DNA from: Diploptera punctata
Lineage: Eukaryota > Arthropoda > Insecta > Blattodea > Blaberidae
NCBI GenBank assembly: GCA_030220185.1
Contig: JASPKZ010010223.1
Location: forward strand, 62,001-126,000
Direction of reading: 5' to 3'
Length of the DNA: 64,000 nucleotides
The notes below the pieces were generated by a model. That model saw nothing but the letters and a program-made list of their open reading frames with translations, had not been told where the DNA came from and did not search any database. Both the position numbers and the translations under genes were made by a program. Below, one piece after another: positions 1 through 64,000 of the stretch; the first letter of the stretch is position 1, and each line of letters opens with the position of its first letter.

Positions 1-298
1 GATGTTTACATAATATTTATCTCTCAAATAGCACTTATATATATATATCTCCTATTTTATTTTCTTGTTTGTTACGATAAGCAGAATTAATGTAAAGTAC
101 ATTTTTATCAGTTAATATACACTGCAGTAACAATGAAGTAATAATTAATGATATACTGTATTTAACTTTACTGCATGATGTAGTGCTGGAGGAGAAAAGA
201 GTGGAATTTTAAAACTTTTAAATTGAATGCACATATGAAGATCAAAGTTGGAATTCATACCATATATCAAAGTATTGTAATAACATTTCAAGAGTTTG

Positions 299-562
299 CA
301 ATATGGTAGAAGCCAGAAGGTCGCAGGTTTGATTCCTGATTGGATTGGAATTTTTAAACTGGCTTAAACCTTCTGGAGCACCAGGCCCTGAAGTTGATTC
401 GTGCTCTAATAGTAGTGAATACCAGAAGCATGCTCTGGGAGTAAATGCAGCTATCATACAGGGGTGACATTTAGTGCCAATTTTGTCTGGAAACGTACGA
501 GCCTTAGCATCTTTATCTCAAGGGATTCCTAGGGCTTGTGGTGGAATCACTTTATCTCCTTT
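299..562 (+). repeat. SINE-C remnant
   Basis: A diverged copy of the SINE-C family seen better at 10775-11085. It keeps the tRNA-like B box (GGTTTGATTCC near 328), the stretch after TTTTTAAACTGGC, and the closing part ending in GTGGAATCACTTTATC. The head is poorly preserved and no target-site duplication is visible. Confidence 0.65.
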
Positions 563-565
563 TCA

Positions 566-891
566 AGAAGTTTATATGTATTAGAACTTGGCAGAATTGG
601 TTAGCATTGAAATAAAAAAAAAGACAACCCAGCTTACATCTCATGCAAATTGCCTGCAAAGATAGTAACCTCTGTACATTCATACAATACCGTATATTAT
701 TTAATCATTTTAGGTCTGAATATCTATTACAGATCTCCAGGGGTTGATCAGTCTCACTGAGATTTCATTGTGGTTTTCTAAAATCATTGAGGCAAATGCT
801 AGGTTAAATTTCATTATGATTTACTTTACTATTTATAATTTTTTATAGTTAATTAAAACATTATCATTAAATTGATACAAGGTATACAAGT
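566..891. other. AT-rich stretch, nothing recognised
   Basis: No open frame, RNA signal or repeat family was recognised here. Confidence 0.5.
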
Positions 892-1118
892 AACTAACTC
901 ACTATTGAATCCAAAGTTCATGGCCGCATGGACATAATCTTTCCATGCATCCCTATCCTGAGCTAACATTTTCCAATCATGCCCTTGTATAATTTACCTC
1001 ACTCAAATCATGGTTACTATTATTCTCTCACCTCATTCTTAGCCTACCTACTGGGCACTTTCCTTCTGGTTTTCCTACAAGGACTTTCCATGCCCTTCTT
1101 TCACTTCCCATTTGTTCC
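892..1118 (-). mobile_element. LINE-X 3' end fragment
   Basis: The reverse strand matches the 3' end of the LINE-X family found at 4149-4425 (segments for GKARR-like, PVGRPRMRWENN-like and DWKMLAQDRDAWK-like residues), with stops and indels. It is a 5'-truncated dead retrotransposon tail of the non-LTR class. Confidence 0.75.
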
Positions 1119-1264
1119 CACAATATATACAAATACAATTCAAATACACAGCCTACAGATATATCCATATATTTAAAAGATTTGTAGGATCTCAATATAA
1201 AACTGAAATAAACAAATGACTAAAACTTGCAATTAAATGAAGTGATGCTATTGATTTTATTATA

Positions 1265-1474
1265 CAGTGCAATCAGTATAGCATTGGACAGCAGACGTGG
1301 GGTTTGTGCTGTGTGATGTTGTTATGTCTGCATATTTCTTTAATTGAGAATTGTTTCCTGTTCTAGAAAATATTGGGTTTAATATTGGAAAGCTAAAATC
1401 CCAGTCTGTTTCGGTATTTAGTTTTGATAGACAGAAAACCCAGTCTGCTATCCAATGCTAGACTGATCACACTG
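1265..1474. mobile_element. Small TIR element (MITE), TA target
   Basis: An imperfect terminal inverted repeat of about 40 bp starts CAGTGCAATCAGTATAGC at the left and reads CAGTGTGATCAGTCTAGC on the reverse strand from the right. Both ends abut TA, the Tc1/mariner target dinucleotide. The 210 bp element has no coding potential. Assignment to Tc1/mariner is an inference from the TA target and the CAGT start. Confidence 0.65.
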
Positions 1475-1710
1475 TATAAACCATAATATTTGCTTTAAAA
1501 CTTCTGATGTAGAACAGGCCAAAAGGATGATAAACTATTTATAGTAGAAATATTATAACGTTGATATACTGTTTTTTAATATTAAAACATGTGATAAAAT
1601 GTATATGTACTTAAATAATAGGAGATAAATATGCACTTAAATATTAAATATATGTATATTTTTATTTACTGAATTATAGTAGATAATTAATATATGATAT
1701 AAGCTGAATT

Positions 1711-2054
1711 CTGTCTACTAATCCATCCATAGTAATTCTGCCCGAGGGCAGGTCTTTCACTGCAATCATAGCATTTTCATGCTATGCTTTGCAGCTTTAC
1801 TAGGGAATTATAGGTATGGTAGCTTCCCATTTCTTTCCACATTGGTGAAGGATGATTATAATGATGATGATGATGACCGGATGATTTTTGGGGACCATTG
1901 GGCCCTAAGCTTCCTGACATTTGTCTTATAGGTGAGGAAAAACCCCGAAAAAACCTCACCTAGGAGCCTGTCCTGACCAGGAATCGAACCCAGGCCCGTT
2001 GCGTGACAAGGCAGCATGCTACCTCGAAACCACAGCGGTGGACTGTCTACTAAT
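1711..2054 (-). repeat. SINE-A with 12-bp target-site duplication
   Basis: A complete SINE inserted on the minus strand (element 1723-2042) flanked by a perfect CTGTCTACTAAT duplication (1711-1722 and 2043-2054). On its sense strand the head resembles a tRNA with a B box like GGTTCGATTCC; the middle has an ATG/ATT microsatellite and the tail reads through GCATGAAAATGCTATGATTG. Chance open frames cross it but are not genes. Confidence 0.9.
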
Positions 2055-2757
2055 AATAAATAATTATTCATCATCCTGTCATGCTGTAGTCCTGAAAAAA
2101 CTGTTAAGGTCTACAAAAATTATCCAAGAGTCTCTTCCTTGGCTGTCCAAACAACCTTTTACCATTTGAATGGTACTTTAAAATTGCCTTAGATATCCTG
2201 GATCAGGACATATGGTTTACATTTAATGTCAGTTCTGTTGATAGGCCTACTAATAATATTTATTATAGGAATAATATTACTTGTATTTGATAATATTGAC
2301 AATGGAAGTGCAGTTTGCAATATAGTGAAATGTTTGTGAAACATACAGTGAGATACACATACTTGGCAACCTCCTTAAGACTTGCCTGACCAGATTGTTA
2401 AGTAGAGAGAAACTTGTTTCAATATTCAGAGAAAGAGTGTTACAAGTCCTTTATATCACATTATAACATGTTTGAATAACTTTATGCATTTAAACTTTTA
2501 AATGCAAGAAAAGAATGAGAGAGAGAGACTATGATTTGCCAATTATGGCATATTTTGTCATATGCCACTATTGTTTTCATCATTGATACCAGTATACGAT
2601 TATTCCTGCTTCCACGATAAGTACACCCAAAAGGCACAAGGAAACAGTTCTAGGAAATTTCAGATGTTCCTATAACCCAGTGTATTTTGATTGTTCCAAT
2701 TTTCCATTTTCTCTGTTTCCTTTCATTGTATACTGATGACAAATACTTAATCTGTGT
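2055..2757. other. No gene or repeat recognised
   Basis: AT-rich sequence with a short GA run near 2519-2528. No feature was recognised. Confidence 0.5.
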
Positions 2758-2765
2758 TTTTTCAT

Positions 2766-4010
2766 TAGAGGGCGGATTTCTGCATATTTGCATATTTTAT
2801 TCCTTCAAAGATAAACATATGCATGGAAGAGGAAAATGCATCTCATGTCATTTGGAATCAATTGGCAAAATTTTATAGTGCATATTAATGTATATTCATG
2901 GGATTAGCGCATATTTCACTAATATGTGCATATGGGTGCATATATTATACTTTTTTCTCTATTTAATATTAAAATATTAGTTTGTAACCCCATAAAATGA
3001 CAAGTTTTTGCTTTATTGTCATGTTTTTGCAAATGAAGACAATTTTGTTTTCATAGAAAGCCAGCATCCTTATTTCGCATTTTCGCACAACAGTGACAAT
3101 GCCAAGCAGGGGATCTGCAGTTTTAAATCTCAACAGGTCAATTATGCAATCTGGCCTAAACCATTTCTTGAAATGCAGATTTCGGAAGAGATGAACGTGC
3201 TTGCCAACAATGGACAGTTTATTAGTGGTAATTTTTTTGTTTTCGTTTTCAACCGGTGATATTCTTTGAAGTTTGAATATTAGCTTTATTGAGACTGTCG
3301 GCATACACGACAAAGACTCAAAAATCATTCCTGAAATATACTTTCATTTATGCAAAATATACTTCTTTTCACACAAAGGAAGTCTGTTGTACATTATTGA
3401 CCACTGTTACAAAACAAATTGGGAATCAAAGTTTAAATTATTTTCTCAAATACCATTTTGTGAGTGTTAGTGGACCAAGACAATGTTTTCAATGCCGAAG
3501 GAAAAATCTAGTAAAATATCTTTGCTTCATCAATGGATTGGTGGGAATCCTACATTAACAACAAATGGTAAAATTGTCCTATGCCAAGTCTGCAACAAAT
3601 GTGTGAGCATTTAAATAACTTATTATTATTTTGTTTAGTTGTTCCTTGACTCACCTCATACTTCTTACATAACTTAATATCAGTTTATCACATTATTAAA
3701 TCAATATAATTCTGCACTGAATGTCTTTTCATATACAATAAAGTAAGTTGATATTACAGATAAGATTAATGAGAATGACACTATAAAATACAATTATAAC
3801 TGCAATTAGGAGCAAAAAAGTAAAAAAATTACAGTTGTTGCTTCATAAAAAAATAAATACAATTATGTGAGAAAATAGTGGATTTTACTATAAGAAGAAA
3901 ATTCATTTTTGTGCATATTTTTTAAATTTTAAGAGCATATTTTTAACTTTTTTGCTGCATAGTTGCATGCATATATTTATGGGTTTTAGTGCATATAAAT
4001 CTACCCTCTA
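2766..4010. mobile_element. hAT-like DNA transposon remnant
   Basis: The ends are inverted: TAGAGGGCGGATTT at 2766 and TAGAGGGTAGATTT on the reverse strand from 4010. They are flanked by an 8-bp duplication with one mismatch (TTTTTCAT at 2758-2765, TTTATCAT at 4011-4018), the size typical of hAT elements. GCATATTT-type motifs are clustered inside both ends, as in hAT subterminal regions. Between them, 3484-3606 (+) encodes a short piece that looks like the N-terminal zinc finger of hAT-type proteins (MPKEKSSKISLLHQW, then CQVCNKC). The rest of a transposase is missing or unreadable, so this copy is defective. Confidence 0.7.
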
Positions 4011-4148
4011 TTTATCATTCTATGTTCAGAGAAATGGTAAAGATCATTTCTCGCTCTGTATATCACAAATTGATTAAAATATCTTGTAATTTGGTTAATA
4101 TATTCTATTTGGGGAACTACATAGTCTTTATAGGAAGCCAGATATAAT

Positions 4149-4425
4149 AAGAACAGTTAAGTCTCGTAGACTGCGATGGGCAGGACATGTTGCACGTATG
4201 GGGAATGAAAGACTTGCATGGAAGCTTCTTGTAGGAAAGCCAGAGGGAAAACGCCCAGTTGGTAGACCAAGAATGAGGTGGGAGAATAACATTAACTATG
4301 ATTTGAGGGAAGTAGATTATACAGGGAATGATTGGAAAACATTAGCTCAGGATAGGGATGTATGGAGAGCTTATGTCCGTGCGGCCATGAACCTATGGGT
4401 TCGATAGTGCCAGTGAGTAAGTAAG
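4149..4425 (+). mobile_element. LINE-X 3' end fragment (best-preserved copy)
   Basis: A 5'-truncated non-LTR retrotransposon tail. Translation of 4150-4407 gives the C terminus of the reverse transcriptase ORF: SRRLRWAGHVARM, then GKPEGKRPVGRPRMRWENN, then DWKTLAQDRDVWRAYV, and ends in a TAG just before the untranslated tail GCCAGTGAGTAAGTAAGT. Such RLRWAGHVARM / RPRxRW C termini are common in arthropod LINEs. At least seven further pieces of the family lie in this window, on both strands. It is not a host gene. Confidence 0.85.
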
Positions 4426-5403
4426 TATTCTATTTGGGGTCTCTCTTTGATTGATTCTTGCTTTCTACTCTCATATCCACATCTGTTTAGACAATGTAAT
4501 TTTGCATACTTTAACATTACATACATTCTGTTGAATAGTAATATGAATTGGAAACTTTACTCCTTACTTCATAAAATATAATCCTCTCACCTGGCTGTGT
4601 TTCAGAGATCATCTTCCCCATTCTCAAATAATTCTGAGTTTGAAGTGAGCCATTAATACCAGCTTTATTTTTGTCAGTTTTTGAATGAATATAAATATTC
4701 CCTTCACGTAGTTAGTAAGCCTATAAAATATATTAGGGATCTGTAGACTTTCATTGTATACTTAGAGATCAAATCTTGCTTGCCATGAACTTTAAAATTC
4801 ATGGTTCTGTCCTTGTTCATCTGAATGTCTTTTCCAAGATTGAGTTCTCTTGGTCTTTCTAAATATTCTAGCAATTCTTTTAAGAAATTCATTCTGTTGG
4901 TTGTCACATTTAATAACATTAACTCTTTCAGATTCAAAGTATCTCTAATATCTCAATTTATTATTTTGTCACCTTAATTTTTCCTAAAATTCCTCTGAAA
5001 AAAAAACTTAATTTCTGTAGCGTGAATTCAACTGATTTATTTCTGTGTGCAGTCCAGTTTTCATATGAATATGTGGAAACAGGTGTAAAATAACTTTTGT
5101 TCATAGACATTTTACATTCCTTGGATAGTGTATGTTATTCCAAACCAAATTTTGTGAGGACATGGGATATTGTTCAGGTGAAACAAGTGAAATTTTCACT
5201 TGATTTTGAAATGAAAATATATTTACTCTGCTTTTATATTCATAATTACTATCTTTTTTTTTTAATTCTTTTAACTCCTTTTTTACTTGTGAGTGAGAGC
5301 CTCCATGACTTTGGTGAAAATGGAGACCTTCACAATTTGTCTTAATAGGCAGTGGGTTTAACTTTATAAATTGAATATTGAAAAATATATTATTAATGAA
5401 TTG
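4426..5403. other. No gene or repeat recognised
   Basis: AT-rich sequence with scattered chance frames under 130 codons. None shows a domain I recognise. Confidence 0.45.
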
Positions 5404-5530
5404 GTTATTTTGACTCACCTCATATTTCTTGAATTTTATGCAGACCAGGTTTCGTCGCTTTTGTGCAACATTGTCAATGCATTCCGTTGTCAAGAGGAAT
5501 GCATCTACACTGCCGTATCTGTGTTTTGGA
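5404..5530 (-). mobile_element. PLE fragment with decayed hammerhead
   Basis: The left part carries the family border ACTCACCTCATA. Reverse-strand 5482-5437 shows a hammerhead-like arrangement: stem I AUGCA/UGCAU, core UUGACAA, stem II GUUGC/GCGAC, GAAA, stem III ACCUGGU, then C. The core departs from CUGANGA at two positions, so the ribozyme is probably dead. No inverted partner is present. Confidence 0.6.
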
Positions 5531-5931
5531 AGTAATTAGAAAATTGTTCACCTCCTTGTTATGCCTGATGTAACTTTATTCATTTTTCAGAATTTTTATT
5601 TTTCATTTACAGTTTTTAAAATAATTATGTTTTTATAATTGAATTATTACACTATTTCATATATAATTAAATACTGTTTTTACATTAGGGTAGATAAATA
5701 TGTTAAATGAAGGAAGTAAATATTTTAACTTTTTTTCAGAACCATTTAAATAATAATGTAGTTGTTAGTTTTTTGATCCGTGGATACCTTGACCTGAACA
5801 TAATAAACACTTCCATATCTTTTGGTACCGACATCAAACATGAAATGTGTGGGTAAATAAATGACACAAATGAACAAAGCTATTTTTTTATTGTTTATTA
5901 GCTAATACCCGGTGTGCACTGCTATGCCTAA

Positions 5932-6193
5932 ATAAATGTTAATGTTAATAGTGAGTGGAGAACATATTTTAATTGACTCACCTCATACATTTTCAAACTT
6001 CTTTGATACCGATGGTTTCAGACAAAATCATGTCTTCCACTGAAGAAGGACATGATTTTGTCTGAAACCGTCGGTATCAAAGAAGTTTGAAAATGTATGA
6101 AGTAAGTCGATTAAAATATATTCTCCACTCACTATTAATGATATAACCTCATAATGTTTACTTCCCAATATTAATTTAAATATAAATGTTAAT
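5932..6193. mobile_element. PLE foldback with target-site duplication
   Basis: A foldback of about 100-bp arms (about 5944-6038 and 6047-6146) flanked by a perfect 12-bp ATAAATGTTAAT duplication (5932-5943, 6182-6193). Only the right end carries the extra tail containing the CCTCATAATGTTTACTTCCC motif, giving the one-sided extension seen in the other PLE copies here. No endonuclease coding remains; the centre is mostly hammerhead. Confidence 0.8.
6035..6085 (+). ncRNA. Hammerhead ribozyme motif
   Basis: Core CUGAAGA (6040-6046), one extra A, stem II GGACA/UGUCU (6048-6052 with 6059-6063), GAAA (6064-6067), stem III ACC/GGU, then UA with predicted cleavage after 6076. Stem I is weak next to the core, but CUUC (6033-6036) can pair with GAAG (6081-6084). 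All invariant core bases are present. Activity is an inference. Confidence 0.65.
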
Positions 6194-7291
6194 ATGTTTT
6201 TGCATTTAGTTGAATAAGTAATACGAATAATAATTAAAAATTTGCTGTCTTTATTATTGCAGCTAAAACAACCAATAAACTAATTAATTCTATTTCCAAA
6301 CTACCTTTCAAATTTCATCTTCCAAAATTTAATATTCTAGCAATCACTATAAGTAATTATTTTTAGATACCCCGTGCTGATAATCCATCATTGTCTGGGA
6401 ATCTATGTATCCTGATGTACTTGGCATAAATGAGTTGAAAGACAAAATTCATTATTTTGAGTTATCCATAAAAGAATACCTGCCGTGCGCTACTATGCTT
6501 GCCCAGGAATCTACTTATTCCGATCATCTTGGCATCATTGAAAGACAAAAAAAGGTTATTGTGAGTTATCCATAAAAGATAAACATATGCTGTTGCAGAC
6601 TTTTTTTTGTAGTTTTTTGAGATGTTCAATTCTGTGTAATTAATTTGGTGTATTTGTTATGGTTTAGGCAGCATAAGCCATTTAAGCATACACTTTTTCA
6701 CTACAAAGGGTGATTTTTAAGGGTGAAGGGCTTGAGTATTAATCTTTCTTATAGCCTATAACTTCCCTGGGAAAATCCTGAACATTTTTCAAAAAGCCCC
6801 ATCACAATCGGATTAATGCTATGGCAGTGCACGCTTGCCCGGGAATCTACTTATCCCGATCTTTTTGGCATCAATGAAAGACAAAAATGGCTTTTGTGAG
6901 TTATCTGTAAAAGATGAACATAAGCTGTCACAGGCTTTTTTTTTATAGAGTTTTTTGAGGTATTCAGTTCTGTGTACATTAATTTTGTGTATCCATTATA
7001 GTTTAGGCAGCATAAAAAAAAGGACTTTTTTCATGTTTTTCATTGCAAAGGGTGTTTTTTAAGGGTGTAGGAGTTGAGTATCACAGCTCTCTTGTAGCCT
7101 GGGAATCTCTTGAACATTTTGCCAAAAGCCCCATCACAATCGGATGAACGGTATGGCAGTGCATAAAATATAAACAAACAAACAAACATTCTTTTATATT
7201 AACCTTTTTTTTTTTATAGGAATTATCACTGTGAGGTTCAATTCAATATTAAATTAAAAGATTCTTACCTCTCCTCACATTATTCTGTTAA

Positions 7292-7334
7292 GTAGATCGC
7301 GATTTCAGGCCTATAGCAGGCCCATCTTCAGTAC
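7292..7334 (-). ncRNA. Hammerhead ribozyme motif (left arm)
   Basis: Reverse strand: GUA, core CUGAAGA (7331-7325), extra U, stem II GGGCC/GGCCU, GAAA, self-complementary stem III AUCGCGAU, C, then UAC pairing with the first GUA as stem I. Every conserved hammerhead position is present. It mirrors the copy at 7794-7836. Confidence 0.8.
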
Positions 7335-7468
7335 ACTGTTGTTGACCGGTGTTATGTCGCTCGGAAGAACCACTTCTTCTTCCCTCTGTTGGTGGACCGA
7401 TGAACCTCTTGATAAGGTCAAAATTTGCGGGAACTTCGAAGTTCATAAGTTTTCCTTTGTTTTTCTGA

Positions 7469-7840
7469 ATGTGGATCTTTTCCCAAACTGTAAGTTCCTT
7501 AGGTGTCTCTATTTGTTTAATTAGACTAGCTTTTGATTCAATTCGATGTTTTTCGTATGCTCATGCTTGGTACGAAAAACATCGAATTGAATCAAAAGCT
7601 AGTCTAATTAAACAAATAGAGACACCTAAGGAACTTACAGTTTGGGAAAAGATCCACATTCAGAAAAACAAAGGAAAACTTATGAACTTCGAAGTTCCCG
7701 CAAATTTTGACCTTATCAAGAGGTTCATCGGTCCACCAACAGAGGGAAGAAGAAGTGGTTCTTCCGAGCGACATAACACCGGTCAACAACAGTGTACTGA
7801 AGATGGGCCTGCTATAGGCCTGAAATCGCGATCTACTTAA
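7469..7840 (+). pseudogene. PLE endonuclease C-terminal fragment read through palindrome centre
   Basis: A 123-codon open frame. Its first third is antisense material of the left arm, so the ATG is not meaningful. From residue about 32 it is the tail of a PLE GIY-YIG endonuclease: EKHRIESKASLIKQIETP, TVWEKIHIQKNKGKLMNFEV, then a short linker. It ends in residues encoded by the hammerhead (CTEDGPAIGLKSRST), with the stop just after ribozyme stem I. The upstream GIY and YIG motifs are absent. This is transposon debris, but the coding/ribozyme overlap is informative. Confidence 0.75.
7794..7836 (+). ncRNA. Hammerhead ribozyme motif (right arm)
   Basis: Stem I GUA/UAC (7794-7796 with 7834-7836), core CUGAAGA (7797-7803), extra U, stem II GGGCC/GGCCU (7805-7809 with 7817-7821), GAAA (7822-7825), stem III AUCGCGAU (7825-7832, self-complementary), cleavage predicted after C7833. 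The very short stem III suggests it works best as a dimer, as described for PLE hammerheads. Confidence 0.82.
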
Positions 7841-7892
7841 CAGAATAATGTGAGGAGAGGTAAGAATCTTTTAATTTAATATTCTTTTATAT

Positions 7893-9751
7893 ATTAGATT
7901 TAACTACTTATATTAATATATTTTAAAATTCAGCTGAATTGTGAAATCGATAATTTGGTTTTATTTTAGAGGAAATCATTAAAATAAATTCAAAGATTAT
8001 TATTTTGCTAAATCATTGTGATGCTCCTATCGGAATCTTATGATACCCATGGTATCTGCGATGCACAGTTTGAAAACCTCTGAGTTAAGAAAACCATGAA
8101 AAAAAATCATTGTTTGGCTGTATGATTTGAACTTAAGATTGTCTGAATATGAGTCTTAAACATTACCATCCAAACCAACTCATTTGGTGGCAGAAATATT
8201 TCTGTAATAATGCAGTATGAATTAAAATGTTAAAAATTAAATTAAAATTTCTTCTTGAGCTAATTTTATTGAGGCAAATTTTATTAAGTCCAAATAGCCT
8301 CTGTCTCTGTGGCCATCTTTTTGGGAAGTGAATAGAATGGTAATGTCTGGTATATATTTAGAATTGAGCAAAAATTCTCTAGGAGGTCCAAATCTTAAAA
8401 CTAACTAGTTAGTGAGATCCAAATTGTAGCTCATCCATAAATATGTTGACCAGCCCTACAGTTGATATATTATAATGAAAAATAATGTAAATTCATGACA
8501 CATATGTTGTCGATATTCAAATTGAAGCTAAAATCAGTGAGATTAATAATTTAATAAAAGTTGATTCTTATTAATCGACTTGAGATTAGGAGAATCAAAT
8601 ATATAGATTTGATTGTAAAATAAAAAAAAAAAGGGTTTTACCAGATACTTTTTATAATGTGAATAGACATCTGCTCAAAAATACAAGTAGTAAGAAAAGA
8701 AAAAGAGAAACTTGGAAAGGGTTTAACTTGTAAGATTGTATTGTTAACTCGCATGTCTACGTCAATGAAAAATAGTCTGCATAATTTCCCAATAAACAAA
8801 GCTGTTAGCTAGAGAACTGCAATTGTTTTGAAGGATTATTTTCTAGTTAGGGAGAAAGCTTTAGAAATTAAACGTCATTGAAAATATAGGAAATTTGTAA
8901 CTCTGTAAATAAAATAGACAATTTGTTAGGACCCTGTATTGAGGCTAATTCTGGGTACACTCAGAGTGTTAGTCATTTCCCTTTCCAAAACTGATTAACC
9001 AACCAGATGTCAGCAAGTGCTCAATATACAGCTGGTGAGTCCTGCGAATAATTTTTACTGGGATTGAACCAAACCTTCAAGTTAAATAATGTAAATCATG
9101 GAAAGCAGTTGTACTTCAGATTTCATGGCTACCACATGGGATCATAATAGTCAAATCAATCATGTTGGCAAAACCATCCAAAAGGATGATTTGGACTTGA
9201 GAAAATTATTATTGTTATCGAATAATATTTGAACTTTGTAAAATTTCCTTTCTCGTCAATACAAAAAATTGATAATTATTTGAAGTTAATACGATGTACA
9301 TTGAATTAAACTTATCTACCTATGTAGTTATTAAAGATCATATGGTTAAAGGCATGTTATAGTAAAGCAATCATTAATATCTTTAATATGAATTAATTCA
9401 TAAATAGGAAAGAAATTTGTCACCCCTCACACCAGCTAATAAATTTGTGTATTCAAACATGGAATAAACCTATCATTATTAACCCTATTTCTTAATTCCA
9501 GGACATTTTTTTGTAAACCAGCCACTCCTTTAAAAACCTTCGGAATCCCTAATCATTAAGCTATTCTAACTAAGGCATAAACTATTGGCTATGCACTTAT
9601 GTCAGGTACCTAGAGTATCCATACCACATCTCTAAGCCGACCTAACCACTAGTGCCTATCATTAAGCCAAATGCAACCCAATTCATTTTAGTGATATCCA
9701 GAGAAAATTACAATTGGATTTTTTAATTTCAATATTCAACAATAATGCTCA
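7893..9751. other. Repeat-poor stretch without recognised features
   Basis: About 1.9 kb of AT-rich sequence with no open frame over 60 codons. I recognise no exon, RNA or repeat here. Confidence 0.5.
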
Positions 9752-10140
9752 GACCATCGAGCCGCGGTAGTGGGCACTAGTGCACGTTATGCTCCGATGC
9801 CTCTGGTCCCGAGGGTCACGAGTTCAAATCCAGCCGGGGTTGATGGATTTTTTAGGATGGAAAAATCCAAGGAGCAAGTCCTCCGGGAGGGACTTTAAGC
9901 CGTTGGTCCCGAGTCTGAAGATTTTCAGGCTCGTAAAAGATCCTTAAGCCTGAATGAAAAGGCCTCTAAGCAAAATTTACCAAATTTTCCCGTCCTGGTA
10001 CTACCTTGGTTCCCTAGATATCAGTATGAGGCAGAATGCTGACTACGGACCACTCAAATGACATCTATACGAAAACAAGTGTAACTAAATTAGTATGGTT
10101 CAAATTCTTCCCTGTAGGGGGAGAGCGCCTAATTCTCTGT
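9752..10140 (+). repeat. SINE-D, best copy
   Basis: The tRNA-like head (GCGGTAGTGGGCACTAGTGC, B box AGTTCAAATCC near 9822-9832) is followed by the family body with GGAAAAATCCAAGGAGCAAG, GGGAGGGACTTTAAGCCG and a distal part CTAAATTAGTATGGTTCAAA. Four more partial copies lie at 15108, 36408, 54165 and 56258. Confidence 0.75.
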
Positions 10141-10384
10141 TAAGGGAAACATGGGCTTACAAGATTACAAGGAGATAATATAGACCTCCTAGATAATTTC
10201 TGTCTAAAATTCAAAATATATACCAGCCATTGTTCGCATACCAGTCACTTCCCAAGAAGATTACCTCTGAGATGGAGTTTAGATATAAAAAAGATTTACC
10301 CTGACTCTTAGTATGAGAAAACATTTATTCATTGCTGTGAAAGTTTCAAGTCTTACATTTTAGAATCCCAGCCTCATGGAGCTT

Positions 10385-10480
10385 TATGAGGTGAGATGAA
10401 AAAACTTCAATCAATTCATTTAGGTAAAATTCAGTTTAAAAATTGTAAGTTACCTCATAGTGTTACTTCCCACCATAATT
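10385..10480 (+). mobile_element. PLE end fragment
   Basis: It begins in TTATGAGGTGAGATG and closes with the shared PLE end motif ACCTCATAGTGTTACTTCCC. No hammerhead or coding part remains. Confidence 0.55.
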
Positions 10481-10760
10481 TTGGTTAAAATTTTAGAAGA
10501 ATTTATGATTGTAGAATCCGTGGGTTACTACTAATTTACATATATAGTAAACTAAAGTACATAATTATTTATTAAGTAATTTGAATTTTAAATGTGTTGT
10601 ATCCTAAGTATTTTTCAATGTGGTTTTTTATGAAATAAATATATTGTGAAACTACGAATGTATGAAGTAATTTTCCATTGTTTACTTCACAAATAGGAAG
10701 AACATTTTACATTGACCTTACTGAAGAGTTCTATAAAATTTAAATTCTTATTCTTTTAGT

Positions 10761-11099
10761 ACTGCTACATACTGGGGGCACGCCATAGCGTAGTGGTTAA
10801 GGCACTGAGCTACAAGCCAGAGGGTTGAGGGTTCAAGTCCCGTTGGGGTCAGGATTTTTAAACTGACCCAAACCCTCTGGCGGCACTATGGCCCTGTGGT
10901 CGACTCAGCCTCTAATGGAAATGAGTACCAGACGCTTGTTCTGGGGGTAAAGGTGGCTGTCACACAGGGCTGACAACTCGGCTGACATAAAGTGCCGATT
11001 GTCTAGAAAAAGTGGGAGCCCTAAACTCCTACTATACTACCTCAAGGGCCTCCGGGTCTGTTGTGGGATCACTTTACTTTACTTTACTGCTACATACTG
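10761..11099 (+). repeat. SINE-C with 14-bp target-site duplication
   Basis: Element 10775-11085 flanked by perfect ACTGCTACATACTG (10761-10774, 11086-11099). The head has A box GCGTAGTGGTTAAGGCACTG and B box GGGTTCAAGTCC; the tail is a TTTAC repeat. A textbook tRNA-derived SINE. Confidence 0.92.
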
Positions 11100-11396
11100 T
11101 TATAGTGCAATTTTATAGCACTAAAAAATGTGTGTAAAGTACATGTAAAAAAAAAATTAAGCAAGTTATCAGAAATAGAGCTATGGGATGAGTATTTAAT
11201 CCATTAACTTCAAATTTAATGGTCCAACAATCTCTCTTTTGAAACCATAAATAATGTATTTATTTTTAGTTTGATAGAGCCAGTGAGTTCGTTATATCAG
11301 TGTTAATAATGTAGTAGTAGAATTAACATCATTGTTCCCATTAGTCGTATCCATCTAGTTACCCAGGGAAAGAATGGGGAGAGAAGAAAAGTAAAA

Positions 11397-11977
11397 ATGA
11401 TGTAGAATTGAACTTTTATAGGTTCAATTTAAGATAAAATCAAATGTTTCACACCTCTCCTCATATTAATCTTCGCGATTTCAAGACCATAGCGGTCCCA
11501 TCTTCAGTACCATCTTGATGACTGATGTAATGTCGATCAGAAGAACCACTTCTTTTTCACTCTTTTGATAAACTGATAAACCTCTGGATCAGGTCAGGAT
11601 GTGCAGGAATTTTGAAGTTCATAAGTTTTTCTTTGTTTTTATGAATGTGGATTTTTTTTCTCATTGTTTGGGAAAAAATCCACATACAGAAAAACAAAGA
11701 AACATTTATGAACTTCGAAATTCCCGCAAATCCTCTCACGGTTTGGGAAAAAATCCACATTCAGAAAAACAAAGAAAAACTTATGAATTTCAAAATTCCC
11801 GCGAATCCTGACCTGATCCAGAGGAAGAGGGAAGAAGAAGTGGTTCTTCTGATCGATATAACATCAGTCGTCAAGATGGTACTGAAGATGGGACCGCTAT
11901 GGTCTTGAAATTGCGATCTACTTAGAAGATTAATATGAGGAGAAGTATGAAACATTTGTTTAGCTATGATGTAGAAT
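11397..11977. mobile_element. PLE foldback with target-site duplication
   Basis: Element 11409-11965 flanked by perfect ATGATGTAGAAT (11397-11408, 11966-11977). The arms carry the endonuclease tail in both directions (VWEKIHIQKNKEKLMNFKIP on both strands) around a rearranged centre near 11665 and 11730, where a second copy of the VWEKIHIQKN segment is inserted in tandem. The right arm holds a complete hammerhead; the left arm has lost its cleavage-site bases. Confidence 0.85.
11879..11921 (+). ncRNA. Hammerhead ribozyme motif
   Basis: Stem I GUA/UAC (11879-11881 with 11919-11921), core CUGAAGA (11882-11888), extra U, stem II starting GGGACC pairing with GGUCUU, GAAA (11907-11910), stem III AUUG/CGAU, cleavage predicted after C11918. 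The left-arm counterpart (near 11471-11510, minus) lacks the final U and C of the cleavage triplet. Confidence 0.78.
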
Positions 11978-12082
11978 ATTTAACCTTGACTCAATAACTT
12001 ACGTAAATAGAAAATAAAATGCAGTCTTTGTTAAAAAGTGTTTATTTCATATTTATCATGGGTGATAGATAATGCCTAGGAG

Positions 12083-12306
12083 GTTCACACATTGGTTCAC
12101 TGATGTTTACATGAAATAAAGTTACAGATAATAAATGACCCATAATGAAATGAAATAATGGATGCATATAGATTTATTATGGTGTAGATAGATATTACCC
12201 AACAAGGTTCACACATTAATTCATTGGTATGTACTTGAAACAAAGTTACAGATAATAAATAACTCATAATAAACTGAAATAATGGTTGCATATAGATTTT
12301 TAAGAA
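12083..12306 (+). repeat. Two-copy tandem duplication, 124-bp period
   Basis: GTTCACACATT begins at 12083 and again at 12207, and the two units stay alignable through GTTACAGATAATAAAT and GCATATAGATTT. Divergence of the units suggests an old duplication. No coding function is seen. Confidence 0.8.
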
Positions 12307-13035
12307 TGGGTAATGTAGGTTCATCTGTGAGACATGAACACTAACTCAAATCTGCATTATATTCCAAATGAGTTGATAGAAAGTGAAGAGTTTTCTTTCC
12401 CCTTCTCCCTATCGTAAATAAGCTAGAGCCAAGAGTATGACTTACAGTTTTCACTTATACCCCCAAAACTGTGTAAATAAGGAAGAAATTATTATTTATC
12501 ATGTTCCTGGAAGACTTTTTATAAAAATATCAATATACAGTTCTTAATAACTGACATGTTTGTTATATCTTACTTTTGTACTATTTTTACAACTTTTCAT
12601 TGTTCAGCACCCAGGCCAGCTCTCTGTACTTTGAATGAAACTGGTCCTCCTAAGTTCAAGATCTCATGGTAGGACTACCTGAAGTATGCTTTTCCTACAT
12701 TAGTACTGTATCTTAAAATATTTGGTTTATAATTCTCTACCATCTGTACAATTTTGATCCTAAAAGTAATTTTGAAGCTTTAATTCAATTCATTATTAAT
12801 ATCATACTTTTTTTACCATTATGTTAAATATGGCGACTTTAGAACTTTATGAACTGTAGGTACAGTAAACAGCTGCTAAGAAATATTGTATTTTAAAAAT
12901 CTTAAGCGTTTGTTGAAATTATATACAATATTCTTCTGAGCATTTATTTTATAAATAATTTTTCATATTGTAGCCTAATTATTGAGTGTAATTAGTGTGT
13001 AGATATATGTTTAATTTTATGTAGATAATGCAATA
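12307..13035. other. No gene or repeat recognised
   Basis: AT-rich sequence without recognised features. Confidence 0.5.
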
Positions 13036-13361
13036 CTATATACATATATGGGGGCATGCCATAGTGTAATGGTTAAGGCACTACACTACAAGCTGGAACA
13101 TTGAGGGTTCGAGTCCCGGTGAGGTCAGGATTTTTAAACTGACCCAAACCTTAAGGTGGCACTATGGCCCTCGGGTCAACTCAGCCTCTAACAGAAATGA
13201 ATACCAGACGCTTGTTCTGGGGGTAAAGGTGGCTGTCATGCAGGACTGACAATCTGGCTGACATCAAGTGCCAATGGTCCAAAAAAAGTGGGAGCCTTAT
13301 GCTCCTACTATCCCAAGGGCCACTTGCCTGTAGTGGGATCATTTTACCTATATACATATAT
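13036..13361 (+). repeat. SINE-C with 14-bp target-site duplication
   Basis: Element 13050-13347 between CTATATACATATAT copies (13036-13049, 13348-13361). Head A box GTGTAATGGTTAAGGCAC, B box GGGTTCGAGTCCC. Followed by a partial SINE-D-like tRNA head at about 13370-13445. Confidence 0.9.
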
Positions 13362-13515
13362 AATATTGGCCTCAGTGATCTAGATTTAGGGGTAGGTTCC
13401 TTGCCTCTAGTCTCGAGGATTGTGCATTTAAACCCAGCTCGAGTAAATCACTTATACATAAATTTATTGATTAATAAATTTAATTTTTATTAATCCATAT
13501 TTTTTCATATATATA

Positions 13516-15066
13516 CACTATTCAAAAAAATTAGAGGAACACATGTTTAAACCAGAACACAAGAATGAATATTGAAACAATTTAATGTTTGATCTCTTGT
13601 AATTATAAATTGAAGATTTATGTAAAATTAGAATAGACATCCAAGCAATATTTTCTTGTACAGTATTAGCAATATGAACAAGTTATCATTTGTAACAGAA
13701 AACAAAGTGGAAATTTGAGATTTACAATTTTTGGAATCAATGTTTCCATGGTTATTTCAACACTCAGTACTTAGTGTGTCCTCCGTGAGCCTGAATGACT
13801 GCATTACACCTATGAGGCATGCTTCGCAGAAGCCTTCTTACAGAAACTTGTGAGATTCTCTCCCATTCCTCGGTGAGTGCATGTGAAAGTTCTTCAAGGT
13901 TCTGAGGTACAGCAGGACGCTTACGAACAAGTTTTTCCAACTTATCCCACATATGCTCGATCGGATTAAGGTCCGGACTGCATGCAGGCCAGTCCATCAC
14001 CCGAATTTGGCATTCTTGCAGGACATCTCTGGTAGCCTGTGCTGTATGACATCTAGCATTATCTTGCATTAGAAGAAAATTAGGGTCCATACCATAAGCA
14101 AAGGGTACAACATATTGGAGGATAATGTCATTAATGTAAATATCAGCATTCATGCGCTGTGGGACAACGACAAGCTCTGTCCGAGACTCAATAGTAATCC
14201 CAGCCCAAACCATAACCGAACCACCTCCAAATCTGTCACGTTCAATAATTGTGGCTGGATCAAAACGTTCACCAGGACGTCTCCATACACGTGTACGACC
14301 ATCAGAACCTGTTAGATGAAATCTTGATTCGTCCGTGAATAAAACACCCTTCCATGGCAGAGCTGCCAGTTGACATGATTCTGAGCAAATTGCAGCCGGG
14401 CTTCTTTGTGCTGACGTGTTAAACGAGGGGCTTTAAAGGGGATTCTAGACCTCAACCTTGCATTTCTCAGTCTATTTCTTACAGTCTGATCAGAAATTAC
14501 CGTCCCAGTTGCTGTGCATAAATGATTTTGTAGATCTCTGGCTGTAGATTTTCTTCTGCGCAAAGCTGATAAGACAAGAAATCTATCCTGTACGTCTGTA
14601 GTCTTCTTATGACCTTGCCCGGGTCTCCTCTTGTATCCATGTGTCTCTCTATATCACCTCCACAGCCTATGGATGACGGAAGGGCTGACATCAAGAATCC
14701 TAGAGACATGGCGAATGGAACGACCATCTTCAATCAATGCAACTGCTCGTGCAACTGATGTTTCATTCAGATGTCTCATTGCTCTGTATTAGCTTCAGAG
14801 AACACAAAATGACAATTCCCTACCACAGATTATTCTTCAAACCTGTTTTTAAAAAAAAGAAATCAATACGAACTCACTTTGGTTTCAGCAACTCTTGGAA
14901 TTTCACTAACATATTCAGGGAAAAATTAATAAAACCCAGAAGATCTTCAATCTGATTTTAAACAATACTTGAACTCAAAACATCTGACTCTCAAAAATTA
15001 AATTGTTACAATATTTATTTTGTGGCTTTGGTTTAAACATGTGTTCCTCTAATTTTTTGAGTAGTG
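13516..15066. mobile_element. Full-length Tc1-like transposon, dead
   Basis: A 1.55-kb element with terminal inverted repeats of about 38 bp (CACTATTCAAAAAAATTAG at 13516; CACTACTCAAAAAATTAG on the reverse strand from 15066), next to TA-rich flanks. One transposase gene lies on the minus strand. Size, ends and DD34E motifs place it in the Tc1 family. Confidence 0.92.
13764..14780 (-). pseudogene. Tc1-family transposase, frameshifted and stopped
   Basis: Starts at the ATG at 14780 (MRHLNETSVARAVALIEDG), with an N-terminal paired-like helix-turn-helix, a second DNA-binding part (STARDLQNHL, RLRNARLRSRIPFKAP), then the catalytic core. Catalytic residues visible: the first Asp in a TDESRF context near 14325, the second in MQDNARCHTA near 14065, and Glu in NPIEHMWDKLE near 13955, with DD34E-like spacing. 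Two lesions: an in-frame TGA at 14656-14654 where an Arg codon (CGA) is expected, and a frameshift near 14335 in a T run, which splits the core so that the C-terminal 149 codons (14213-13764) form a separate open frame. The enzyme would cut and paste its own ends; this copy cannot make it. Confidence 0.9.
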
Positions 15067-15068
15067 TG

Positions 15069-15074
15069 TGTATA

Positions 15075-15106
<32 letters not shown>

Positions 15107-15400
15107 GAGGTAGAAGAAATATAAGGGACAAGTCCTCCAGGAGGTACTTAAAGCCATGGGTCCTGAGTCAGAAGATTTTTGGGCTTGTGAAAGAACCTCA
15201 GGTTTAAATTAGAGCATCTAAGCAAAATTTCCCATCCAAGTAATATCTTAGTTGCATTCAGAAAAACAATCATCTTATTTATTCCCTGTCTCTTTGAGGC
15301 AGTGGGCCAATCACCTGTCATTCAGCAAGTATGACTAATTAGTTTGGTTAAATAACTCCTGAAAGGGAATATCTTTTTCCTCTTAGGTTTGTACAGGTAT
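15069..15400 (+). repeat. TA/T microsatellite plus SINE-D fragment
   Basis: A GT/TA run (15065-15090) and T run abut the Tc1 end, followed by a headless SINE-D body from about 15108 (GACAAGTCCTCCAGGAGG, then GGGCTTGTGAAAG) to about 15400. Position relative to the transposon suggests Tc1 inserted at a TA inside or beside the microsatellite. Confidence 0.6.
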
Positions 15401-15581
15401 AGATATATAATGGAGAAAAATATTAAAATAGTATAATTGAGAGCTAAAAAAATCTGTCTTTAAAATACAGGAAGCAAAATTGTACTTAAAACACCTGAAA
15501 TTCTACTTCTTAAAATTTTAAGAAAACCATCCCCTAAATTATTTTCAATTATTGATGTTATATATATTCATATTATTTATA

Positions 15582-15876
15582 TGGCAAGACGGGCCTAGAA
15601 GGCCCTTGGCCTACTAGCTGGATGTTGGCCTCACATCTAGATGTGTTAATCAAAGATTTGTACAATCATCCATGCAGTATAGGGATAATATGTGTTCAGC
15701 ATGCCAGATCCCATAGCTGTCTTTCTCAACTTGGAGCTGCTACTTATTGTAGGTACTAAAATTTCTCATGATTCTGGATGGCCACCGATCCCATACCGGC
15801 TGAAATTCCATGAGAAAATTTCTTCACTCATAGTGACTTGAAGCACTGTAGGTCCCATAGCTCTGCACTAAGGCAT
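15582..15876 (-). repeat. SINE-B fragment
   Basis: Starts GGCAAGACGGGCCTAGAAGG and runs to the decayed head near GTCCCATAGCTCTGCAC. The tRNA-like end is truncated relative to 17508-17853. Confidence 0.75.
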
Positions 15877-16947
15877 AACTCATATATTACATTCTTGAAC
15901 AGTACCAAGTGTTAACATCCTAACTCAATAATTAGGTGACATTAATAGATTTAATTGAGTAATAATTATTTTTCTTTCCCTCTGCTGTTTGTTGGACACA
16001 AGATATGATTAAAAAAAGTAGTATTGCTTATTGTTTAATATCCACAATATATTTGAAATTGTAACTTTTTAGCTAATTATTTTATTTTACAAGAATGCAA
16101 AATTCGATGGTAAATGAAAAACATCTGTAATCAAACATGTAAATATTTTATCTTCAAGGATACAGGAAAGAGAGGCTCCAATATGGGTATCATATTACCA
16201 TGGCCCATAATAAACTCCATTAGGTGATATGGAGAAAAATGCATTGAACTAATAAAGTGTATATGCTAAGTAATTTGATATGGAGGAATATGCTTTGAAC
16301 TAGTAAAGATTATGTCACCATATATATTAAATAGGTGATTGAAGGGGAGCTTTGAAAAAATTAAAAGCTCCGATTACAATATAGTTTTTTTTTTCTGTTT
16401 TTTTAAAAAAAAGTGTTAAAAATGGAGCAGCTTTAAGATAAACCACATTTCAGTAACCAGTACTTTTTATGTAAAATAAATGAGTCTTTCTGAAAAGAAA
16501 AAGTGACATAAATCAGTGTAATAAGTCATTGCCATATTCAGAAACTTGATTGATGTTACGATAACAATTATATAACATATTTTTAGGGCTGGTTTCATGA
16601 ACAGATGTTAAAGAATTACACCAACTTCTTTTTTGTTAATAATATGCTAAAATGTTAACATATTTTAATATTTTTATTTCATCAATTATTTTCTGCAGAA
16701 TGTTAGTTTTCTTCTTCTTATTCTTCATTTCATGATTTAGACTCTAGGCCTGTTCCATCTTCGTACCATCCTTCCATCTTTTAAAGTGTCTTCCTACATT
16801 TCTTCGATCTATTGCTTTATAATTGTAAATTCATTTTGGAAGTCTATTTGTGTCCATTCTTTCATGTGCATTCCATTTGATACAATATTTTTCAATTTTT
16901 TTAAGGAAAATATATATAATTCTGATTGTATCTTGTCATTGAGTATT
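15877..16947. other. No gene or repeat recognised
   Basis: AT-rich; includes homopolymer T and A runs near 16385-16412. No feature was recognised. Confidence 0.5.
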
Positions 16948-16970
16948 GATATGATTTAGTGCATCCTTTC

Positions 16971-17006
<36 letters not shown>

Positions 17007-17124
17007 ATATATTTTTGACATTTGGCAATGAAGGCAAATATGATATGAAAAGAAAAAAGAATGCTTGAGTCGGGATTTGAACTCGAGTTCAAATCCCGAC
17101 TCAAGCATTCTTTTTTCTTTTCAT

Positions 17125-17174
<50 letters not shown>

Positions 17175-17317
17175 TTTATCTTATAATGATAATAATAATA
17201 ATAATAGCTTTATTTTACCTGGCAGAGTTAAGGCCTTAAGACCTTGTCTACCACTCAACCAGGTTTAAAAAAATACTGTCATTGATTATGTGATATGATT
17301 TAGTGCATCCTTTCATT
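16948..17317. repeat. Perfect palindrome with TA runs inside a 26-bp direct repeat
   Basis: A loopless 94-bp palindrome (17038-17084 and 17085-17131, centre AACTCGAGTT) carries a tRNA B-box-like GAGTTCAAATCCCGACTC in each arm. TA microsatellites lie at about 16974-17000 and 17128-17170, followed by a TTATTTTACCTGGCAGAGTT repeat tail. The whole block is enclosed by a 26-bp direct repeat (16948-16973 and 17292-17317). The repeat is longer than usual retrotransposon duplications. Confidence 0.8.
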
Positions 17318-17492
17318 CTTCTAAAAAATTGCGCTTTGTATTTGACCATTTAATAATACAGGTTTAACCATGGTTTTATGAAACCTATTTCTTATATCTT
17401 TTCTCATTTTATTTTTTAAAGTTCTGTGGATAGTGCCACATATATTTTGAAATATACTTTTTTTAATATTATCTCTCTCTCCCTTTCATTTC

Positions 17493-17868
17493 CAACATTT
17501 ATCTCACTAAAAAAAAACTCCTGGCACGACAGGCATACAAGGCCCTTAGCCTACCAGCCGGCTGCTGGCCTCACATCCACATGTCGATCACAGAGGTGGA
17601 TGATAATCAGCCAGTGTAAGGGTGACATGTGGTCAGCATGTCGAGTCCCCCAGCCGTTATAGCTGGTTTCCTCAACCTGGAGCCGCTACTTATTGCAGCT
17701 ACCCAAATGCATCACGATGCTGGGTGGGCACCGGTCCCATACTGGCAGAAATACCATGAGAAAATTTCTTCCCCCATGGAGACTCGAACCAGTGCAAGTC
17801 CCGTAGCTCTGCGCCAAGGCTTCCTGCCTTAACCACTCGGCTACGGCGCAGGACAACATTTATCTCAC
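17493..17868 (-). repeat. SINE-B with 15-bp target-site duplication
   Basis: Element 17508-17853 flanked by CAACATTTATCTCAC (17493-17507, 17854-17868). On the minus strand the head reads GCCGTAGCCGAGTGGTTAAG with B box GGTTCGAGTCTCC, a type II (Leu/Ser-like) tRNA head. Confidence 0.92.
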
Positions 17869-18061
17869 AGCCTACTAATAATTAAAAGATGAGATTTGTT
17901 CTACATGTTTATCGTCTATAACTATTTTTTATTTAATTAATGATTTACCCAAAATTCCTAGATTATAACAATTGATTATAGAATCAAAATTAACTATAAC
18001 TTGGCAAAGGAATATTAAAACTACATTATCAAAATCTTGGCATTTATGCAATGAGACTATA

Positions 18062-18150
18062 GTCTGCAAGAATATAAAAAAATATGAGGTGAGTCAAAAT
18101 AACTAACTCATAATAATTAAAAGAAACCTCATAGTGCTATTTCCAAACAA
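18062..18150 (+). mobile_element. PLE end fragment
   Basis: TATGAGGTGAGTCAAAATAA at its start and AAACCTCATAGTGCTATTTCC at its end (18126-18146), the two border motifs of the PLE family, without hammerhead or coding. Confidence 0.6.
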
Positions 18151-18402
18151 ATATTAAATTTGATTCTACACTTTTGTTTGCCTCATGTTCTGCATTTGGC
18201 AGATGGTTAGTGTTATTGTGGTCTGTTTTCAATTTATGCCTTTTGTATTATGATATTTATAGAAGGGTATTGAATATGTATTTGTGTTTTGTAGATGTAA
18301 AGGACGGTGATGAAGAGCAGTATCAAATGTAACAGTACTATATTTTTTCTCATAGAGTAAAATTAAATATTTGGTTCTCAAATTAGTGATTATAAATTGT
18401 AT

Positions 18403-18761
18403 ATGTCAAATTAGTCCACCGCTATGGTCTCGAGGTAGCATGCTGCCTAGTCACGCAGTGGCCCTGGGTTCGATCCCCGGTCGGGACAGTTTTTCTGGGT
18501 GAGATTTTTATCGGGGTTTTTCCTCACCTATAAGACAAATGTCAAGAAAACTTTAAGGCCCAAATGGTCCCCCAAATCATATGGCCATCATTATCTTTAT
18601 CATTATGATTATCATCATCATCCTTCACTGGTGTGGAAAGCAACGGGAAACTACCACACCTACAATTCCCTAGTAAAGCTGCAAAGCATAGCATGAAAAT
18701 GCTATGATTGCAGTGAAGGACCTGCCCTCAGGCAGAATTACTATGGATGGATGTCAAATTA
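18403..18761 (+). repeat. SINE-A with 11-bp target-site duplication
   Basis: Element 18414-18750 between ATGTCAAATTA copies (18403-18413, 18751-18761). Head at the left with B box GGTTCGATCCCC; ATC-rich middle; tail ending GGATGG. Confidence 0.92.
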
Positions 18762-18792
18762 AATAGCTTGAGATTAAAAAAAATTTACCTTA

Positions 18793-18862
18793 CCAGGATT
18801 TGAACTTGAATCTGTGGATCAACAATCAGGCATGCTACCGTCTGAGCTATCAAACTCATTTA
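18793..18862 (-). repeat. tRNA-like SINE head
   Basis: Reverse strand shows an A-box-like TTTGATAGCTCAGACGGTAG and B box GTTCAAATCC, but no cloverleaf good enough for a functional tRNA. Lies directly upstream of the PLE copy at 18868. Confidence 0.5.
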
Positions 18863-18867
18863 ATATT

Positions 18868-19310
18868 TAAAGGAAGTGTTACTATGAGGTTTATTTTAAT
18901 TCTAATGAGTTAGACTGTTCATAACTCACCTCATATTTGTAGATTTCTTGCAGACCATGGTTTCGACACTCTACTTGTCATTATCAATTCTTTATAACCG
19001 TTGAATTGGCATTGGCGATCTTGTAGGTTGGTTTCTGTTCCCTCTGTTGGCTGACGAATGAACCTTCAAATCAAAATTTTTTTCTTTTTCCCCACTAATT
19101 TCAAAATTCATTACTTTTCTCTTTATCCTTGTGGATGTAAATTTTCTCCCAAATTATGACTTCCTTAGATTTATCTAACTGTTTCAGTAATTTAGCTTTA
19201 GTTTCAATTCTGTGTTTTTCTGACCATGCATGTGCAGCTATTGCAGATTTTTCTGTTTCCCAGATTTTTAATATTTCTAAGGTAAAATGTCATTTGCCAT
19301 GGCAATGCTG
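18868..19310 (-). mobile_element. Single-orientation PLE copy with decayed hammerhead
   Basis: Left end GGAAGTGTTACTATGAGG. The reverse strand encodes the endonuclease tail (KSAIAAHAWSEKHRIETKAK-like, then IWEKIYIHKDKEK) with stops, followed at 18990-18947 by a hammerhead-like string: core UUGAUAA, stem II GACA/UGUC, GAAA, stem III ACCAUGGU, C. Core substitutions at two invariant places make it probably inactive. Confidence 0.7.
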
Positions 19311-19509
19311 CCCACCCATGCCTATTCAAGTAACTATTCCATGTCAGAAAGATAGCAAAGTTATACTAGATTTTCTTTGGAGTGAGTCACTCACAAGTAA
19401 TATCATTAACATAGTGTAATACATTATAAACTTTAAGATTTTTGGGAATAAGTCCTGGAAGCCTCAAAGGAAGAGATTTTTCTATTTAAAAAATATATTA
19501 TTAAGATAA

Positions 19510-19864
19510 GATTATGAGTTCCATCCATCCATAGTAATTTGCCCAAGGGCAGGCCTTTCACTGCAATCATAGCATTTTCATGCTATGTTTTGCAGCTTTA
19601 CTAGGGAATTATAGGTGTGGTAGCTTCCTGTTGCTTTCCACACTGGTGAAGGATGGTGGTGATAATGAGAAGGATGATGATGATGGCCGGATGATTTTCG
19701 GGGACCGTTGGGCCCTAAGCTTCCTGACATTTGTCTTACAGATGAGGAAAAACCCCAAGAAAACCTCACCCAGGAGCCTGTCCCGACCGGGAATCGAACC
19801 CAGGCCCCCTGCGTGATAAGGCAGCATGCTACCTCGAGACCACAGCGGTGGACGATTATGAGTT
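19510..19864 (-). repeat. SINE-A with 11-bp target-site duplication
   Basis: Element 19521-19853 between GATTATGAGTT copies (19510-19520, 19854-19864). Same structure as 1723-2042, with a GATGATGAT microsatellite in the middle. Confidence 0.92.
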
Positions 19865-20011
19865 AAAGGGATTAATTGACAAGCTTCCATTTTCATAATA
19901 AAGGATGACAAATTATGGGAAGATTTTGTTATTTCTACAATTTTTTAATCTTCTTAATTTTTCATCATAAAAATTATTAGAATTAATGTTTGTTATTTTA
20001 ATATAAAGTTG

Positions 20012-20291
20012 AATTTGTGTTAAGATTTAAATTAAAATATTTTATACCTCACCTCATATCCAATATTCTAATTATACCGGTTTCGAAGCCTGGGCAGCTT
20101 CATCTTCAGTAATTTCTTGTCGACTGATGTTATGTTGATCAGGACAATTACTGAAGATGAAGCTGCCCAGGCTTTCAAACTGGTATAATTAGAAGATTGG
20201 ATATGAGGTGATGTATAAAATATTTAATTTAAATCTTAAATTAAACATCATAGTGATTTTTTCCTATAAAAGTTGAAATAAATTTGTGTTA
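20012..20291. mobile_element. PLE foldback with target-site duplication
   Basis: Element 20023-20280 between AATTTGTGTTA copies (20012-20022, 20281-20291). Arms of about 95 bp hold one intact and one decayed hammerhead, with no endonuclease coding. The one-sided tail with CATCATAGTGATTTTTTCC is on the right. Confidence 0.85.
20082..20112 (-). ncRNA. Hammerhead ribozyme motif
   Basis: Reverse strand: stem I UUA/UAA, core CUGAAGA (20109-20103), extra U, stem II GAAGC/GCUUC, GAAA, self-complementary stem III ACCGGU, then A with cleavage next to UAA. The + arm (core 20151-20157) has CAAA in place of GAAA and is broken. Confidence 0.78.
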
Positions 20292-20349
20292 CTGAACATT
20301 GAATGAATACTTAAATGTGAAATATAATTAATCATCATTCAAACAAGTG

Positions 20350-20720
20350 TTCGGCTAAATGGCCTGTTTCAGTCTCATAAAGGAGGGATTTTCCTTCCAT
20401 CACTTTTTTGGAACATCCCAGAGATCTCTTCCCATGGAGTTGGTAGTGAAGCATTGCTATAAGTGGCTCATAGATTGTTTTGATAATACTGTATAAAATG
20501 GAACACTGATTCCAGACTAAGTTCTTTCACGACTTACTTATTAAGTTTATGGTCCTATTTTGTACATTCAATAGTATGTCTCATAAATCTTATTTCATTA
20601 GCTATTATTCTGCTTTTCTTCATTTGTCTCAATATCCATGCTTCGCTGCCATAATACATAGCAGGTCTTATCAAGGTCTTACGTAGGTGTATTCTTGTTT
20701 TTTTCTGTTCAAGGGAGGGT
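20350..20720 (-). mobile_element. LINE reverse-transcriptase C-terminal fragment
   Basis: The reverse strand translates, with stops, to KTLIRPAMYYGSEAW, a typical motif just downstream of the RT domain in arthropod LINEs, followed by MKKSRIIANEIRFMR. A dead 5'- and 3'-truncated copy. Confidence 0.7.
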
Positions 20721-21129
20721 TTCATTACTTCGTTAATTGTACTTTACAATTTTGATTAAATATAATTAATATTAATATATGACTCACACTTGATAATTTT
20801 GTCTTTACTTTGACAACATGTACCTAATTGTTTTTTAGGACAAACCACAATCGTGACCTTCTAGTTGTTTGTGCCTTTTCATGCATTATGTAACTCATTG
20901 TCGACACATTAGTAAACCCATACATTAATTTTTTTCACGTCATGGTACTATAAGAAACTGGTTTCAGTATTCACCTTCCTTTGACCTTTCAATAACAAAA
21001 AAAAAGTCAGTAATATAGTTTAGCAGAAGTTCCTGGAATAATGGAATTTTAGTATCAAACAAAATTTGAAGTTACATTTCATGAGCAGGCTATCTATTTA
21101 TAACTGTAACTATAGGATAAAATCAGATG
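20721..21129. other. No gene or repeat recognised
   Basis: AT-rich sequence without recognised features. Confidence 0.5.
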
Positions 21130-21385
21130 TAACAAGAACAGCTAAGTCTCGTATCCTGTTATGAACATGACTTGCGACGTGAATGAGAAATGGAAGAGGG
21201 GCATGGATACTCTTTGTAGCAAATCAGAGGAAAACACCCAGTTGGTAACCAAGAATGAGGGGGAGAATAACATTAACCACGATTTGAGGGAGGGGATGAT
21301 TGGAAAATGGCTCAGGATAGGGATATGTGGATAAATTATTTCCACATGGAAATTAATCTTCAGTTAATAGTGTCAGTGTGTTATA
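21130..21385 (+). mobile_element. LINE-X 3' end fragment
   Basis: Aligns with 4149-4425 (AGCTAAGTCTCGTA, GGTAACCAAGAATGAGG, GGAGAATAACATTAACC) but with several deletions, so the frame is lost. Confidence 0.8.
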
Positions 21386-21944
21386 GGATGAGAATCAGAA
21401 TATACAGGGAATTTAAGTATAACAACACAGTATGTGATGTTGGATAACAATTATCATATTGGGAGAATATCTATATCCTAAAGTGGATGGTTTCGCTACT
21501 GTGGAATGTCAAAATATTACATTTCAGACATGGGACGTTCAGTTAATTACTGATTTTACCTTTAATGTACTGGATTTTTTAAATGTCCATCACTACCCTG
21601 TTGTCGGAATTTAAATTCCTATAATATCCTTATTTTGCAGGGGTTGTGAATAAAAATTTACTATTATTGTTCTATATGTGGTAGAAATTTGAATAAAAAA
21701 CCATGTTGTAGCTAAGTTATCACTCTTTCTTCTTTCTTTTGCTCTAATAAGAGTAGTTTTTGTTTTGTACTGGTGCTTCTTGCACCTATAATTGTTGTTC
21801 ATTTTGCAGCAAAATATCAAAATCTGCTCCCAGGGGACACCGCGTGGAGGCAAACAACCTTGTCCCCCAGTTATCACTCTTTACTCTGAAAAAAAAATCA
21901 TAGTAATACTGCTATAAGGTTAAGATATATGAATAAATTAATTT
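21386..21944. other. No gene or repeat recognised
   Basis: AT-rich; a short GC-richer patch at 21825-21870 has no recognised content. Confidence 0.5.
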
Positions 21945-22060
21945 TAATATTCTTCTTCTTCTTTAGACTAGTTTCAAAACTTTAATCAATTTCATCATCA
22001 GTATTTTGACGACCATTGTTCTGTCTTCTAATTTTAATTTGCATGCTTTTAAAGTGGGTA
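21945..22060 (-). mobile_element. Solo PLE 3' fragment with hammerhead
   Basis: A short one-orientation remnant centred on an intact hammerhead (21962-22004). No inverted partner and no clear duplication. Confidence 0.65.
21962..22004 (-). ncRNA. Hammerhead ribozyme motif
   Basis: Reverse strand: core CUGAUGA (22001-21995), the canonical form, extra U, stem II GAAAUU with AGUUUU (G-U and A-U pairs), GAAA, self-complementary stem III ACUAGU, C, then UAAAG. Stem I next to the core is short (UA/UA). Stem II is weak, so activity is uncertain. Confidence 0.7.
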
Positions 22061-22500
22061 TGAGAGATTTATGAGGTGTTATAAAACAAACCAGGGGCCC
22101 TTGTCAATGAATGAAACTGTCATTTATTGAAGAAAAAAAAATTAAGTTAGGTCTTTGTTTGATATTTATTTACATCCAGAGTTGAAATATCTTGTTTTTT
22201 TTTCTTCACCCTTGGAAGGGGTTATTCCTTCCAAAACCGCGTACCATTAAATATGATGACCAGTTTCTTTGAAGTTCCCTCCTTTCGTGTAACTTACTCG
22301 TGACATTTTTTAAGGGTCAGTGGTAGATTTTTAAATTATTCCCTACCATATTTTAACATGGTCTAAATTAAATCAAACTATTTTTTCAATAAAGCACTTA
22401 AAATAATAACACAACTCATTAGAATGACATTTTTTCCTTAGAAGTGTTCTGTGTACACAAGTGAATTTTCAGTGGGAGATTTTAATTAATGATTATTTTA

Positions 22501-22502
<2 letters not shown>
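22061..22502. other. No gene or repeat recognised
   Basis: AT-rich sequence without recognised features. Confidence 0.5.
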
Positions 22503-22543
<41 letters not shown>

Positions 22544-22850
22544 ATCCATAGTAATTCTGCCCAAAGGCAGGTCCTTCACTGCAATCATAACATTTTCATG
22601 CTATGCTTGCAGCTTTACTTGGGAATTGTAGGTGTGGTAGCTTCCCGTTGTTTTCCACACCAGTGAAGGATGATGATGGCCATATTAGTCGGGGACCGTT
22701 TGGGCCATAAATTTTTCCTGACATTTGTCTTACAGGTGAGGAAAAACCCCGATAAAAACCTCCACCCAGAAAAACTGCCCCGATCGGGGATCGAACCCGG
22801 GCCTGCTGCGTGACGAGGCAGCATGCTACCTCGAGACCACAACGGTAGAC

Positions 22851-22905
<55 letters not shown>
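22503..22905 (-). repeat. SINE-A inserted in a TA/TG microsatellite
   Basis: A TA run (22503-22540), then SINE-A on the minus strand (about 22541-22850, B box GGTTCGATCCCCGATCG), then TA and a TG run (22863-22900). The target duplication cannot be separated from the TA run. Confidence 0.85.
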
Positions 22906-22906
<1 letters not shown>

Positions 22907-23204
22907 ATGTAGTGCCATTCAATTTAGTTATTCAAACAATGGAATCTTAAAAAAATTATAAATTAGCATGGAGTGAATTAGGATAGCATCACAGTTTTTC
23001 TGTCAATCAACAAAATGCTGATTTAAAGTTGTAACTGCAAACTGTCGGATTTATCTGCTTTTTGGCTGTAGAGGTCCTATATGTACTGTCACATATGTGG
23101 CATTTGTCCTTTAAAAGTTAATCGGTAAAAAAAATTAGCATTAATCCATTGTAAACGTAATATTTATAGGTCAATAATATAAATTACTTTTATAACTAAC
23201 AAAC

Positions 23205-25195
23205 TACCTGCTTAACTCACTGGTACTACTGAACCTGTAGGTTAAAGGTCATGCAGACATAAGGTCTCCATACATCTCTATCCTGAGGTTATATTTTTCA
23301 ACCATCCCCTTCATAATCTACTTCTTTCAAATCATGGTTAATGTTATTCTCTCACCTCATTCTTGGCCTATCTATTGAGTGCTTTTCCTCAGGTTTTTCT
23401 AAATGAGCAAAATGTTCCTCTTTCATTTTCTATTTGTGCCAGTCCTGCCCATCGCAGTTTACAAGACTTAATTTTACTCATTAGTTTTGGTTTCCAATAA
23501 TGAACATGTAGCTTACTGTCTATGTAGTTGTCTTCATTTGTCTCTCTGTCCCAATTTCTTAGTTTTACTGAATGGTGTGTACATGTTGGCCTTTAATATC
23601 TCCTCGTTGTAGCCTATAAATACTACATCATCAGCATAAACGAACAGATTATTAATATACCATTGAGTTGTAGGCTCTCATCCTCTAAAAGATTTGATGG
23701 CATGCTCTAGTACAAAATTAAATATTAGAGGAGATGGTGCATCTCCTTGCTTTAACCCATTGTGAATTTCAAAAGTATCTGAAAATTTTTTTGCCTACAT
23801 GCTCTATATTCTTTGTGCCCTTCAGACACGTTTGAGTAAGTCTAATGTTTTAGAAATTTCGAACTCCAGCAAGATACTGTATAACTTCTCCAGCTTAATT
23901 GAATAGTATACATTTTTGAAGTCTACATATACAGTAGTTGATGCATATTACCGTTTTATATTCCCATTTATTTCCTAAAATTTCTCGAATACTAAAAATC
24001 TGGTCTATTATAGACCTTTTTCTTCTAAATCCACATTGATCTCTTATTACATTGTCTATATAGAGAATAAGTCTGGATGCTAATGTATTTGTTAGAATTT
24101 TGTACGAAGTTGAAAGTAATTAGATGCCCCTGTAGTTGTAGCAATCAGTTTTATCTCCTTTGTTATAGATTGGTACAATAATCAATTCTTTCCATCCATT
24201 TGGAATAGTCTCTTTTCCGAAATTATACTAAGCAATCGATATAACTTCTCGATCAATTTTTCTTTCCTTGATTTTATCAGTTTTGCTGGGATTCCACCCG
24301 TGCCTAATGCTTTATACATCTGTAATTTTTTTATTGCCATTTCAACCTCTTACGCACTTAGTTCTGAGACTAATATTTCTGCTGTCTGTAAATCATCTTC
24401 TTCAATATTGTATTGTACATGCACATTTAATAACTGATTAAAGTAATTTTCCCCTCTATTTAATATACTTCTAGAATCTGAATTCATATCCCCATTTTCA
24501 TTACTAATTATGTTTGTTCTAGCCTGAAACCTTTTCCTCTCTATTCTAATTCATTGATATAATTTCTCTGATATACCTATTTTTTTACATTTATTTGAAG
24601 ATTATTTATCTTCTCTCTCAAATATTCCTTCGTTTTACTTTTTAAAAATCTACTGATTTCTAGTCTGATGTTACCCAATTGTTCTAAATTTACTTAATTT
24701 GGCTCATGTAATCAATTCATTTTTGTTTATCATGTTGACACATTCCTCGTGAAACCATTTCTTGTTTTGCCTCTTTTTAAAATAACCCACGCTTTTTGCT
24801 GCTGACAATTTAATAGTACCTCTTAATAGTCTCCCATTCTGTTTTCTTATCAGTTCCAGCATTGGTTGGCACATTTTCATCTGGACATTCCAGTATTTCA
24901 AAGCTATTAGCAATTCTGATGTGGTAATCTTGCTGCAGTTTATATCATTTTTCAAGTTCTTTATGTAACATTTTTCAGAATCAGCTTTAGCATTTGTTCC
25001 TTTCATAAGCAATAACCATTCTGATTTTCACCCTGACCAGATGATGATCTGAGTTGCAGTCTGTCCCTCTAACTGATTTAAATAACTTTCATAATAGCCT
25101 TGCTCTTGTTGAGTTGATGGAAGTTTCTGATTAATTCTGTAGTTAACTGCATGTACTATGTCTGAAGCATTGTATTCTGTAGAAGTCTTACAACT
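23205..25195 (-). mobile_element. LINE with endonuclease end and reverse transcriptase, dead
   Basis: The longest retrotransposon piece in the window. In minus-strand order: end of an AP-like endonuclease domain (SDHHLVRVKIRM near 25060-25020); a linker ORF (24704-25012) with KKRQNKKWFHEECVN, typical between EN and RT; the RT domain with QCGFRKRSIIDQIF near 24050-24005, a KQGDAPSPLIFNFVLEHAI segment near 23760-23690, and the catalytic YADD at 23639-23628; then the LINE-X C terminus to about 23205. Multiple stops and frameshifts; not functional. It would belong to the jockey-like group by layout, which is an inference. Confidence 0.85.
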
Positions 25196-25395
25196 TCTTG
25201 TATGGAAACCAGAGTAAAAGCACCCATATGTGGGCCAAAAATGAGGTGGGAGAATAACATTAACCATGGTTTGAGGGAGATGAATTTGACAGAGAATGAT
25301 CAGAAAAAATCACTTAAGTTATGAATATATGTAGAGTTTATTTCCATTTGTTATGAACCTCTGGGTTTCATAGTGCCAATGAGTTACGTAAAAAT
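25196..25395 (+). mobile_element. LINE-X 3' end, head-to-head with the LINE above
   Basis: Carries CTTGTATGGAAACCAGAG, GGTGGGAGAATAACATTAACC and the 3' close ATAGTGCCAATGAGTTACG in + orientation, directly abutting the minus-strand LINE at about 25195. The inversion may reflect twin priming or two separate insertions. Confidence 0.7.
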
Positions 25396-25671
25396 CCCAT
25401 AACAGCCAAACCATTTTTGGAATTACCTTTGTAAAATTATCAGCTTATTGTCTTGTATCATATACTGTGAATTTTATGCTTTTCCTTGAAAAACACTGTG
25501 TATTGGTTACTTATATTCTATTAGATATTAATCTTCTTTCTTTATTAAGATAATTATGTTATTTATCTTATGATGATTGAGACATTATACAAACATTTTC
25601 TCTAGAGTAAATCACTTTCATGAGTTTCCCAGTCTGAATCTGTAGCGTTGTTAAATTTCAATTAAAATTTA

Positions 25672-25673
<2 letters not shown>

Positions 25674-25703
<30 letters not shown>

Positions 25704-25709
25704 TTTTTC
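25674..25709. repeat. CTT microsatellite and T run
   Basis: Simple repeat of TTC units (25674-25694) followed by a T run. Confidence 0.9.
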
Positions 25710-25935
25710 CTCCAAGAGCCACTTAACTTTTGACTAAGTTAAGTGTGTTTCATTCTTATTTACATGTAGTTATGTATCTTAGGCATACCATTATCATATC
25801 TGTAGTTACTTATTTTAATTTTTAATGAATTGTGAGTTGATGATTAGAATAATTATAGATTGTGGTTTAATTAAAATGTAATGCACCATTTGTCCTCAAT
25901 ACTGAGGAAAACCACAATAAAAACCTCTAGTCAAG

Positions 25936-26116
25936 TAACCTATTTATTAATTAAATTATTTTCAATCTGATCATCTTACCTCAATATTAATGTTGATTTG
26001 TTCTTGGACATGTTTCAAAACAACATTAATATTGAGGTAAGATGATCAGACTGAAAATAATTTAATTAAAATAACCTCAAAATATCACTTCCTAAAATTA
26101 AATATTAACCTATTTA
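25936..26116. mobile_element. Short PLE foldback with target-site duplication
   Basis: Element 25947-26105 between TAACCTATTTA copies (25936-25946, 26106-26116). Arms of about 60 bp keep the border GATCATCTTACCTCAATATT and the last part of a hammerhead (TTTC, ACATGT, C on the minus strand), but the core is deleted. Same subfamily as 30420-30640 and 42112-42508. Tail on the right. Confidence 0.8.
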
Positions 26117-26325
26117 CTAACTCATTAATTGGATTTGTCTTTTTATTTTCACATTATCACTTAGGTTTTTTATATCTTTTTTATTTATGTATTTGATCAT
26201 GTAAAAATGCTGAATTTTATTAAAATTTAGCAAGGGTATTTAGAGCGATTTTTATTATGAGATGTAATTTATTTGACTTCAGTCACATTAATTATTTAAT
26301 AAATTATTATTTATGTTTGTTACAG

Positions 26326-26501
26326 AAAGAGAAAACAGAAATTAAAACAGGACATGGAGACACCTGTGGATAATCGTGGAGCCAGTTTAACAGTTGGCCC
26401 CAGAGGGCCTATGCTTCTGCAAGATATTACATTCCTGGATGAATTAGCCCATTTTGACAGAGAACGAATTCCAGAAAGAGTAGTTCATGCCAAGGGTGCT
26501 G
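26326..26501 (+). CDS. Cat: Catalase exon a (active-site His)
   Basis: Acceptor TTTGTTACAG before 26326, donor GTACGT at 26502. The frame enters with one base and leaves with one base (Gly split G/GT). Encodes the N-terminal arm ([19 protein letters not shown]), then RGPMLLQD and [14 protein letters not shown], which holds the distal His that drives peroxide cleavage. The Met at 26356 is inside the exon and is not the likely start, because the reading frame is open to the acceptor and animal catalases have more residues upstream. Confidence 0.93.
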
Positions 26502-26764
26502 GTACGTATTAAATTACTAAAAAAAACAAAATATATGTGTATTTCAATTTGCTTTTCTCTTCAAGTTCTGCGCATGGGGGATAGAACATGTTGATGTGAT
26601 CTATTTTCAATTTGTACACCATTTTACCAAACTGCATTACATAGATATTTACTTATATGGTGGTATACAGAATGTAGGGTGAGTGTTCATATAGTGCAAG
26701 TAGCCTACATTGTTTAAAGGATGATAATGATGATGGAAAACAAAATGTTTAGGACATTGGCCTA

Positions 26765-27300
26765 ACTAATTCACTGGCACAATTAAACTCGGGGATTCAT
26801 GGCCATACAGACATAAGTTCTTCATTCATAAATCTCTATCATGAGCTAGTATTTTCCAATCATTCCCAGTATAATTTATCTCTCTTGAAATCTTAGTGTC
26901 CACCACTGTTGTCTCGAGGTAGCATGCTGCCTTGTCACGCAGTAGACCCAGTTTGTTTCCCAGTTGGGACAGGCTCCTGGGCAAGTTTCTTTTTGGCATT
27001 TTCTTTTCCTGTAAGAAAAATGTCAGAGCTTAGGGCCCAACGGTCACCAAAAATCATCTGGCCATCATCACCATCCTTATCATCATCATCCTCCTTCATT
27101 GGTGTGGAAAGCAATGAGAAGCTACCACACCTATAATTCCCTAGTAAAGCTGCAAAGCATAGCATGAAAATTATATAATTGCAGGGAAAGACCTGCCCTC
27201 ATGCAGAATTACTATGAATGGAAGGAAATCATGGTTAATGTTATTCTCCTATCCCATTCCTGACCTATCTACTGGGCACTCTCCTGCTTTACTTATCCAG
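26765..27300 (-). mobile_element. LINE-X fragment split by a SINE-A
   Basis: A minus-strand LINE-X 3' end (26765-26890 and 27226-27300) interrupted by SINE-A in + orientation (about 26891-27221; head TAGCATGCTGCCTTGTCACG). A short GAAATC duplication flanks the SINE. Lies 260 bp inside the first visible catalase intron. Confidence 0.8.
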
Positions 27301-28284
27301 GACTATTTTTATACATATATTTGAGCATTTTATATGGGCAGGGGAGACAGTGACCCAGCCCAATATAGCGAGAAAGTTGAAGTTATTTATACTTTGTCTC
27401 AATATTTTTATTGACAGTGAATTGTAATTATGAATTTTTAATTGGTCCACCAAGTACATAATATTAATAATGAAATATTAACTCTATTTAATTATAGTGT
27501 TTATAGTGAAATTACTTTTTGTTTTGTCAAATAAGGAGTTGATGTGCTTCTGTAAATACCCTTACTACCTTTAACTTTTTTAGGAATTATTCAACCAGCA
27601 TAAGGAGTTAAAATTACCATCATCGATAAAATAAGTTTTAAGTAATTTAAGCTCCCTTAAAGGAAATAAATTCACTCTCTTTGAGGATATTAAAATTATA
27701 CTTATCTTAAATTTGTTTCATGAGTACTGGTAATTGTAACTATTTATTCTGGTCAAATATGAATGTTTTACATTATTATTTTTTATAATATAATTTTTTA
27801 TATATAATTTGTTCTTCAGTGAGAAGTATTAAATTAATAATAAAAACATCAAAGTTTTACATTATTTTATTAAATTTTATTAATAGGAAGTGAAAAGTAG
27901 TACCAGTACATTTTTGTAGGTCATATACTTGTTGCAAATACAAAGAGTAGTAAAATTGTGTCAAATGTTAAATAGAACTGACTGGCCAATATAAAACCTG
28001 TTTTAATACAAGATGATCTTCATTGTCCACTTACTTGCAGATTAAATGTAGTACAAACATATAAGAAACCTTAGTTTAAACTATTACATTAGATCTGAAA
28101 GTTAATTATTTGAAAATATTTCTAAAAATACTAATAAGTGAATGCTTAGGAAATTCATTAATACTGTCATTAAAATTACTGTGGCTCAAAATATTGGAGC
28201 TGTAATTCTGTTATTTGTGCAATTCTAATGTTTTAAGATATTTTTTTTTGTATATTTCCTAATTAATTAAATCTGAACTCCATG
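27301..28284. other. Catalase intron sequence, nothing recognised
   Basis: AT-rich intronic DNA with no recognised repeat or RNA. Confidence 0.5.
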
Positions 28285-28605
28285 GCACAACTGAACTCTA
28301 TGACCTACTGGATGTTGGCCCTAAATTACATATACCATTTATAGAGGAGGACAATCATCAGTCACTATAGGGGTGACATGTGGCCATCACATTGAGTCAT
28401 CAGCCATTACAGCTGTTTTTCTCGATCTGCACCAGGTACTTACTGTAGCTGCCCAAATTCCTCATGATCTGGGTGGATACTTGTTCCATACTGGCCAAAA
28501 TTCTGTGAGATAATTTCTTCTGCCATGGGGACTCGAACCTGCCCATGTCCTATAGCTCTGTGCCAAGGCTTGATGTGTTAGTCTATATGGCTAAGGATAT
28601 GGGAC
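28285..28605 (-). repeat. SINE-B copy, decayed
   Basis: Body from CTACTGGATGTTGGCC through GGGGTGACATGTGG to the head region GACTCGAACCTGCCC and GCTCTGTGCCAAGGC. Many substitutions; no duplication visible. Confidence 0.75.
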
Positions 28606-28756
28606 TCGCTATTAAAAGAAAGTAGAAAAATATACAAATCAATGAAGTTAAAACAGTTGTTTTAATAGCATTCCATTTAAGCAATGACTAATACATATTT
28701 TATATTATAAATATGGTGAGTTTAGGTTACTTTGAGCTCAACTTCTCACTTCATTT

Positions 28757-28865
28757 AAAGGCATTTCTCACATTTTTTTTTGGAAAAAATCCAACATATA
28801 TATTTCTCTCAGCCATTTCTCACATTTTTTTTGTTGAAAAAATCCAACATATATATATATATCTC
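28757..28865. repeat. Two-copy tandem duplication, about 58-bp period
   Basis: CATTTCTCACATTTTTTTT and AAAAAATCCAACATATATAT occur twice in a row. Confidence 0.8.
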
Positions 28866-29084
28866 AGATAATAATTATTTACTTATTGAAACAAATGTGT
28901 TTTTCCATTTTTTATTTGAATTTATGTAGTTGGGATGGTGACATAGAAAATCCCTATTTTTACCTAAACATGAGATGAGGTGAAAGATATGAAATAAAAG
29001 AATAAAGAGGAAGGGAAGAGGAGTGGAATAGAATTTGGGAAACAGGAGAATCCTTAGAAAAAACCAAAAATCCTGGTGTGGCCC

Positions 29085-29185
29085 ACTACCATTACTCCTC
29101 TGAACCACCAGGATTTGAACCTGAAATCCCAATCGGGACATCAGAGTGCACTAGCCATGCTTTTACTGAGTCAGCTATGTATCAT
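29085..29185 (-). repeat. tRNA-like SINE head
   Basis: Reverse strand has TGACTCAGTAAAAGCATGGC and B box GGTTCAAATCCTGG, spaced like Pol III promoter boxes. Not a credible tRNA gene: the arms do not pair well. Confidence 0.5.
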
Positions 29186-29869
29186 ATTAAACTGACAGAA
29201 AATGAACAAAATATGGAGTTGTATAAAATAGATATCAATTTATCAAAAAATGAGAATATTTTATTTTTATGGAAACCAATAAAATATTGGTACTCACCTC
29301 AATTGAGAAATTTTAAGAAGATATTTTAATACATTGTAGGTTTAAATTTTATTAAGAATTACTTGTCCTATTTTAAGATAAGAATTTCTTATCGTGGGAA
29401 TATATGAAAAGCTTTAAAGTATTTACTAGAAATTTACATTTGATAAGAAAACTGTTCAAGGTAAACTTTCTTATTTGTAAAGTAATCTAAAAGTCAGTAT
29501 AGTAGAGTGTCTGCTATATTTGAATCACAGCATTGTGTTAGTATTATTTATTCTTAACACTTTTAAATCATGAATTGTACACAACAGATAAGGAAATACT
29601 AGTTTAAATAAGTACCATACTTAAAATCAATAATGTAACCAAATACGTGGAGAACATTCCAGTGAAATATCACTATACTGACAAACAAAACAAAATATAT
29701 GCAAGTTTGGTGACTCCTTACATTCTTCTTCCATTTTTCTCCTTACACAGCAACATATTATTCTTCTTCTAAAGCAAATATGCTTTATTGGTGAAACCAT
29801 TATTCTTTTCTTTCAGCTACTCATTTAATTTTTTTATAGTCTTTGCACCCTATAATTTTTATTGCAAAC
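29186..29869. other. Catalase intron sequence, nothing recognised
   Basis: AT-rich; no recognised feature. Confidence 0.5.
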
Positions 29870-29883
29870 TTCCAAAAGGAAGT

Positions 29884-30423
29884 AAACACTATGGTGTTTT
29901 TATTATTGATTTAACATTTCTCACTGAAAGATAAATTATATTTGAAGAGAAAAATTTTTGCCTAGCCCAAGACTCTAACCCGGGACCCTTGGTTTTCCGG
30001 GCCAAGTGCTCTACCAACTGAACTACCGAGGCGAGTTACGATCTAGACGCAAATTTTTCTCTTATATGTCTCGGTCTAGGCGAAAATTTTTCTCTTCAAA
30101 TATAATTTATCTTTCAGTGAGAAATGTTAAATCAATAATAAAAACATCATTTGAAGCCTTACTAGCTTTATAAAGTAATGTTAAATTCCCAATAAATGTC
30201 TTCTTAACTAAGAAGCCGCCATTTGCAAAGATAGAAGCAATGGTTTCAAAAGCATTTGGCGATAGGGAATTACAACGTATATAAGAGAAAAATTTGCGTC
30301 TAGATCGTAACTCGCCTCGGTAGCTCAGTTGGTAGAGCACTTGGCCCGGAAAGCCAAGGGTCCTGGGTTCGAGTCTCGGCTAGGCGAAAATTTTTCTCTT
30401 CAAATATAAACACTATGGTGTTT
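29884..30423. repeat. SINE-E inverted pair with 16-bp target-site duplication
   Basis: Insert 29900-30407 between AAACACTATGGTGTTT copies (29884-29899, 30408-30423). It holds one tRNA-like unit on the minus strand (about 29966-30041) and one on the plus strand (about 30313-30387), each with A box TAGCTCAGTTGGTAGAGC-like and B box GGGTTCGAGTC-like. The anticodon loop reads CCGGAAA on the + unit. CTCTTCAAATATAATTTATC follows each head as the SINE body. The two heads point outward from a shared middle. Confidence 0.85.
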
Positions 30424-30471
30424 AAATTATTTTCAGTCTGATCATCTTACCTCAATATTAATGTTGATTTG

Positions 30472-30515
30472 TTCTTGGACATGTTTCAAAACAATTGTTT
30501 TATCGTCAGCTTGTC
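30472..30515 (-). ncRNA. Hammerhead ribozyme motif
   Basis: Reverse strand: core CUGACGA (30509-30503), extra U, stem II AAAAC/GUUUU with loop AAUU, GAAA (30487-30484), self-complementary stem III ACAUGU, cleavage after C (30478). Stem I begins with a single G-C. Antisense to catalase. Confidence 0.72.
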
Positions 30516-30642
30516 CAGACGATAAAACAGAATTGTTTTGAAACATGTCCAAGAACAAATCAACATTAATATTTAGGTAAGATGATCAGACTGAAAATAA
30601 TTGAATCAAAATAACCTCAAAATATCACTTCCTAAAATTAAC

Positions 30643-30745
30643 TATTACTATGATGTTTATTTTAATTATTGTGAGGGATTTTGACTCACCTCTTATATTT
30701 TTAAAAAATGAGGGAAGTTAAAATCCCTAACTTTTAATAATTCCA
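30643..30745. mobile_element. Very short foldback with PLE borders
   Basis: ACTATGATGTTTATTTTAAT at the left and an imperfect inverted repeat GGGATTTTGACTCACCTC / GAGGGAAGTTAAAATCCC around 30689-30738. The PLE-type border ACTCACCTC is present, but no hammerhead. Confidence 0.55.
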
Positions 30746-30934
30746 AAATAGTCTTCCATGGTCTTTCTTTTAATTTTCCCCCTATATTTTGACTTCAAAA
30801 ATTGTTTCAAGGACATTATTATGAGTAATCTATGGTCAAAAATGATGTTTTCAATTGATTTTGAAGGTTGGCTTACCTCTATTTTATCTAGTACCTATTG
30901 GTTTGCTAATCATAAAATGGTTATAAAAAAAGTT

Positions 30935-31145
30935 GGTGTGATCCCACTATAGGCCTCAGGAGACGCTGGGGTGTAGGAGGTTAAGGATTCCACTTTTCTA
31001 AATAATCAGTACGAGATGTTAGTTGGGTTGTTAGCCTTGCATGATGGCTGTCTGTCTTTATCTCCAGAAATTATTTCAATTAGAGACTTAGTTGACCTCA
31101 GGGCCATGGTTCTGCCAGAAGGTTGAGGCCAGTTTTTTAGAATGT
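30935..31145 (-). repeat. SINE-C remnant
   Basis: Reverse-oriented body, from GTGTGATCCCACTATAGGCC to GCCAGAAGGTTGAGG. The tRNA-like head is missing. Confidence 0.7.
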
Positions 31146-31380
31146 GATAAATTTTCCACCGATGCCATGACCTCAGAAGACTGGAAGAAGCCGAACTATG
31201 AACTACGACACCTTATGACCCAGCTAGCAGTACATGGCTTCCATCACAGACTGTGCAAAACGTAACCGTTTCATGACCCGGGATCAGAATGCATGTGCGA
31301 ACAATGTGGCATGTCATGTGAGAGACACCATGTGCTAAAGTACAAAAACATAGGAACCATCTTCGACCGGATTCTGTATT
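31146..31380 (+). mobile_element. LINE C-terminal fragment
   Basis: Translates to DWKKPNYELRHLMTQLAVHG, then FHHRLCK, then CEQCGMSCERHHVLKY with a Cys/His cluster like the end of jockey-type LINE ORF2. Stops interrupt it. Confidence 0.6.
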
Positions 31381-31639
31381 TGATATATAAATTAATATAG
31401 ATTACCTGCTCTTTGCACATGGTGTGCTATACATTATTAATCATTAAGAATATTTTTGTTAACATAAAAAAGGTGTAAACTTCAATGGATTCCGGCCCAT
31501 TGGTGCGAGTGACAGGCAATGACACAGACCGCTTTTCTGGCCAAGAAGGTAGACAAAATGTGTTTCGAACCCACTTCTACTACTTCCAGTTTTCCTTTCA
31601 CTCTATCAAAAGAATTAATCTCACCATAAATATATCAAT

Positions 31640-32290
31640 AAACTTAGAGGAGAATACACCACCAAAACATCTGGAATGCGAAAATTTACATGATAATGAC
31701 ATTACAACATTACAACATTACAAAGAAAATCTGCAGTAGCAATATTCAGACTGCTAACGGGACATGACTGCCTGAATAAACACCTACACAGAAAGATAAA
31801 TTATATTTGAAGAGACAAATTATTTGCCTAGACCTAGACTCTAACCGGGAACCCTTGTCTTTCCGGGCCAATGCTCTAACCAATCTGAGCTACCTAAGGC
31901 GAGTCATGATCTATGATGCATTTTTTTTCTCTGAAATACATTGATAATATTGGCATCTAGATCGTGTACTTGCCTCGGTAGCTCAGTTGGTAGAGCACTT
32001 GGCCCAGAAAGCCAAGGGTCCCGGGTTTGAGTCTAGGTCTAGGCAAAAATTTTTCTCTTCAAATATAACTTATCTTTCAGTGAGAAATGTTAAATCACTA
32101 TAATAAAAACCTACAGACTTGGCATAACAGATTCACCTAAATGCCCTTTTTGCAATTTAAATGAAGATATGGAAAGAAACCATCTCCTCCATTGTCCAGC
32201 TTTTGTAGAAGATACCAACCTTTCTGCTAAATATTGGAGTGCAAGAGAGCGAATGATTTCATTATCAAGTGCTCGACATTAGATACCAAC
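31640..32290 (+). mobile_element. LINE 3' end with ACCAACC tail, split by SINE-E
   Basis: Reading across the insert gives FRLLTGHDCLNKHLHRLG, then CPFCNLNEDMERNHLLHCPA and a stop after SSARH, followed by the tail GATACCAACCAACC. The CxxC and HxxxxC residues are the C-terminal zinc-like motif of jockey-type LINEs. The SINE-E pair sits at about 31791-32107. A second copy of the same tail is at 36670-36805. Confidence 0.75.
31791..32107. repeat. SINE-E inverted pair inside the LINE
   Basis: One minus head (about 31830-31912) and one plus head (about 31972-32045). The flanking LINE sequence CACCTACACAG / AACCTACAG looks like an imperfect target-site duplication of about 12 bp. Confidence 0.75.
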
Positions 32291-33629
32291 CAACCACCTC
32301 ATATTTTTTTTACATTCATGTAATGTTACAACAACGTTTAATGTTTATACTTGTAATGAATAATATACAATCAGTGATACACAACCGCACCTGTTTGAAG
32401 TATTTGAATACTAAGATTTTCAGGAATTCCTAATCAATTGATTACCTTACAATATGTTCTTGTGGAATTTTTATTATTATACTTTGTTTTTCTGTTCATG
32501 TTCTAAGTCGGTACTGTCCAACTGGCAACCCATGGTCTTATGCAGTGTATGAAATAATTTTTGTGACCCTAAAAAAATTATTTTGGCTTAATTTTAGTAG
32601 ATTTTTTTTGTATATATAAACTAATTTTTGATGTATGTTGGCATGTTGGTTGGTGTCTAATGTGCTGCATCTAACACTGAAGTCATTAGCATTGATATTG
32701 GCATGTTGATTATCTTTCTTTCTTTGGACCCTGTTATGTTTAGTAGTAGTTCTTGTTACTCTTCTTGGAAGCATAAGCCCTTTGTGAAATCATACTCAGT
32801 TTTTTTGCCAAATTCCCCTGATATGTTTGTAAAAAAATTGCGTACAAACTAAGAAAAGATGGACAGCACTGCTCTAAATTTGTCATAAGTAATGCCACGA
32901 GTGATTTCAAATTTATCTAGAGAATTTGGAAATCAAGAATGGCATTTGTTAGGACTATTTAACGAATAAAATTAAGCTCTTTACTAAAAAATAATTATTT
33001 GAATATAGTTACCAATGTTTTTAAATATTTATATATTTAATGTAAATGGCATTGTTTGAAAACAAATCAGAAATGTGAGGTTATGTTCATTCACTGCTGC
33101 TTGATCATATTATTTATTGCCAAATAAGATCACAATATTGTAAGAGTGCACCCAAGTGGAGAAATAATGAAACACATCAAACTATATATCATAATCAACA
33201 TTATGGGTTATTCATTTATTTTTTTAGTAAACAACTCAGTAAAATCAAGGAATGTTTTCATTATTTGCTATATTCAATGTATTTGTTGGAGAAAAATAAT
33301 GCTTTGACTTGTTCAGAACATTAAAATGCGGGTGATGATAAAGAGAAATCGATAAAGAGCGAGGTGAAACACAACTGTCATTGGTTGTAAAACAAAATTC
33401 ATTGAAACGTGACTGGTCATTGACTAGCATTTGTGGCATGAGTTAAATAGTCATATTTAATTAATTTTCATTTTAGTGTCAACAAAACATTATGAAATTC
33501 CATTAATAAATTATTGTTTTAACGAAAAAGGTTGGTAAATATAAAAAAATTAACTCTTAAATTTTGTCTGTTGTAGAGCAATAAAAACTAGTTTGTTTAT
33601 ATAAGTGAATCAAAAATAACTGTAACATC
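32291..33629. other. Catalase intron sequence, nothing recognised
   Basis: AT-rich; short chance frames only. No repeat family was recognised. Confidence 0.5.
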
Positions 33630-34155
33630 TCACATCATAAAACTCTGTGATTCTCACAGGATGAGTTTCAGTAGCCATTGCTTCTATCATCAGCCAAAAC
33701 TCTTGACTGTCGAATTTCTGCCGTCAACATCAACTTTCAAATTGCCATCTGGTGTCAATTTGATGGACTTTGATATTAAATCTTAATTTTTTTTTGTCCA
33801 ATGCCACCAGGTTGTCTTTTATGACATTTCTGGTTTTCTCCCCTGGCATTGGTGGAATTGTAATCCATAAATCTTAAAATTGTAATCTTAAAATATAGGT
33901 CCATGAATTTCATAGTTCCTGGTAAGCAAGATTTGATCTCAAAGTTCATCAAATCGACATCAGACGGCAGTTTGAAAGTTGAAGGTGATAGTGTAAGTTC
34001 AACATTTGGAGTTTGGGCTGATGATAGAATTAATGGATTTTGAATCTACTCCTGTGAGAATCATGGAGTTTTAGGAGGTGATATGTGAAAAGTTATTTTT
34101 GACTCACATATATAAATTGTGAATTGCCTCATAATGTTAATTCCCATCATAGAAT
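33630..34155. mobile_element. PLE foldback, diverged
   Basis: Outer arms (33640-33710 and 34010-34090) are inverted and contain hammerhead-like strings; inner parts carry fragments of the endonuclease tail in both directions and a GCCACCAGGTTGTCTTTTAT segment shared with the SINE-A subfamily copies at 43199 and 52640. Right border GCCTCATAATGTTAATTCCC. Confidence 0.7.
33651..33700 (-). ncRNA. Hammerhead ribozyme motif, partly decayed
   Basis: Reverse strand: core CUGAUGA (33693-33687) intact, extra U, stem II AGAAGC/GCUACU with one mismatch, GAAA, stem III ACUCAU (pairing lost), C. Core is intact but stem III is poor. The + arm copy near 34020 has lost GAAA. Confidence 0.5.
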
Positions 34156-34324
34156 TTTTATTAAATGAGTTTTAATACTTAATTATAATATGTGAATTGT
34201 TGAAATGTTTTCCCTAAAGTTGGTAATAACTGTTAGACATATGATAATATTCACTAGGATTAAAAATAGAATTATATGTAGCCTACATTAAATTATTTTT
34301 TGAAGAAAACCATTTTTTGAATTT

Positions 34325-34790
34325 CTATAAGAATAAATCACTATGAGGTTTAATTTATCTTAAAAAAATTGTCAAAACTGGAAATTGAACCCAAGACCAT
34401 GTTATAATTAAATTTATGTACTAAGACTGGACAATAAATAATTTTTTAAAGAGAGAAATTTTTTCCTGAACAGAGATTTGAACCTAAGACCTCTGGTTTT
34501 AGGCACCAGTGCACTGACCATTGTGCTATCTAGGCTTCACTCACTTATGTCTCTTATATAACCCCAATCCCATTATAAAGCCTTCTTGAATCAGATGCAA
34601 CTCAATTGTGCTGTGAACAAAAATTCATGCTATGGAGAAATGAGGTTATATAAGAGAGAAAAAATTGTGTTTGGGCAAGGTAGCTTGGAAGCACAGTAAG
34701 TGCATTCATGTATAAAATCAGAGGTCTTGGGTTCAATTTCCGATTCATGCAAAAAGTTTTCTCTCGAAACAATTATTTATTGTTCAATCT
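34325..34790. repeat. tRNA-like inverted pair (SINE-E relative)
   Basis: A minus head (about 34468-34540, B box on the reverse strand GGTTCAAATCTC) and a plus head (about 34672-34752, GGTTCAATTTCC) flank a middle that reads AAGCCTTCTTGAATCAG. Left border TCACTATGAGGTTTAATTT (34330) is the PLE-type end motif. Both heads are decayed. Confidence 0.6.
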
Positions 34791-35432
34791 CAGTGTATAA
34801 ATTAACATGTAACATAAATATATAGGTACATATTTCATTAATTGGATTATACAAATATTGACTATATAGGGAGATGGAGCAAAATTTGGTCGATCAGCAT
34901 GCTACTCATTTGTCTCCCTGTGATACGAAAGAAACAAAATATTACCTTCTCTCTTGGAATTTTCAAGAAAATTGTTGAGTTTTCTATCTTTCGACCAGTT
35001 TGTTCATTCAGAAAATGAATCTTTGTTTTTATTGACTTCATGTCTTGCTAAGAGCTCAACATGTGTGAGATGGATAATACTTTGCTGGGACATGAAATAC
35101 TGTTTTGATGTTATATTTAGTTTAACATATTCCACTTCTTGACAAATTCATTTTTTGGAAAGAAATATACTGTAAAAGAAAATGAAAATACAGTATTTTA
35201 GTAGGGTGATAAGATGATGGGAAACTAAAATTTAGTACAGACCATTTAAAGCATAACAGGTTATTTAACGAATTGAGATATTTTTTAATAATCTAATTAA
35301 ATATGACAACTTATTTTCTTCATCCCAGGTGCTAATATGCTTGTATTAACCCATATTACACACTGTTTAATGTTCATTTCTTATACTTCACGACCATGAA
35401 TGATACAAATATTACAATTGTTTAATTTTTAG
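34791..35432. other. Catalase intron sequence up to exon b
   Basis: AT-rich, no recognised repeat; ends in the acceptor TTTAATTTTTAG. Confidence 0.5.
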
Positions 35433-35576
35433 GTGCATTTGGTTATTTTGAGGTGACACATGACATCAGCAAGTATTGTAAAGCGAACGTATTCAGTAAG
35501 ATTGGGAAGAAGACTCCAATTGCAGTCAGATTTTCAACAGTAGGTGGGGGGAAAGTGGGTCAGCTGACACAGTAAG
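35433..35576 (+). CDS. Cat: Catalase exon b, frameshifted
   Basis: Acceptor TTTTTAG before 35433 and donor GTAAAT at 35577. Encodes [27 protein letters not shown] and then the glycine-rich [10 protein letters not shown] segment of the family. A run of six G (35546-35551) stands where four are needed, so the frame shifts by +2 and reaches TAA at 35573-35575. The bases after the run still encode the family sequence in the shifted frame and still end in phase for the next exon, so the shift is the only fault. A homopolymer error in the assembly is a real alternative. Confidence 0.93.
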
Positions 35577-35734
35577 GTAAATTATTTTTCATTTAAAATG
35601 AACACAATCTATTAGTATTATTATTCATTCATTCATTCATTCATGACATTGATATATGTAGTACAGCAAAAACCTGAATATTTAAAATAATTAATTTGTA
35701 AGTAAAAAAAAATATAATTTAAATATTTTATTAT

Positions 35735-36265
35735 TAATTTAACACTTCTCACTGAAGGATAAATTATATTTGAAGAAAAAATTTTTTGCCTAAACCAAGA
35801 CTCAAACCCGGGACCCTTGGCTTTCCGGACCAAGTGCTCTACCAACTGAGCTACCAAGGTGAGTTGTGATCTAGACGCAATGGTAGAGCACTTGGCCCAG
35901 AAAGCCTAGGGTCCCGGGTTCGACCTCGGTCTAGGCGAACATTTTTCTCTTCAAATATAATTTATCCTTCAGTGAGAAGTGTTAAATTAATAATAAAATC
36001 GTCAATAGAAGCCCCTATTGGCTTTATAAAAGTAATGTTAAATTCTCAATAAATGTCTTCTTAACTAAGAAGCCGCCATTTGCTAAGATAGAAGCTACGG
36101 TTTCAAGCATTTGGCACGAGGGAATTACAACGTATATAAGAGAAAAATTTGCGTCTAGATCGCAACTCGCCTCGGTAGCTCAGTTGGTAGAGCACTTGGC
36201 CCAGAAAGCCAAGGGTCCCGGGTTCGAGTCTTGGTCTAGGCGAAAATTTTTCTCTTCAAATATCA
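35735..36265. repeat. SINE-E cluster, three heads
   Basis: Minus head at about 35786-35861, a plus head lacking its first half at about 35880-35935, and a full plus head at about 36170-36243. The two plus heads are separated by the SINE-E body with GTCTTCTTAACTAAGAAGCC, so the unit length is about 300 bp. Confidence 0.8.
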
Positions 36266-36407
36266 TTTAAAGATGTTAAAATTTTAGCATTCAGTTTAGT
36301 AATTTTTTTTCATGTATCCAGCTTTAAATGTTGACATAATTATTAATTCTTTAAATAATGTAACAAATCCAGAATAGTACTGCAACCATGCTAACTCTGA
36401 TCTCTAC

Positions 36408-36640
36408 TCATTGACAGTAGACTAGTAGTCGCCATGCTCACTTCTGGCTCAGAGTTTTGCTGGTTCAAACACAGCCTGGGCTTGATGGACTTTTAAGGGC
36501 GTAAAAATCTTAGTATGGATTCCTTAGGAAGGGTAGTAAAGCCATGAGTCCTGTGAAGCCTGAAAGAAGATGCCTCTGAAAAAAAAATTGTCAACCCTTT
36601 GATGCTGAAATTGAGTTGCAACACAGAGTCCTGTTAAATG
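36408..36640 (+). repeat. SINE-D copy
   Basis: Head near ACTAGTAGTCGCCATGC with GCTGGTTCAAACACAGCC, body through CCTTAGGAAGGGTAGTAAAG. Truncated at the right. Confidence 0.65.
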
Positions 36641-36655
36641 AAATACTACTGTACT

Positions 36656-36819
36656 ATATTTGAAGAGAATTTAAATGAAGATATGGAAAGAAACCATCTC
36701 CTCCGTTGTCCAGCTTTTGTAGAAGAGACCAGCCTTTCTGCTAAATATTGGAGTGCAAGTGAGCGAATGATTTCATTATCAAGTGCTCGACATTAGATAC
36801 CAACCATATTTGAAGAGAA
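36656..36819 (+). mobile_element. 136-bp LINE tail inserted in SINE-E
   Basis: LINE sequence 36670-36805 between ATATTTGAAGAGAA copies (36656-36669, 36806-36819). It is the same 3' end as 32160-32290 (ERNHLLRCPAFVEE, stop, GATACCAACC), cut off sharply at the 5' side. A clear example of 5'-truncated target-primed insertion. Confidence 0.88.
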
Positions 36820-37270
36820 AGATATATGCCCTGACCAAGGTTTGAACCCAGGACCTTTGGTTTTCTATGCCAATGCTCTACCAATTGAGCTACCTAGGCC
36901 TCCAATCTAAATGCAAATTTTTCTCTTATACATTGTTAATTCCCGAGTGCCTAATGCTATGGACCGTTGCAGCAACACTCCATAGCATTTGGCGTTCAGG
37001 AATTAACAATGTATAAGAGAAAAATTTGCATTTAGATTGGAGGCCTAGGTAGCTCAATTGGTAGAGCATTGGCACAGAAAGCCAAAGGTCTGGATTCAAA
37101 CTCCGGTCAAGGCATATATTTTTTTCTTCAAATATAATTTGTCCTTCAGTGAGAAGTATTAAATTAATAATAAAACATCAAAAGAAACCCTACTGTCTTT
37201 ATAAAAATTAATATAAAATTATAGAATATTCACCTGAAAGGTCCGTCTCCTCAACTTAATTATCATTTAA

Positions 37271-37307
37271 CTGTAGCGCTTTCGGGACTTTGTCCCATCA
37301 TCGGCAG
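37271..37307 (-). ncRNA. Hammerhead-like motif, left arm of large foldback
   Basis: Reverse strand: stem I CUG/CAG, core CCGAUGA (37304-37298), extra U, stem II GGGAC/GUCCC with loop AAA, GAAA, self-complementary AGCGCU, A17, then CAG. Position U4 is C, a departure from CUGANGA that may lower activity. Confidence 0.6.
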
Positions 37308-37915
37308 GATTCAAAACTGGTGTTTCACTGAAGATCTGGTAGAGGGGGTTGCATGTATTTGGTTCGTTTTCGTTTATCAGGCTGTCGTTGTGAGCTGCTT
37401 TCATGATTTCCATCTCTTCGAGTACGTTTATCTTCGCTGGATTATTTTCTCTGTGCATTACTGTTAGGGTGTTTTCAATATTTAACATGCGATGTCCTTC
37501 ATGGATAACGTGTTTTGCATAGCTTGATTTACCTTCTGCGTGAATGAAGTCTCGAAAATGTTCTTTGAATCTGATGTTAAAACTCCTGTTTGTCCTTCCT
37601 ATACAAAATTTGTTGCAGTCCTTACATGTCAGTTTATAAACTCCTTTGCTGTTGAAAATGTTATTTTCTTCAATGTTATTGTTTATTATGTTGTTTAATT
37701 TGTTATTGGTTCTGTATGCTATTTTTACGTTTTTATCGGCTTTCTTTAGTGCATTGGCTAATTTTGTTGTTTCTTTTCCTGTGTATGTAAGTGTTATCCA
37801 TGTTTTCTTGTTGTTGTCAGATTCTTTTTCTAGTTTAGTTATGTTGGTTATGTTGTTCTTCCTTTTTTGTTTTTTTACGAGCTTATCTATGAATTCTTCA
37901 TTATAGCCATGCTAT

Positions 37916-38551
37916 GAAGAATTCATAGATAAGCTCGTAAAAAAACAAAAAAGGAAGAACAACATAACCAACATAACTAAACTAGAAAAAGAATCTGACA
38001 ACAACAAGAAAACATGGATAACACTTACATACACAGGAAAAGAAACAACAAAATTAGCCAATGCACTAAAGAAAGCCGATAAAAACGTAAAAATAGCATA
38101 CAGAACCAATAACAAATTAAACAACATAATAAACAATAACATTGAAGAAAATAACATTTTCAACAGCAAAGGAGTTTATAAACTGACATGTAAGGACTGC
38201 AACAAATTTTGTATAGGAAGGACAAACAGGAGTTTTAACATCAGATTCAAAGAACATTTTCGAGACTTCATTCACGCAGAAGGTAAATCAAGCTATGCAA
38301 AACACGTTATCCATGAAGGACATCGCATGTTAAATATTGAAAACACCCTAACAGTAATGCACAGAGAAAATAATCCAGCGAAGATAAACGTACTCGAAGA
38401 GATGGAAATCATGAAAGCAGCTCACAACGACAGCCTGATAAACGAAAACGAACCAAATACATGCAACCCCCTCTACCAGATCTTCAGTGAAACACCAGTT
38501 TTGAATCCTGCCGATGATGGGACAAGTCCCGAAAGCGCTACAGTTAAATGA
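37916..38551 (+). CDS. PLE GIY-YIG endonuclease domain, 211 open codons
   Basis: An uninterrupted frame (no ATG at its start, because it begins at the palindrome centre) covering the last third of a PLE polyprotein. Residues about 30-85 are the RT-to-endonuclease linker (TWITLTYTGKETTKLANALK, DKNVKIAYRTNNKLNNII). Residues about 96-130 hold the GIY-YIG nuclease start: GVYKL, a Cys cluster CKDCNKFC, and IGRTNRSFNIRFKEHF with the conserved Arg. Then YAKHVIHEGH and the Glu-containing KINVLEEMEIMK. The last residues, NPADDGTSPESATVK, are encoded by the hammerhead. In PLEs this nuclease nicks target DNA for priming. The minus-strand twin in the left arm diverges only at the last residues through a 1-nt difference in the ribozyme loop. 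The RT domain is absent, so this is a fragment, not an autonomous gene. Confidence 0.85.
   Translation, partial: EEFIDKLVKKQKRKNNITNITKLEKESDNNKKTWITLTYTGKETTKLANALKKADKNVKIAYRTNNKLNNIINNNIEENNIFNSKGVYKLTCKDCNKFCIGRTNRSFNIRFKEHFRDFIHAEGKSSYAKHVIHEGHRMLNIENTLTVMHRENNPAKINVLEEMEIMKAAHNDSLINENEPNTCNPLYQIFSETPVLNPADDGTSPESATVK
38508..38543 (+). ncRNA. Hammerhead-like motif, right arm of large foldback
   Basis: Stem I CUG/CAG (38508-38510 with 38541-38543), core CCGAUGA (38511-38517), extra U, stem II GGGAC/GUCCC with a 2-nt loop, GAAA (38531-38534), AGCGCU, cleavage predicted after A38540. C at position 4 and the tight stem II loop lower confidence in activity. On the catalase sense strand. Confidence 0.55.
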
Positions 38552-38935
38552 TAATTAAGTTGAGGAGACGGACCTTTCAGGTGAATATTCTATAATTTTA
38601 TATTAATTTTGAATAAACCTCAACCGGAACACATCATGAATCTTATAAAATGTCTTTATAAAGTAATGTTTAAATATCTAATAAAAGTCTTCTTAACACA
38701 GAAGCTGTCATTTTTGTGATTGAGCGACGGTTCGTAGCATTTGGCACTCGGGAATTAACAATGTGTAAGAGAAAAATTTGCACTTAGATTGGAGGCCTAG
38801 GTAGCTCAGTTGGTAGAGTATAGGCATAGAAAGCCAAAGTTCATGGGTTCAAACCCCGGTCTATGCATATATTTTTTTCTTCAAATATAATTTGTCCTTC
38901 AATGAGAAGTATTAAATTAATAATAAAAACTATAT

Positions 38936-39299
38936 TACTTTGGCCTTTAAAGAAAATATTCCTTATTTACTTGATTTTATATAAATTTTCTAGGTCATAG
39001 CTTGAATTAATTATTGATATTATGCTAGTGTTAAATACAACAATTGTATCTATTTTTGACACTCGTTATCATTTGCTATAAAGTGTTACCAACATTGGAT
39101 AACATTTTTTAAATTATTAATAACTCTTAAAAACATTGACATTTGTTAGTATTACATGCAATATTTTATTCTATTTTTTAATATTTATTTATAAATAATT
39201 TATGGAGTTTAGAGTGATAAAGATTGTGTAAGGTACAACAGCTAATTAATTGGGCATGGGAATATGATGTTTAAAGTAAAATTAAAAGTTAAACATGAG
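38936..39299. other. Catalase intron sequence, nothing recognised
   Basis: AT-rich; no recognised feature. Confidence 0.5.
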
Positions 39300-40090
39300 A
39301 TCTCAGTCATCCACTACTATTAAATGGTGTAAAATATTCTGGATGTCTTTCGGAATACGTGTTTCACTGTCTGCTTTTGGAGTAGTACTAACTGTTGCTG
39401 GTTAGGATTTTGTATAAGAGGGTTCAAGTGACTGGGTATGTTCTTATTTAGTAATTGAATATTCTCGACTTCTTTTATTATTTAGATTTCCTCGAGTACA
39501 TTAATTTTTGAGTTATTCTCTTTGTGGATTATTGATAACACATTCTCAATTGTATTAAATTGGTACTTGATTCTATTAATTGTTTGGCAAAACCGGATTT
39601 ACCCTCATTATATTTAAAGTCATTAAAATGTTCATTAAATCTTGTGCTAAAATTTCTTATTGTTCTGCCAATATAAAATTTTTCACAGCTACTACATTTT
39701 AGTTTATAAACACCTTTGTTTTTATAAATATCTATTTCTTCTATTTTATTTGAAATCATGTTATTTAATTTGGTGTTCTATATGCAATTCTTATGTTTTT
39801 GTCATGTTTTTTTAAAGGTTTTTACATCTTTTGCATTTCAACATCTGTACATGTTAATTTTAACCACTTAATATTATTTTAATAAATGTCCATAATTTAA
39901 TAATCTTATTTTAATAAATGTCCATAATTTAATTTAGTTATATTTGCTATTTCTTATTTATTTTTTTCTGTTTTTTATTAGTTTATTAATCATTTTTTTG
40001 CTGTAACCATTTTTGAAAGTTAAAAGTTTTATGTATTTTAGTACCTTGTTATAGTTTTCTTGGTTTAGTGGTAATTTCATCATTCTACTT
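39300..40090 (-). mobile_element. PLE fragment with GIY-YIG domain, one orientation
   Basis: Minus-strand order: linker with KKHDKNIRIAYRT-like residues near 39800, then an open stretch 39759-39529 with GVYKLKCSSCEKFYIGRT, RNFSTRFNEHFNDF and a Cys cluster, then KINVLEEI and NPLIQNPNQQQL-like tail to about 39340. Stops and frameshifts are present. A different subfamily from 37916-38551, and no hammerhead was found at its 3' end. Confidence 0.8.
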
Positions 40091-40768
40091 ACGAGGCTGA
40101 TAATTGTACTGTTTTTTTTTGTTGTGGGGATGTTCTTGATTTTTTGTGGATGGCATTTGTATTACTAGTGGTTTTTCTATATATGCCTATGTGTAAATAG
40201 TATTCTTTTATCCAACTGTACTTAGAATTATAAAGTTTGAAATTAATGTAGAAACATTTCTTGCACAAAGGGGAAAATTATCAGTCCTTGAATTTGCATA
40301 ACACAGTTTATTATGTAATTTTTATTCCTGTCGCTGAATCATAGTAACATTATGCTAACATATTGTGTAAAAGTACAAATCATTTTTTGTGTGAAGAAAC
40401 GTGCATAAAGTTGTAAAGAGATTTTATTAGTTTATGGCACTATTGTACCTGCATTTAGATTAGTGATGTCAACATAAAAATGTAATAATGGAATTTTTAC
40501 ATAAATTTAGCATTGAAACATTAGTAACTAGATTAAGTTTTTTTTTTCATTTCTTACTTTCTTATGACACTGATTTAAAGAGGGGGAGGTTCATTGAACT
40601 TCTAAGTAGAATAAAAGTAAACAATTTAATGTATTATGCAAAGGCTGTGGCCAATTCAAGCAATTACTAAATTCATAAAATTATTGTTGATTTAAAAGAA
40701 TTTTAGAAAAATTCAGATATCTCATGCTATACTTTTGATGTTTTATAAATTATATAATATATAATAAC
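40091..40768. other. Catalase intron sequence, nothing recognised
   Basis: AT-rich; no recognised feature. Confidence 0.5.
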
Positions 40769-41096
40769 TCCAAGCGCAACAGGCCTAGAAGGCCCTTGGC
40801 CTACTAGCCTGCTGCTGGCCTCACATCCACATATGTTAATCACAGAGCTAGAAGATCATCTAGCCAGTGACATGTCATCAGCATGTCAGGTCCCCCAGCC
40901 ATTATAGCTGGTCTTCTCAACCTGAAGTCTCTACTTATTGTAGCTACCCAAATGCCTCATGATGCTGGGTGTGTACCGGTCCCATACTGTCCAAAATTTC
41001 ATGAGAAAATTTCTCCCCGCATGGAGACTTGAACTAGTGCAAGTCCCATAGCTCTGCACCAAGACTTTTTGCTTTAACCACTCGGCTACGGCACAT
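40769..41096 (-). repeat. SINE-B copy
   Basis: Starts ACTCCAAGCGCAACAGGCC and ends at the reverse head ACCACTCGGCTACGGCAC. Full length, about 6% longer divergence than 17508-17853 by eye. Confidence 0.85.
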
Positions 41097-41429
41097 AGTG
41101 GTAATTAATACATTTATACTGACTGCTTTGTGTAGACTACATAGTGCTGGGAGCAAGGTATCTTAATTATAGAGGGATGGCAAAGGTTCGATCCTATACA
41201 ATGGAGGGATGGAGACATTTATCAATGTTTTTGTCCAGATTGACCCTAGCCTCCTTTAGGGAATTATTTTTACATGCCATTAGCTGAGAATATGTGGATC
41301 CTTGTGACCACATCACCCAATGGTCCATAAGGCCTATTAAGAGAACATCTTAATCTTACCAGTTACATTGTGCTTATACTGTGGATGTCACATCTGATAT
41401 TCATCATTATTAATATATCATATAATAAA
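41097..41429. other. Catalase intron sequence, nothing recognised
   Basis: A GC-richer patch with GGGAGCAAGGTATCTTAATT may be a decayed SINE-D, but this is not certain. Confidence 0.35.
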
Positions 41430-41770
41430 TAAGGTGAATCCAGAATCATCTTACCTCATAAATTGTTGTGTTCTTTTGAACATGTTTCAATATGCCATGT
41501 ATATCATCATAAGCTTTTCCAGACTATTTAATTTTATGTTGTCTGTCCTAGATGTCGATTCCCACTCCATCTTTTAGCAGCCAGGATGGAGTGGAAGTCG
41601 ACACCCAGGACCGACAACATATAATTCAATAGTCTGGAAAAGCTGATGATGGTATACATGGCATGTCAAAAGATTTTCAAAAGAACACAACAATTTATGA
41701 GATAAGATGATTCTGTATTCACTTTATTTATTAAGAATCTCATAATGTTACTTCCTATTGAAATTTATTA
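41430..41770. mobile_element. PLE foldback with decayed hammerheads
   Basis: Arms about 41446-41570 and 41585-41725, centre with CATCTTTTAGCAGCCAGGATG. Minus-arm hammerhead string has core CUUAUGA (G5 lost); plus arm has CUGAUGA at 41651-41657 but has lost GAAA. Right border CTCATAATGTTACTTCC. Confidence 0.75.
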
Positions 41771-42098
41771 ATACAAAACTTATAAACGGAGATGGGTGGT
41801 CAGCCCATTTCCCATTCCCAAGATGTTAGTGTTTGATCAAAGAAGGGGACCCCTGCTGTCACAAGGCTTCAATGACTTACCCTCCTCATTATCAACCTTG
41901 GCTGGACTGTTGCCCTAAGTCAGCTAACTTCCCAATTCCCCTGTTCTTCCGAACAGATCTGCAGAAGGGACACTGCAGTCAGGTCCTAAGGCTCAAGGTA
42001 AAATTAACCAATAGAATGAACTTCATAATGTTTACTTCCTATCAATTATTGATTTATTTTACATTATTTTGTTCTAGAGAAATGTGAAAAGAAGTAGA
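41771..42098. other. Unrecognised, GC-richer intronic patch
   Basis: A chance frame (41833-42087) crosses CCTTGGCTGGACTGTTGCCC-type sequence. I do not recognise a protein or repeat; CTTCATAATGTTTACTTCC at 42021-42039 is a PLE-type end motif. Confidence 0.4.
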
Positions 42099-42161
42099 AA
42101 CTTAAGTAATTATATTATTTTTAGTCTGAACATCTTAGATCAATATTAATGTTGATTTGTT

Positions 42162-42205
42162 CTTGAACATGTTTCAAAACAATTCTGTTTTATCGTCAGC
42201 TTTTC
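42162..42205 (-). ncRNA. Hammerhead ribozyme motif (left arm)
   Basis: Reverse strand: core CUGACGA (42199-42193), extra U, stem II AAAACA/UGUUUU, GAAA, self-complementary ACAUGU, U17, then CAAG. All core bases present; stem I is minimal. Confidence 0.7.
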
Positions 42206-42372
42206 CAGACTGGTTTTATTTATGTTGCATTATGTTGCACAACCTGATTGTCGATGTCAGCTCCATCCTATGGTTGGCCAAAAAACCTCCAAACAAGGAG
42301 GTCCTTTGGCCAACCACAGGATGGAGCTGACATCGACATCCAGGTTGTGTAACATAAATAAAATCAGTCTGG

Positions 42373-42418
42373 AAAAGCTGACGATAAAACAGAATTGTTT
42401 TGAAACATGTTCAAGAAC
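42373..42418 (+). ncRNA. Hammerhead ribozyme motif (right arm)
   Basis: Core CUGACGA (42378-42384), extra U, stem II AAAACA/UGUUUU (42386-42391 with 42396-42401), GAAA (42402-42405), stem III ACAUGU, predicted cleavage after U42411. On the catalase sense strand, in intron 35577-48863. Confidence 0.7.
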
Positions 42419-42639
42419 AAATCAACATTAATATTGAGGTAAGATGTTCAGACTAAAAATAATATAATTAAAATAACCTCAAAATATAACTTCCTAAAAT
42501 TAAATATTAACTTAAGTAATTTTTTTTTTGTCTCACTGACATATGCTTATAATCAAATTTCTGTCAGCTTATAATCATTAAAATTTCCTTATTTGTAATT
42601 TAAAGTGCTATGAAACAGAATTAAGCTCTTTTCATTTAA

Positions 42640-43990
42640 TACTGAAAATATCACCTCACCTCATATTTTGCCTTCTTTTAGACCGGTTTTGGAATAATTA
42701 TTCCATCATCATTATCTTTATAATCATTATTCTGTTGTGGTGATGCATTGCTTCTTCCTCAATCTATTGATAGACTGATGAACCTCCAAATCAAATCACA
42801 TTCCCTGGGATTTTAAAAATTTGTTTTCTCCATTTTTTTTAATGTAGATTTTTTCCAAATTGTGTGCTCATTAGGATTTCATTAATTTAGCCTTTCTTTC
42901 AATTTTATGTTTTTCTGACCAAGTGTTAGTGGCTACTGCAGATTTTTCTACTTCCCCATTTTTAACATTCCTAAAATGTCCTTCAATCTGATTTTCAAAT
43001 TTATTTTTGTTTTCCATATGTATATTTTATTACAATCCTTGCATTTTATCTGATAAATCCCTGATTAATTTTTTTCTTCCATTTTCTAATTTTTTGTTTG
43101 ATTTGATTATTCTATTGAGGCTATAGTCATTTTTCGATGACAATCTTATGCTGAACTTTTTAAAACATATTTGAAACTTGCAATGCTTCAATGGATGATT
43201 TTTTTTTTTTTTTTGCAAATGCCCCAGGTTGCCTTTTTGACATTCCTTGTGTTCTCTCCTGGCATGGCATACTTGTAACCCACTTCTGAGGTTGGGGCGC
43301 CTGGAAGGTGGGGTTATGTTGCCCCGATGATATGATGGGTGATGATGATGATTGATAGTGGTGCGGGTGCGCCAGGAGAGACCCTAATTCTAAGCGTAAT
43401 CTAAGATGAATATGAATGATGATTGCGATGGCCATATGATTTTGGGGAACGTTTGGGCCTTAAAGTTTTCCTGACATTTGTCTTACAGGTGAGGAAAAAT
43501 CCCGATAAAAATCTCACCCAGAAAAACTGCCACGACCGGGAATCGAACCCGGACCTGCTGCGTGACAAGGCAGCATGCTACCTCGAGACCACAGCGGTGG
43601 ACATGGATGATATGTAAACTTCTTGATTTTTATATTTTCTTATTTTTCATTTTAAGTGTACTTTTATTGATTGATTTTTGTCTTTTGAACTTATCTACTT
43701 TTCTGTGCATCATGATTTCTTCAAACCTATTCTCTACTGCTACATTTATTATTTATTCTTTTTCTTTATCGTAATTCTCTCTGTTCATGGGTATGTATAT
43801 TAATCTGTGTGTTAGACTATTGAAACCTTGCTCTTTGTGAGCAATATGATTAAATCCTGAAGCTGTAATTTAATTATCCATATGTATTTTCTTTCTATGT
43901 ATTTATTCCGGATTCTCTTCAGTTCTTATTAAATTTAGATCTGAAAGTGGCATTTGTCTGTTATCTTCATTCTTTATTGTGATCTTTGTA
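42640..43990 (-). mobile_element. Decayed PLE fragment split by a SINE-A
   Basis: Minus strand: part of the RT-to-endonuclease region (43990-43615) with HKEQGFNSLTHRLIYIP and NRENYDKEKE, a typical PLE pattern, then the SINE-A insertion (43199-43602), then the endonuclease tail (LGQKNIKLKERLN, TIWKKSTLKKMEKTNF) to about 42780. At 42720-42670 a hammerhead-like string survives with GGAAU/AUUCC as stem II and ACCGGUC, but core C3 and G12 are lost. Confidence 0.75.
43191..43610 (-). repeat. SINE-A subfamily 2 with 8-bp target-site duplication
   Basis: Element 43199-43602 between ATGGATGA copies (43191-43198, 43603-43610). Same tRNA-like head as SINE-A (B box GGTTCGATTCCCGGTCG on the minus strand), but a different tail with CCACTTCTGAGGTTGGGGCG and CAGGTTGCCTTTTTGACATT. 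A second copy is at 52640-52995. Confidence 0.88.
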
Positions 43991-43999
43991 GTTTGACTC

Positions 44000-44352
44000 A
44001 GAATGTTCAACAATTTTAAAGCATAATCTACATTAAATGAATATTAACCCATTCACTTCAGGTTTAAATGCTCATTGCATTTTTCCAGAAACCAGATTAA
44101 AGTTACCGTAAGCTACAAAGTCTATTTTCAGATATTCAAAACAAACAAAAGATAATGGTACTTGAGATCACAATAAGGGTGATGGCAAAAAAACATTCCT
44201 CTGCTATTCATAAATGTTAACAAAAGATTATCCTGCTAAGGGATGTATAAAATATTGTGAAATATATAACAGCAGAGTTAAGAGAGTGTATATCGTCCTG
44301 AGTTGAAGGCTATTTAACTGCAGACAAGTCTGCTTTGTCTTTTGAGGCGAAT
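44000..44352. other. Catalase intron sequence, nothing recognised
   Basis: AT-rich; ends in GGCGAATGGGTTAAG, which begins the duplicated block described at 44345. Confidence 0.5.
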
Positions 44353-44640
44353 GGGTTAAGAAGCTAAAGCTGTTACTATGATCGAAATAAGTAAATAATG
44401 TACACAACTAAACTATTTTAATCAATGGTTTCGAGAAAAAAAATGTCTGGACTGGGAATCAAACCCTGAACCTTTAGCTTTATGTGCTGATGCTCTAACA
44501 ACTGAGCTAATTTAGACTTCCTTCTCCAATTCTCCCTTTACCTCACTCTCTTGATTCCACATCCAATACAGTGAATCATCATTCACAAATACACATTAAA
44601 TGGCTTCTACATTAAGAAGACAAGATGGGATTTCACACAG
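44345..44640 (-). repeat. tRNA-like repeat, first copy of a local duplication
   Basis: GGGTTAAGAAGCTAAAGCT (44352) through CAAATAATGTACAC-like sequence to a tRNA-like unit on the minus strand (44452-44522, B box region TGGGAATCAAACCC). The same order recurs at 46083-46540, there split by a SINE-C. Confidence 0.65.
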
Positions 44641-45790
44641 TTATAGCTATATGTATTAAATTAATGTTAACTACTTAACTGGGGACCTAGCTAGTGCAGT
44701 TCTACAGCTCTGTGGGGAGCCTTTTCTTCCTTTAATTTAAAATATTATAAAAAATACAGGGAGTAAACATTTGTAACATATCCATCAAATATTATACAAA
44801 ACAACCATTCTCTTTCATATGGTCATATTTTTAATCAAAATTTCATATTTTTATTTTCTTTAACTTTAGTACAAAAACGGCACAAGTGTCTTCTCGTGTT
44901 CAATTTAAAAGTAATTTGGAAAACATTATTTATATTACATGTAATGAATATTAAAAAGTATGCAAATCTCTTAAATGCAATAAATGTTAACTCTGGCCTT
45001 ACATGGTGTCTGTCATCAGTGGCGTTATTTCAAGCCTTACGTCGCTATAAACTAAGCATTTAGGATATATGTATAAATTAATTAATTAATTTATATTGGC
45101 AATTTACTTCGAAGTTTATAATGTAAATATACAATCTCTTTTAACACTGTGTAAATATTAAATTTTACGACACATATGACCAGTGGCGTTACTAAATACT
45201 GTCAGTTTTGAGTTATTACAAATAATCACAATTTTTTTTTTATTTTTAGAACTTTAATATACCGTAAAAATATATATCTGTACAATTAGTAGTTTTTATT
45301 GTAGTAATAGTGATTATTGACGTCATCAGATATTATCAGTGGCGTTATTGAACACTGGTGTGGTTGAGAAGTCACTGGTTATTATTGTTGTTAGTATTAA
45401 TGAATGCTACATAACTTCATTTTAAAAAACACTCATATTTTCAGTAAATTGTAAGTAGCTTATAAAAAAATATGAAGTGAAAAAAAACTAGAAGCGAAAT
45501 AAGACGTTTGAACTAGTTACTTCAAGACTGGAGAATGGAGGGTAAAAGGTAGCAACCCCAATTGAATGTTTGTGCAATATTTTTCTAATGTGATAAAAGA
45601 CAGACCTCTCATTTAAACGTGTGAATGAGAAGTTACAAGAAACTGTACCAGAGTTATTATTTTTTCATTAACTTAGACCGTTCTTGCATTAAGGTTTAAG
45701 GCTAATCTGAGTTGAGAGATATATTATGTTGAGCAAACAGATGGTGTCTGTTTCTTTTTCTGAACACGTCTAGTGAATAATATTTTATCA
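44641..45790. repeat. Intron stretch with three spaced CAGTGGCGTTA motifs
   Basis: CAGTGGCGTTA occurs at 45017-45027, 45181-45191 and 45337-45347, spaced 164 and 156 bp. Flanking sequence is only loosely similar, so this may be a decayed tandem repeat. Nothing else was recognised. Confidence 0.5.
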
Positions 45791-46078
45791 TGAATGTTAT
45801 ATAGCTGGCCAGTAACCGATATACGTTAGTCCGTTCTTGCGCGCATACAAGATATGTGATTTTAACTCTCGTAATAAGAAACTGTTAAGAGACCGGTCAA
45901 AGGGGGTTGAAAAAATCACACTAGATGTCATACCCATACAGAACAGATCTTCAAAATTTTGCGTTCCTGTATCACCAAATAACTTAGAAAAAAAAAATAT
46001 ATATCTCGTTGGATATATCTGTAACTCCCACCGAGTGAAGGCTTTCTTAAGACGGATATTTACGGAACGCCCACCCAA
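45791..46078. other. Overlapping open frames of unknown nature
   Basis: Frames of 93 codons (minus, 46078-45797) and 85 codons (plus, 45837-46094) overlap. Neither shows a recognised domain, and the window position (deep intron next to repeats) argues for transposon debris or chance. Confidence 0.35.
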
Positions 46079-46115
46079 CGGGTTAAGAAGCTAAAGCTAT
46101 TAATATAATCAAAAT

Positions 46116-46450
46116 AAGTAAATTAATATAGTAAAGTAAAGTGATCCCACAACAGACCCGGAAGCCCTTGGGGTAGTAGGAGGTTAAGGCTCCCACTTTT
46201 TTCTAGACAATCAGCACTTTATGTCAGTCGGACCGTCACCCCTGCGTGACGGCCTCCTTTACCCCCAGAACAAGCATCTGGTACTCATTTCCATTAGAGG
46301 CTGAGTCGACCCCAGGGCCATAGTGCCACCAGAGGGTTTGGGTCAGTTTAAAAATCCTGACCCTAACAGGACTTGAACCCTCGACCCTCCGGCTTGTAGC
46401 TCAGTGTCTTAACCACTACGCTAAGGCATGCCCCCAAGTAAATTAATATA
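46116..46450 (-). repeat. SINE-C with 15-bp target-site duplication
   Basis: Element 46131-46435 between AAGTAAATTAATATA copies (46116-46130, 46436-46450). Inverted head at the right: AACCACTACGCTAAGGC, with GGACTTGAACCC as reverse B box. Confidence 0.93.
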
Positions 46451-46479
46451 CACAGGTAAACTATAGTAATCAATGGTAA

Positions 46480-46740
46480 AAAGAAAAATTTATACCTGAA
46501 CCAGGAATCAAACCCTGAATCTTCAGTTTTACATGTCTTCTTAATATAGAAGTCATTCAATGTATATTTGTGAATGATGATTTATTGCTTTGGATATGAG
46601 ATCAAGCGAGTAAGGTATGGGGAGAATTTGTGCTTGGATGGGATGAAAGCTTGAATTAGCTCAGTGATCAGAGCATCTGCATGTAAAGCTGAGAGTTTGA
46701 GATTCAATTCTCAGTTCAGGTATAAATTTATCTTGAACTG
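46480..46740. repeat. tRNA-like inverted pair
   Basis: Minus head (about 46497-46540, B-box side GGAATCAAACCC) and plus head (about 46652-46727, A box TTAGCTCAGTGATCAGAGC, B box GATTCAATTCTC). A SINE-E relative and the second copy of the block at 44345. Confidence 0.65.
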
Positions 46741-46756
46741 AACTTTTTATAGAAAA

Positions 46757-46870
46757 AAAAAACACTACGATGTTTAATTAAAATTTTAAATTAAAATTCC
46801 TTATACCTCACCTCATATCCAGTACCAGATATGAGGTCAGGTATAAAAAACTTTTAATCATAAATTTATC
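46757..46870. mobile_element. Very short PLE-type foldback
   Basis: Left end AACACTACGATGTTTAATTA, then TTATACCTCACCTCATATCC and an inverted GATATGAGGTCAGGTATAA with only about 10 nt between. No hammerhead remains. Confidence 0.6.
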
Positions 46871-47109
46871 CCTTTATCATTTATTGCATCATCTACTGTT
46901 TATGATTCACAATAGCAATTATATCATCAATGTATCCACATCAAAATTTGAAAATTAAAATATTAGAAATAAACTACTTTATAAAAGATAAATTCATTAT
47001 CTTAAGCTTCATGGATCCATTCTGTCTCCAAGATTTATAGCTCTCTTTTGTAAAAATCCTATAACTTGCATTATCAAACCATGAAAGTTTATGGACATAA
47101 GCTCTTCAT

Positions 47110-47702
47110 ACATCCATATCCAGAGCTCATCATCATCCTCTTATCATGTTCTCCTTTCGGAAGGTCGATTCCAAATATGCCTCCAACCATCTCTATCTTC
47201 CCATGCTTTGCTTCTTTTTAGTTCTTCCCAGTCTTATCCTCTCTCTTGTTCACTTGGTTAATCCATCTTTCTTGTGGTCTACCTCATGGTGGTTTTCCTT
47301 GTATCTTGAGATTTAACAGTCTTTGTGGTGGTCTTTCCTTTTCCATTCTTTTTAAATGTCCAAACCATTTTAGTCTACTTTTTTCTATGTCTGTTGTTAA
47401 TTTTTCTACATTTAATGTCTCCCTGATTTTGTCATTCCTTATTTTATCTCTCCTTGTTTTATGTACCATTTTCCATGTAAGAATTTCATTTCTGTAGCTT
47501 GGATTCTGCTCAAGTCCTTTGTATATATCAAAGTCTCAGCTGCATATGTTAGATCTGGTTTGAAATAAGTTTTTTTACATTGCCATTTTACTCTTGGTGG
47601 GTATATTTTTATTCCAGATTGTTTAGTTAAATTATAGACTTTTAAACTTTTCTCTATTCTTTTACTGATTTCAGTCCATATTTTCCCTTTTCCCATTTGC
47701 AT
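47110..47702 (-). mobile_element. LINE reverse-transcriptase C-terminal fragment, second family
   Basis: Minus strand: IYPPRVKWQCKKTYFKPDL, TYAAETLIYTKDLSRIQATE (47600-47510), then RDKIRNDKIRETL, SRLKWFGHLKRM and PPRGRPRKRW-like residues (47469-47260). The LTYAAETW and RLKWFGHxxRM motifs mark the end of RT in several arthropod LINE clades. Distinct from LINE-X. Confidence 0.75.
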
Positions 47703-48119
47703 TTATCACCGTTCCTAAATATGTAAATTTTTCCACTTTTTGTAGATCTTAATATTCCAATCGTTCTGATTTCTACACATTTTTCATGACTGACGTTTTC
47801 TCAATATTTATTTTTAAACCATATTCTTCTGAAACTGTTTTCCAATGTTCAAGTCTAGAGCTAATATTTTTTAATCATTCACTATATAATTCACCTCTCT
47901 TAATGTTATTCTCTCACTTCATTTTGATGAAATTTGTTTTATGTTTGTTTGTCTTATAAATCATTACCATTGCTTGTTGATTGAACCACAATTTCAAATC
48001 TTGTTTATTCTATGATGTCACACAAAATTGAATTTATGAAGAAATATGACAATGTTCTTAGGAAAATTTTTGGACCAAGGAAAGATGAACAGACATGTGA
48101 ATGGAGAAGACTTGCATAA
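47703..48119. other. Catalase intron, probable further LINE debris
   Basis: Minus-strand traces of the same LINE continue weakly to about 47880; then nothing recognised. Confidence 0.4.
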
Positions 48120-48430
48120 CAATGAAGTACATGAACATAATGGGAAATTATTTGATATGAGACAGTTAATTCTTTGTAGACTGTGATTAGCAGGATGTGG
48201 GGCATGAATGCGGAATGAAAGTGGACATTGAAACTTCTTGTAGGAAACTTAGAGGAAAAATACCCAGTAGGAAGGCAAGAATAAGATGGGAGAATAACAT
48301 TAATCATTATTTGAGTGAGGTAAATTATACATGGGATGATTGGAAAACATTAACTCAGGGTAAGGATGTATGGAGAGCTTATGTCTACATGACCACAAAC
48401 CTCCAGTTTCAATAGTGCCAGTGAGTTAGT
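48120..48430 (+). mobile_element. LINE-X 3' end fragment
   Basis: Encodes KLRGKIPSRKARIRWENN, then DWKTLTQGKDVWRAYVYMTT, with 3' close AGTGCCAGTGAGTTAGTTAA. A diverged sister of 4149-4425. Confidence 0.82.
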
Positions 48431-48863
48431 TAATGACTTGTCAGCCAAATATTTCCACTCATGCTTCTAAAAATCTAAGAGTCACCTGCTTTTTCATGCA
48501 TGACTTCATTGATAATGTCATTTTTTGTCAAAAATAACCATTTAAATATTATTATGAGAAAGATCAAAATTCCTTAATTTGGTTAGAGTTATTCTACTGT
48601 TAAAAGAATGTAATAATATATTGCATGCAATATTACATATAGTGCATATTCCAAACTGTAGTACTGGTATCTAATATTACCACACAAAAGTAACATGCAA
48701 TATAGGAATGACTTTGAACAAAGGAAGTTCACACTAGTGTTGAAGTAAATAAGTGGAAAATAATAGGTAGCATTAACAGCAAAAGGAAATCATTTTATAA
48801 TTTAATAACTAATTTTTTAGAATTGTTTTATATAATGTTAAACTGACAATAATTCATTTACAG
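48431..48863. other. Catalase intron up to exon c
   Basis: AT-rich; ends in acceptor AATTCATTTACAG. Confidence 0.5.
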
Positions 48864-49509
<646 letters not shown>

Positions 49510-49645
49510 AATTGCTATGATGTTTAATTTAAGATTAAATTAAAATGCTTCATATCTCATCTCATATCCAGTCTTCTAAGTAGACCGTGGTTTCAAAGCC
49601 TTGCCGGCCTTCAGTACTTTCTCGTTGTAAGATATCTTCTTTTTC
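49510..49645 (-). mobile_element. Solo PLE fragment with decayed hammerhead
   Basis: Left end GCTATGATGTTTAATTTAAG, border ATCTCATCTCATATCC. Reverse strand near 49617-49575: GUA, CUGAAG, shortened stem II GGCC/GGCU, GAAA, ACCACGGU, C, UAC. The core has lost its last A and part of stem II. Confidence 0.65.
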
Positions 49646-49649
49646 ATCT

Positions 49650-49912
49650 AGTCTCATGTCCTTATTCCAGAGATGGAGCTAGCTTCCATCTATTGTCACT
49701 CCATTTTCCCTTCTCCATACTTCCATCCATTCAACTGCTCTCTCGACATTCTTCTTAACATGTTCTTCCCATCTGCATATTTGCCAACCTCTTGGTCTCT
49801 TCCTTCCTAATCTATATTCCAATATTTGACTTGGTATCCTTCTAGTTTTCATCAGTGTAACATGGCCATACCATCTTATTCTGTTATCCTCCATTAAGAT
49901 ATAATTGAGCAA
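49650..49912 (-). mobile_element. LINE reverse-transcriptase C-terminal fragment, third family
   Basis: Minus strand: DNRIRWYGHVTLMKTRRIPS, then LGRKRPRGWQICRWEEHVKK. The RIRWYGHVxxM and RPRGRPxxRW pattern is the common end of RT ORFs in R1/RTE-like arthropod LINEs; the exact clade is not determined. Confidence 0.75.
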
Positions 49913-51006
49913 AATTTAGCATTTTGTCTTCCCTCTCTACTTGGGTTGTAAAAACAGATATGAGCAGAATTAATTTTTTTGAGGAAAATGGGCTAATAGT
50001 CTGCTTATGTTGTCTCATTGTCCTGTGGCCAGAATATCTAAATTTGAAACCAGCAAGAGTTGGAAATTTTTATGTAATTGAAGGCAGTCAAACTCTGTCT
50101 TACTCCTGCTTGCTTGCTCTCTTAAGAGAGAGAGAGAGAGAGTGTGACTGAAAGAGAGTGCTGCCACAAGTCTCGTGCACCAGTAACAATAGCTTGAGAA
50201 TGAGAATTCTTGGGATTTTTGCAGTGAGTACAAAGGATGATATCATGCAGTGTTCGTTACACATAAATATTTACTGATATACAAAACTGTACATTTCTTG
50301 ATAGCCAAACTAATTCCTTCTTTTTTTTATGAATAAAAAATTATTGCTGAAATATAAATATATAAAACATTTAAGGGTCATTTTATATGAAATTAGCAAT
50401 ATATATAAAACAAATTGAACTGTCATCTTCAAAAGTTCACAATTTTTTTTATAGTGAAACATGGTGCACTGAACATCTAAACTGAATTTCAGGCCTCAGT
50501 TTGATATACTGTAATTAAAGAATGATAGATCTGTCAATTTTTGTATTTTAAAAAGAAGCCCTTTGTTTGGAATAAATTTCTCAGTGTAACTACTACCTGA
50601 ACTTGAAAAGGTAATCAAATTATAAATAATTTATGCTGTATTGCATGAAAACTAGTATGCTGATATTTACATTTTTTTAAATAACGTAAATTCAATTAAT
50701 GTACAATTGATCATTTTATATAAATAAAAAATAAATATTCTGTACTGACCAACTATTGTCTGATATTTTTATTTAATGTAGATGAAAGGAAACCCCATAA
50801 TTTATTTTCCTCAAAAATTTTACATGAAAATAAATCAATGTAAATTCTAAACACTTGTTTAGTGCTGTCGGAGTACATTTTATTTACTGTATTAAGTACA
50901 TAAATTTTATTAACTTTTCACTTATAATATATTCAAAATATAAGACTTGTAGAATATAGGTTCCATGAGGTATTTTATTTAATACATTTTGTCTAGCTTT
51001 TGCAGT
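49913..51006. other. Catalase intron, nothing recognised
   Basis: AT-rich; a GA repeat at 50123-50142. No gene or repeat family was recognised. Confidence 0.5.
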
Positions 51007-51068
51007 AATTATATACATTCATCAGAGAACATATTGTTTAAACAACTCACCTCATAGGATTCATGCTT

Positions 51069-51116
51069 CCATGATATCGCGATTTCAAACATAATCATGT
51101 TCATCGTCAGCCATAA
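51069..51116 (-). ncRNA. Hammerhead ribozyme motif, best stem I
   Basis: Reverse strand: stem I UUAUGG (51116-51111) with UCAUGG (51074-51069), six pairs including G-U; core CUGACGA (51110-51104); extra U; stem II GAACAU/AUGUUU; GAAA; self-complementary stem III AUCGCGAU; cleavage predicted after A17 (51075). The most complete example in the window. Antisense to catalase. Confidence 0.85.
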
Positions 51117-51430
51117 CTCCGACTGATGAAATTCTTCGGCCTGTCAACTATTCTATTGTCGCCATCTTCAGTGCTGCCATCAATGGTTGAATTTATGAAC
51201 TTCGAAATCAATGTAATTTCGTTAGGGATATCAAAATTCATTGATCTATTTTTGTTTTTCTGAATGTATATTTTTTCCCAAACTGTCAATTCCAAAGGTT
51301 TCTCTACTTGTTTTAAAAGTTTAGCTTCTCTTCCAATTTTATGATGTTCTAATAAACTATGTGCAGCAATTGCAGATTTTTCAATTTCACAATTTTTAAT
51401 ATTTCTGAAATGTTGTTTACTTCCCAACAT
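51107..51430 (-). CDS. PLE endonuclease C-terminal fragment, 107 aa, stop inside the hammerhead
   Basis: Open frame MLGSKQHFRNIKNCEIEKS, AIAAHSLLEHHKIGREAKLL, KQVEKPLELTVWEKIYIQKN, then a basic linker and a tail ending ISRSYG. Matches the second half of a GIY-YIG nuclease as found in PLEs (xAIAAHxxxxxHKI and the Glu-bearing TVWEKIYIQKN helix, where the catalytic Glu is expected). The UGA stop is bases 51109-51107, which are U4-G5-A6 of the ribozyme core. The GIY and YIG strands are lost by 5' truncation. Confidence 0.8.
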   Translation of the reverse strand: MLGSKQHFRNIKNCEIEKSAIAAHSLLEHHKIGREAKLLKQVEKPLELTVWEKIYIQKNKNRSMNFDIPNEITLISKFINSTIDGSTEDGDNRIVDRPKNFISRSYG

Positions 51431-51454
51431 TAATTAAATATAATTATATACATT

Positions 51455-52047
51455 ATTTAACTTATGAAGACTGTTCACTGCTCATTGAAATTCTTATCCA
51501 ATGGGATTCCAGGTCGCTTTCACTTACATTCTACTCCTGCGCATACTTTGACATTCCCCTTCCACTTCTTGAATATGCCTAGTGCCTCTGTAGAAGCAAC
51601 AAAACTGGAAGCTCAAGGAGTGAGATTCGAGTGGGAGTGAATCTCAACTTGACTGACTCTTGTTATGTAATATTATAGATGCAATTAGAATTGATATTTC
51701 TGAGTTTGTTCTAGATCATTCTCACTTACCAATAACTTTATAATTCACAACAAACTCTATGTTAATTATTCATGATTGAATATTCTCAGTAAATTACTGA
51801 TATATACAAGAATTAACCAGAACTCCCAATATGATGATCATAAGAGTACTCTTTTGTTTTAATAAAATTGTCTTTCTCATGGTCATAATTTAAATATTGT
51901 ATGTAAATGCATTTTCTCTGTATTGTTAATAATCTTTGCATTTCTTAGATGTACAGATTGTATTGGGATGCAGGAAAACTAATGAACTCAAATTCATAAA
52001 GACAATATTATAGAGAGAGAGAGTTGTAAGATTTGGAATTATTACAG
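51455..52047. other. Catalase intron up to exon d
   Basis: AT-rich with a GA repeat just before the acceptor TTGGAATTATTACAG. Confidence 0.5.
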
Positions 52048-52227
52048 GATGCAGACATGTTTTGGGACTTCATTACATTGCGTCCAGAAACAACACATCA
52101 AGTAATGTTCCTCTTCTCAGATAGAGGTATTCCTGATGGACACCGCCATATGAATGGATACGGCTCACATACCTTCAAGATGGTGAATGATAAGGGTGAA
52201 GCTGTTTATGTTAAATTCCATTATAAA
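52048..52227 (+). CDS. Cat: Catalase exon d
   Basis: Exactly 60 codons, in phase at both ends (acceptor ATTACAG, donor GTAAGA). Encodes [40 protein letters not shown] and [20 protein letters not shown]: the family's SDRGIPDG and [10 protein letters not shown] motifs of the beta-barrel are unchanged. No lesions. Confidence 0.96.
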
Positions 52228-52389
52228 GTAAGATGTGAACAGAGTTACAATTTCTATCTATATAATTCTTTTACTTAATTAAAATTATGGGATCTTGATG
52301 CCAAATATTTCATGCAGTTCATATTTGTTAATAGAATGCTAGGAAATACTAAAAATTTTAATTTTTTAATTCAATAAAATTACTATGGA

Positions 52390-52625
52390 GAGTTATACTG
52401 TGAGATAAACTATCAATTTATATAAATGAATTGGATATTTTTATGTCTCACCTCATAAAAATTTGATTTTCACAGGACCGTTTCAGAAGGTATCCCCTCT
52501 ATTGTCAGCTAAATATCAAAGTTTATGTGACAATAAAGAGGATGCCTTCTGAAACCAGTCTGGTGAAAATCAGATTTTTATGAGATGAGATGTTAAAATA
52601 ACAAATTAATTCACATTAATAAAAT
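52390..52625. mobile_element. PLE foldback with decayed hammerheads
   Basis: Arms about 52440-52510 and 52535-52600 with border TGTCTCACCTCATAAAAATT. Minus arm: core CUGACAA (G8 changed), stem II AGAGGG/CCUUCU, GAAA, ACGGUC. Plus arm has lost the core start. No endonuclease coding. Confidence 0.7.
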
Positions 52626-52639
52626 TAATTTTATCCAAT

Positions 52640-52995
52640 GCTACAACATTGTCATTTCAACATTCCAGTATCCTCTTCTGGCATGGCATTTTGTAACCCA
52701 CTTCCGAGGTTGGGGCACCTGAAAGATGGAGTTACCCTTCCCCGATAATATATGATAGGTGATGATGATGGTAATGATGCGCCAGAAGAGGCCTTAATCC
52801 TAAATTTAATGAATATGTTAATGATGGCCAGATGATGTTCAGGTCTATTTGGGCCTTAAACTTTCCCTGACATTTGTCTTATAGGTGAGGAAAAATCCCA
52901 AGAAAACCATCACCAGGAACTTGTCCCAATTGGGGATTGAACCCAGGCTGCTGCATGAGAGGGCAGCATGCTACCCCAAGACCACAGCGATGGAC
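52640..52995 (-). repeat. SINE-A subfamily 2 copy
   Basis: Same tail as 43199-43602 (CCACTTCCGAGGTTGGGGC) and a decayed head (GACCACAGCGATGGAC at the right end). Flanking TAATTTTAT/TAATTTTCT may be a worn duplication. Confidence 0.82.
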
Positions 52996-54164
52996 CTAAT
53001 TTAATTTTCTTCTGGGGGAGAAAAAAAAATATTTTCATATATATATGAAAATATCATGGTCATCTGGATCTTCTGGAAATAATTGTTGGTTTTGGTAATT
53101 TTTTAATGAAGGTACAATACTATAGGCTACATAATATAAATTTTATAAAACATTGCCAATTTATTATATTAGAATTTATTATATCATCAATTGGAAGTAG
53201 TAAATCTGCTGCATGGTTGATAGTGACATCCTGTGCCGCTGAATAAGAGAGGATTGTATGTAAGGTGATGTTTCATTGGTTAAAGAATTCCTAAGGAGAA
53301 AAGTAATCTGGACTAGAATATAATAGGTACTATTTTCTGTCCAGCCTAAGAAAGACACTTTTATAAATGGATGGGTAATCCACGAAGCACATGACTGCTG
53401 CAGTTACTGCAATTTGTTCATGACCAAAGCACAGATCAGTGGAAATGAAAAAATAGATCATGTACTCCATTAATATAATTACATATTTAAAGCTATTTAT
53501 GTTAACTATAGTTTATCAGAATACAGAATATACCTACATATTTCTTCGAAGGTCAGAGACTAACTAAAAATTTGCATTTGTTTGAAACTGAACAATTCTT
53601 GAGAGGAAGTTGAATGTCAGAAATATAGCGGATGTCGGGTAGTTTATGTTAACTCGGTGATAAAATGTGTGATCAAAATTATTAGAAGCACAACAATGGG
53701 AAATTGTTAAAGAGTGGTGAAAAAGATGTTAAATGTATTTTTTAAGTTTATGGAGCATAATCCTGGCACTGTAGTGAATGATATAGTGCATTAATTTATC
53801 GGCTTGTAACAAACAGCTACAGAGTTCGCCTACACTCTTACACATGCTGCGCGGAGTAATACATTCGGAAGTTAAATGTCAAAGTGTGCTTCTTACATTG
53901 GACAGATAATATAAGTCAGTCATTTTGTTATTAAAATCCAGGGGTTTTCAATCTTCTTGCTGTCGGAAATCCCTCAATTGCCATAATCTGAATATGCCTC
54001 TCCTGCCAAAAATGAAATATGTTAATAAAATACTATGGTAAAATATATTTAATTTATCAATAATTAATGAAACAATGTGCCATAAATACGTGTTGTCTAT
54101 GTCTTTTAATGTTATTAGCCAGTGTCAATTCAGTATGATAAAGTAAGGTAGTAGTAATAAACCC
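52996..54164. other. Catalase intron, nothing recognised
   Basis: About 1.2 kb, AT-rich, with a short palindrome TTTTCATATATATATGAAAA at 53032-53051. No repeat family or RNA was recognised. Confidence 0.5.
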
Positions 54165-54224
54165 TTGTGTCTCTCAACGAGACTTAGGCATTCTTCCCCT
54201 GTAGGGGAGAAATTTAACCATACT

Positions 54225-54760
54225 AATTTAGTTAAATTTATGGTAAAATCAAATATTCCTTACCTTTCCTCATACAAATTTTCTAAGAAGATCGCGATTT
54301 CGAGACCATAACGGTCTCATCTTCAGTACTATTTTGGCGACTGATGTTATGTCGATCGGAAGAAACTCTTCTTCTTCCTCTGTTGGTGGACCGATGAACC
54401 TCTGGATTAGGTCAGAATTTGCGGGAATTTCGAAGTTCATAAGTTTTCCTTTGTTTTTCTGAAAAACATTGTATGGTGCAGAGACTGAAAAACAAAGGAA
54501 AACTTATGATTTGAAATTCCTAAAAATCCTGACCTGATCCAGAGGTTCATCGGTCACCAACAGAGGGAAGAAGAAGAGTTTCTTCTGATCGACATAACAT
54601 CAGTTGCCAAAATAGTGCTGAAGATGAGACCGTTATGGTCTCAAAATCGTGATCTACTTACAAGATTTGTATGAGGAGAGGTAAGAAACATTTGATTTTA
54701 CCATAAATTAAACCTCATAATGATTAATTCCTGTAAAAGTTAAATAAAAAATTAGTTAAA
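54225..54760. mobile_element. PLE foldback with target-site duplication
   Basis: Element 54237-54748 between AATTTAGTTAAA and AAATTAGTTAAA (54225-54236, 54749-54760; one mismatch). Arms about 54243-54470 and 54480-54712 carry endonuclease-tail debris and a hammerhead each. The right end has the extra tail with CCTCATAATGATTAATTCC. Because it sits in a known SINE, both borders are firm. Confidence 0.9.
54285..54330 (-). ncRNA. Hammerhead ribozyme motif (left arm)
   Basis: Reverse strand: GUA, core CUGAAGA (54326-54320), extra U, stem II GAGACC/GGUCUC (six Watson-Crick pairs), GAAA, self-complementary AUCGCGAU, C, UUCUUAG. Stem I is reduced to one or two pairs. The + arm (core 54618-54624) reads AAAA for GAAA and is broken. 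Confidence 0.72.
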
Positions 54761-55078
54761 CTTGTTTTTGGATAGATATCATTGAGTGCCCTGGAGTTAG
54801 TGTTCCATCTCATAGTTACATCTAGGAAACCAAGTAGTTCTAGGATGGGAACATTCGGTAAATTTTGCACACAGGTTTTTTTTTTATTCAGGCTTGTCAT
54901 TCTTTTATGAGCCTGAAAATCTTTGGACTGAGGATCTATGGCTTAAGTCCCTCTGGAGGACTTGTCCTATGGATTTTTCCATTCTAAATCCATCAACCAC
55001 AACAGGATTTGATTCCATCCCTTGGTACTAGAGACAAGGAAAGATAACCCCTAGCCCACTGTGGCTGACTTGTATTTA

Positions 55079-55439
55079 TATTAAAAGTGAGAAATACAGG
55101 TAGGGAGAAAACAATGAATAATTTGAGTAGACATTAAAGTTTATTTATACAGAATTGCCAAAGTGTACCAGATCCCCCTTTTTTTACTTTCCTGCCTAGT
55201 CTCCCTTGCCTGACCTCTTGTTTTCTTCGGCCCCGATGGTATTAGAGTATTCGAGGCCGAAGGATTCATTTCTGTCTTTCCTATATCTCTTTCTTTTAAC
55301 TTCGTGGACACTCACCTTGAATGCCCACATAAGCTGCATGTTCAAATGCAGCCCCATTGCAACTTATAGCATAAGTATGCAATGGATTTGTGTAATCAGC
55401 TAAGGCTGGATACACACAATGAAGTAATATTTATAATAT
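55079..55439. other. Catalase intron, nothing recognised
   Basis: Includes a GC-richer patch (55175-55330) with a chance 65-codon frame; no domain was recognised. Confidence 0.45.
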
Positions 55440-55935
55440 AACAGGAGATATCAATGGCAAAAGAAACTTTTAAGAAGAAGAGAAGCATTTTCTGCGGACC
55501 TTGGCAAAAGAATTATGGAAGAGGTAGTGAAGTGCTTTATGTGGAGTGTAGTATTGTATGGTGCAGATACTTGGACATTACGATGAAATGAGGAAAAGCA
55601 ACTGGAAGCTTTTGAGATGTGGATATGGAAAAGGATGGATCATACAAAATAACAAAGAAAGATGTGCTAGACAGAGTAGGCGAAGGAAGAAAAATGCTGG
55701 AACTCATAAAGAAGAGGAAAATAAATTGGATTGATCACTGGCTGACAAGAAACTGCCTGCTGATGGATGCCCTAGAAGGAATGGTCAACGGAAAGAAGGT
55801 TAGACACAGAAAAAAACATCAGATGATAGACAATATTAAAATAAATGGTTTCTATGCAGATACAAAAAGGGATTTAAGGAAAGAGTTGAGAATGCTGAGT
55901 TTGCAGTGAAAGATCTGCTCTTGGGCAGAACACTA
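55440..55935 (+). mobile_element. LINE reverse-transcriptase C-terminal fragment, fourth family
   Basis: Encodes VLYGADTWTLR-like residues (55548-55580), EKQLEAFEMWIWKRM, then an open frame 55619-55909 with VLDRVGEGRKMLELIKKRKI, NWIDHWLTRNCLLMDALEGM and HRKKHQMIDNIKINGFYADT. Typical of the end of RTE/BovB-like RT ORFs in insects. 3' close CAGAACACTATATGTATAT. A truncated copy with one frame change near 55615. Confidence 0.8.
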
Positions 55936-55954
55936 TATGTATATACCCTATACT

Positions 55955-56070
55955 ATCATTTATGTTGAGTTGTTTTTGACTCACCTCATACTTCTTTAAG
56001 AAGTATTAGGTGAGTAAAAAACAACTCAAACATAAATAAAAAAAAACCTCAGTGTTATTTCCTACCTACA
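55955..56070. mobile_element. Very short PLE-type foldback
   Basis: Arms ATGTTGAGTTGTTTTTGACT and its near inverse meet at CTTCTTTAAGAAG; right end AACCTCAGTGTTATTTCC. No hammerhead remains. Confidence 0.65.
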
Positions 56071-56257
56071 TAACCTATACTATCATATTTGTAGGATCTT
56101 TTTTCAAAGTTATCGCATCTCCACTGCAACATAGTTTGGAAAACTCTGTTATAGTGTTTACAATGAAACTTCTTATTTAATGTTAATTATTAGAATATTA
56201 GACAAGCAGAATTTACTGCAACAGGTCATTATTTAATTCTTAAGTTAGTTATGGTGA

Positions 56258-56473
56258 TCATTGTGGTTATTGTGCTTCTCTCTGGATCTGAGGTTTGCTG
56301 TTTGAAACCTAGCTGAGAACAGTGGGTTTTTTCAGGGTGTACAAATTGTGACTAGGGTTCCTTTGGAAGGCAAGTAAAGACCCCATTTTGTAGATTTATA
56401 GCATGTTTTAGAACTTCAGACCTCAAATAAGTGGCCTCCAAGCAAAAATTGAGGTGATACTTTCAAACCCAGC
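56258..56473 (+). repeat. SINE-D fragment, truncated by PLE insertion
   Basis: Head near GTGCTTCTCTCTGGATCTG, body GGTTCCTTTGGAAGGCAAG; broken at the PLE border 56474. Confidence 0.6.
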
Positions 56474-56493
56474 TTTGAATTATGATTAATAAC

Positions 56494-57209
56494 TAATAAA
56501 TAGTGATAATATTATTTGTTTTTAGACATCTTAATGATGGACAAATTATATTTGAAAAGAAAAATATATGCCTGGACTGGGGTTTGAACCCAGGACCTTT
56601 GACTCTCTTTGTCAATGCTCTTCCAAGTGAGCTTCCTAGACCTCCAGTCTAAACGTGTATTTTTCTCTTATACATAGTTAATTCCCTAACCCCAAATGCT
56701 ACGAGCCGTTGCTACGATTTTTGCAAATGATGGCTTCTTTATTAAGAAGACTTTTTATTAGGAATTTAAACATTACTTATAAAGCCAGTAGTGCTTCTTT
56801 CAATGTTAATATTATTCGTTTTTAAACATCTTAATGATGGACAAATTATATTTGAAAAGAAAAATATACGCCTAGACTGGGGTTTGAACCCAGGACCTTT
56901 GACTCTCTATGTCAATGCTCTTCCAAGTGAGCTTCCTAGGCCTCCAATCTAAACGCGTATTTTTCTCTTACACATAGTTAATTCCCTAACCCCAAATGCT
57001 ACGAGCTGTTGCTACGATTTTTGCAAATGGCAGCTTCTTTATTAAGAAGACTTTTTATTGGGAATTTAAACATTACTTATAAAGCCAGTAGTGCTTCTTT
57101 CAATGTTAATATTATTCGTTTTTAGAGCATTGACATAGAGAGTCAAAGGTCCTGGGTTCAAACTGCAGTCTAGGCGTATATTTTTCTTTTCAAATATAAT
57201 AAATAGTGA
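56494..57209. repeat. SINE-E tandem and inverted cluster, 13-bp target-site duplication
   Basis: Insert 56507-57196 between TAATAAATAGTGA copies (56494-56506, 57197-57209). Two tandem units of about 283 bp, nearly identical, each with a minus head (about 56573-56645 and 56873-56945), then a half plus head (57126-57175) closing the pair. The near identity shows a recent tandem duplication within the inserted element. Confidence 0.85.
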
Positions 57210-57282
57210 GTCGTGAAATCTCACCTCATAAACTCCATGATCTTCGAGCACGGGACTGCAGTTTCAAGACACAGTCATAAAG

Positions 57283-57326
57283 ATGGCTGAAGATGAGAGG
57301 GATTCCTCTTGAAACTGCAGTCCTGT
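57283..57326 (+). ncRNA. Hammerhead ribozyme motif, catalase sense strand
   Basis: Stem I AUGG/CUGU (57283-57286 with 57323-57326), core CUGAAGA (57287-57293), extra U, stem II GAGAGG/CCUCUU (57295-57300 with 57305-57310), GAAA (57311-57314), self-complementary stem III ACUGCAGU, predicted cleavage after C57322. Complete core and good stems. It lies in intron 52228-58431, so the pre-mRNA would contain it. Confidence 0.8.
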
Positions 57327-57442
57327 GCTTGAAGATCACGGAGTGTATGAGGTGAGATATCACAACTCACTATTTGTTAGTTATTAACTTGAAAGCATCA
57401 TATGTTATTTCCCATAATTAATTTATGAAATTTGAATTATGA

Positions 57443-57999
57443 CTAATGATCTCAAATGTTGAGAGTATCATTAAGTAAAATACTACCAGTAATCATAAAT
57501 GAGATATGTTAGTAAATGTTTGAAAATATTTTTCTGTGTTTTAAAAATTACATAAGAAGGTTGAAAAGGTTAAACAAATTTAAAAAAAAATATATATATT
57601 AGACTTACTATGTTATTTATACTTTTGTTTAGTTTATTGAAATTTTTTTCTTTTAATCTATCCCAATAAAAATTACCTACATTTTTAGAGATTTTTTATT
57701 GTATCACTTGATATGTTTAAAAAAACCCTTGTTTTCATCAACTAAATTCTTATGATGATTATGAAAGCATATTTGTTTTTGAAACATCTCAAGTGAGATG
57801 AGGATGTTTTATGGGATGAAGTTTGAAGATTTTGATTCATATTTATATGCTATTGGTAATTTACCTCATAGTTTCATTTCTCATTAATTTTATTAAAATT
57901 GACCCCATGTAGGCCTATTCATATTTTCATCAGAGAATAAACTTTTTGTATATTCAATATTTAATGTTAGATTTATATTTGAAGAGAAAAAATATTAGC
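57443..57999. other. Catalase intron, PLE-type borders only
   Basis: Mostly unrecognised; 57790-57895 has TCAAGTGAGATGAGGATG and ACCTCATAGTTTCATTTC, likely a worn PLE end pair. Confidence 0.4.
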
Positions 58000-58180
58000 T
58001 CGGACTGGAGTTTATACACAGGACCTTTGGCTTTTTGTGCCAATGCTCTTACAACTGAGCTACCTGAGCACTCAATCTAAACACAGATTTCTCTATATTT
58101 GAAGAGAAAAAATTTCTCTTCAAATATAATTTATCCTTCAATGAGAAGTGTTAAATTAATAATAAAATCGTCCACAGATT
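58000..58180. repeat. SINE-E fragment
   Basis: Minus head (about 58003-58077, GAGCTACCTGAGC at its A box side) followed by an inverted AGAGAAAAAATTTCTCT junction and the body CAAATATAATTTATCCTTCA in plus orientation. Confidence 0.75.
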
Positions 58181-58431
58181 TCTCTCTTAAGATTTTTATT
58201 ATTTAATATTATTTTTATTAACATTTTTAATATTAGATTTATATATTACTTTTTTTTTTGTTAATTCTTAATGAACCTGAAAAATGAACAAATTGAAGTG
58301 TTTGTTAATCAGTGTTCAATTGTTATATACTGCCTTGTTTCTTTCCTTACTTTTGACAAGTAGACTTAATAAATATTCAGAGAGAATTGCTTAAATATTA
58401 TGTAATTATGAAAAATTTGTGTTTTTTGCAG

Positions 58432-58623
58432 ACTAATCAAGGAATCAAGAATCTGCTGGCAGATAAAGCACATCAGGTAGCTGCCAATGATCCTGACTAT
58501 TCTATTCGTGATTTGTATAATTCAATTGCAAAGGGAGATTACCCTACATGGACTATGTATATTCAGGTTATGACCTTCAAACAGGCTGAAACATACAAGT
58601 GGAATCCTTTTGATCTTACAAAG
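58432..58623 (+). CDS. Cat: Catalase exon e
   Basis: Exactly 64 codons, in phase (acceptor GTTTTTTGCAG, donor GTATTA). Encodes [40 protein letters not shown], then [20 protein letters not shown] and DLTK. The family motifs DQGIKNL-like, YPTW, IQVM and NPFDLTK are intact. No lesions. Confidence 0.96.
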
Positions 58624-59343
58624 GTATTATACATTTTTTTTTTTCAACTTCAAATTTTATTTGCTAGATTGTCATAAATACAATATTAGAAAGAAAAAAT
58701 AATTATAATAACTAATAATAAATTAATATTCTAGTGCACACTTAGGAACTATTGCTTGTGCTAGGAATTAATTCAGTGAAACTTCATAGTAAAATAAAAT
58801 CTATGTGTATTAGAAGAGGATGGATAAAATTAATTATACTAGTTAGAAATTTATATTAATTCATTTTATATTCAAATATATTATGAAAAAATGTTAAATC
58901 ATATCTATTTTTAATAGAGAAAGTGTGCTTTATTAGTGTTTATAGAACATTTAGGCCCATGTAATGAGGTTTCTTTTTTATTATAGGTGAAGTTTTTAAA
59001 GTTTTCTTAATTTTGAGAGATAATATATATATAGGCATAATTAATTTATAAATGTGCTTGACAATAGTATCTAGACTTCAGAAAATATTTAGTTAGATAG
59101 ACATTTGATTCCAGTAAATAAATAAGACAATTAATATATTATCTTTAATTTATTTGTTATTTACAGAACACTTGAAATACAATTCATTCATCCATATGAC
59201 ACCAACTGACAAATACATTGACAAAATATATAACAATTAAATATTTCATAAATGATTAAAGAAATACTAAAAGTAAATTAGGGCAGTTACACAACTGTAT
59301 ATAGTTTGTAATCATTTTAATTATTTGTTTAAAATTATTGCAG
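58624..59343. other. Shortest catalase intron seen, repeat-free
   Basis: 720 bp of AT-rich intron without recognised transposons, ending in the acceptor AATTATTGCAG. Confidence 0.6.
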
Positions 59344-59496
59344 GTTTGGTCTCATTCTGATTTCCCTTTGATTCCTGTTGGAAAATTGGTGTTGGACCGC
59401 AATCCGTCCAACTATTTTGCAGAAGTGGAACAGATTGCATTCAGTCCTTCTCACATGGTGCCTGGCATCGAGCCCAGTCCTGACAAGATGTTGCAG
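59344..59496 (+). CDS. Cat: Catalase exon f
   Basis: Exactly 51 codons, in phase (acceptor TTGCAG, donor GTAATT). Encodes [40 protein letters not shown] and [11 protein letters not shown]. The [15 protein letters not shown] and [11 protein letters not shown] motifs are intact. No lesions. Confidence 0.96.
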
Positions 59497-59789
59497 GTAA
59501 TTGAGAAGAAATGTTTAGTTAAAATGAGCTTGGAAAAAGTAGCATTTAATTTATTACTAAATATAAATAAAAATTCTATCAGAAATCTAATCTACTACAT
59601 TCACAAAAAAAATGTATTATATGATGTGATTGGTTCCATAAGATCATATATAACAAAGGCTTAAACTCTTAGGACAATTAACTATTATAAAAATCAACTG
59701 TTACACAATTTGTGATGCAACTTTTGTTTTAAATTAGCGAGTAAGATATCAAGTTGTTACAGGAGAAAAATGTATTGTGGTTCATCTAT

Positions 59790-60895
59790 GTTTCAATATT
59801 ATATTGTAATGATAACTAACAGTCCTCCCAATAAATTTAGGAATAAGACAGGGCTGTCCTCTCTCGCTGACTTTAATATATATTTAGACGCAGCTGTCAC
59901 AGAATGGCAAACACAGTTAAGTAAACATTTTAAACTAGGAATTACCATTGTAGACACAATTATGTTTGCAGACGATCAGGTCATATGTGCAGAATCAGAA
60001 AATCAATTACAGAAAGCCACACTACTACTCAAAAAAACCATGGAGAAATATAATCTCGAGATTTCAACGAAGAAAACAAAAAACAATGGCCTTTTGGGAA
60101 AAATATGCAGTTCGATCGAAAATGGTTTTGAATGATGAAATTATTGAACAAGTACAGAGTTTTAAATATTTAGGATGTCACATATCTTACAATTGGGAAA
60201 ATGATATACATGAAAAAAAAAAGATAAATTTCAAAGTATGTGTGGGACTATAAAAGAATACTACACACGAAAACAACAAAAGAAACAAAGCTAAAGTTTT
60301 ATAAGGTAATGGCAGTTCCCATTGTGACATGTGGATCAGAGAATTGGGCCATGAATAGATCAGACAGAAGATTACTAGAAACATCAGAGGTGAAGTTCCT
60401 CAGATACGTTGCAGGATATACTCTTAAGAGACCACATTCCTAGTGAAACAATTAGGCAAGAACTCGAAATTTTTAATCTAAATGAAAGAGTACAAAACTA
60501 TAAACAAAAATGGCATGATTATATTTGAAAAGAAAAATATACGCCTAGACTGGGGTTTGAACTCAGGACCTTTGATTCTCTATGTCAATGCTCTACCAAG
60601 TGAGCTACCTAGGCCTCCAATCTAAACGCATATTTTTCTCTTATACATGGTTAATTCCCTAACCCCACATGCTATGAGCCGTTGCTGTTTTTCTTTTCAA
60701 ATGTAATTTGTCATCATTAAGATGTTTAAAAATGAATAATATTAACATTAAAAATGCATGAACATATTTTAAGAATGGACTCATCTAGGCTAACAAAACA
60801 AGCACTGTTGTACTAACCTCAAGGCTATAGAGATGTGGGACGTCCTAGAAGACGATGGGAAGATGAATTCTGAGAGCTGAACAGGCCGACAGCCT
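59790..60895 (+). mobile_element. LINE RT fragment, fifth family, split by SINE-E
   Basis: Encodes GIRQGCPLSL-like residues (59838-59865), FNIYLDAAVTEWQTQL, catalytic FADD in IMFADDQVICAESENQLQKA (59962-60010), FKYLGCHISYNWENDI, AVPIVTCGSENWAMNRSDRR and KFLRYVAGY, then across the SINE-E (60519-60749) the C terminus RMDSSRLTKQ and GRPRRRWEDEF (60775-60870). Frameshifts near 60080 and 60225 and a stop near 60440. A long truncated copy in the intron before exon g. Confidence 0.85.
60506..60761 (-). repeat. SINE-E with target-site duplication
   Basis: Insert 60519-60749 between AAAAATGGCATGA and AAAAATGCATGA (60506-60518, 60750-60761). One minus head (about 60548-60620) and the body with CCCTAACCCCACATGCTATG. 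Confidence 0.82.
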
Positions 60896-61035
60896 ACCAT
60901 GATGATGATGATGATTAACAGTCCTTTTTTTAATAAGCTTCTCAAACTTGCATGTTTTACCCATTCCATTCTGCATTCTGCAACAGGTATCATGATAAAT
61001 TTGCAATCATCTTTTGTAAGATATTGTCACAATTT

Positions 61036-61265
61036 ATAACTAACTAATTCACTGGCTCTATTGAACCTGTAGGTTCATGGCCACATGGACATAAGCTCTC
61101 CGTACATCCATATCCTGAGCTAATGCATCCCCTGTATAATCTACTTCCCTCAAATCGTGGATGTTATTCTCCCACCTCATTCATGGTCTACCAACTGGGT
61201 GTTTTCCCTCTGCTTTTCCTACTCTTGTAGGAACTTCTTAGCTTCCATGCATCTCTTTCATCTCC
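61036..61265 (-). mobile_element. LINE-X 3' end fragment
   Basis: Minus-strand LINE-X tail from TAACTAACTAATTCACTGGC (its untranslated end) to GGAACTTCTTAGCTTCC. Frame broken. Confidence 0.82.
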
Positions 61266-61559
61266 CATACGTGCCACATGGCCTGATTGTCACAATTTAT
61301 ATTCTAAAAAATATATTTGTACAAATACCATTCATCATGATGACTTTTGTATTTTTTTACATTTCTGTTAATCCAGATAATCAGAGTCTCGTTCTTATAT
61401 GAAATTATAGTTGAAGTTATTTTATGCTTAACTGTTATATAAAATTATGTAATTTCTCATTAAAAATGTCTTCTTGAATTAGAAGCTGCCAGGTAGACTG
61501 GTGCAACAGCTATTTGTTTCTGATGATAAAGAGAATTGCATACGAGGAAGAAAAATTAG

Positions 61560-61665
61560 CATTAGCATTGGAAGTCTGAAATAGTGTAATGGTTAGCACA
61601 CTAGCATTTAGAGCTAGAGGTTTCAGGTTCAAATTCCAATTCAGGCATTAATTTTTCTTTTCAAA
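61560..61665 (+). repeat. tRNA-like SINE head
   Basis: A box TAGTGTAATGGTTAGCACAC and B box GGTTCAAATTCC with a pairing GGTTTCAGGTTC/GAATT context; followed by TTTTTCTTTTCAAAATAATA like SINE-E. Head type resembles SINE-C more than SINE-E. Confidence 0.6.
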
Positions 61666-61986
61666 ATAATAATAATTTTAACGACATTGATGTAAGTCAG
61701 ATGACTAGAGTAAAAACTGACACTTCATAACATTTCTCTCATTACTTTCTCCATCGGACAGTGTATCAGATATACAATCAAGTCTATTGAAAGAAGTTGC
61801 ATCACCATTTCTACAGCTATGTTGGTAGCAGGTAGGTTCAAATTCTTATTGCTTGACCCATGCAGATAATGGATGGAAGGAAGTTAAAAAAAAATGGGTA
61901 TTATGGAAATGTCTGACCTTTCATTACACATGGAGTGTAATTTTATCATCATAAAAATAGTTTTAAGAAATTATGCTTGTTTTTAG

Positions 61987-62222
61987 GGACGTCTTTTCAG
62001 CTATTCAGACACACATCGTCACCGACTGGGAGCCAACTACCTGCAGATTCCTGTAAACTGCCCTTACAGAACTCGTTTAACCAACTATCAGAGAGATGGT
62101 CCTCAGTGCTTCAATAATAACCAGGAAGGTGCTCCAAATTATTATCCCAACAGTTTTGGTGGTCCAGAGGATGTGCCACATTGTGCTCAGTCAAAATTTG
62201 TTCCAACAGGAGATGTGGCTAG
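61987..62222 (+). CDS. Cat: Catalase exon g (heme-ligand Tyr)
   Basis: Acceptor GCTTGTTTTTAG, donor GTAAAT at 62223; 78 codons plus two bases of a split Arg. Encodes [60 protein letters not shown] and a tail to [19 protein letters not shown] carries the proximal Tyr that binds heme iron and the Arg beside it. No lesions. The donor is only five bases from a Helitron. The next exon is outside the window. Confidence 0.96.
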
Positions 62223-62227
62223 GTAAA

Positions 62228-62727
62228 TCTTAATATATAAAAATTTTGTGTCACATTGTTTGTCCGCGATGGAATCCTAAACTACTGTACCGATTTTAAT
62301 AAAATTTTGCACACTGTGTGCAGTTTGATCCAACTTGAGACTTAGGGTAGTTTATAACTAAATTTATAGTCACATTATTTTTTATTGCAAATTATTTGTT
62401 TATTATTTAACAAAGAATTATAATTATCTGTGAGTTCCATACAGTTCTAACAGATGGCAGTGTAAGGTAATTTGGTAAGGTAATTTGTTTATTATTTAAC
62501 AAAGAGAGATCCAGATGGCTGTGCTTTTTGTTGCAACCGCGAATTTCAATTGAATTGCAAATATTGATTATTTCATAATTTAAGTGTGTTCAGTGTTTAT
62601 TTTATTTTCAATATTATTAATTTTGTGTGTAAATATTAGTTTTAAGTAATCTGGCTGAAAGACAGCAACTTAATTTAAATTTTTAACGTATACCTTAGCC
62701 ACAGCAACGTGTGGCCGGGACTTCTAG
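62228..62727 (+). mobile_element. Non-autonomous Helitron, 500 bp
   Basis: Starts TCTTAATATATAAAAATTTT, the usual 5' end of insect Helitrons, followed by GTGTCACATTGTTTGTCCGC and an ACCGATTTTAATAAAATTTT segment. Ends CTAG (62724-62727) with the 3' hairpin CCACA/TGTGG (62699-62703, 62710-62714) ten bases upstream. Inserted between A (62227) and T (62728), the Helitron target, with no duplication. An internal short direct repeat GTTTATTATTTAACAAAGA occurs twice. No coding. Confidence 0.88.
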
Positions 62728-62823
62728 TGTAGTATAAAAAATCTTGTGCATGTACACAAATTAATATTACGACTTATTTCATGAGAAGATGTTTGCAACA
62801 TTGTGTTTATGAATTTGACAATT

Positions 62824-63930
62824 ATTTAATACATAATGGTTTCTTTTAGGAAGTAATATTTGAGGTTTTTTTAATTAAGTTTTTTGAGACTGGGAAACAT
62901 CTACCTCAAATTAATGTTGAGTTATTCTTGAACATGTTTTGGTATAATCTTTTATATCATCATCAGCTTGCCCAGACTGTTGCGTTTTATGTTGTGAACC
63001 CTGGATGCCAATATCAGCTCCCTCCTCCAGCTGGCTGAAGAACCTCCAAATTAGGTCACGTCAGCAGGAATTTTGAAATTCATGATTCTTATTTTGTTCT
63101 TCTGAATGTAGATTTTCTTCCAAAATAGTGAGTTCTTTTGTATTTTCTTGAAGGAACACACAAGAAATATTAAAAGTGGGGAAATAGAAAATCTGCAGTT
63201 GCTGCTCATGTTTGTTCCAAAATACATAATATAAATCCGAACACTAAATTATTAAAACAAGTAGAAAATACTAAAGATCTCATTATGGGAAAAAATCTAC
63301 ATTCAGAAGAACAAAATAGTCATAAATTTCAAAATTCCTGCTGAACGTGACCTAGTTTAGACTGTGCATTTTATGTTGTGAACCCTGGATGCCAATATCA
63401 GCTCCCTCCTCCAGCTGGCTGAAGAACCTCCAAATTAGGTCTCGTTCAGTAGGAATTTTGAAATTCATGACTCTATTTTTGTTCTTCTGAATTTAGATTT
63501 TTTCCCAAATAGTGAGTTCTTTTGTGTTTTCTTGAAGGAACTACAAGAAATATTAAAGGTGGGGAAATAGAAAAATGTGCAGTTGTTGCTCATGTTTGTT
63601 CCGAAATACATAATATAAATCCGAACACTAAATTATTAAAACAAGTAGAAAATACAAAAGAACTCCCTATTTGGGAAAAAATCTACATTCAGAAGAACAA
63701 AAATAGTCATGAATTTTGAAATTCCTGCTGAACGTGACCTAGTTTGGAGGTTCTTCAGCCAGTCGGAGGAGGGAGCTGATATCAGCATCCAGGGTTCACA
63801 ACATAAATCACAACAGTCTGGGCAAGTTGATGATGATATAGAAGATTATATCGAAACATGTTCAAGAATAAGTCAACATTAATTTGAGGTAAGATGTTTC
63901 CTAGTTTCAAAAAACTTGATTTAATACATA
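62824..63930. mobile_element. PLE foldback with internal tandem duplication
   Basis: Element 62836-63918 between ATTTAATACATA copies (62824-62835, 63919-63930). The left end has the extra tail with AGGAAGTAATATTTGAGG. A segment of about 380 bp (62981-63358) is repeated in tandem (63360-63738); each copy has one minus and one plus piece of endonuclease tail (WEKIYIQKNK, NFKIPAERDLV). The plus-arm hammerhead is nearly complete; the minus arm (core 62966-62960) has CUGAUGA but AAAA for GAAA. Confidence 0.85.
63822..63868 (+). ncRNA. Hammerhead-like motif, one core change
   Basis: Core UUGAUGA (63827-63833; C3 changed to U), extra U, stem II GAUAUA/UAUAUC (63835-63840 with 63847-63852), GAAA (63853-63856), ACAUGU, U, then CAAG. 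The C3 change is expected to abolish cleavage. Confidence 0.55.
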
Positions 63931-64000
63931 CTTTGTTACACTGTCTTATTGATTTCCAGAATTATAAATAATATTAATAATAGAGTCATTCCATATCAAA

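Follow-up and report, generated by a model that had tools for sequence, protein, structure and literature searches.

Mirror-image Penelope-like elements around a catalase gene of Diploptera punctata suggest that copying starts at both ends of a DNA break

How mirror-image copies of Penelope-like elements (PLEs) arise has so far been unsettled between a self-priming proposal of 2013 and the two-strand extension observed in vitro in 2024. The former, an analysis of Adineta, attributes the inversion to antisense RNA that primes its own copying (PMC3846280), and the latter reports that both strands are extended and leaves the later steps for validation (PMC11167929). This question is raised by 64 kb of Diploptera punctata DNA (GCA_030220185.1, contig JASPKZ010010223.1, 62,001-126,000; hereafter the window, whose own positions are used below), in which we count 20 scored foldbacks and five solo hammerhead copies. 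Five catalase exons, each scoring over the Pfam cut-off, follow one another collinearly on the + strand (26378-26509, 35453-35572, 58357-58674, 59305-59661 and 61987-62091). An earlier note on this DNA had placed a cluster of hammerhead ribozymes inside one gene; six of the twelve sites that it listed do lie in catalase introns, and the other six are upstream of the first exon found. Since hammerheads in PLEs are already known, the ribozymes add families of a known type. The foldbacks are more informative than the ribozymes and more important than the earlier note suggested, and their mirror layout suggests that copying of the elements into the genome starts on both flanks of a DNA break.

The anatomy of an arm can be read from the centre outward. 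It comprises (optionally) the endonuclease C-terminus, an initiator-like CAGTY, about 15 nt, and a minimal type I hammerhead, its A9 coinciding with the first base of an AUG, followed after about 30 nt by a hairpin TATGAGGT...ACCTCATA whose loop holds start 1 of reverse transcription; start 2 lies about 40 nt further out. In this hairpin, 86.5% of the cells are paired against 79.5+-2.1 in shuffles and double-change cells number 7 against 2.4, two of the five covariation measures being without clear gain over the shuffles, of which 35 and 47 in 500 attain the observed value. Scored by eye, the start sites are outermost and a tail is found on exactly one arm in 20 of 20 foldbacks. PLEs are described as having pLTRs, direct or inverted, with an optional tail of 30-40 nt, and the same is found here with tails of 19-51 nt (14 measured, 11 of them 29-41 nt). 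For specificity, the count over four other repeat families was 0 of 24 copies. Among the abutting inverted pairs of the window, 20 of 21 were assigned to the hammerhead (HHR) or tRNA classes, the remaining one being an AT simple repeat; the inverted pairs 33596-34116 and 34399-34815 were left out of the scoring.

The tail is on the right in the foldbacks of the + strand. HHR-class copies of this orientation are 5951-6176, with the target-site duplication (TSD) TAAATGTTAATG(TTAATA) at 5933-5950 and 6177-6194; 20023-20280, with TSD AATTTGTG(TTA) and hammerheads at 20072-20112(-) and 20148-20188(+); 25951-26105, a short copy of the downstream part only, with TSD TAACCTATTTA(TTAA) containing one mismatch; 30425-30646, with TSD ACTATGRTGTTTA and a hammerhead at 30475-30512(-); 41423-41764, with a weak TSD (score 9) and 7 extra nt on the left; 42112-42508, with TSD AACTTAAG(TAATT) and hammerheads at 42163-42202(-) and 42375-42414(+); and 54237-54747, with a TSD of about AAWTTAGTTAAA and hammerheads at 54287-54329(-) and 54615-54657(+). 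The PLE endonuclease foldback (37206-38650; TSD TGTCTTTATA(AA)) has arms that are 99.3% identical and U4C hammerheads at 37271-37307(-) and 38508-38543(+). The HHR-class copy at 56491-57430 consists of 57197-57430 plus 56491-56506, its left arm being split by a tRNA-class element, with a hammerhead at 57284-57325(+) and TSD TTTGAATTATGAYTAAT at 56474-56490 and 57431-57447. A short foldback with no hammerhead left (55960-56066; attributed by eye from hairpin and tail) has a 20-nt TSD with mismatches. On the - strand, where the tail is on the left, we find HHR-class copies at 7200-7880, with arms 98.4% identical, hammerheads at 7292-7334(-) and 7794-7836(+) and TSD ATTCTTTTATAT (7188-7199 and 7881-7892); at 11409-11965, with a decayed tail, a 4-nt filler on the right, TSD ATGATGTAGAAT, a hammerhead at 11879-11921(+) and its decayed mirror at 11465-11510(-); and at 62836-63918, an element with inverted repeats, TSD ATTTAATACATA and hammerhead remnants at 62928-62969(-) and 63824-63865(+). 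The foldback at 52383-52617, also attributed by eye from its hairpin and tail, has a weak TSD (score 10).

Of the 20 scored insertions, 17 have a TSD score of at least 10 (13 from a first set of 18 intervals plus four from a second set of seven, in hand-chosen windows), a score reached by 3.2% of 1500 random intervals. The tail-less end often has 2-6 nt in common with the target. Across 17 insertions, including three with zero overlap, it overlaps the duplication by 2.8 nt on average and by at least 2 nt in 14, against a null of 0.97 (two-sided, AT-rich; P=0.00005); this test was first run on 13 rows, then on the 17 insertions. Microhomology is absent at 11438 (4-nt filler), 41423 (7-nt filler) and 60518, and at 30419 it amounts to 3 nt against the family sequence and none against the element's own decayed arm.

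Because of the one-tail asymmetry, the outermost starts, the TSDs and the target homology at the tail-less end, we favour two-ended priming from the 3' ends of a staggered cut. The endonuclease would make a break whose 3' overhangs match the duplicated target in length (about 11-20 nt), and both 3' ends would prime reverse transcription of the element RNA, one starting at site 2 with the tail kept and the other near site 1, often aided by pairing between target and RNA over 2-6 nt. The two antisense cDNAs would then converge in a tail-outward arrangement, anneal through a few bases and be filled in to leave a single foldback between TSDs. The anatomy, covariation, tail asymmetry, TSDs and microhomology are read directly from the sequence; we infer the order of nicks, the two primers and the joining of the cDNAs. 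The hammerhead, whose RNA fold persisted from family to family, would lie near the RNA 5' end and probably cleaves the element RNA, with protein help or as a dimer. We give a probability of about 0.6 to the joint reading that the elements descend from several canonical, GIY-YIG-bearing PLE families, of which mostly 5'-truncated remains are left, and that they inserted by this two-ended route. The Poseidon/PAc element of Anolis is alike in its hammerhead over the start codon, and its purified protein cuts and extends both strands, with two adjacent internal starts that bound the tail (PMC11167929). Unlike in that system, initiation is here read from genomic foldbacks, and the tail-less start often has target homology whereas the Anolis starts are not homologous to the cut DNA (PMC11167929).

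The best-surviving alternative, which we nevertheless consider unlikely, is self-priming, in which a cDNA (or antisense RNA) uses its own folded-back 3' end as the primer for its copying, after which the hairpin is linked to the opposite side of the break. This explanation is in print, in the Adineta analysis, for head-to-head inverted pLTRs with palindromic junctions, and the Adineta vaga Penelope described there resembles the present elements in these two features, in the tail on one copy and in the TSD, although its TSD is given as 8-10 nt (PMC3846280). Junctions such as 30513, with few complementary bases and a short loop by eye, would also suit it. Yet self-priming alone predicts neither one tailed arm with the other stopping near start 1, as in 20 of 20 foldbacks, nor microhomology between the tail-less end and the target, and it needs no second-strand priming on RNA, which has been observed in vitro. 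The 20 insertions, 17 with a scoring TSD and each with one tail, turn two-ended priming into a concrete and testable geometry of two primers and two starts, one of them target-aided. Short-loop central junctions, for their part, are equally compatible with snap-back priming.

Hammerhead motifs are much more frequent than expected by chance. A strict descriptor (CUGANGA, 0-2 nt, stem II of at least 4 bp, GAAA, stem III of at least 2 bp, UH, stem I of at least 3 bp) found 7 sites against a mean of 0.025 per shuffle (40 dinucleotide shuffles), one of the seven, 54326-, scoring solely via an aberrant long fold, and a relaxed scan found 11 sites at a score of at least 20 against 0.07 per shuffle (30 shuffles). 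The "eleven full layouts" of the earlier note were overstated, because six of its twelve listed sites are intact: 7292-, 7794+, 11879+, 20082-, 51069- and 57283+ have the exact core, at least 3 bp of stem I, stem II and stem III. The rest are without most of stem I, which is 2 bp at 21962- and about 1 bp at 54285-, 30472-, 42162- and 42373+, where the core is retained, and 6035+ is at chance level in our covariance model (E=2.4). The exact conserved core CUGANGA / GAAA / UH occurs together with three helices at six of the twelve, and the copies at 38511 and 37304 have one core change. In the covariance model, 11 of the 12 sites are clear relatives (E<=1.3e-5), several of them being training rows or copies thereof. 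Further copies were detected at 20148+, 54615+, 37271-, 38508+, 11465-, 42678-, 49580- and 18950-; about ten decayed copies had been mentioned previously with no coordinates given. The solo copies are 18950-18990(-), decayed and with a distinct stem II; 21963-22004(-), the one with 2 bp of stem I; 42678-42715(-) and 49580-49617(-), both decayed; and 51072-51113(-), intact, with a stem I of 6 bp. A model trained minus three families recovered all three, with E-values that are rough by the tool's own statement: 3.1e-6 for 51072-51113(-), whose own family was left out, 6e-6 for 57284-57325(+) and about 0.01 for 37271(-)/38508(+). Rfam, which the earlier note had put forward as a check, returned no hammerhead among 14 gathering-score matches in the window or among 86 matches at E<=10; we read this miss as a limit of the test and not as a refutation.

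The covariation itself holds. In a hand-laid alignment of 11 rows, with loops masked and identical and decayed copies dropped, 97.1% of the cells are paired against 73.4+-2.4 in shuffles, 37 cells show double changes against 11.3, and both-sided changes occur in all three helices across families. Stem III is short, and self-complementary in 11 of 11 aligned rows, as had been claimed for its self-complementarity. The extra base after A9 is likewise seen in all 11 rows, always a U, but it is no separate peculiarity, because it is the U of an AUG (in 10 of 11 rows) that overlaps A9 and stem II, a layout already published for the Penelope element of Anolis. Cervera and De la Pena reportedly described minimal PLE hammerheads in 2014; the present ones, type I and minimal too, are new families with nothing categorically different. 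PLE hammerheads are characterised as type I and minimal with helix III tiny or absent (PMC6155905).

The predicted monomer minimum-energy structure is the hammerhead in 0 of 7 copies. A hammerhead formed by the dimer is predicted to be more stable than two monomers in 4 of 7, and in no copy is it the dimer minimum. When one foldback transcript was folded, a long hairpin enclosed its ribozyme, and hammerheads within foldbacks are expected to be locked in this way in any host transcript. Slightly less likely than self-priming, in our judgement, is that selection has ceased to maintain the hammerhead as a ribozyme, leaving a relic kept only by its overlap with promoter, AUG and start region. The unstable predicted monomer and the loss of most of stem I in half of the listed sites point that way, as do the Anolis hammerhead mutants, which insert normally in vitro, and the finding of no RNA ends at the cleavage site (PMC11167929), whereas the both-sided changes in three helices and the exact core in distinct families argue for a maintained fold.

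Covariation, the leave-family-out model, a GIY-YIG-type endonuclease and the inverted pLTR layout with tail and TSDs together support the hammerhead fold and the Penelope-like origin. The layout agrees with features described for PLEs in PMC11167929 and PMC3846280, in line with the origin proposed by the earlier note. That one foldback encodes a GIY-YIG-type endonuclease fragment is indicated indirectly: its open reading frame P0001 has one protein match, P0002 (E=8.7e-15, 46% over 40%), which passes Pfam GIY-YIG (24.9 vs a cut-off of 22.6), the P0001 piece itself being below that cut-off (14.7 vs 22.6). Element copies are mostly 5'-truncated, and we identified no PLE reverse transcriptase in the window, where one RVT_1 match (59716-60132) is placed in no family. 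It is very improbable that the elements are retrozymes, non-autonomous tandem hammerhead repeats: animal retrozymes do have type I hammerheads, measure about 150-450 bp and are found in genomes that also contain PLEs (PMC7229834), but here an endonuclease fragment is encoded in one foldback, the minimal hammerhead overlaps an AUG, and the layout is inverted with a tail, not one of non-coding tandem monomers with a canonical hammerhead. Assembly or amplification artefacts are hardly credible: two foldbacks have arms more than 98% identical, yet the arms differ by 8-25% in 15 of 20 pairs, TSDs frame most foldbacks, and a nested insertion has its own duplication.

Six of the 20 scored insertions are SINE-like, with tRNA sequence where the ribozyme would sit. 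They are 29900-30406(-), with tRNA terminal repeats in both inverted and direct orientation, its tail on the left and TSD TAAACACTATGGTGTTT; the foldback 31789-32101(+), with a 19-nt tail on the right and TSD AATAAAMACCTACA; 35725-36264(-), with tail left, the tail-less end CTTCAAATAT on the right and an imperfect TSD; 36806-38930(+), interrupted by the nested endonuclease foldback and with no TSD found (score 6.5); 56507-57196(-), with tandem 300-bp units, tail left and TSD TAATAAATAGTGA; and the foldback 60518-60749(-), with a strongly truncated arm on the right and TSD AAAAATGGCATG / AAAAATGCATG (score 8.5, below 10). All six have one tail, and four have a TSD score of at least 10. Rfam gives 14 tRNA matches in the window, not all of them of this class, and ARAGORN 9; internal promoter boxes were read by eye. 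Like tRNA-derived SINEs, the elements have a tRNA-related region, called here by both programs. Unlike in those SINEs, it sits in direct and inverted terminal repeats beside two start sites, in a Penelope layout, often with an upstream TATA motif and an adjoining start-site pair similar to that of the PLEs. No match between the tRNA and hammerhead classes was found in the window self-comparison at E<=1e-8, and our literature searches found no PLE-style mobilisation of a tRNA SINE. We tentatively propose, with the odds slightly against it, that these are SINE-like elements moving via the Penelope pathway, the tRNA-like module replacing the hammerhead, and inserted by two-ended PLE priming; tRNA processing would perhaps replace self-cleavage. 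If true, PLEs would join LINEs as carriers of tRNA SINEs, PLE-carried parasites would extend beyond hammerhead retrozymes, and both classes of foldback together would show PLE insertion primed from both break ends. The two classes also meet in the window: one tRNA-class element has inserted into a hammerhead foldback, at the end of its start-1 arm; a second lies directly next to a different hammerhead foldback, and a third received the endonuclease foldback.

Comparison of the window with itself by BLAST revealed 21 abutting inverted pairs (foldbacks), one of which is an AT simple repeat. The other 20 were assigned to a hammerhead class, an endonuclease class or a SINE-like class carrying tRNA sequence, the assignment being by eye from a hairpin and tail motif for 52416 (about 52383-52617) and 55958 (about 55960-56066), and from weak model matches for 33596. 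Four other dispersed families of repeats, chosen by hand, contributed 24 copies as a control, and no abutting inverted pair was found among them. Twenty insertions were then scored by eye, 14 hammerhead/endonuclease and 6 tRNA-class, a set that takes in the composites 56507-57196 and 60518-60749 and leaves out two older pairs, 33596-34116 and 34399-34815, which seem to belong to the hammerhead and tRNA classes. With tails and junctions placed by eye and unblinded, all 20 showed the ends bearing the proposed reverse-transcription start sites outermost and, on exactly one arm, a tail, that is, the stretch between the inner start (site 1) and the outer one (site 2).

Arms that lack the tail have their outer end inside a TATGAGGT...ACCTCATA hairpin downstream of the hammerhead, and the tail-bearing arms extend 19-51 nt further out, mostly 29-41. 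This start-site hairpin was 86.5% paired versus 79.5±2.1 in shuffles (12 rows, without 25947, whose row is identical to 42107, and 11438, whose tail is decayed) and held 7 double-change cells versus 2.4 in shuffles; two further covariation measures were matched in 35 and 47 of 500 shuffles. The Penelope-like element (PLE) of Anolis likewise has two start sites around a tail, in a stem loop (PMC11167929). A reading of GAGGTRAG as a 5' splice site was dropped because its bases build the 5' strand of the hairpin, although splicing may still occur.

Target-site duplications (TSDs) scoring at least 10 flank 17 of the 20 insertions. Thirteen of them come from 18 intervals with fixed windows, and a score of 10 was reached in 3.2% of 1500 random intervals; this control compared 15 of the 18 intervals (13 at 10 or more), omitting 35725-35999 (7.5), 34399 (6.5) and 36806 (6.5). 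The remaining four come from seven intervals retested with hand-chosen windows, for which the random control is not strictly valid, and 36806, 34399 and 60518 remained below 10 in this retest. The scored insertions below 10 are 41423 (9), 60518 (8.5) and 36806 (6.5). Foldback 57197, whose left arm is interrupted by a tRNA element, failed with fixed windows for that reason; the TSD of the foldback itself is located outside that element. The tail-less end and the TSD share a mean of 2.8 nt, with at least 2 in 14 of 17 insertions, against 0.97 for a two-sided AT-rich null (P=0.00005). Not in this set are 52416, whose duplication is weak, 35725, where it is imperfect, and 36806, which has none. 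The overlap of 30419 (about 30425-30646) is taken from the family sequence, the arm of 30419 itself being decayed; measured on that arm it would be 0, and the mean about 2.6. Zero overlap was observed at 11438 (about 11409-11965; 4-nt filler), 41423 (7-nt filler) and 60518. An earlier comparison of 13 rows gave 3.2 versus 1.05 (P=0.00025).

Inverted terminal repeats (pLTRs) with one tail and duplications are already described in PMC3846280, which proposes self-priming on an antisense template. Such self-priming accounts for the palindromic junctions, and the short loops and few-base complementarity are compatible with it, but it leaves the tail asymmetry unexplained unless further assumptions are added. 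We infer instead that both ends of the target prime. A staggered break with 3' overhangs would leave a free 3' end on each flank, carrying the future duplication, and both 3' ends would prime on element RNA, so that the top strand would read antisense arm, junction, sense arm. Priming from both ends would thus place the start sites outermost, matching the observed layout, and a single tail would result because one arm would start at site 1, aided by pairing with the target, and its partner at site 2. In vitro, the purified Anolis protein cuts and extends both strands (PMC11167929).

The six scored tRNA-class elements (29900-30406, 31789-32101, 35725-36264, 36806-38930, 56507-57196 and 60518-60749) are SINE-like and have the Penelope-type foldback layout with a tail. 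They carry inverted and direct tRNA-bearing repeats; a tRNA-like region is present in eleven copies, preceded in 7/11 by a TATA motif at a distance of 31-36 nt. Five of the six elements have their tail-less end no more than a few nt from YTTCAAATAT, the one at 31789-32101 ending further out; the tail-bearing ends are AT-rich, and about four of the six include a sequence resembling AATAATAAAA. Exact TSDs flank 29900-30406 (17 nt) and 56507-57196 (13 nt). The latter is inserted in the start-1 arm end of hammerhead foldback 57197, an endonuclease foldback is inserted into element 36806, and 29900-30406 adjoins hammerhead foldback 30425, either insertion order being possible. This foldback layout, the ends, the duplications and the nesting with PLE foldbacks are taken as evidence that tRNA-class elements may use the PLE route. 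The self-comparison of the window gave no match between tRNA-class and hammerhead elements at E<=1e-8, so their link is architectural. By eye, the GTCTTCTTAA..AGAAGC-like body motif of the tRNA class also occurs upstream of diverged copies 44452, 46650 and 61575. Earlier publications already report PLE hammerheads, inverted pLTRs and tails; neither a tRNA SINE moved by PLEs nor an explicit two-ended priming of PLE foldbacks was found in the open-access literature searched, most subscription papers lying outside its reach.

A strict hammerhead descriptor retrieved 7 sites in the window versus 0.025 per dinucleotide shuffle (40 shuffles), one of the seven, at 54326, scoring solely via an odd long fold. 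Twelve sites had been listed in the earlier note from the sequence alone; six proved to hold an exact core with three helices, and the remainder were without the full set. Rfam, suggested there as the check, matched no hammerhead in the window, neither at the gathering cut-off nor at E<=10, and was set aside as arbiter; its miRNA-family matches on palindromes were below cut-off and were read as long hairpins. We therefore trained a covariance model on eight rows, keeping out families 51110, 57287 and 38511/37304, and searched with filters off. The kept-out hammerheads 51072-51113 (minus strand) and 57284-57325 (plus) were recovered at E=3.1e-6 and E=6e-6, and 37271-37307 (minus) and 38508-38543 (plus) at E about 0.01, values that are rough by the tool's own account. 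In total, 22 matches had E<0.1 in the window, including the training rows, which match by construction. An HDV-ribozyme match at 21794-21870 (minus) reached 30.6 bits, under the cut-off of 50.

In a manual alignment of 11 hammerhead rows, 97.1% of cells were paired versus 73.4±2.4 in shuffles, a figure that holds for the better copies, and 37 cells changed on both sides versus 11.3. Sliding the partner by 1-3 columns brought pairing down to 20-50%. The alignment omits identical rows 7331 and 37304, same-family rows 42199 and 30509, and decayed or partial copies 6041, 41643, 62966, 49614, 42712, 18987, 11510 and 63824. Because it was fitted to the fold and the decayed copies were omitted, we regard the covariation as support for the fold, not as an unbiased estimate. 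Nearest-neighbour models, which work without tertiary contacts and protein, gave the hammerhead as monomer minimum in 0/7 copies; as a dimer it lay below two monomer minima in 4/7 and was the minimum in none. Six copies folded separately all formed stem II and never the three-way junction. The Anolis ribozyme is protein-dependent and dispensable for insertion in vitro (PMC11167929). The one foldback transcript folded, 54231-54713, is predicted to form a single hairpin (-344 kcal/mol) that encloses the ribozyme.

The extra base after A9 that the earlier note reported in all copies is indeed a U in every row (11/11); it is not a separate peculiarity, being the middle of an AUG in 10/11, and the same overlap of hammerhead and AUG exists in the Anolis element PAc (PMC11167929). 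A CAGTY initiator-like motif starts 13-17 nt before the core in 11/17 copies, which are non-independent, versus 1.8% of random windows. Among the junctions inspected by eye, no arm was seen to end at the ribozyme cleavage site, and a few arms ended at the initiator (30513, 57288), too few for a claim.

The largest foldback, 37206-38650, encodes a 214-aa fragment in both arms. Its only protein-database match, P0002, clears the Pfam threshold for GIY-YIG, which the fragment misses. Nothing in the window was recognised as a PLE reverse transcriptase, and viral contigs, searched by protein and with two tRNA-class patterns, contained no relatives. The DNA of the window is AT-rich and of animal type, with five collinear catalase exons on the plus strand, all above the Pfam cut-off (26378-26509, 35453-35572, 58357-58674, 59305-59661 and 61987-62091), three of which were first located by motif; the catalase introns make up much of it (span 26378-62091). 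A reverse transcriptase fragment (RVT_1) lies between two of these exons at 59716-60132 (plus). Five solo, non-foldback hammerheads (51110, 22001, 49614, 42712 and 18987) run antisense to the catalase gene without exception, although so few copies permit no conclusion. Finally, broken ORFs at 13764-14653 (minus) are putatively of a Tc1/mariner-like transposase, named by eye only.
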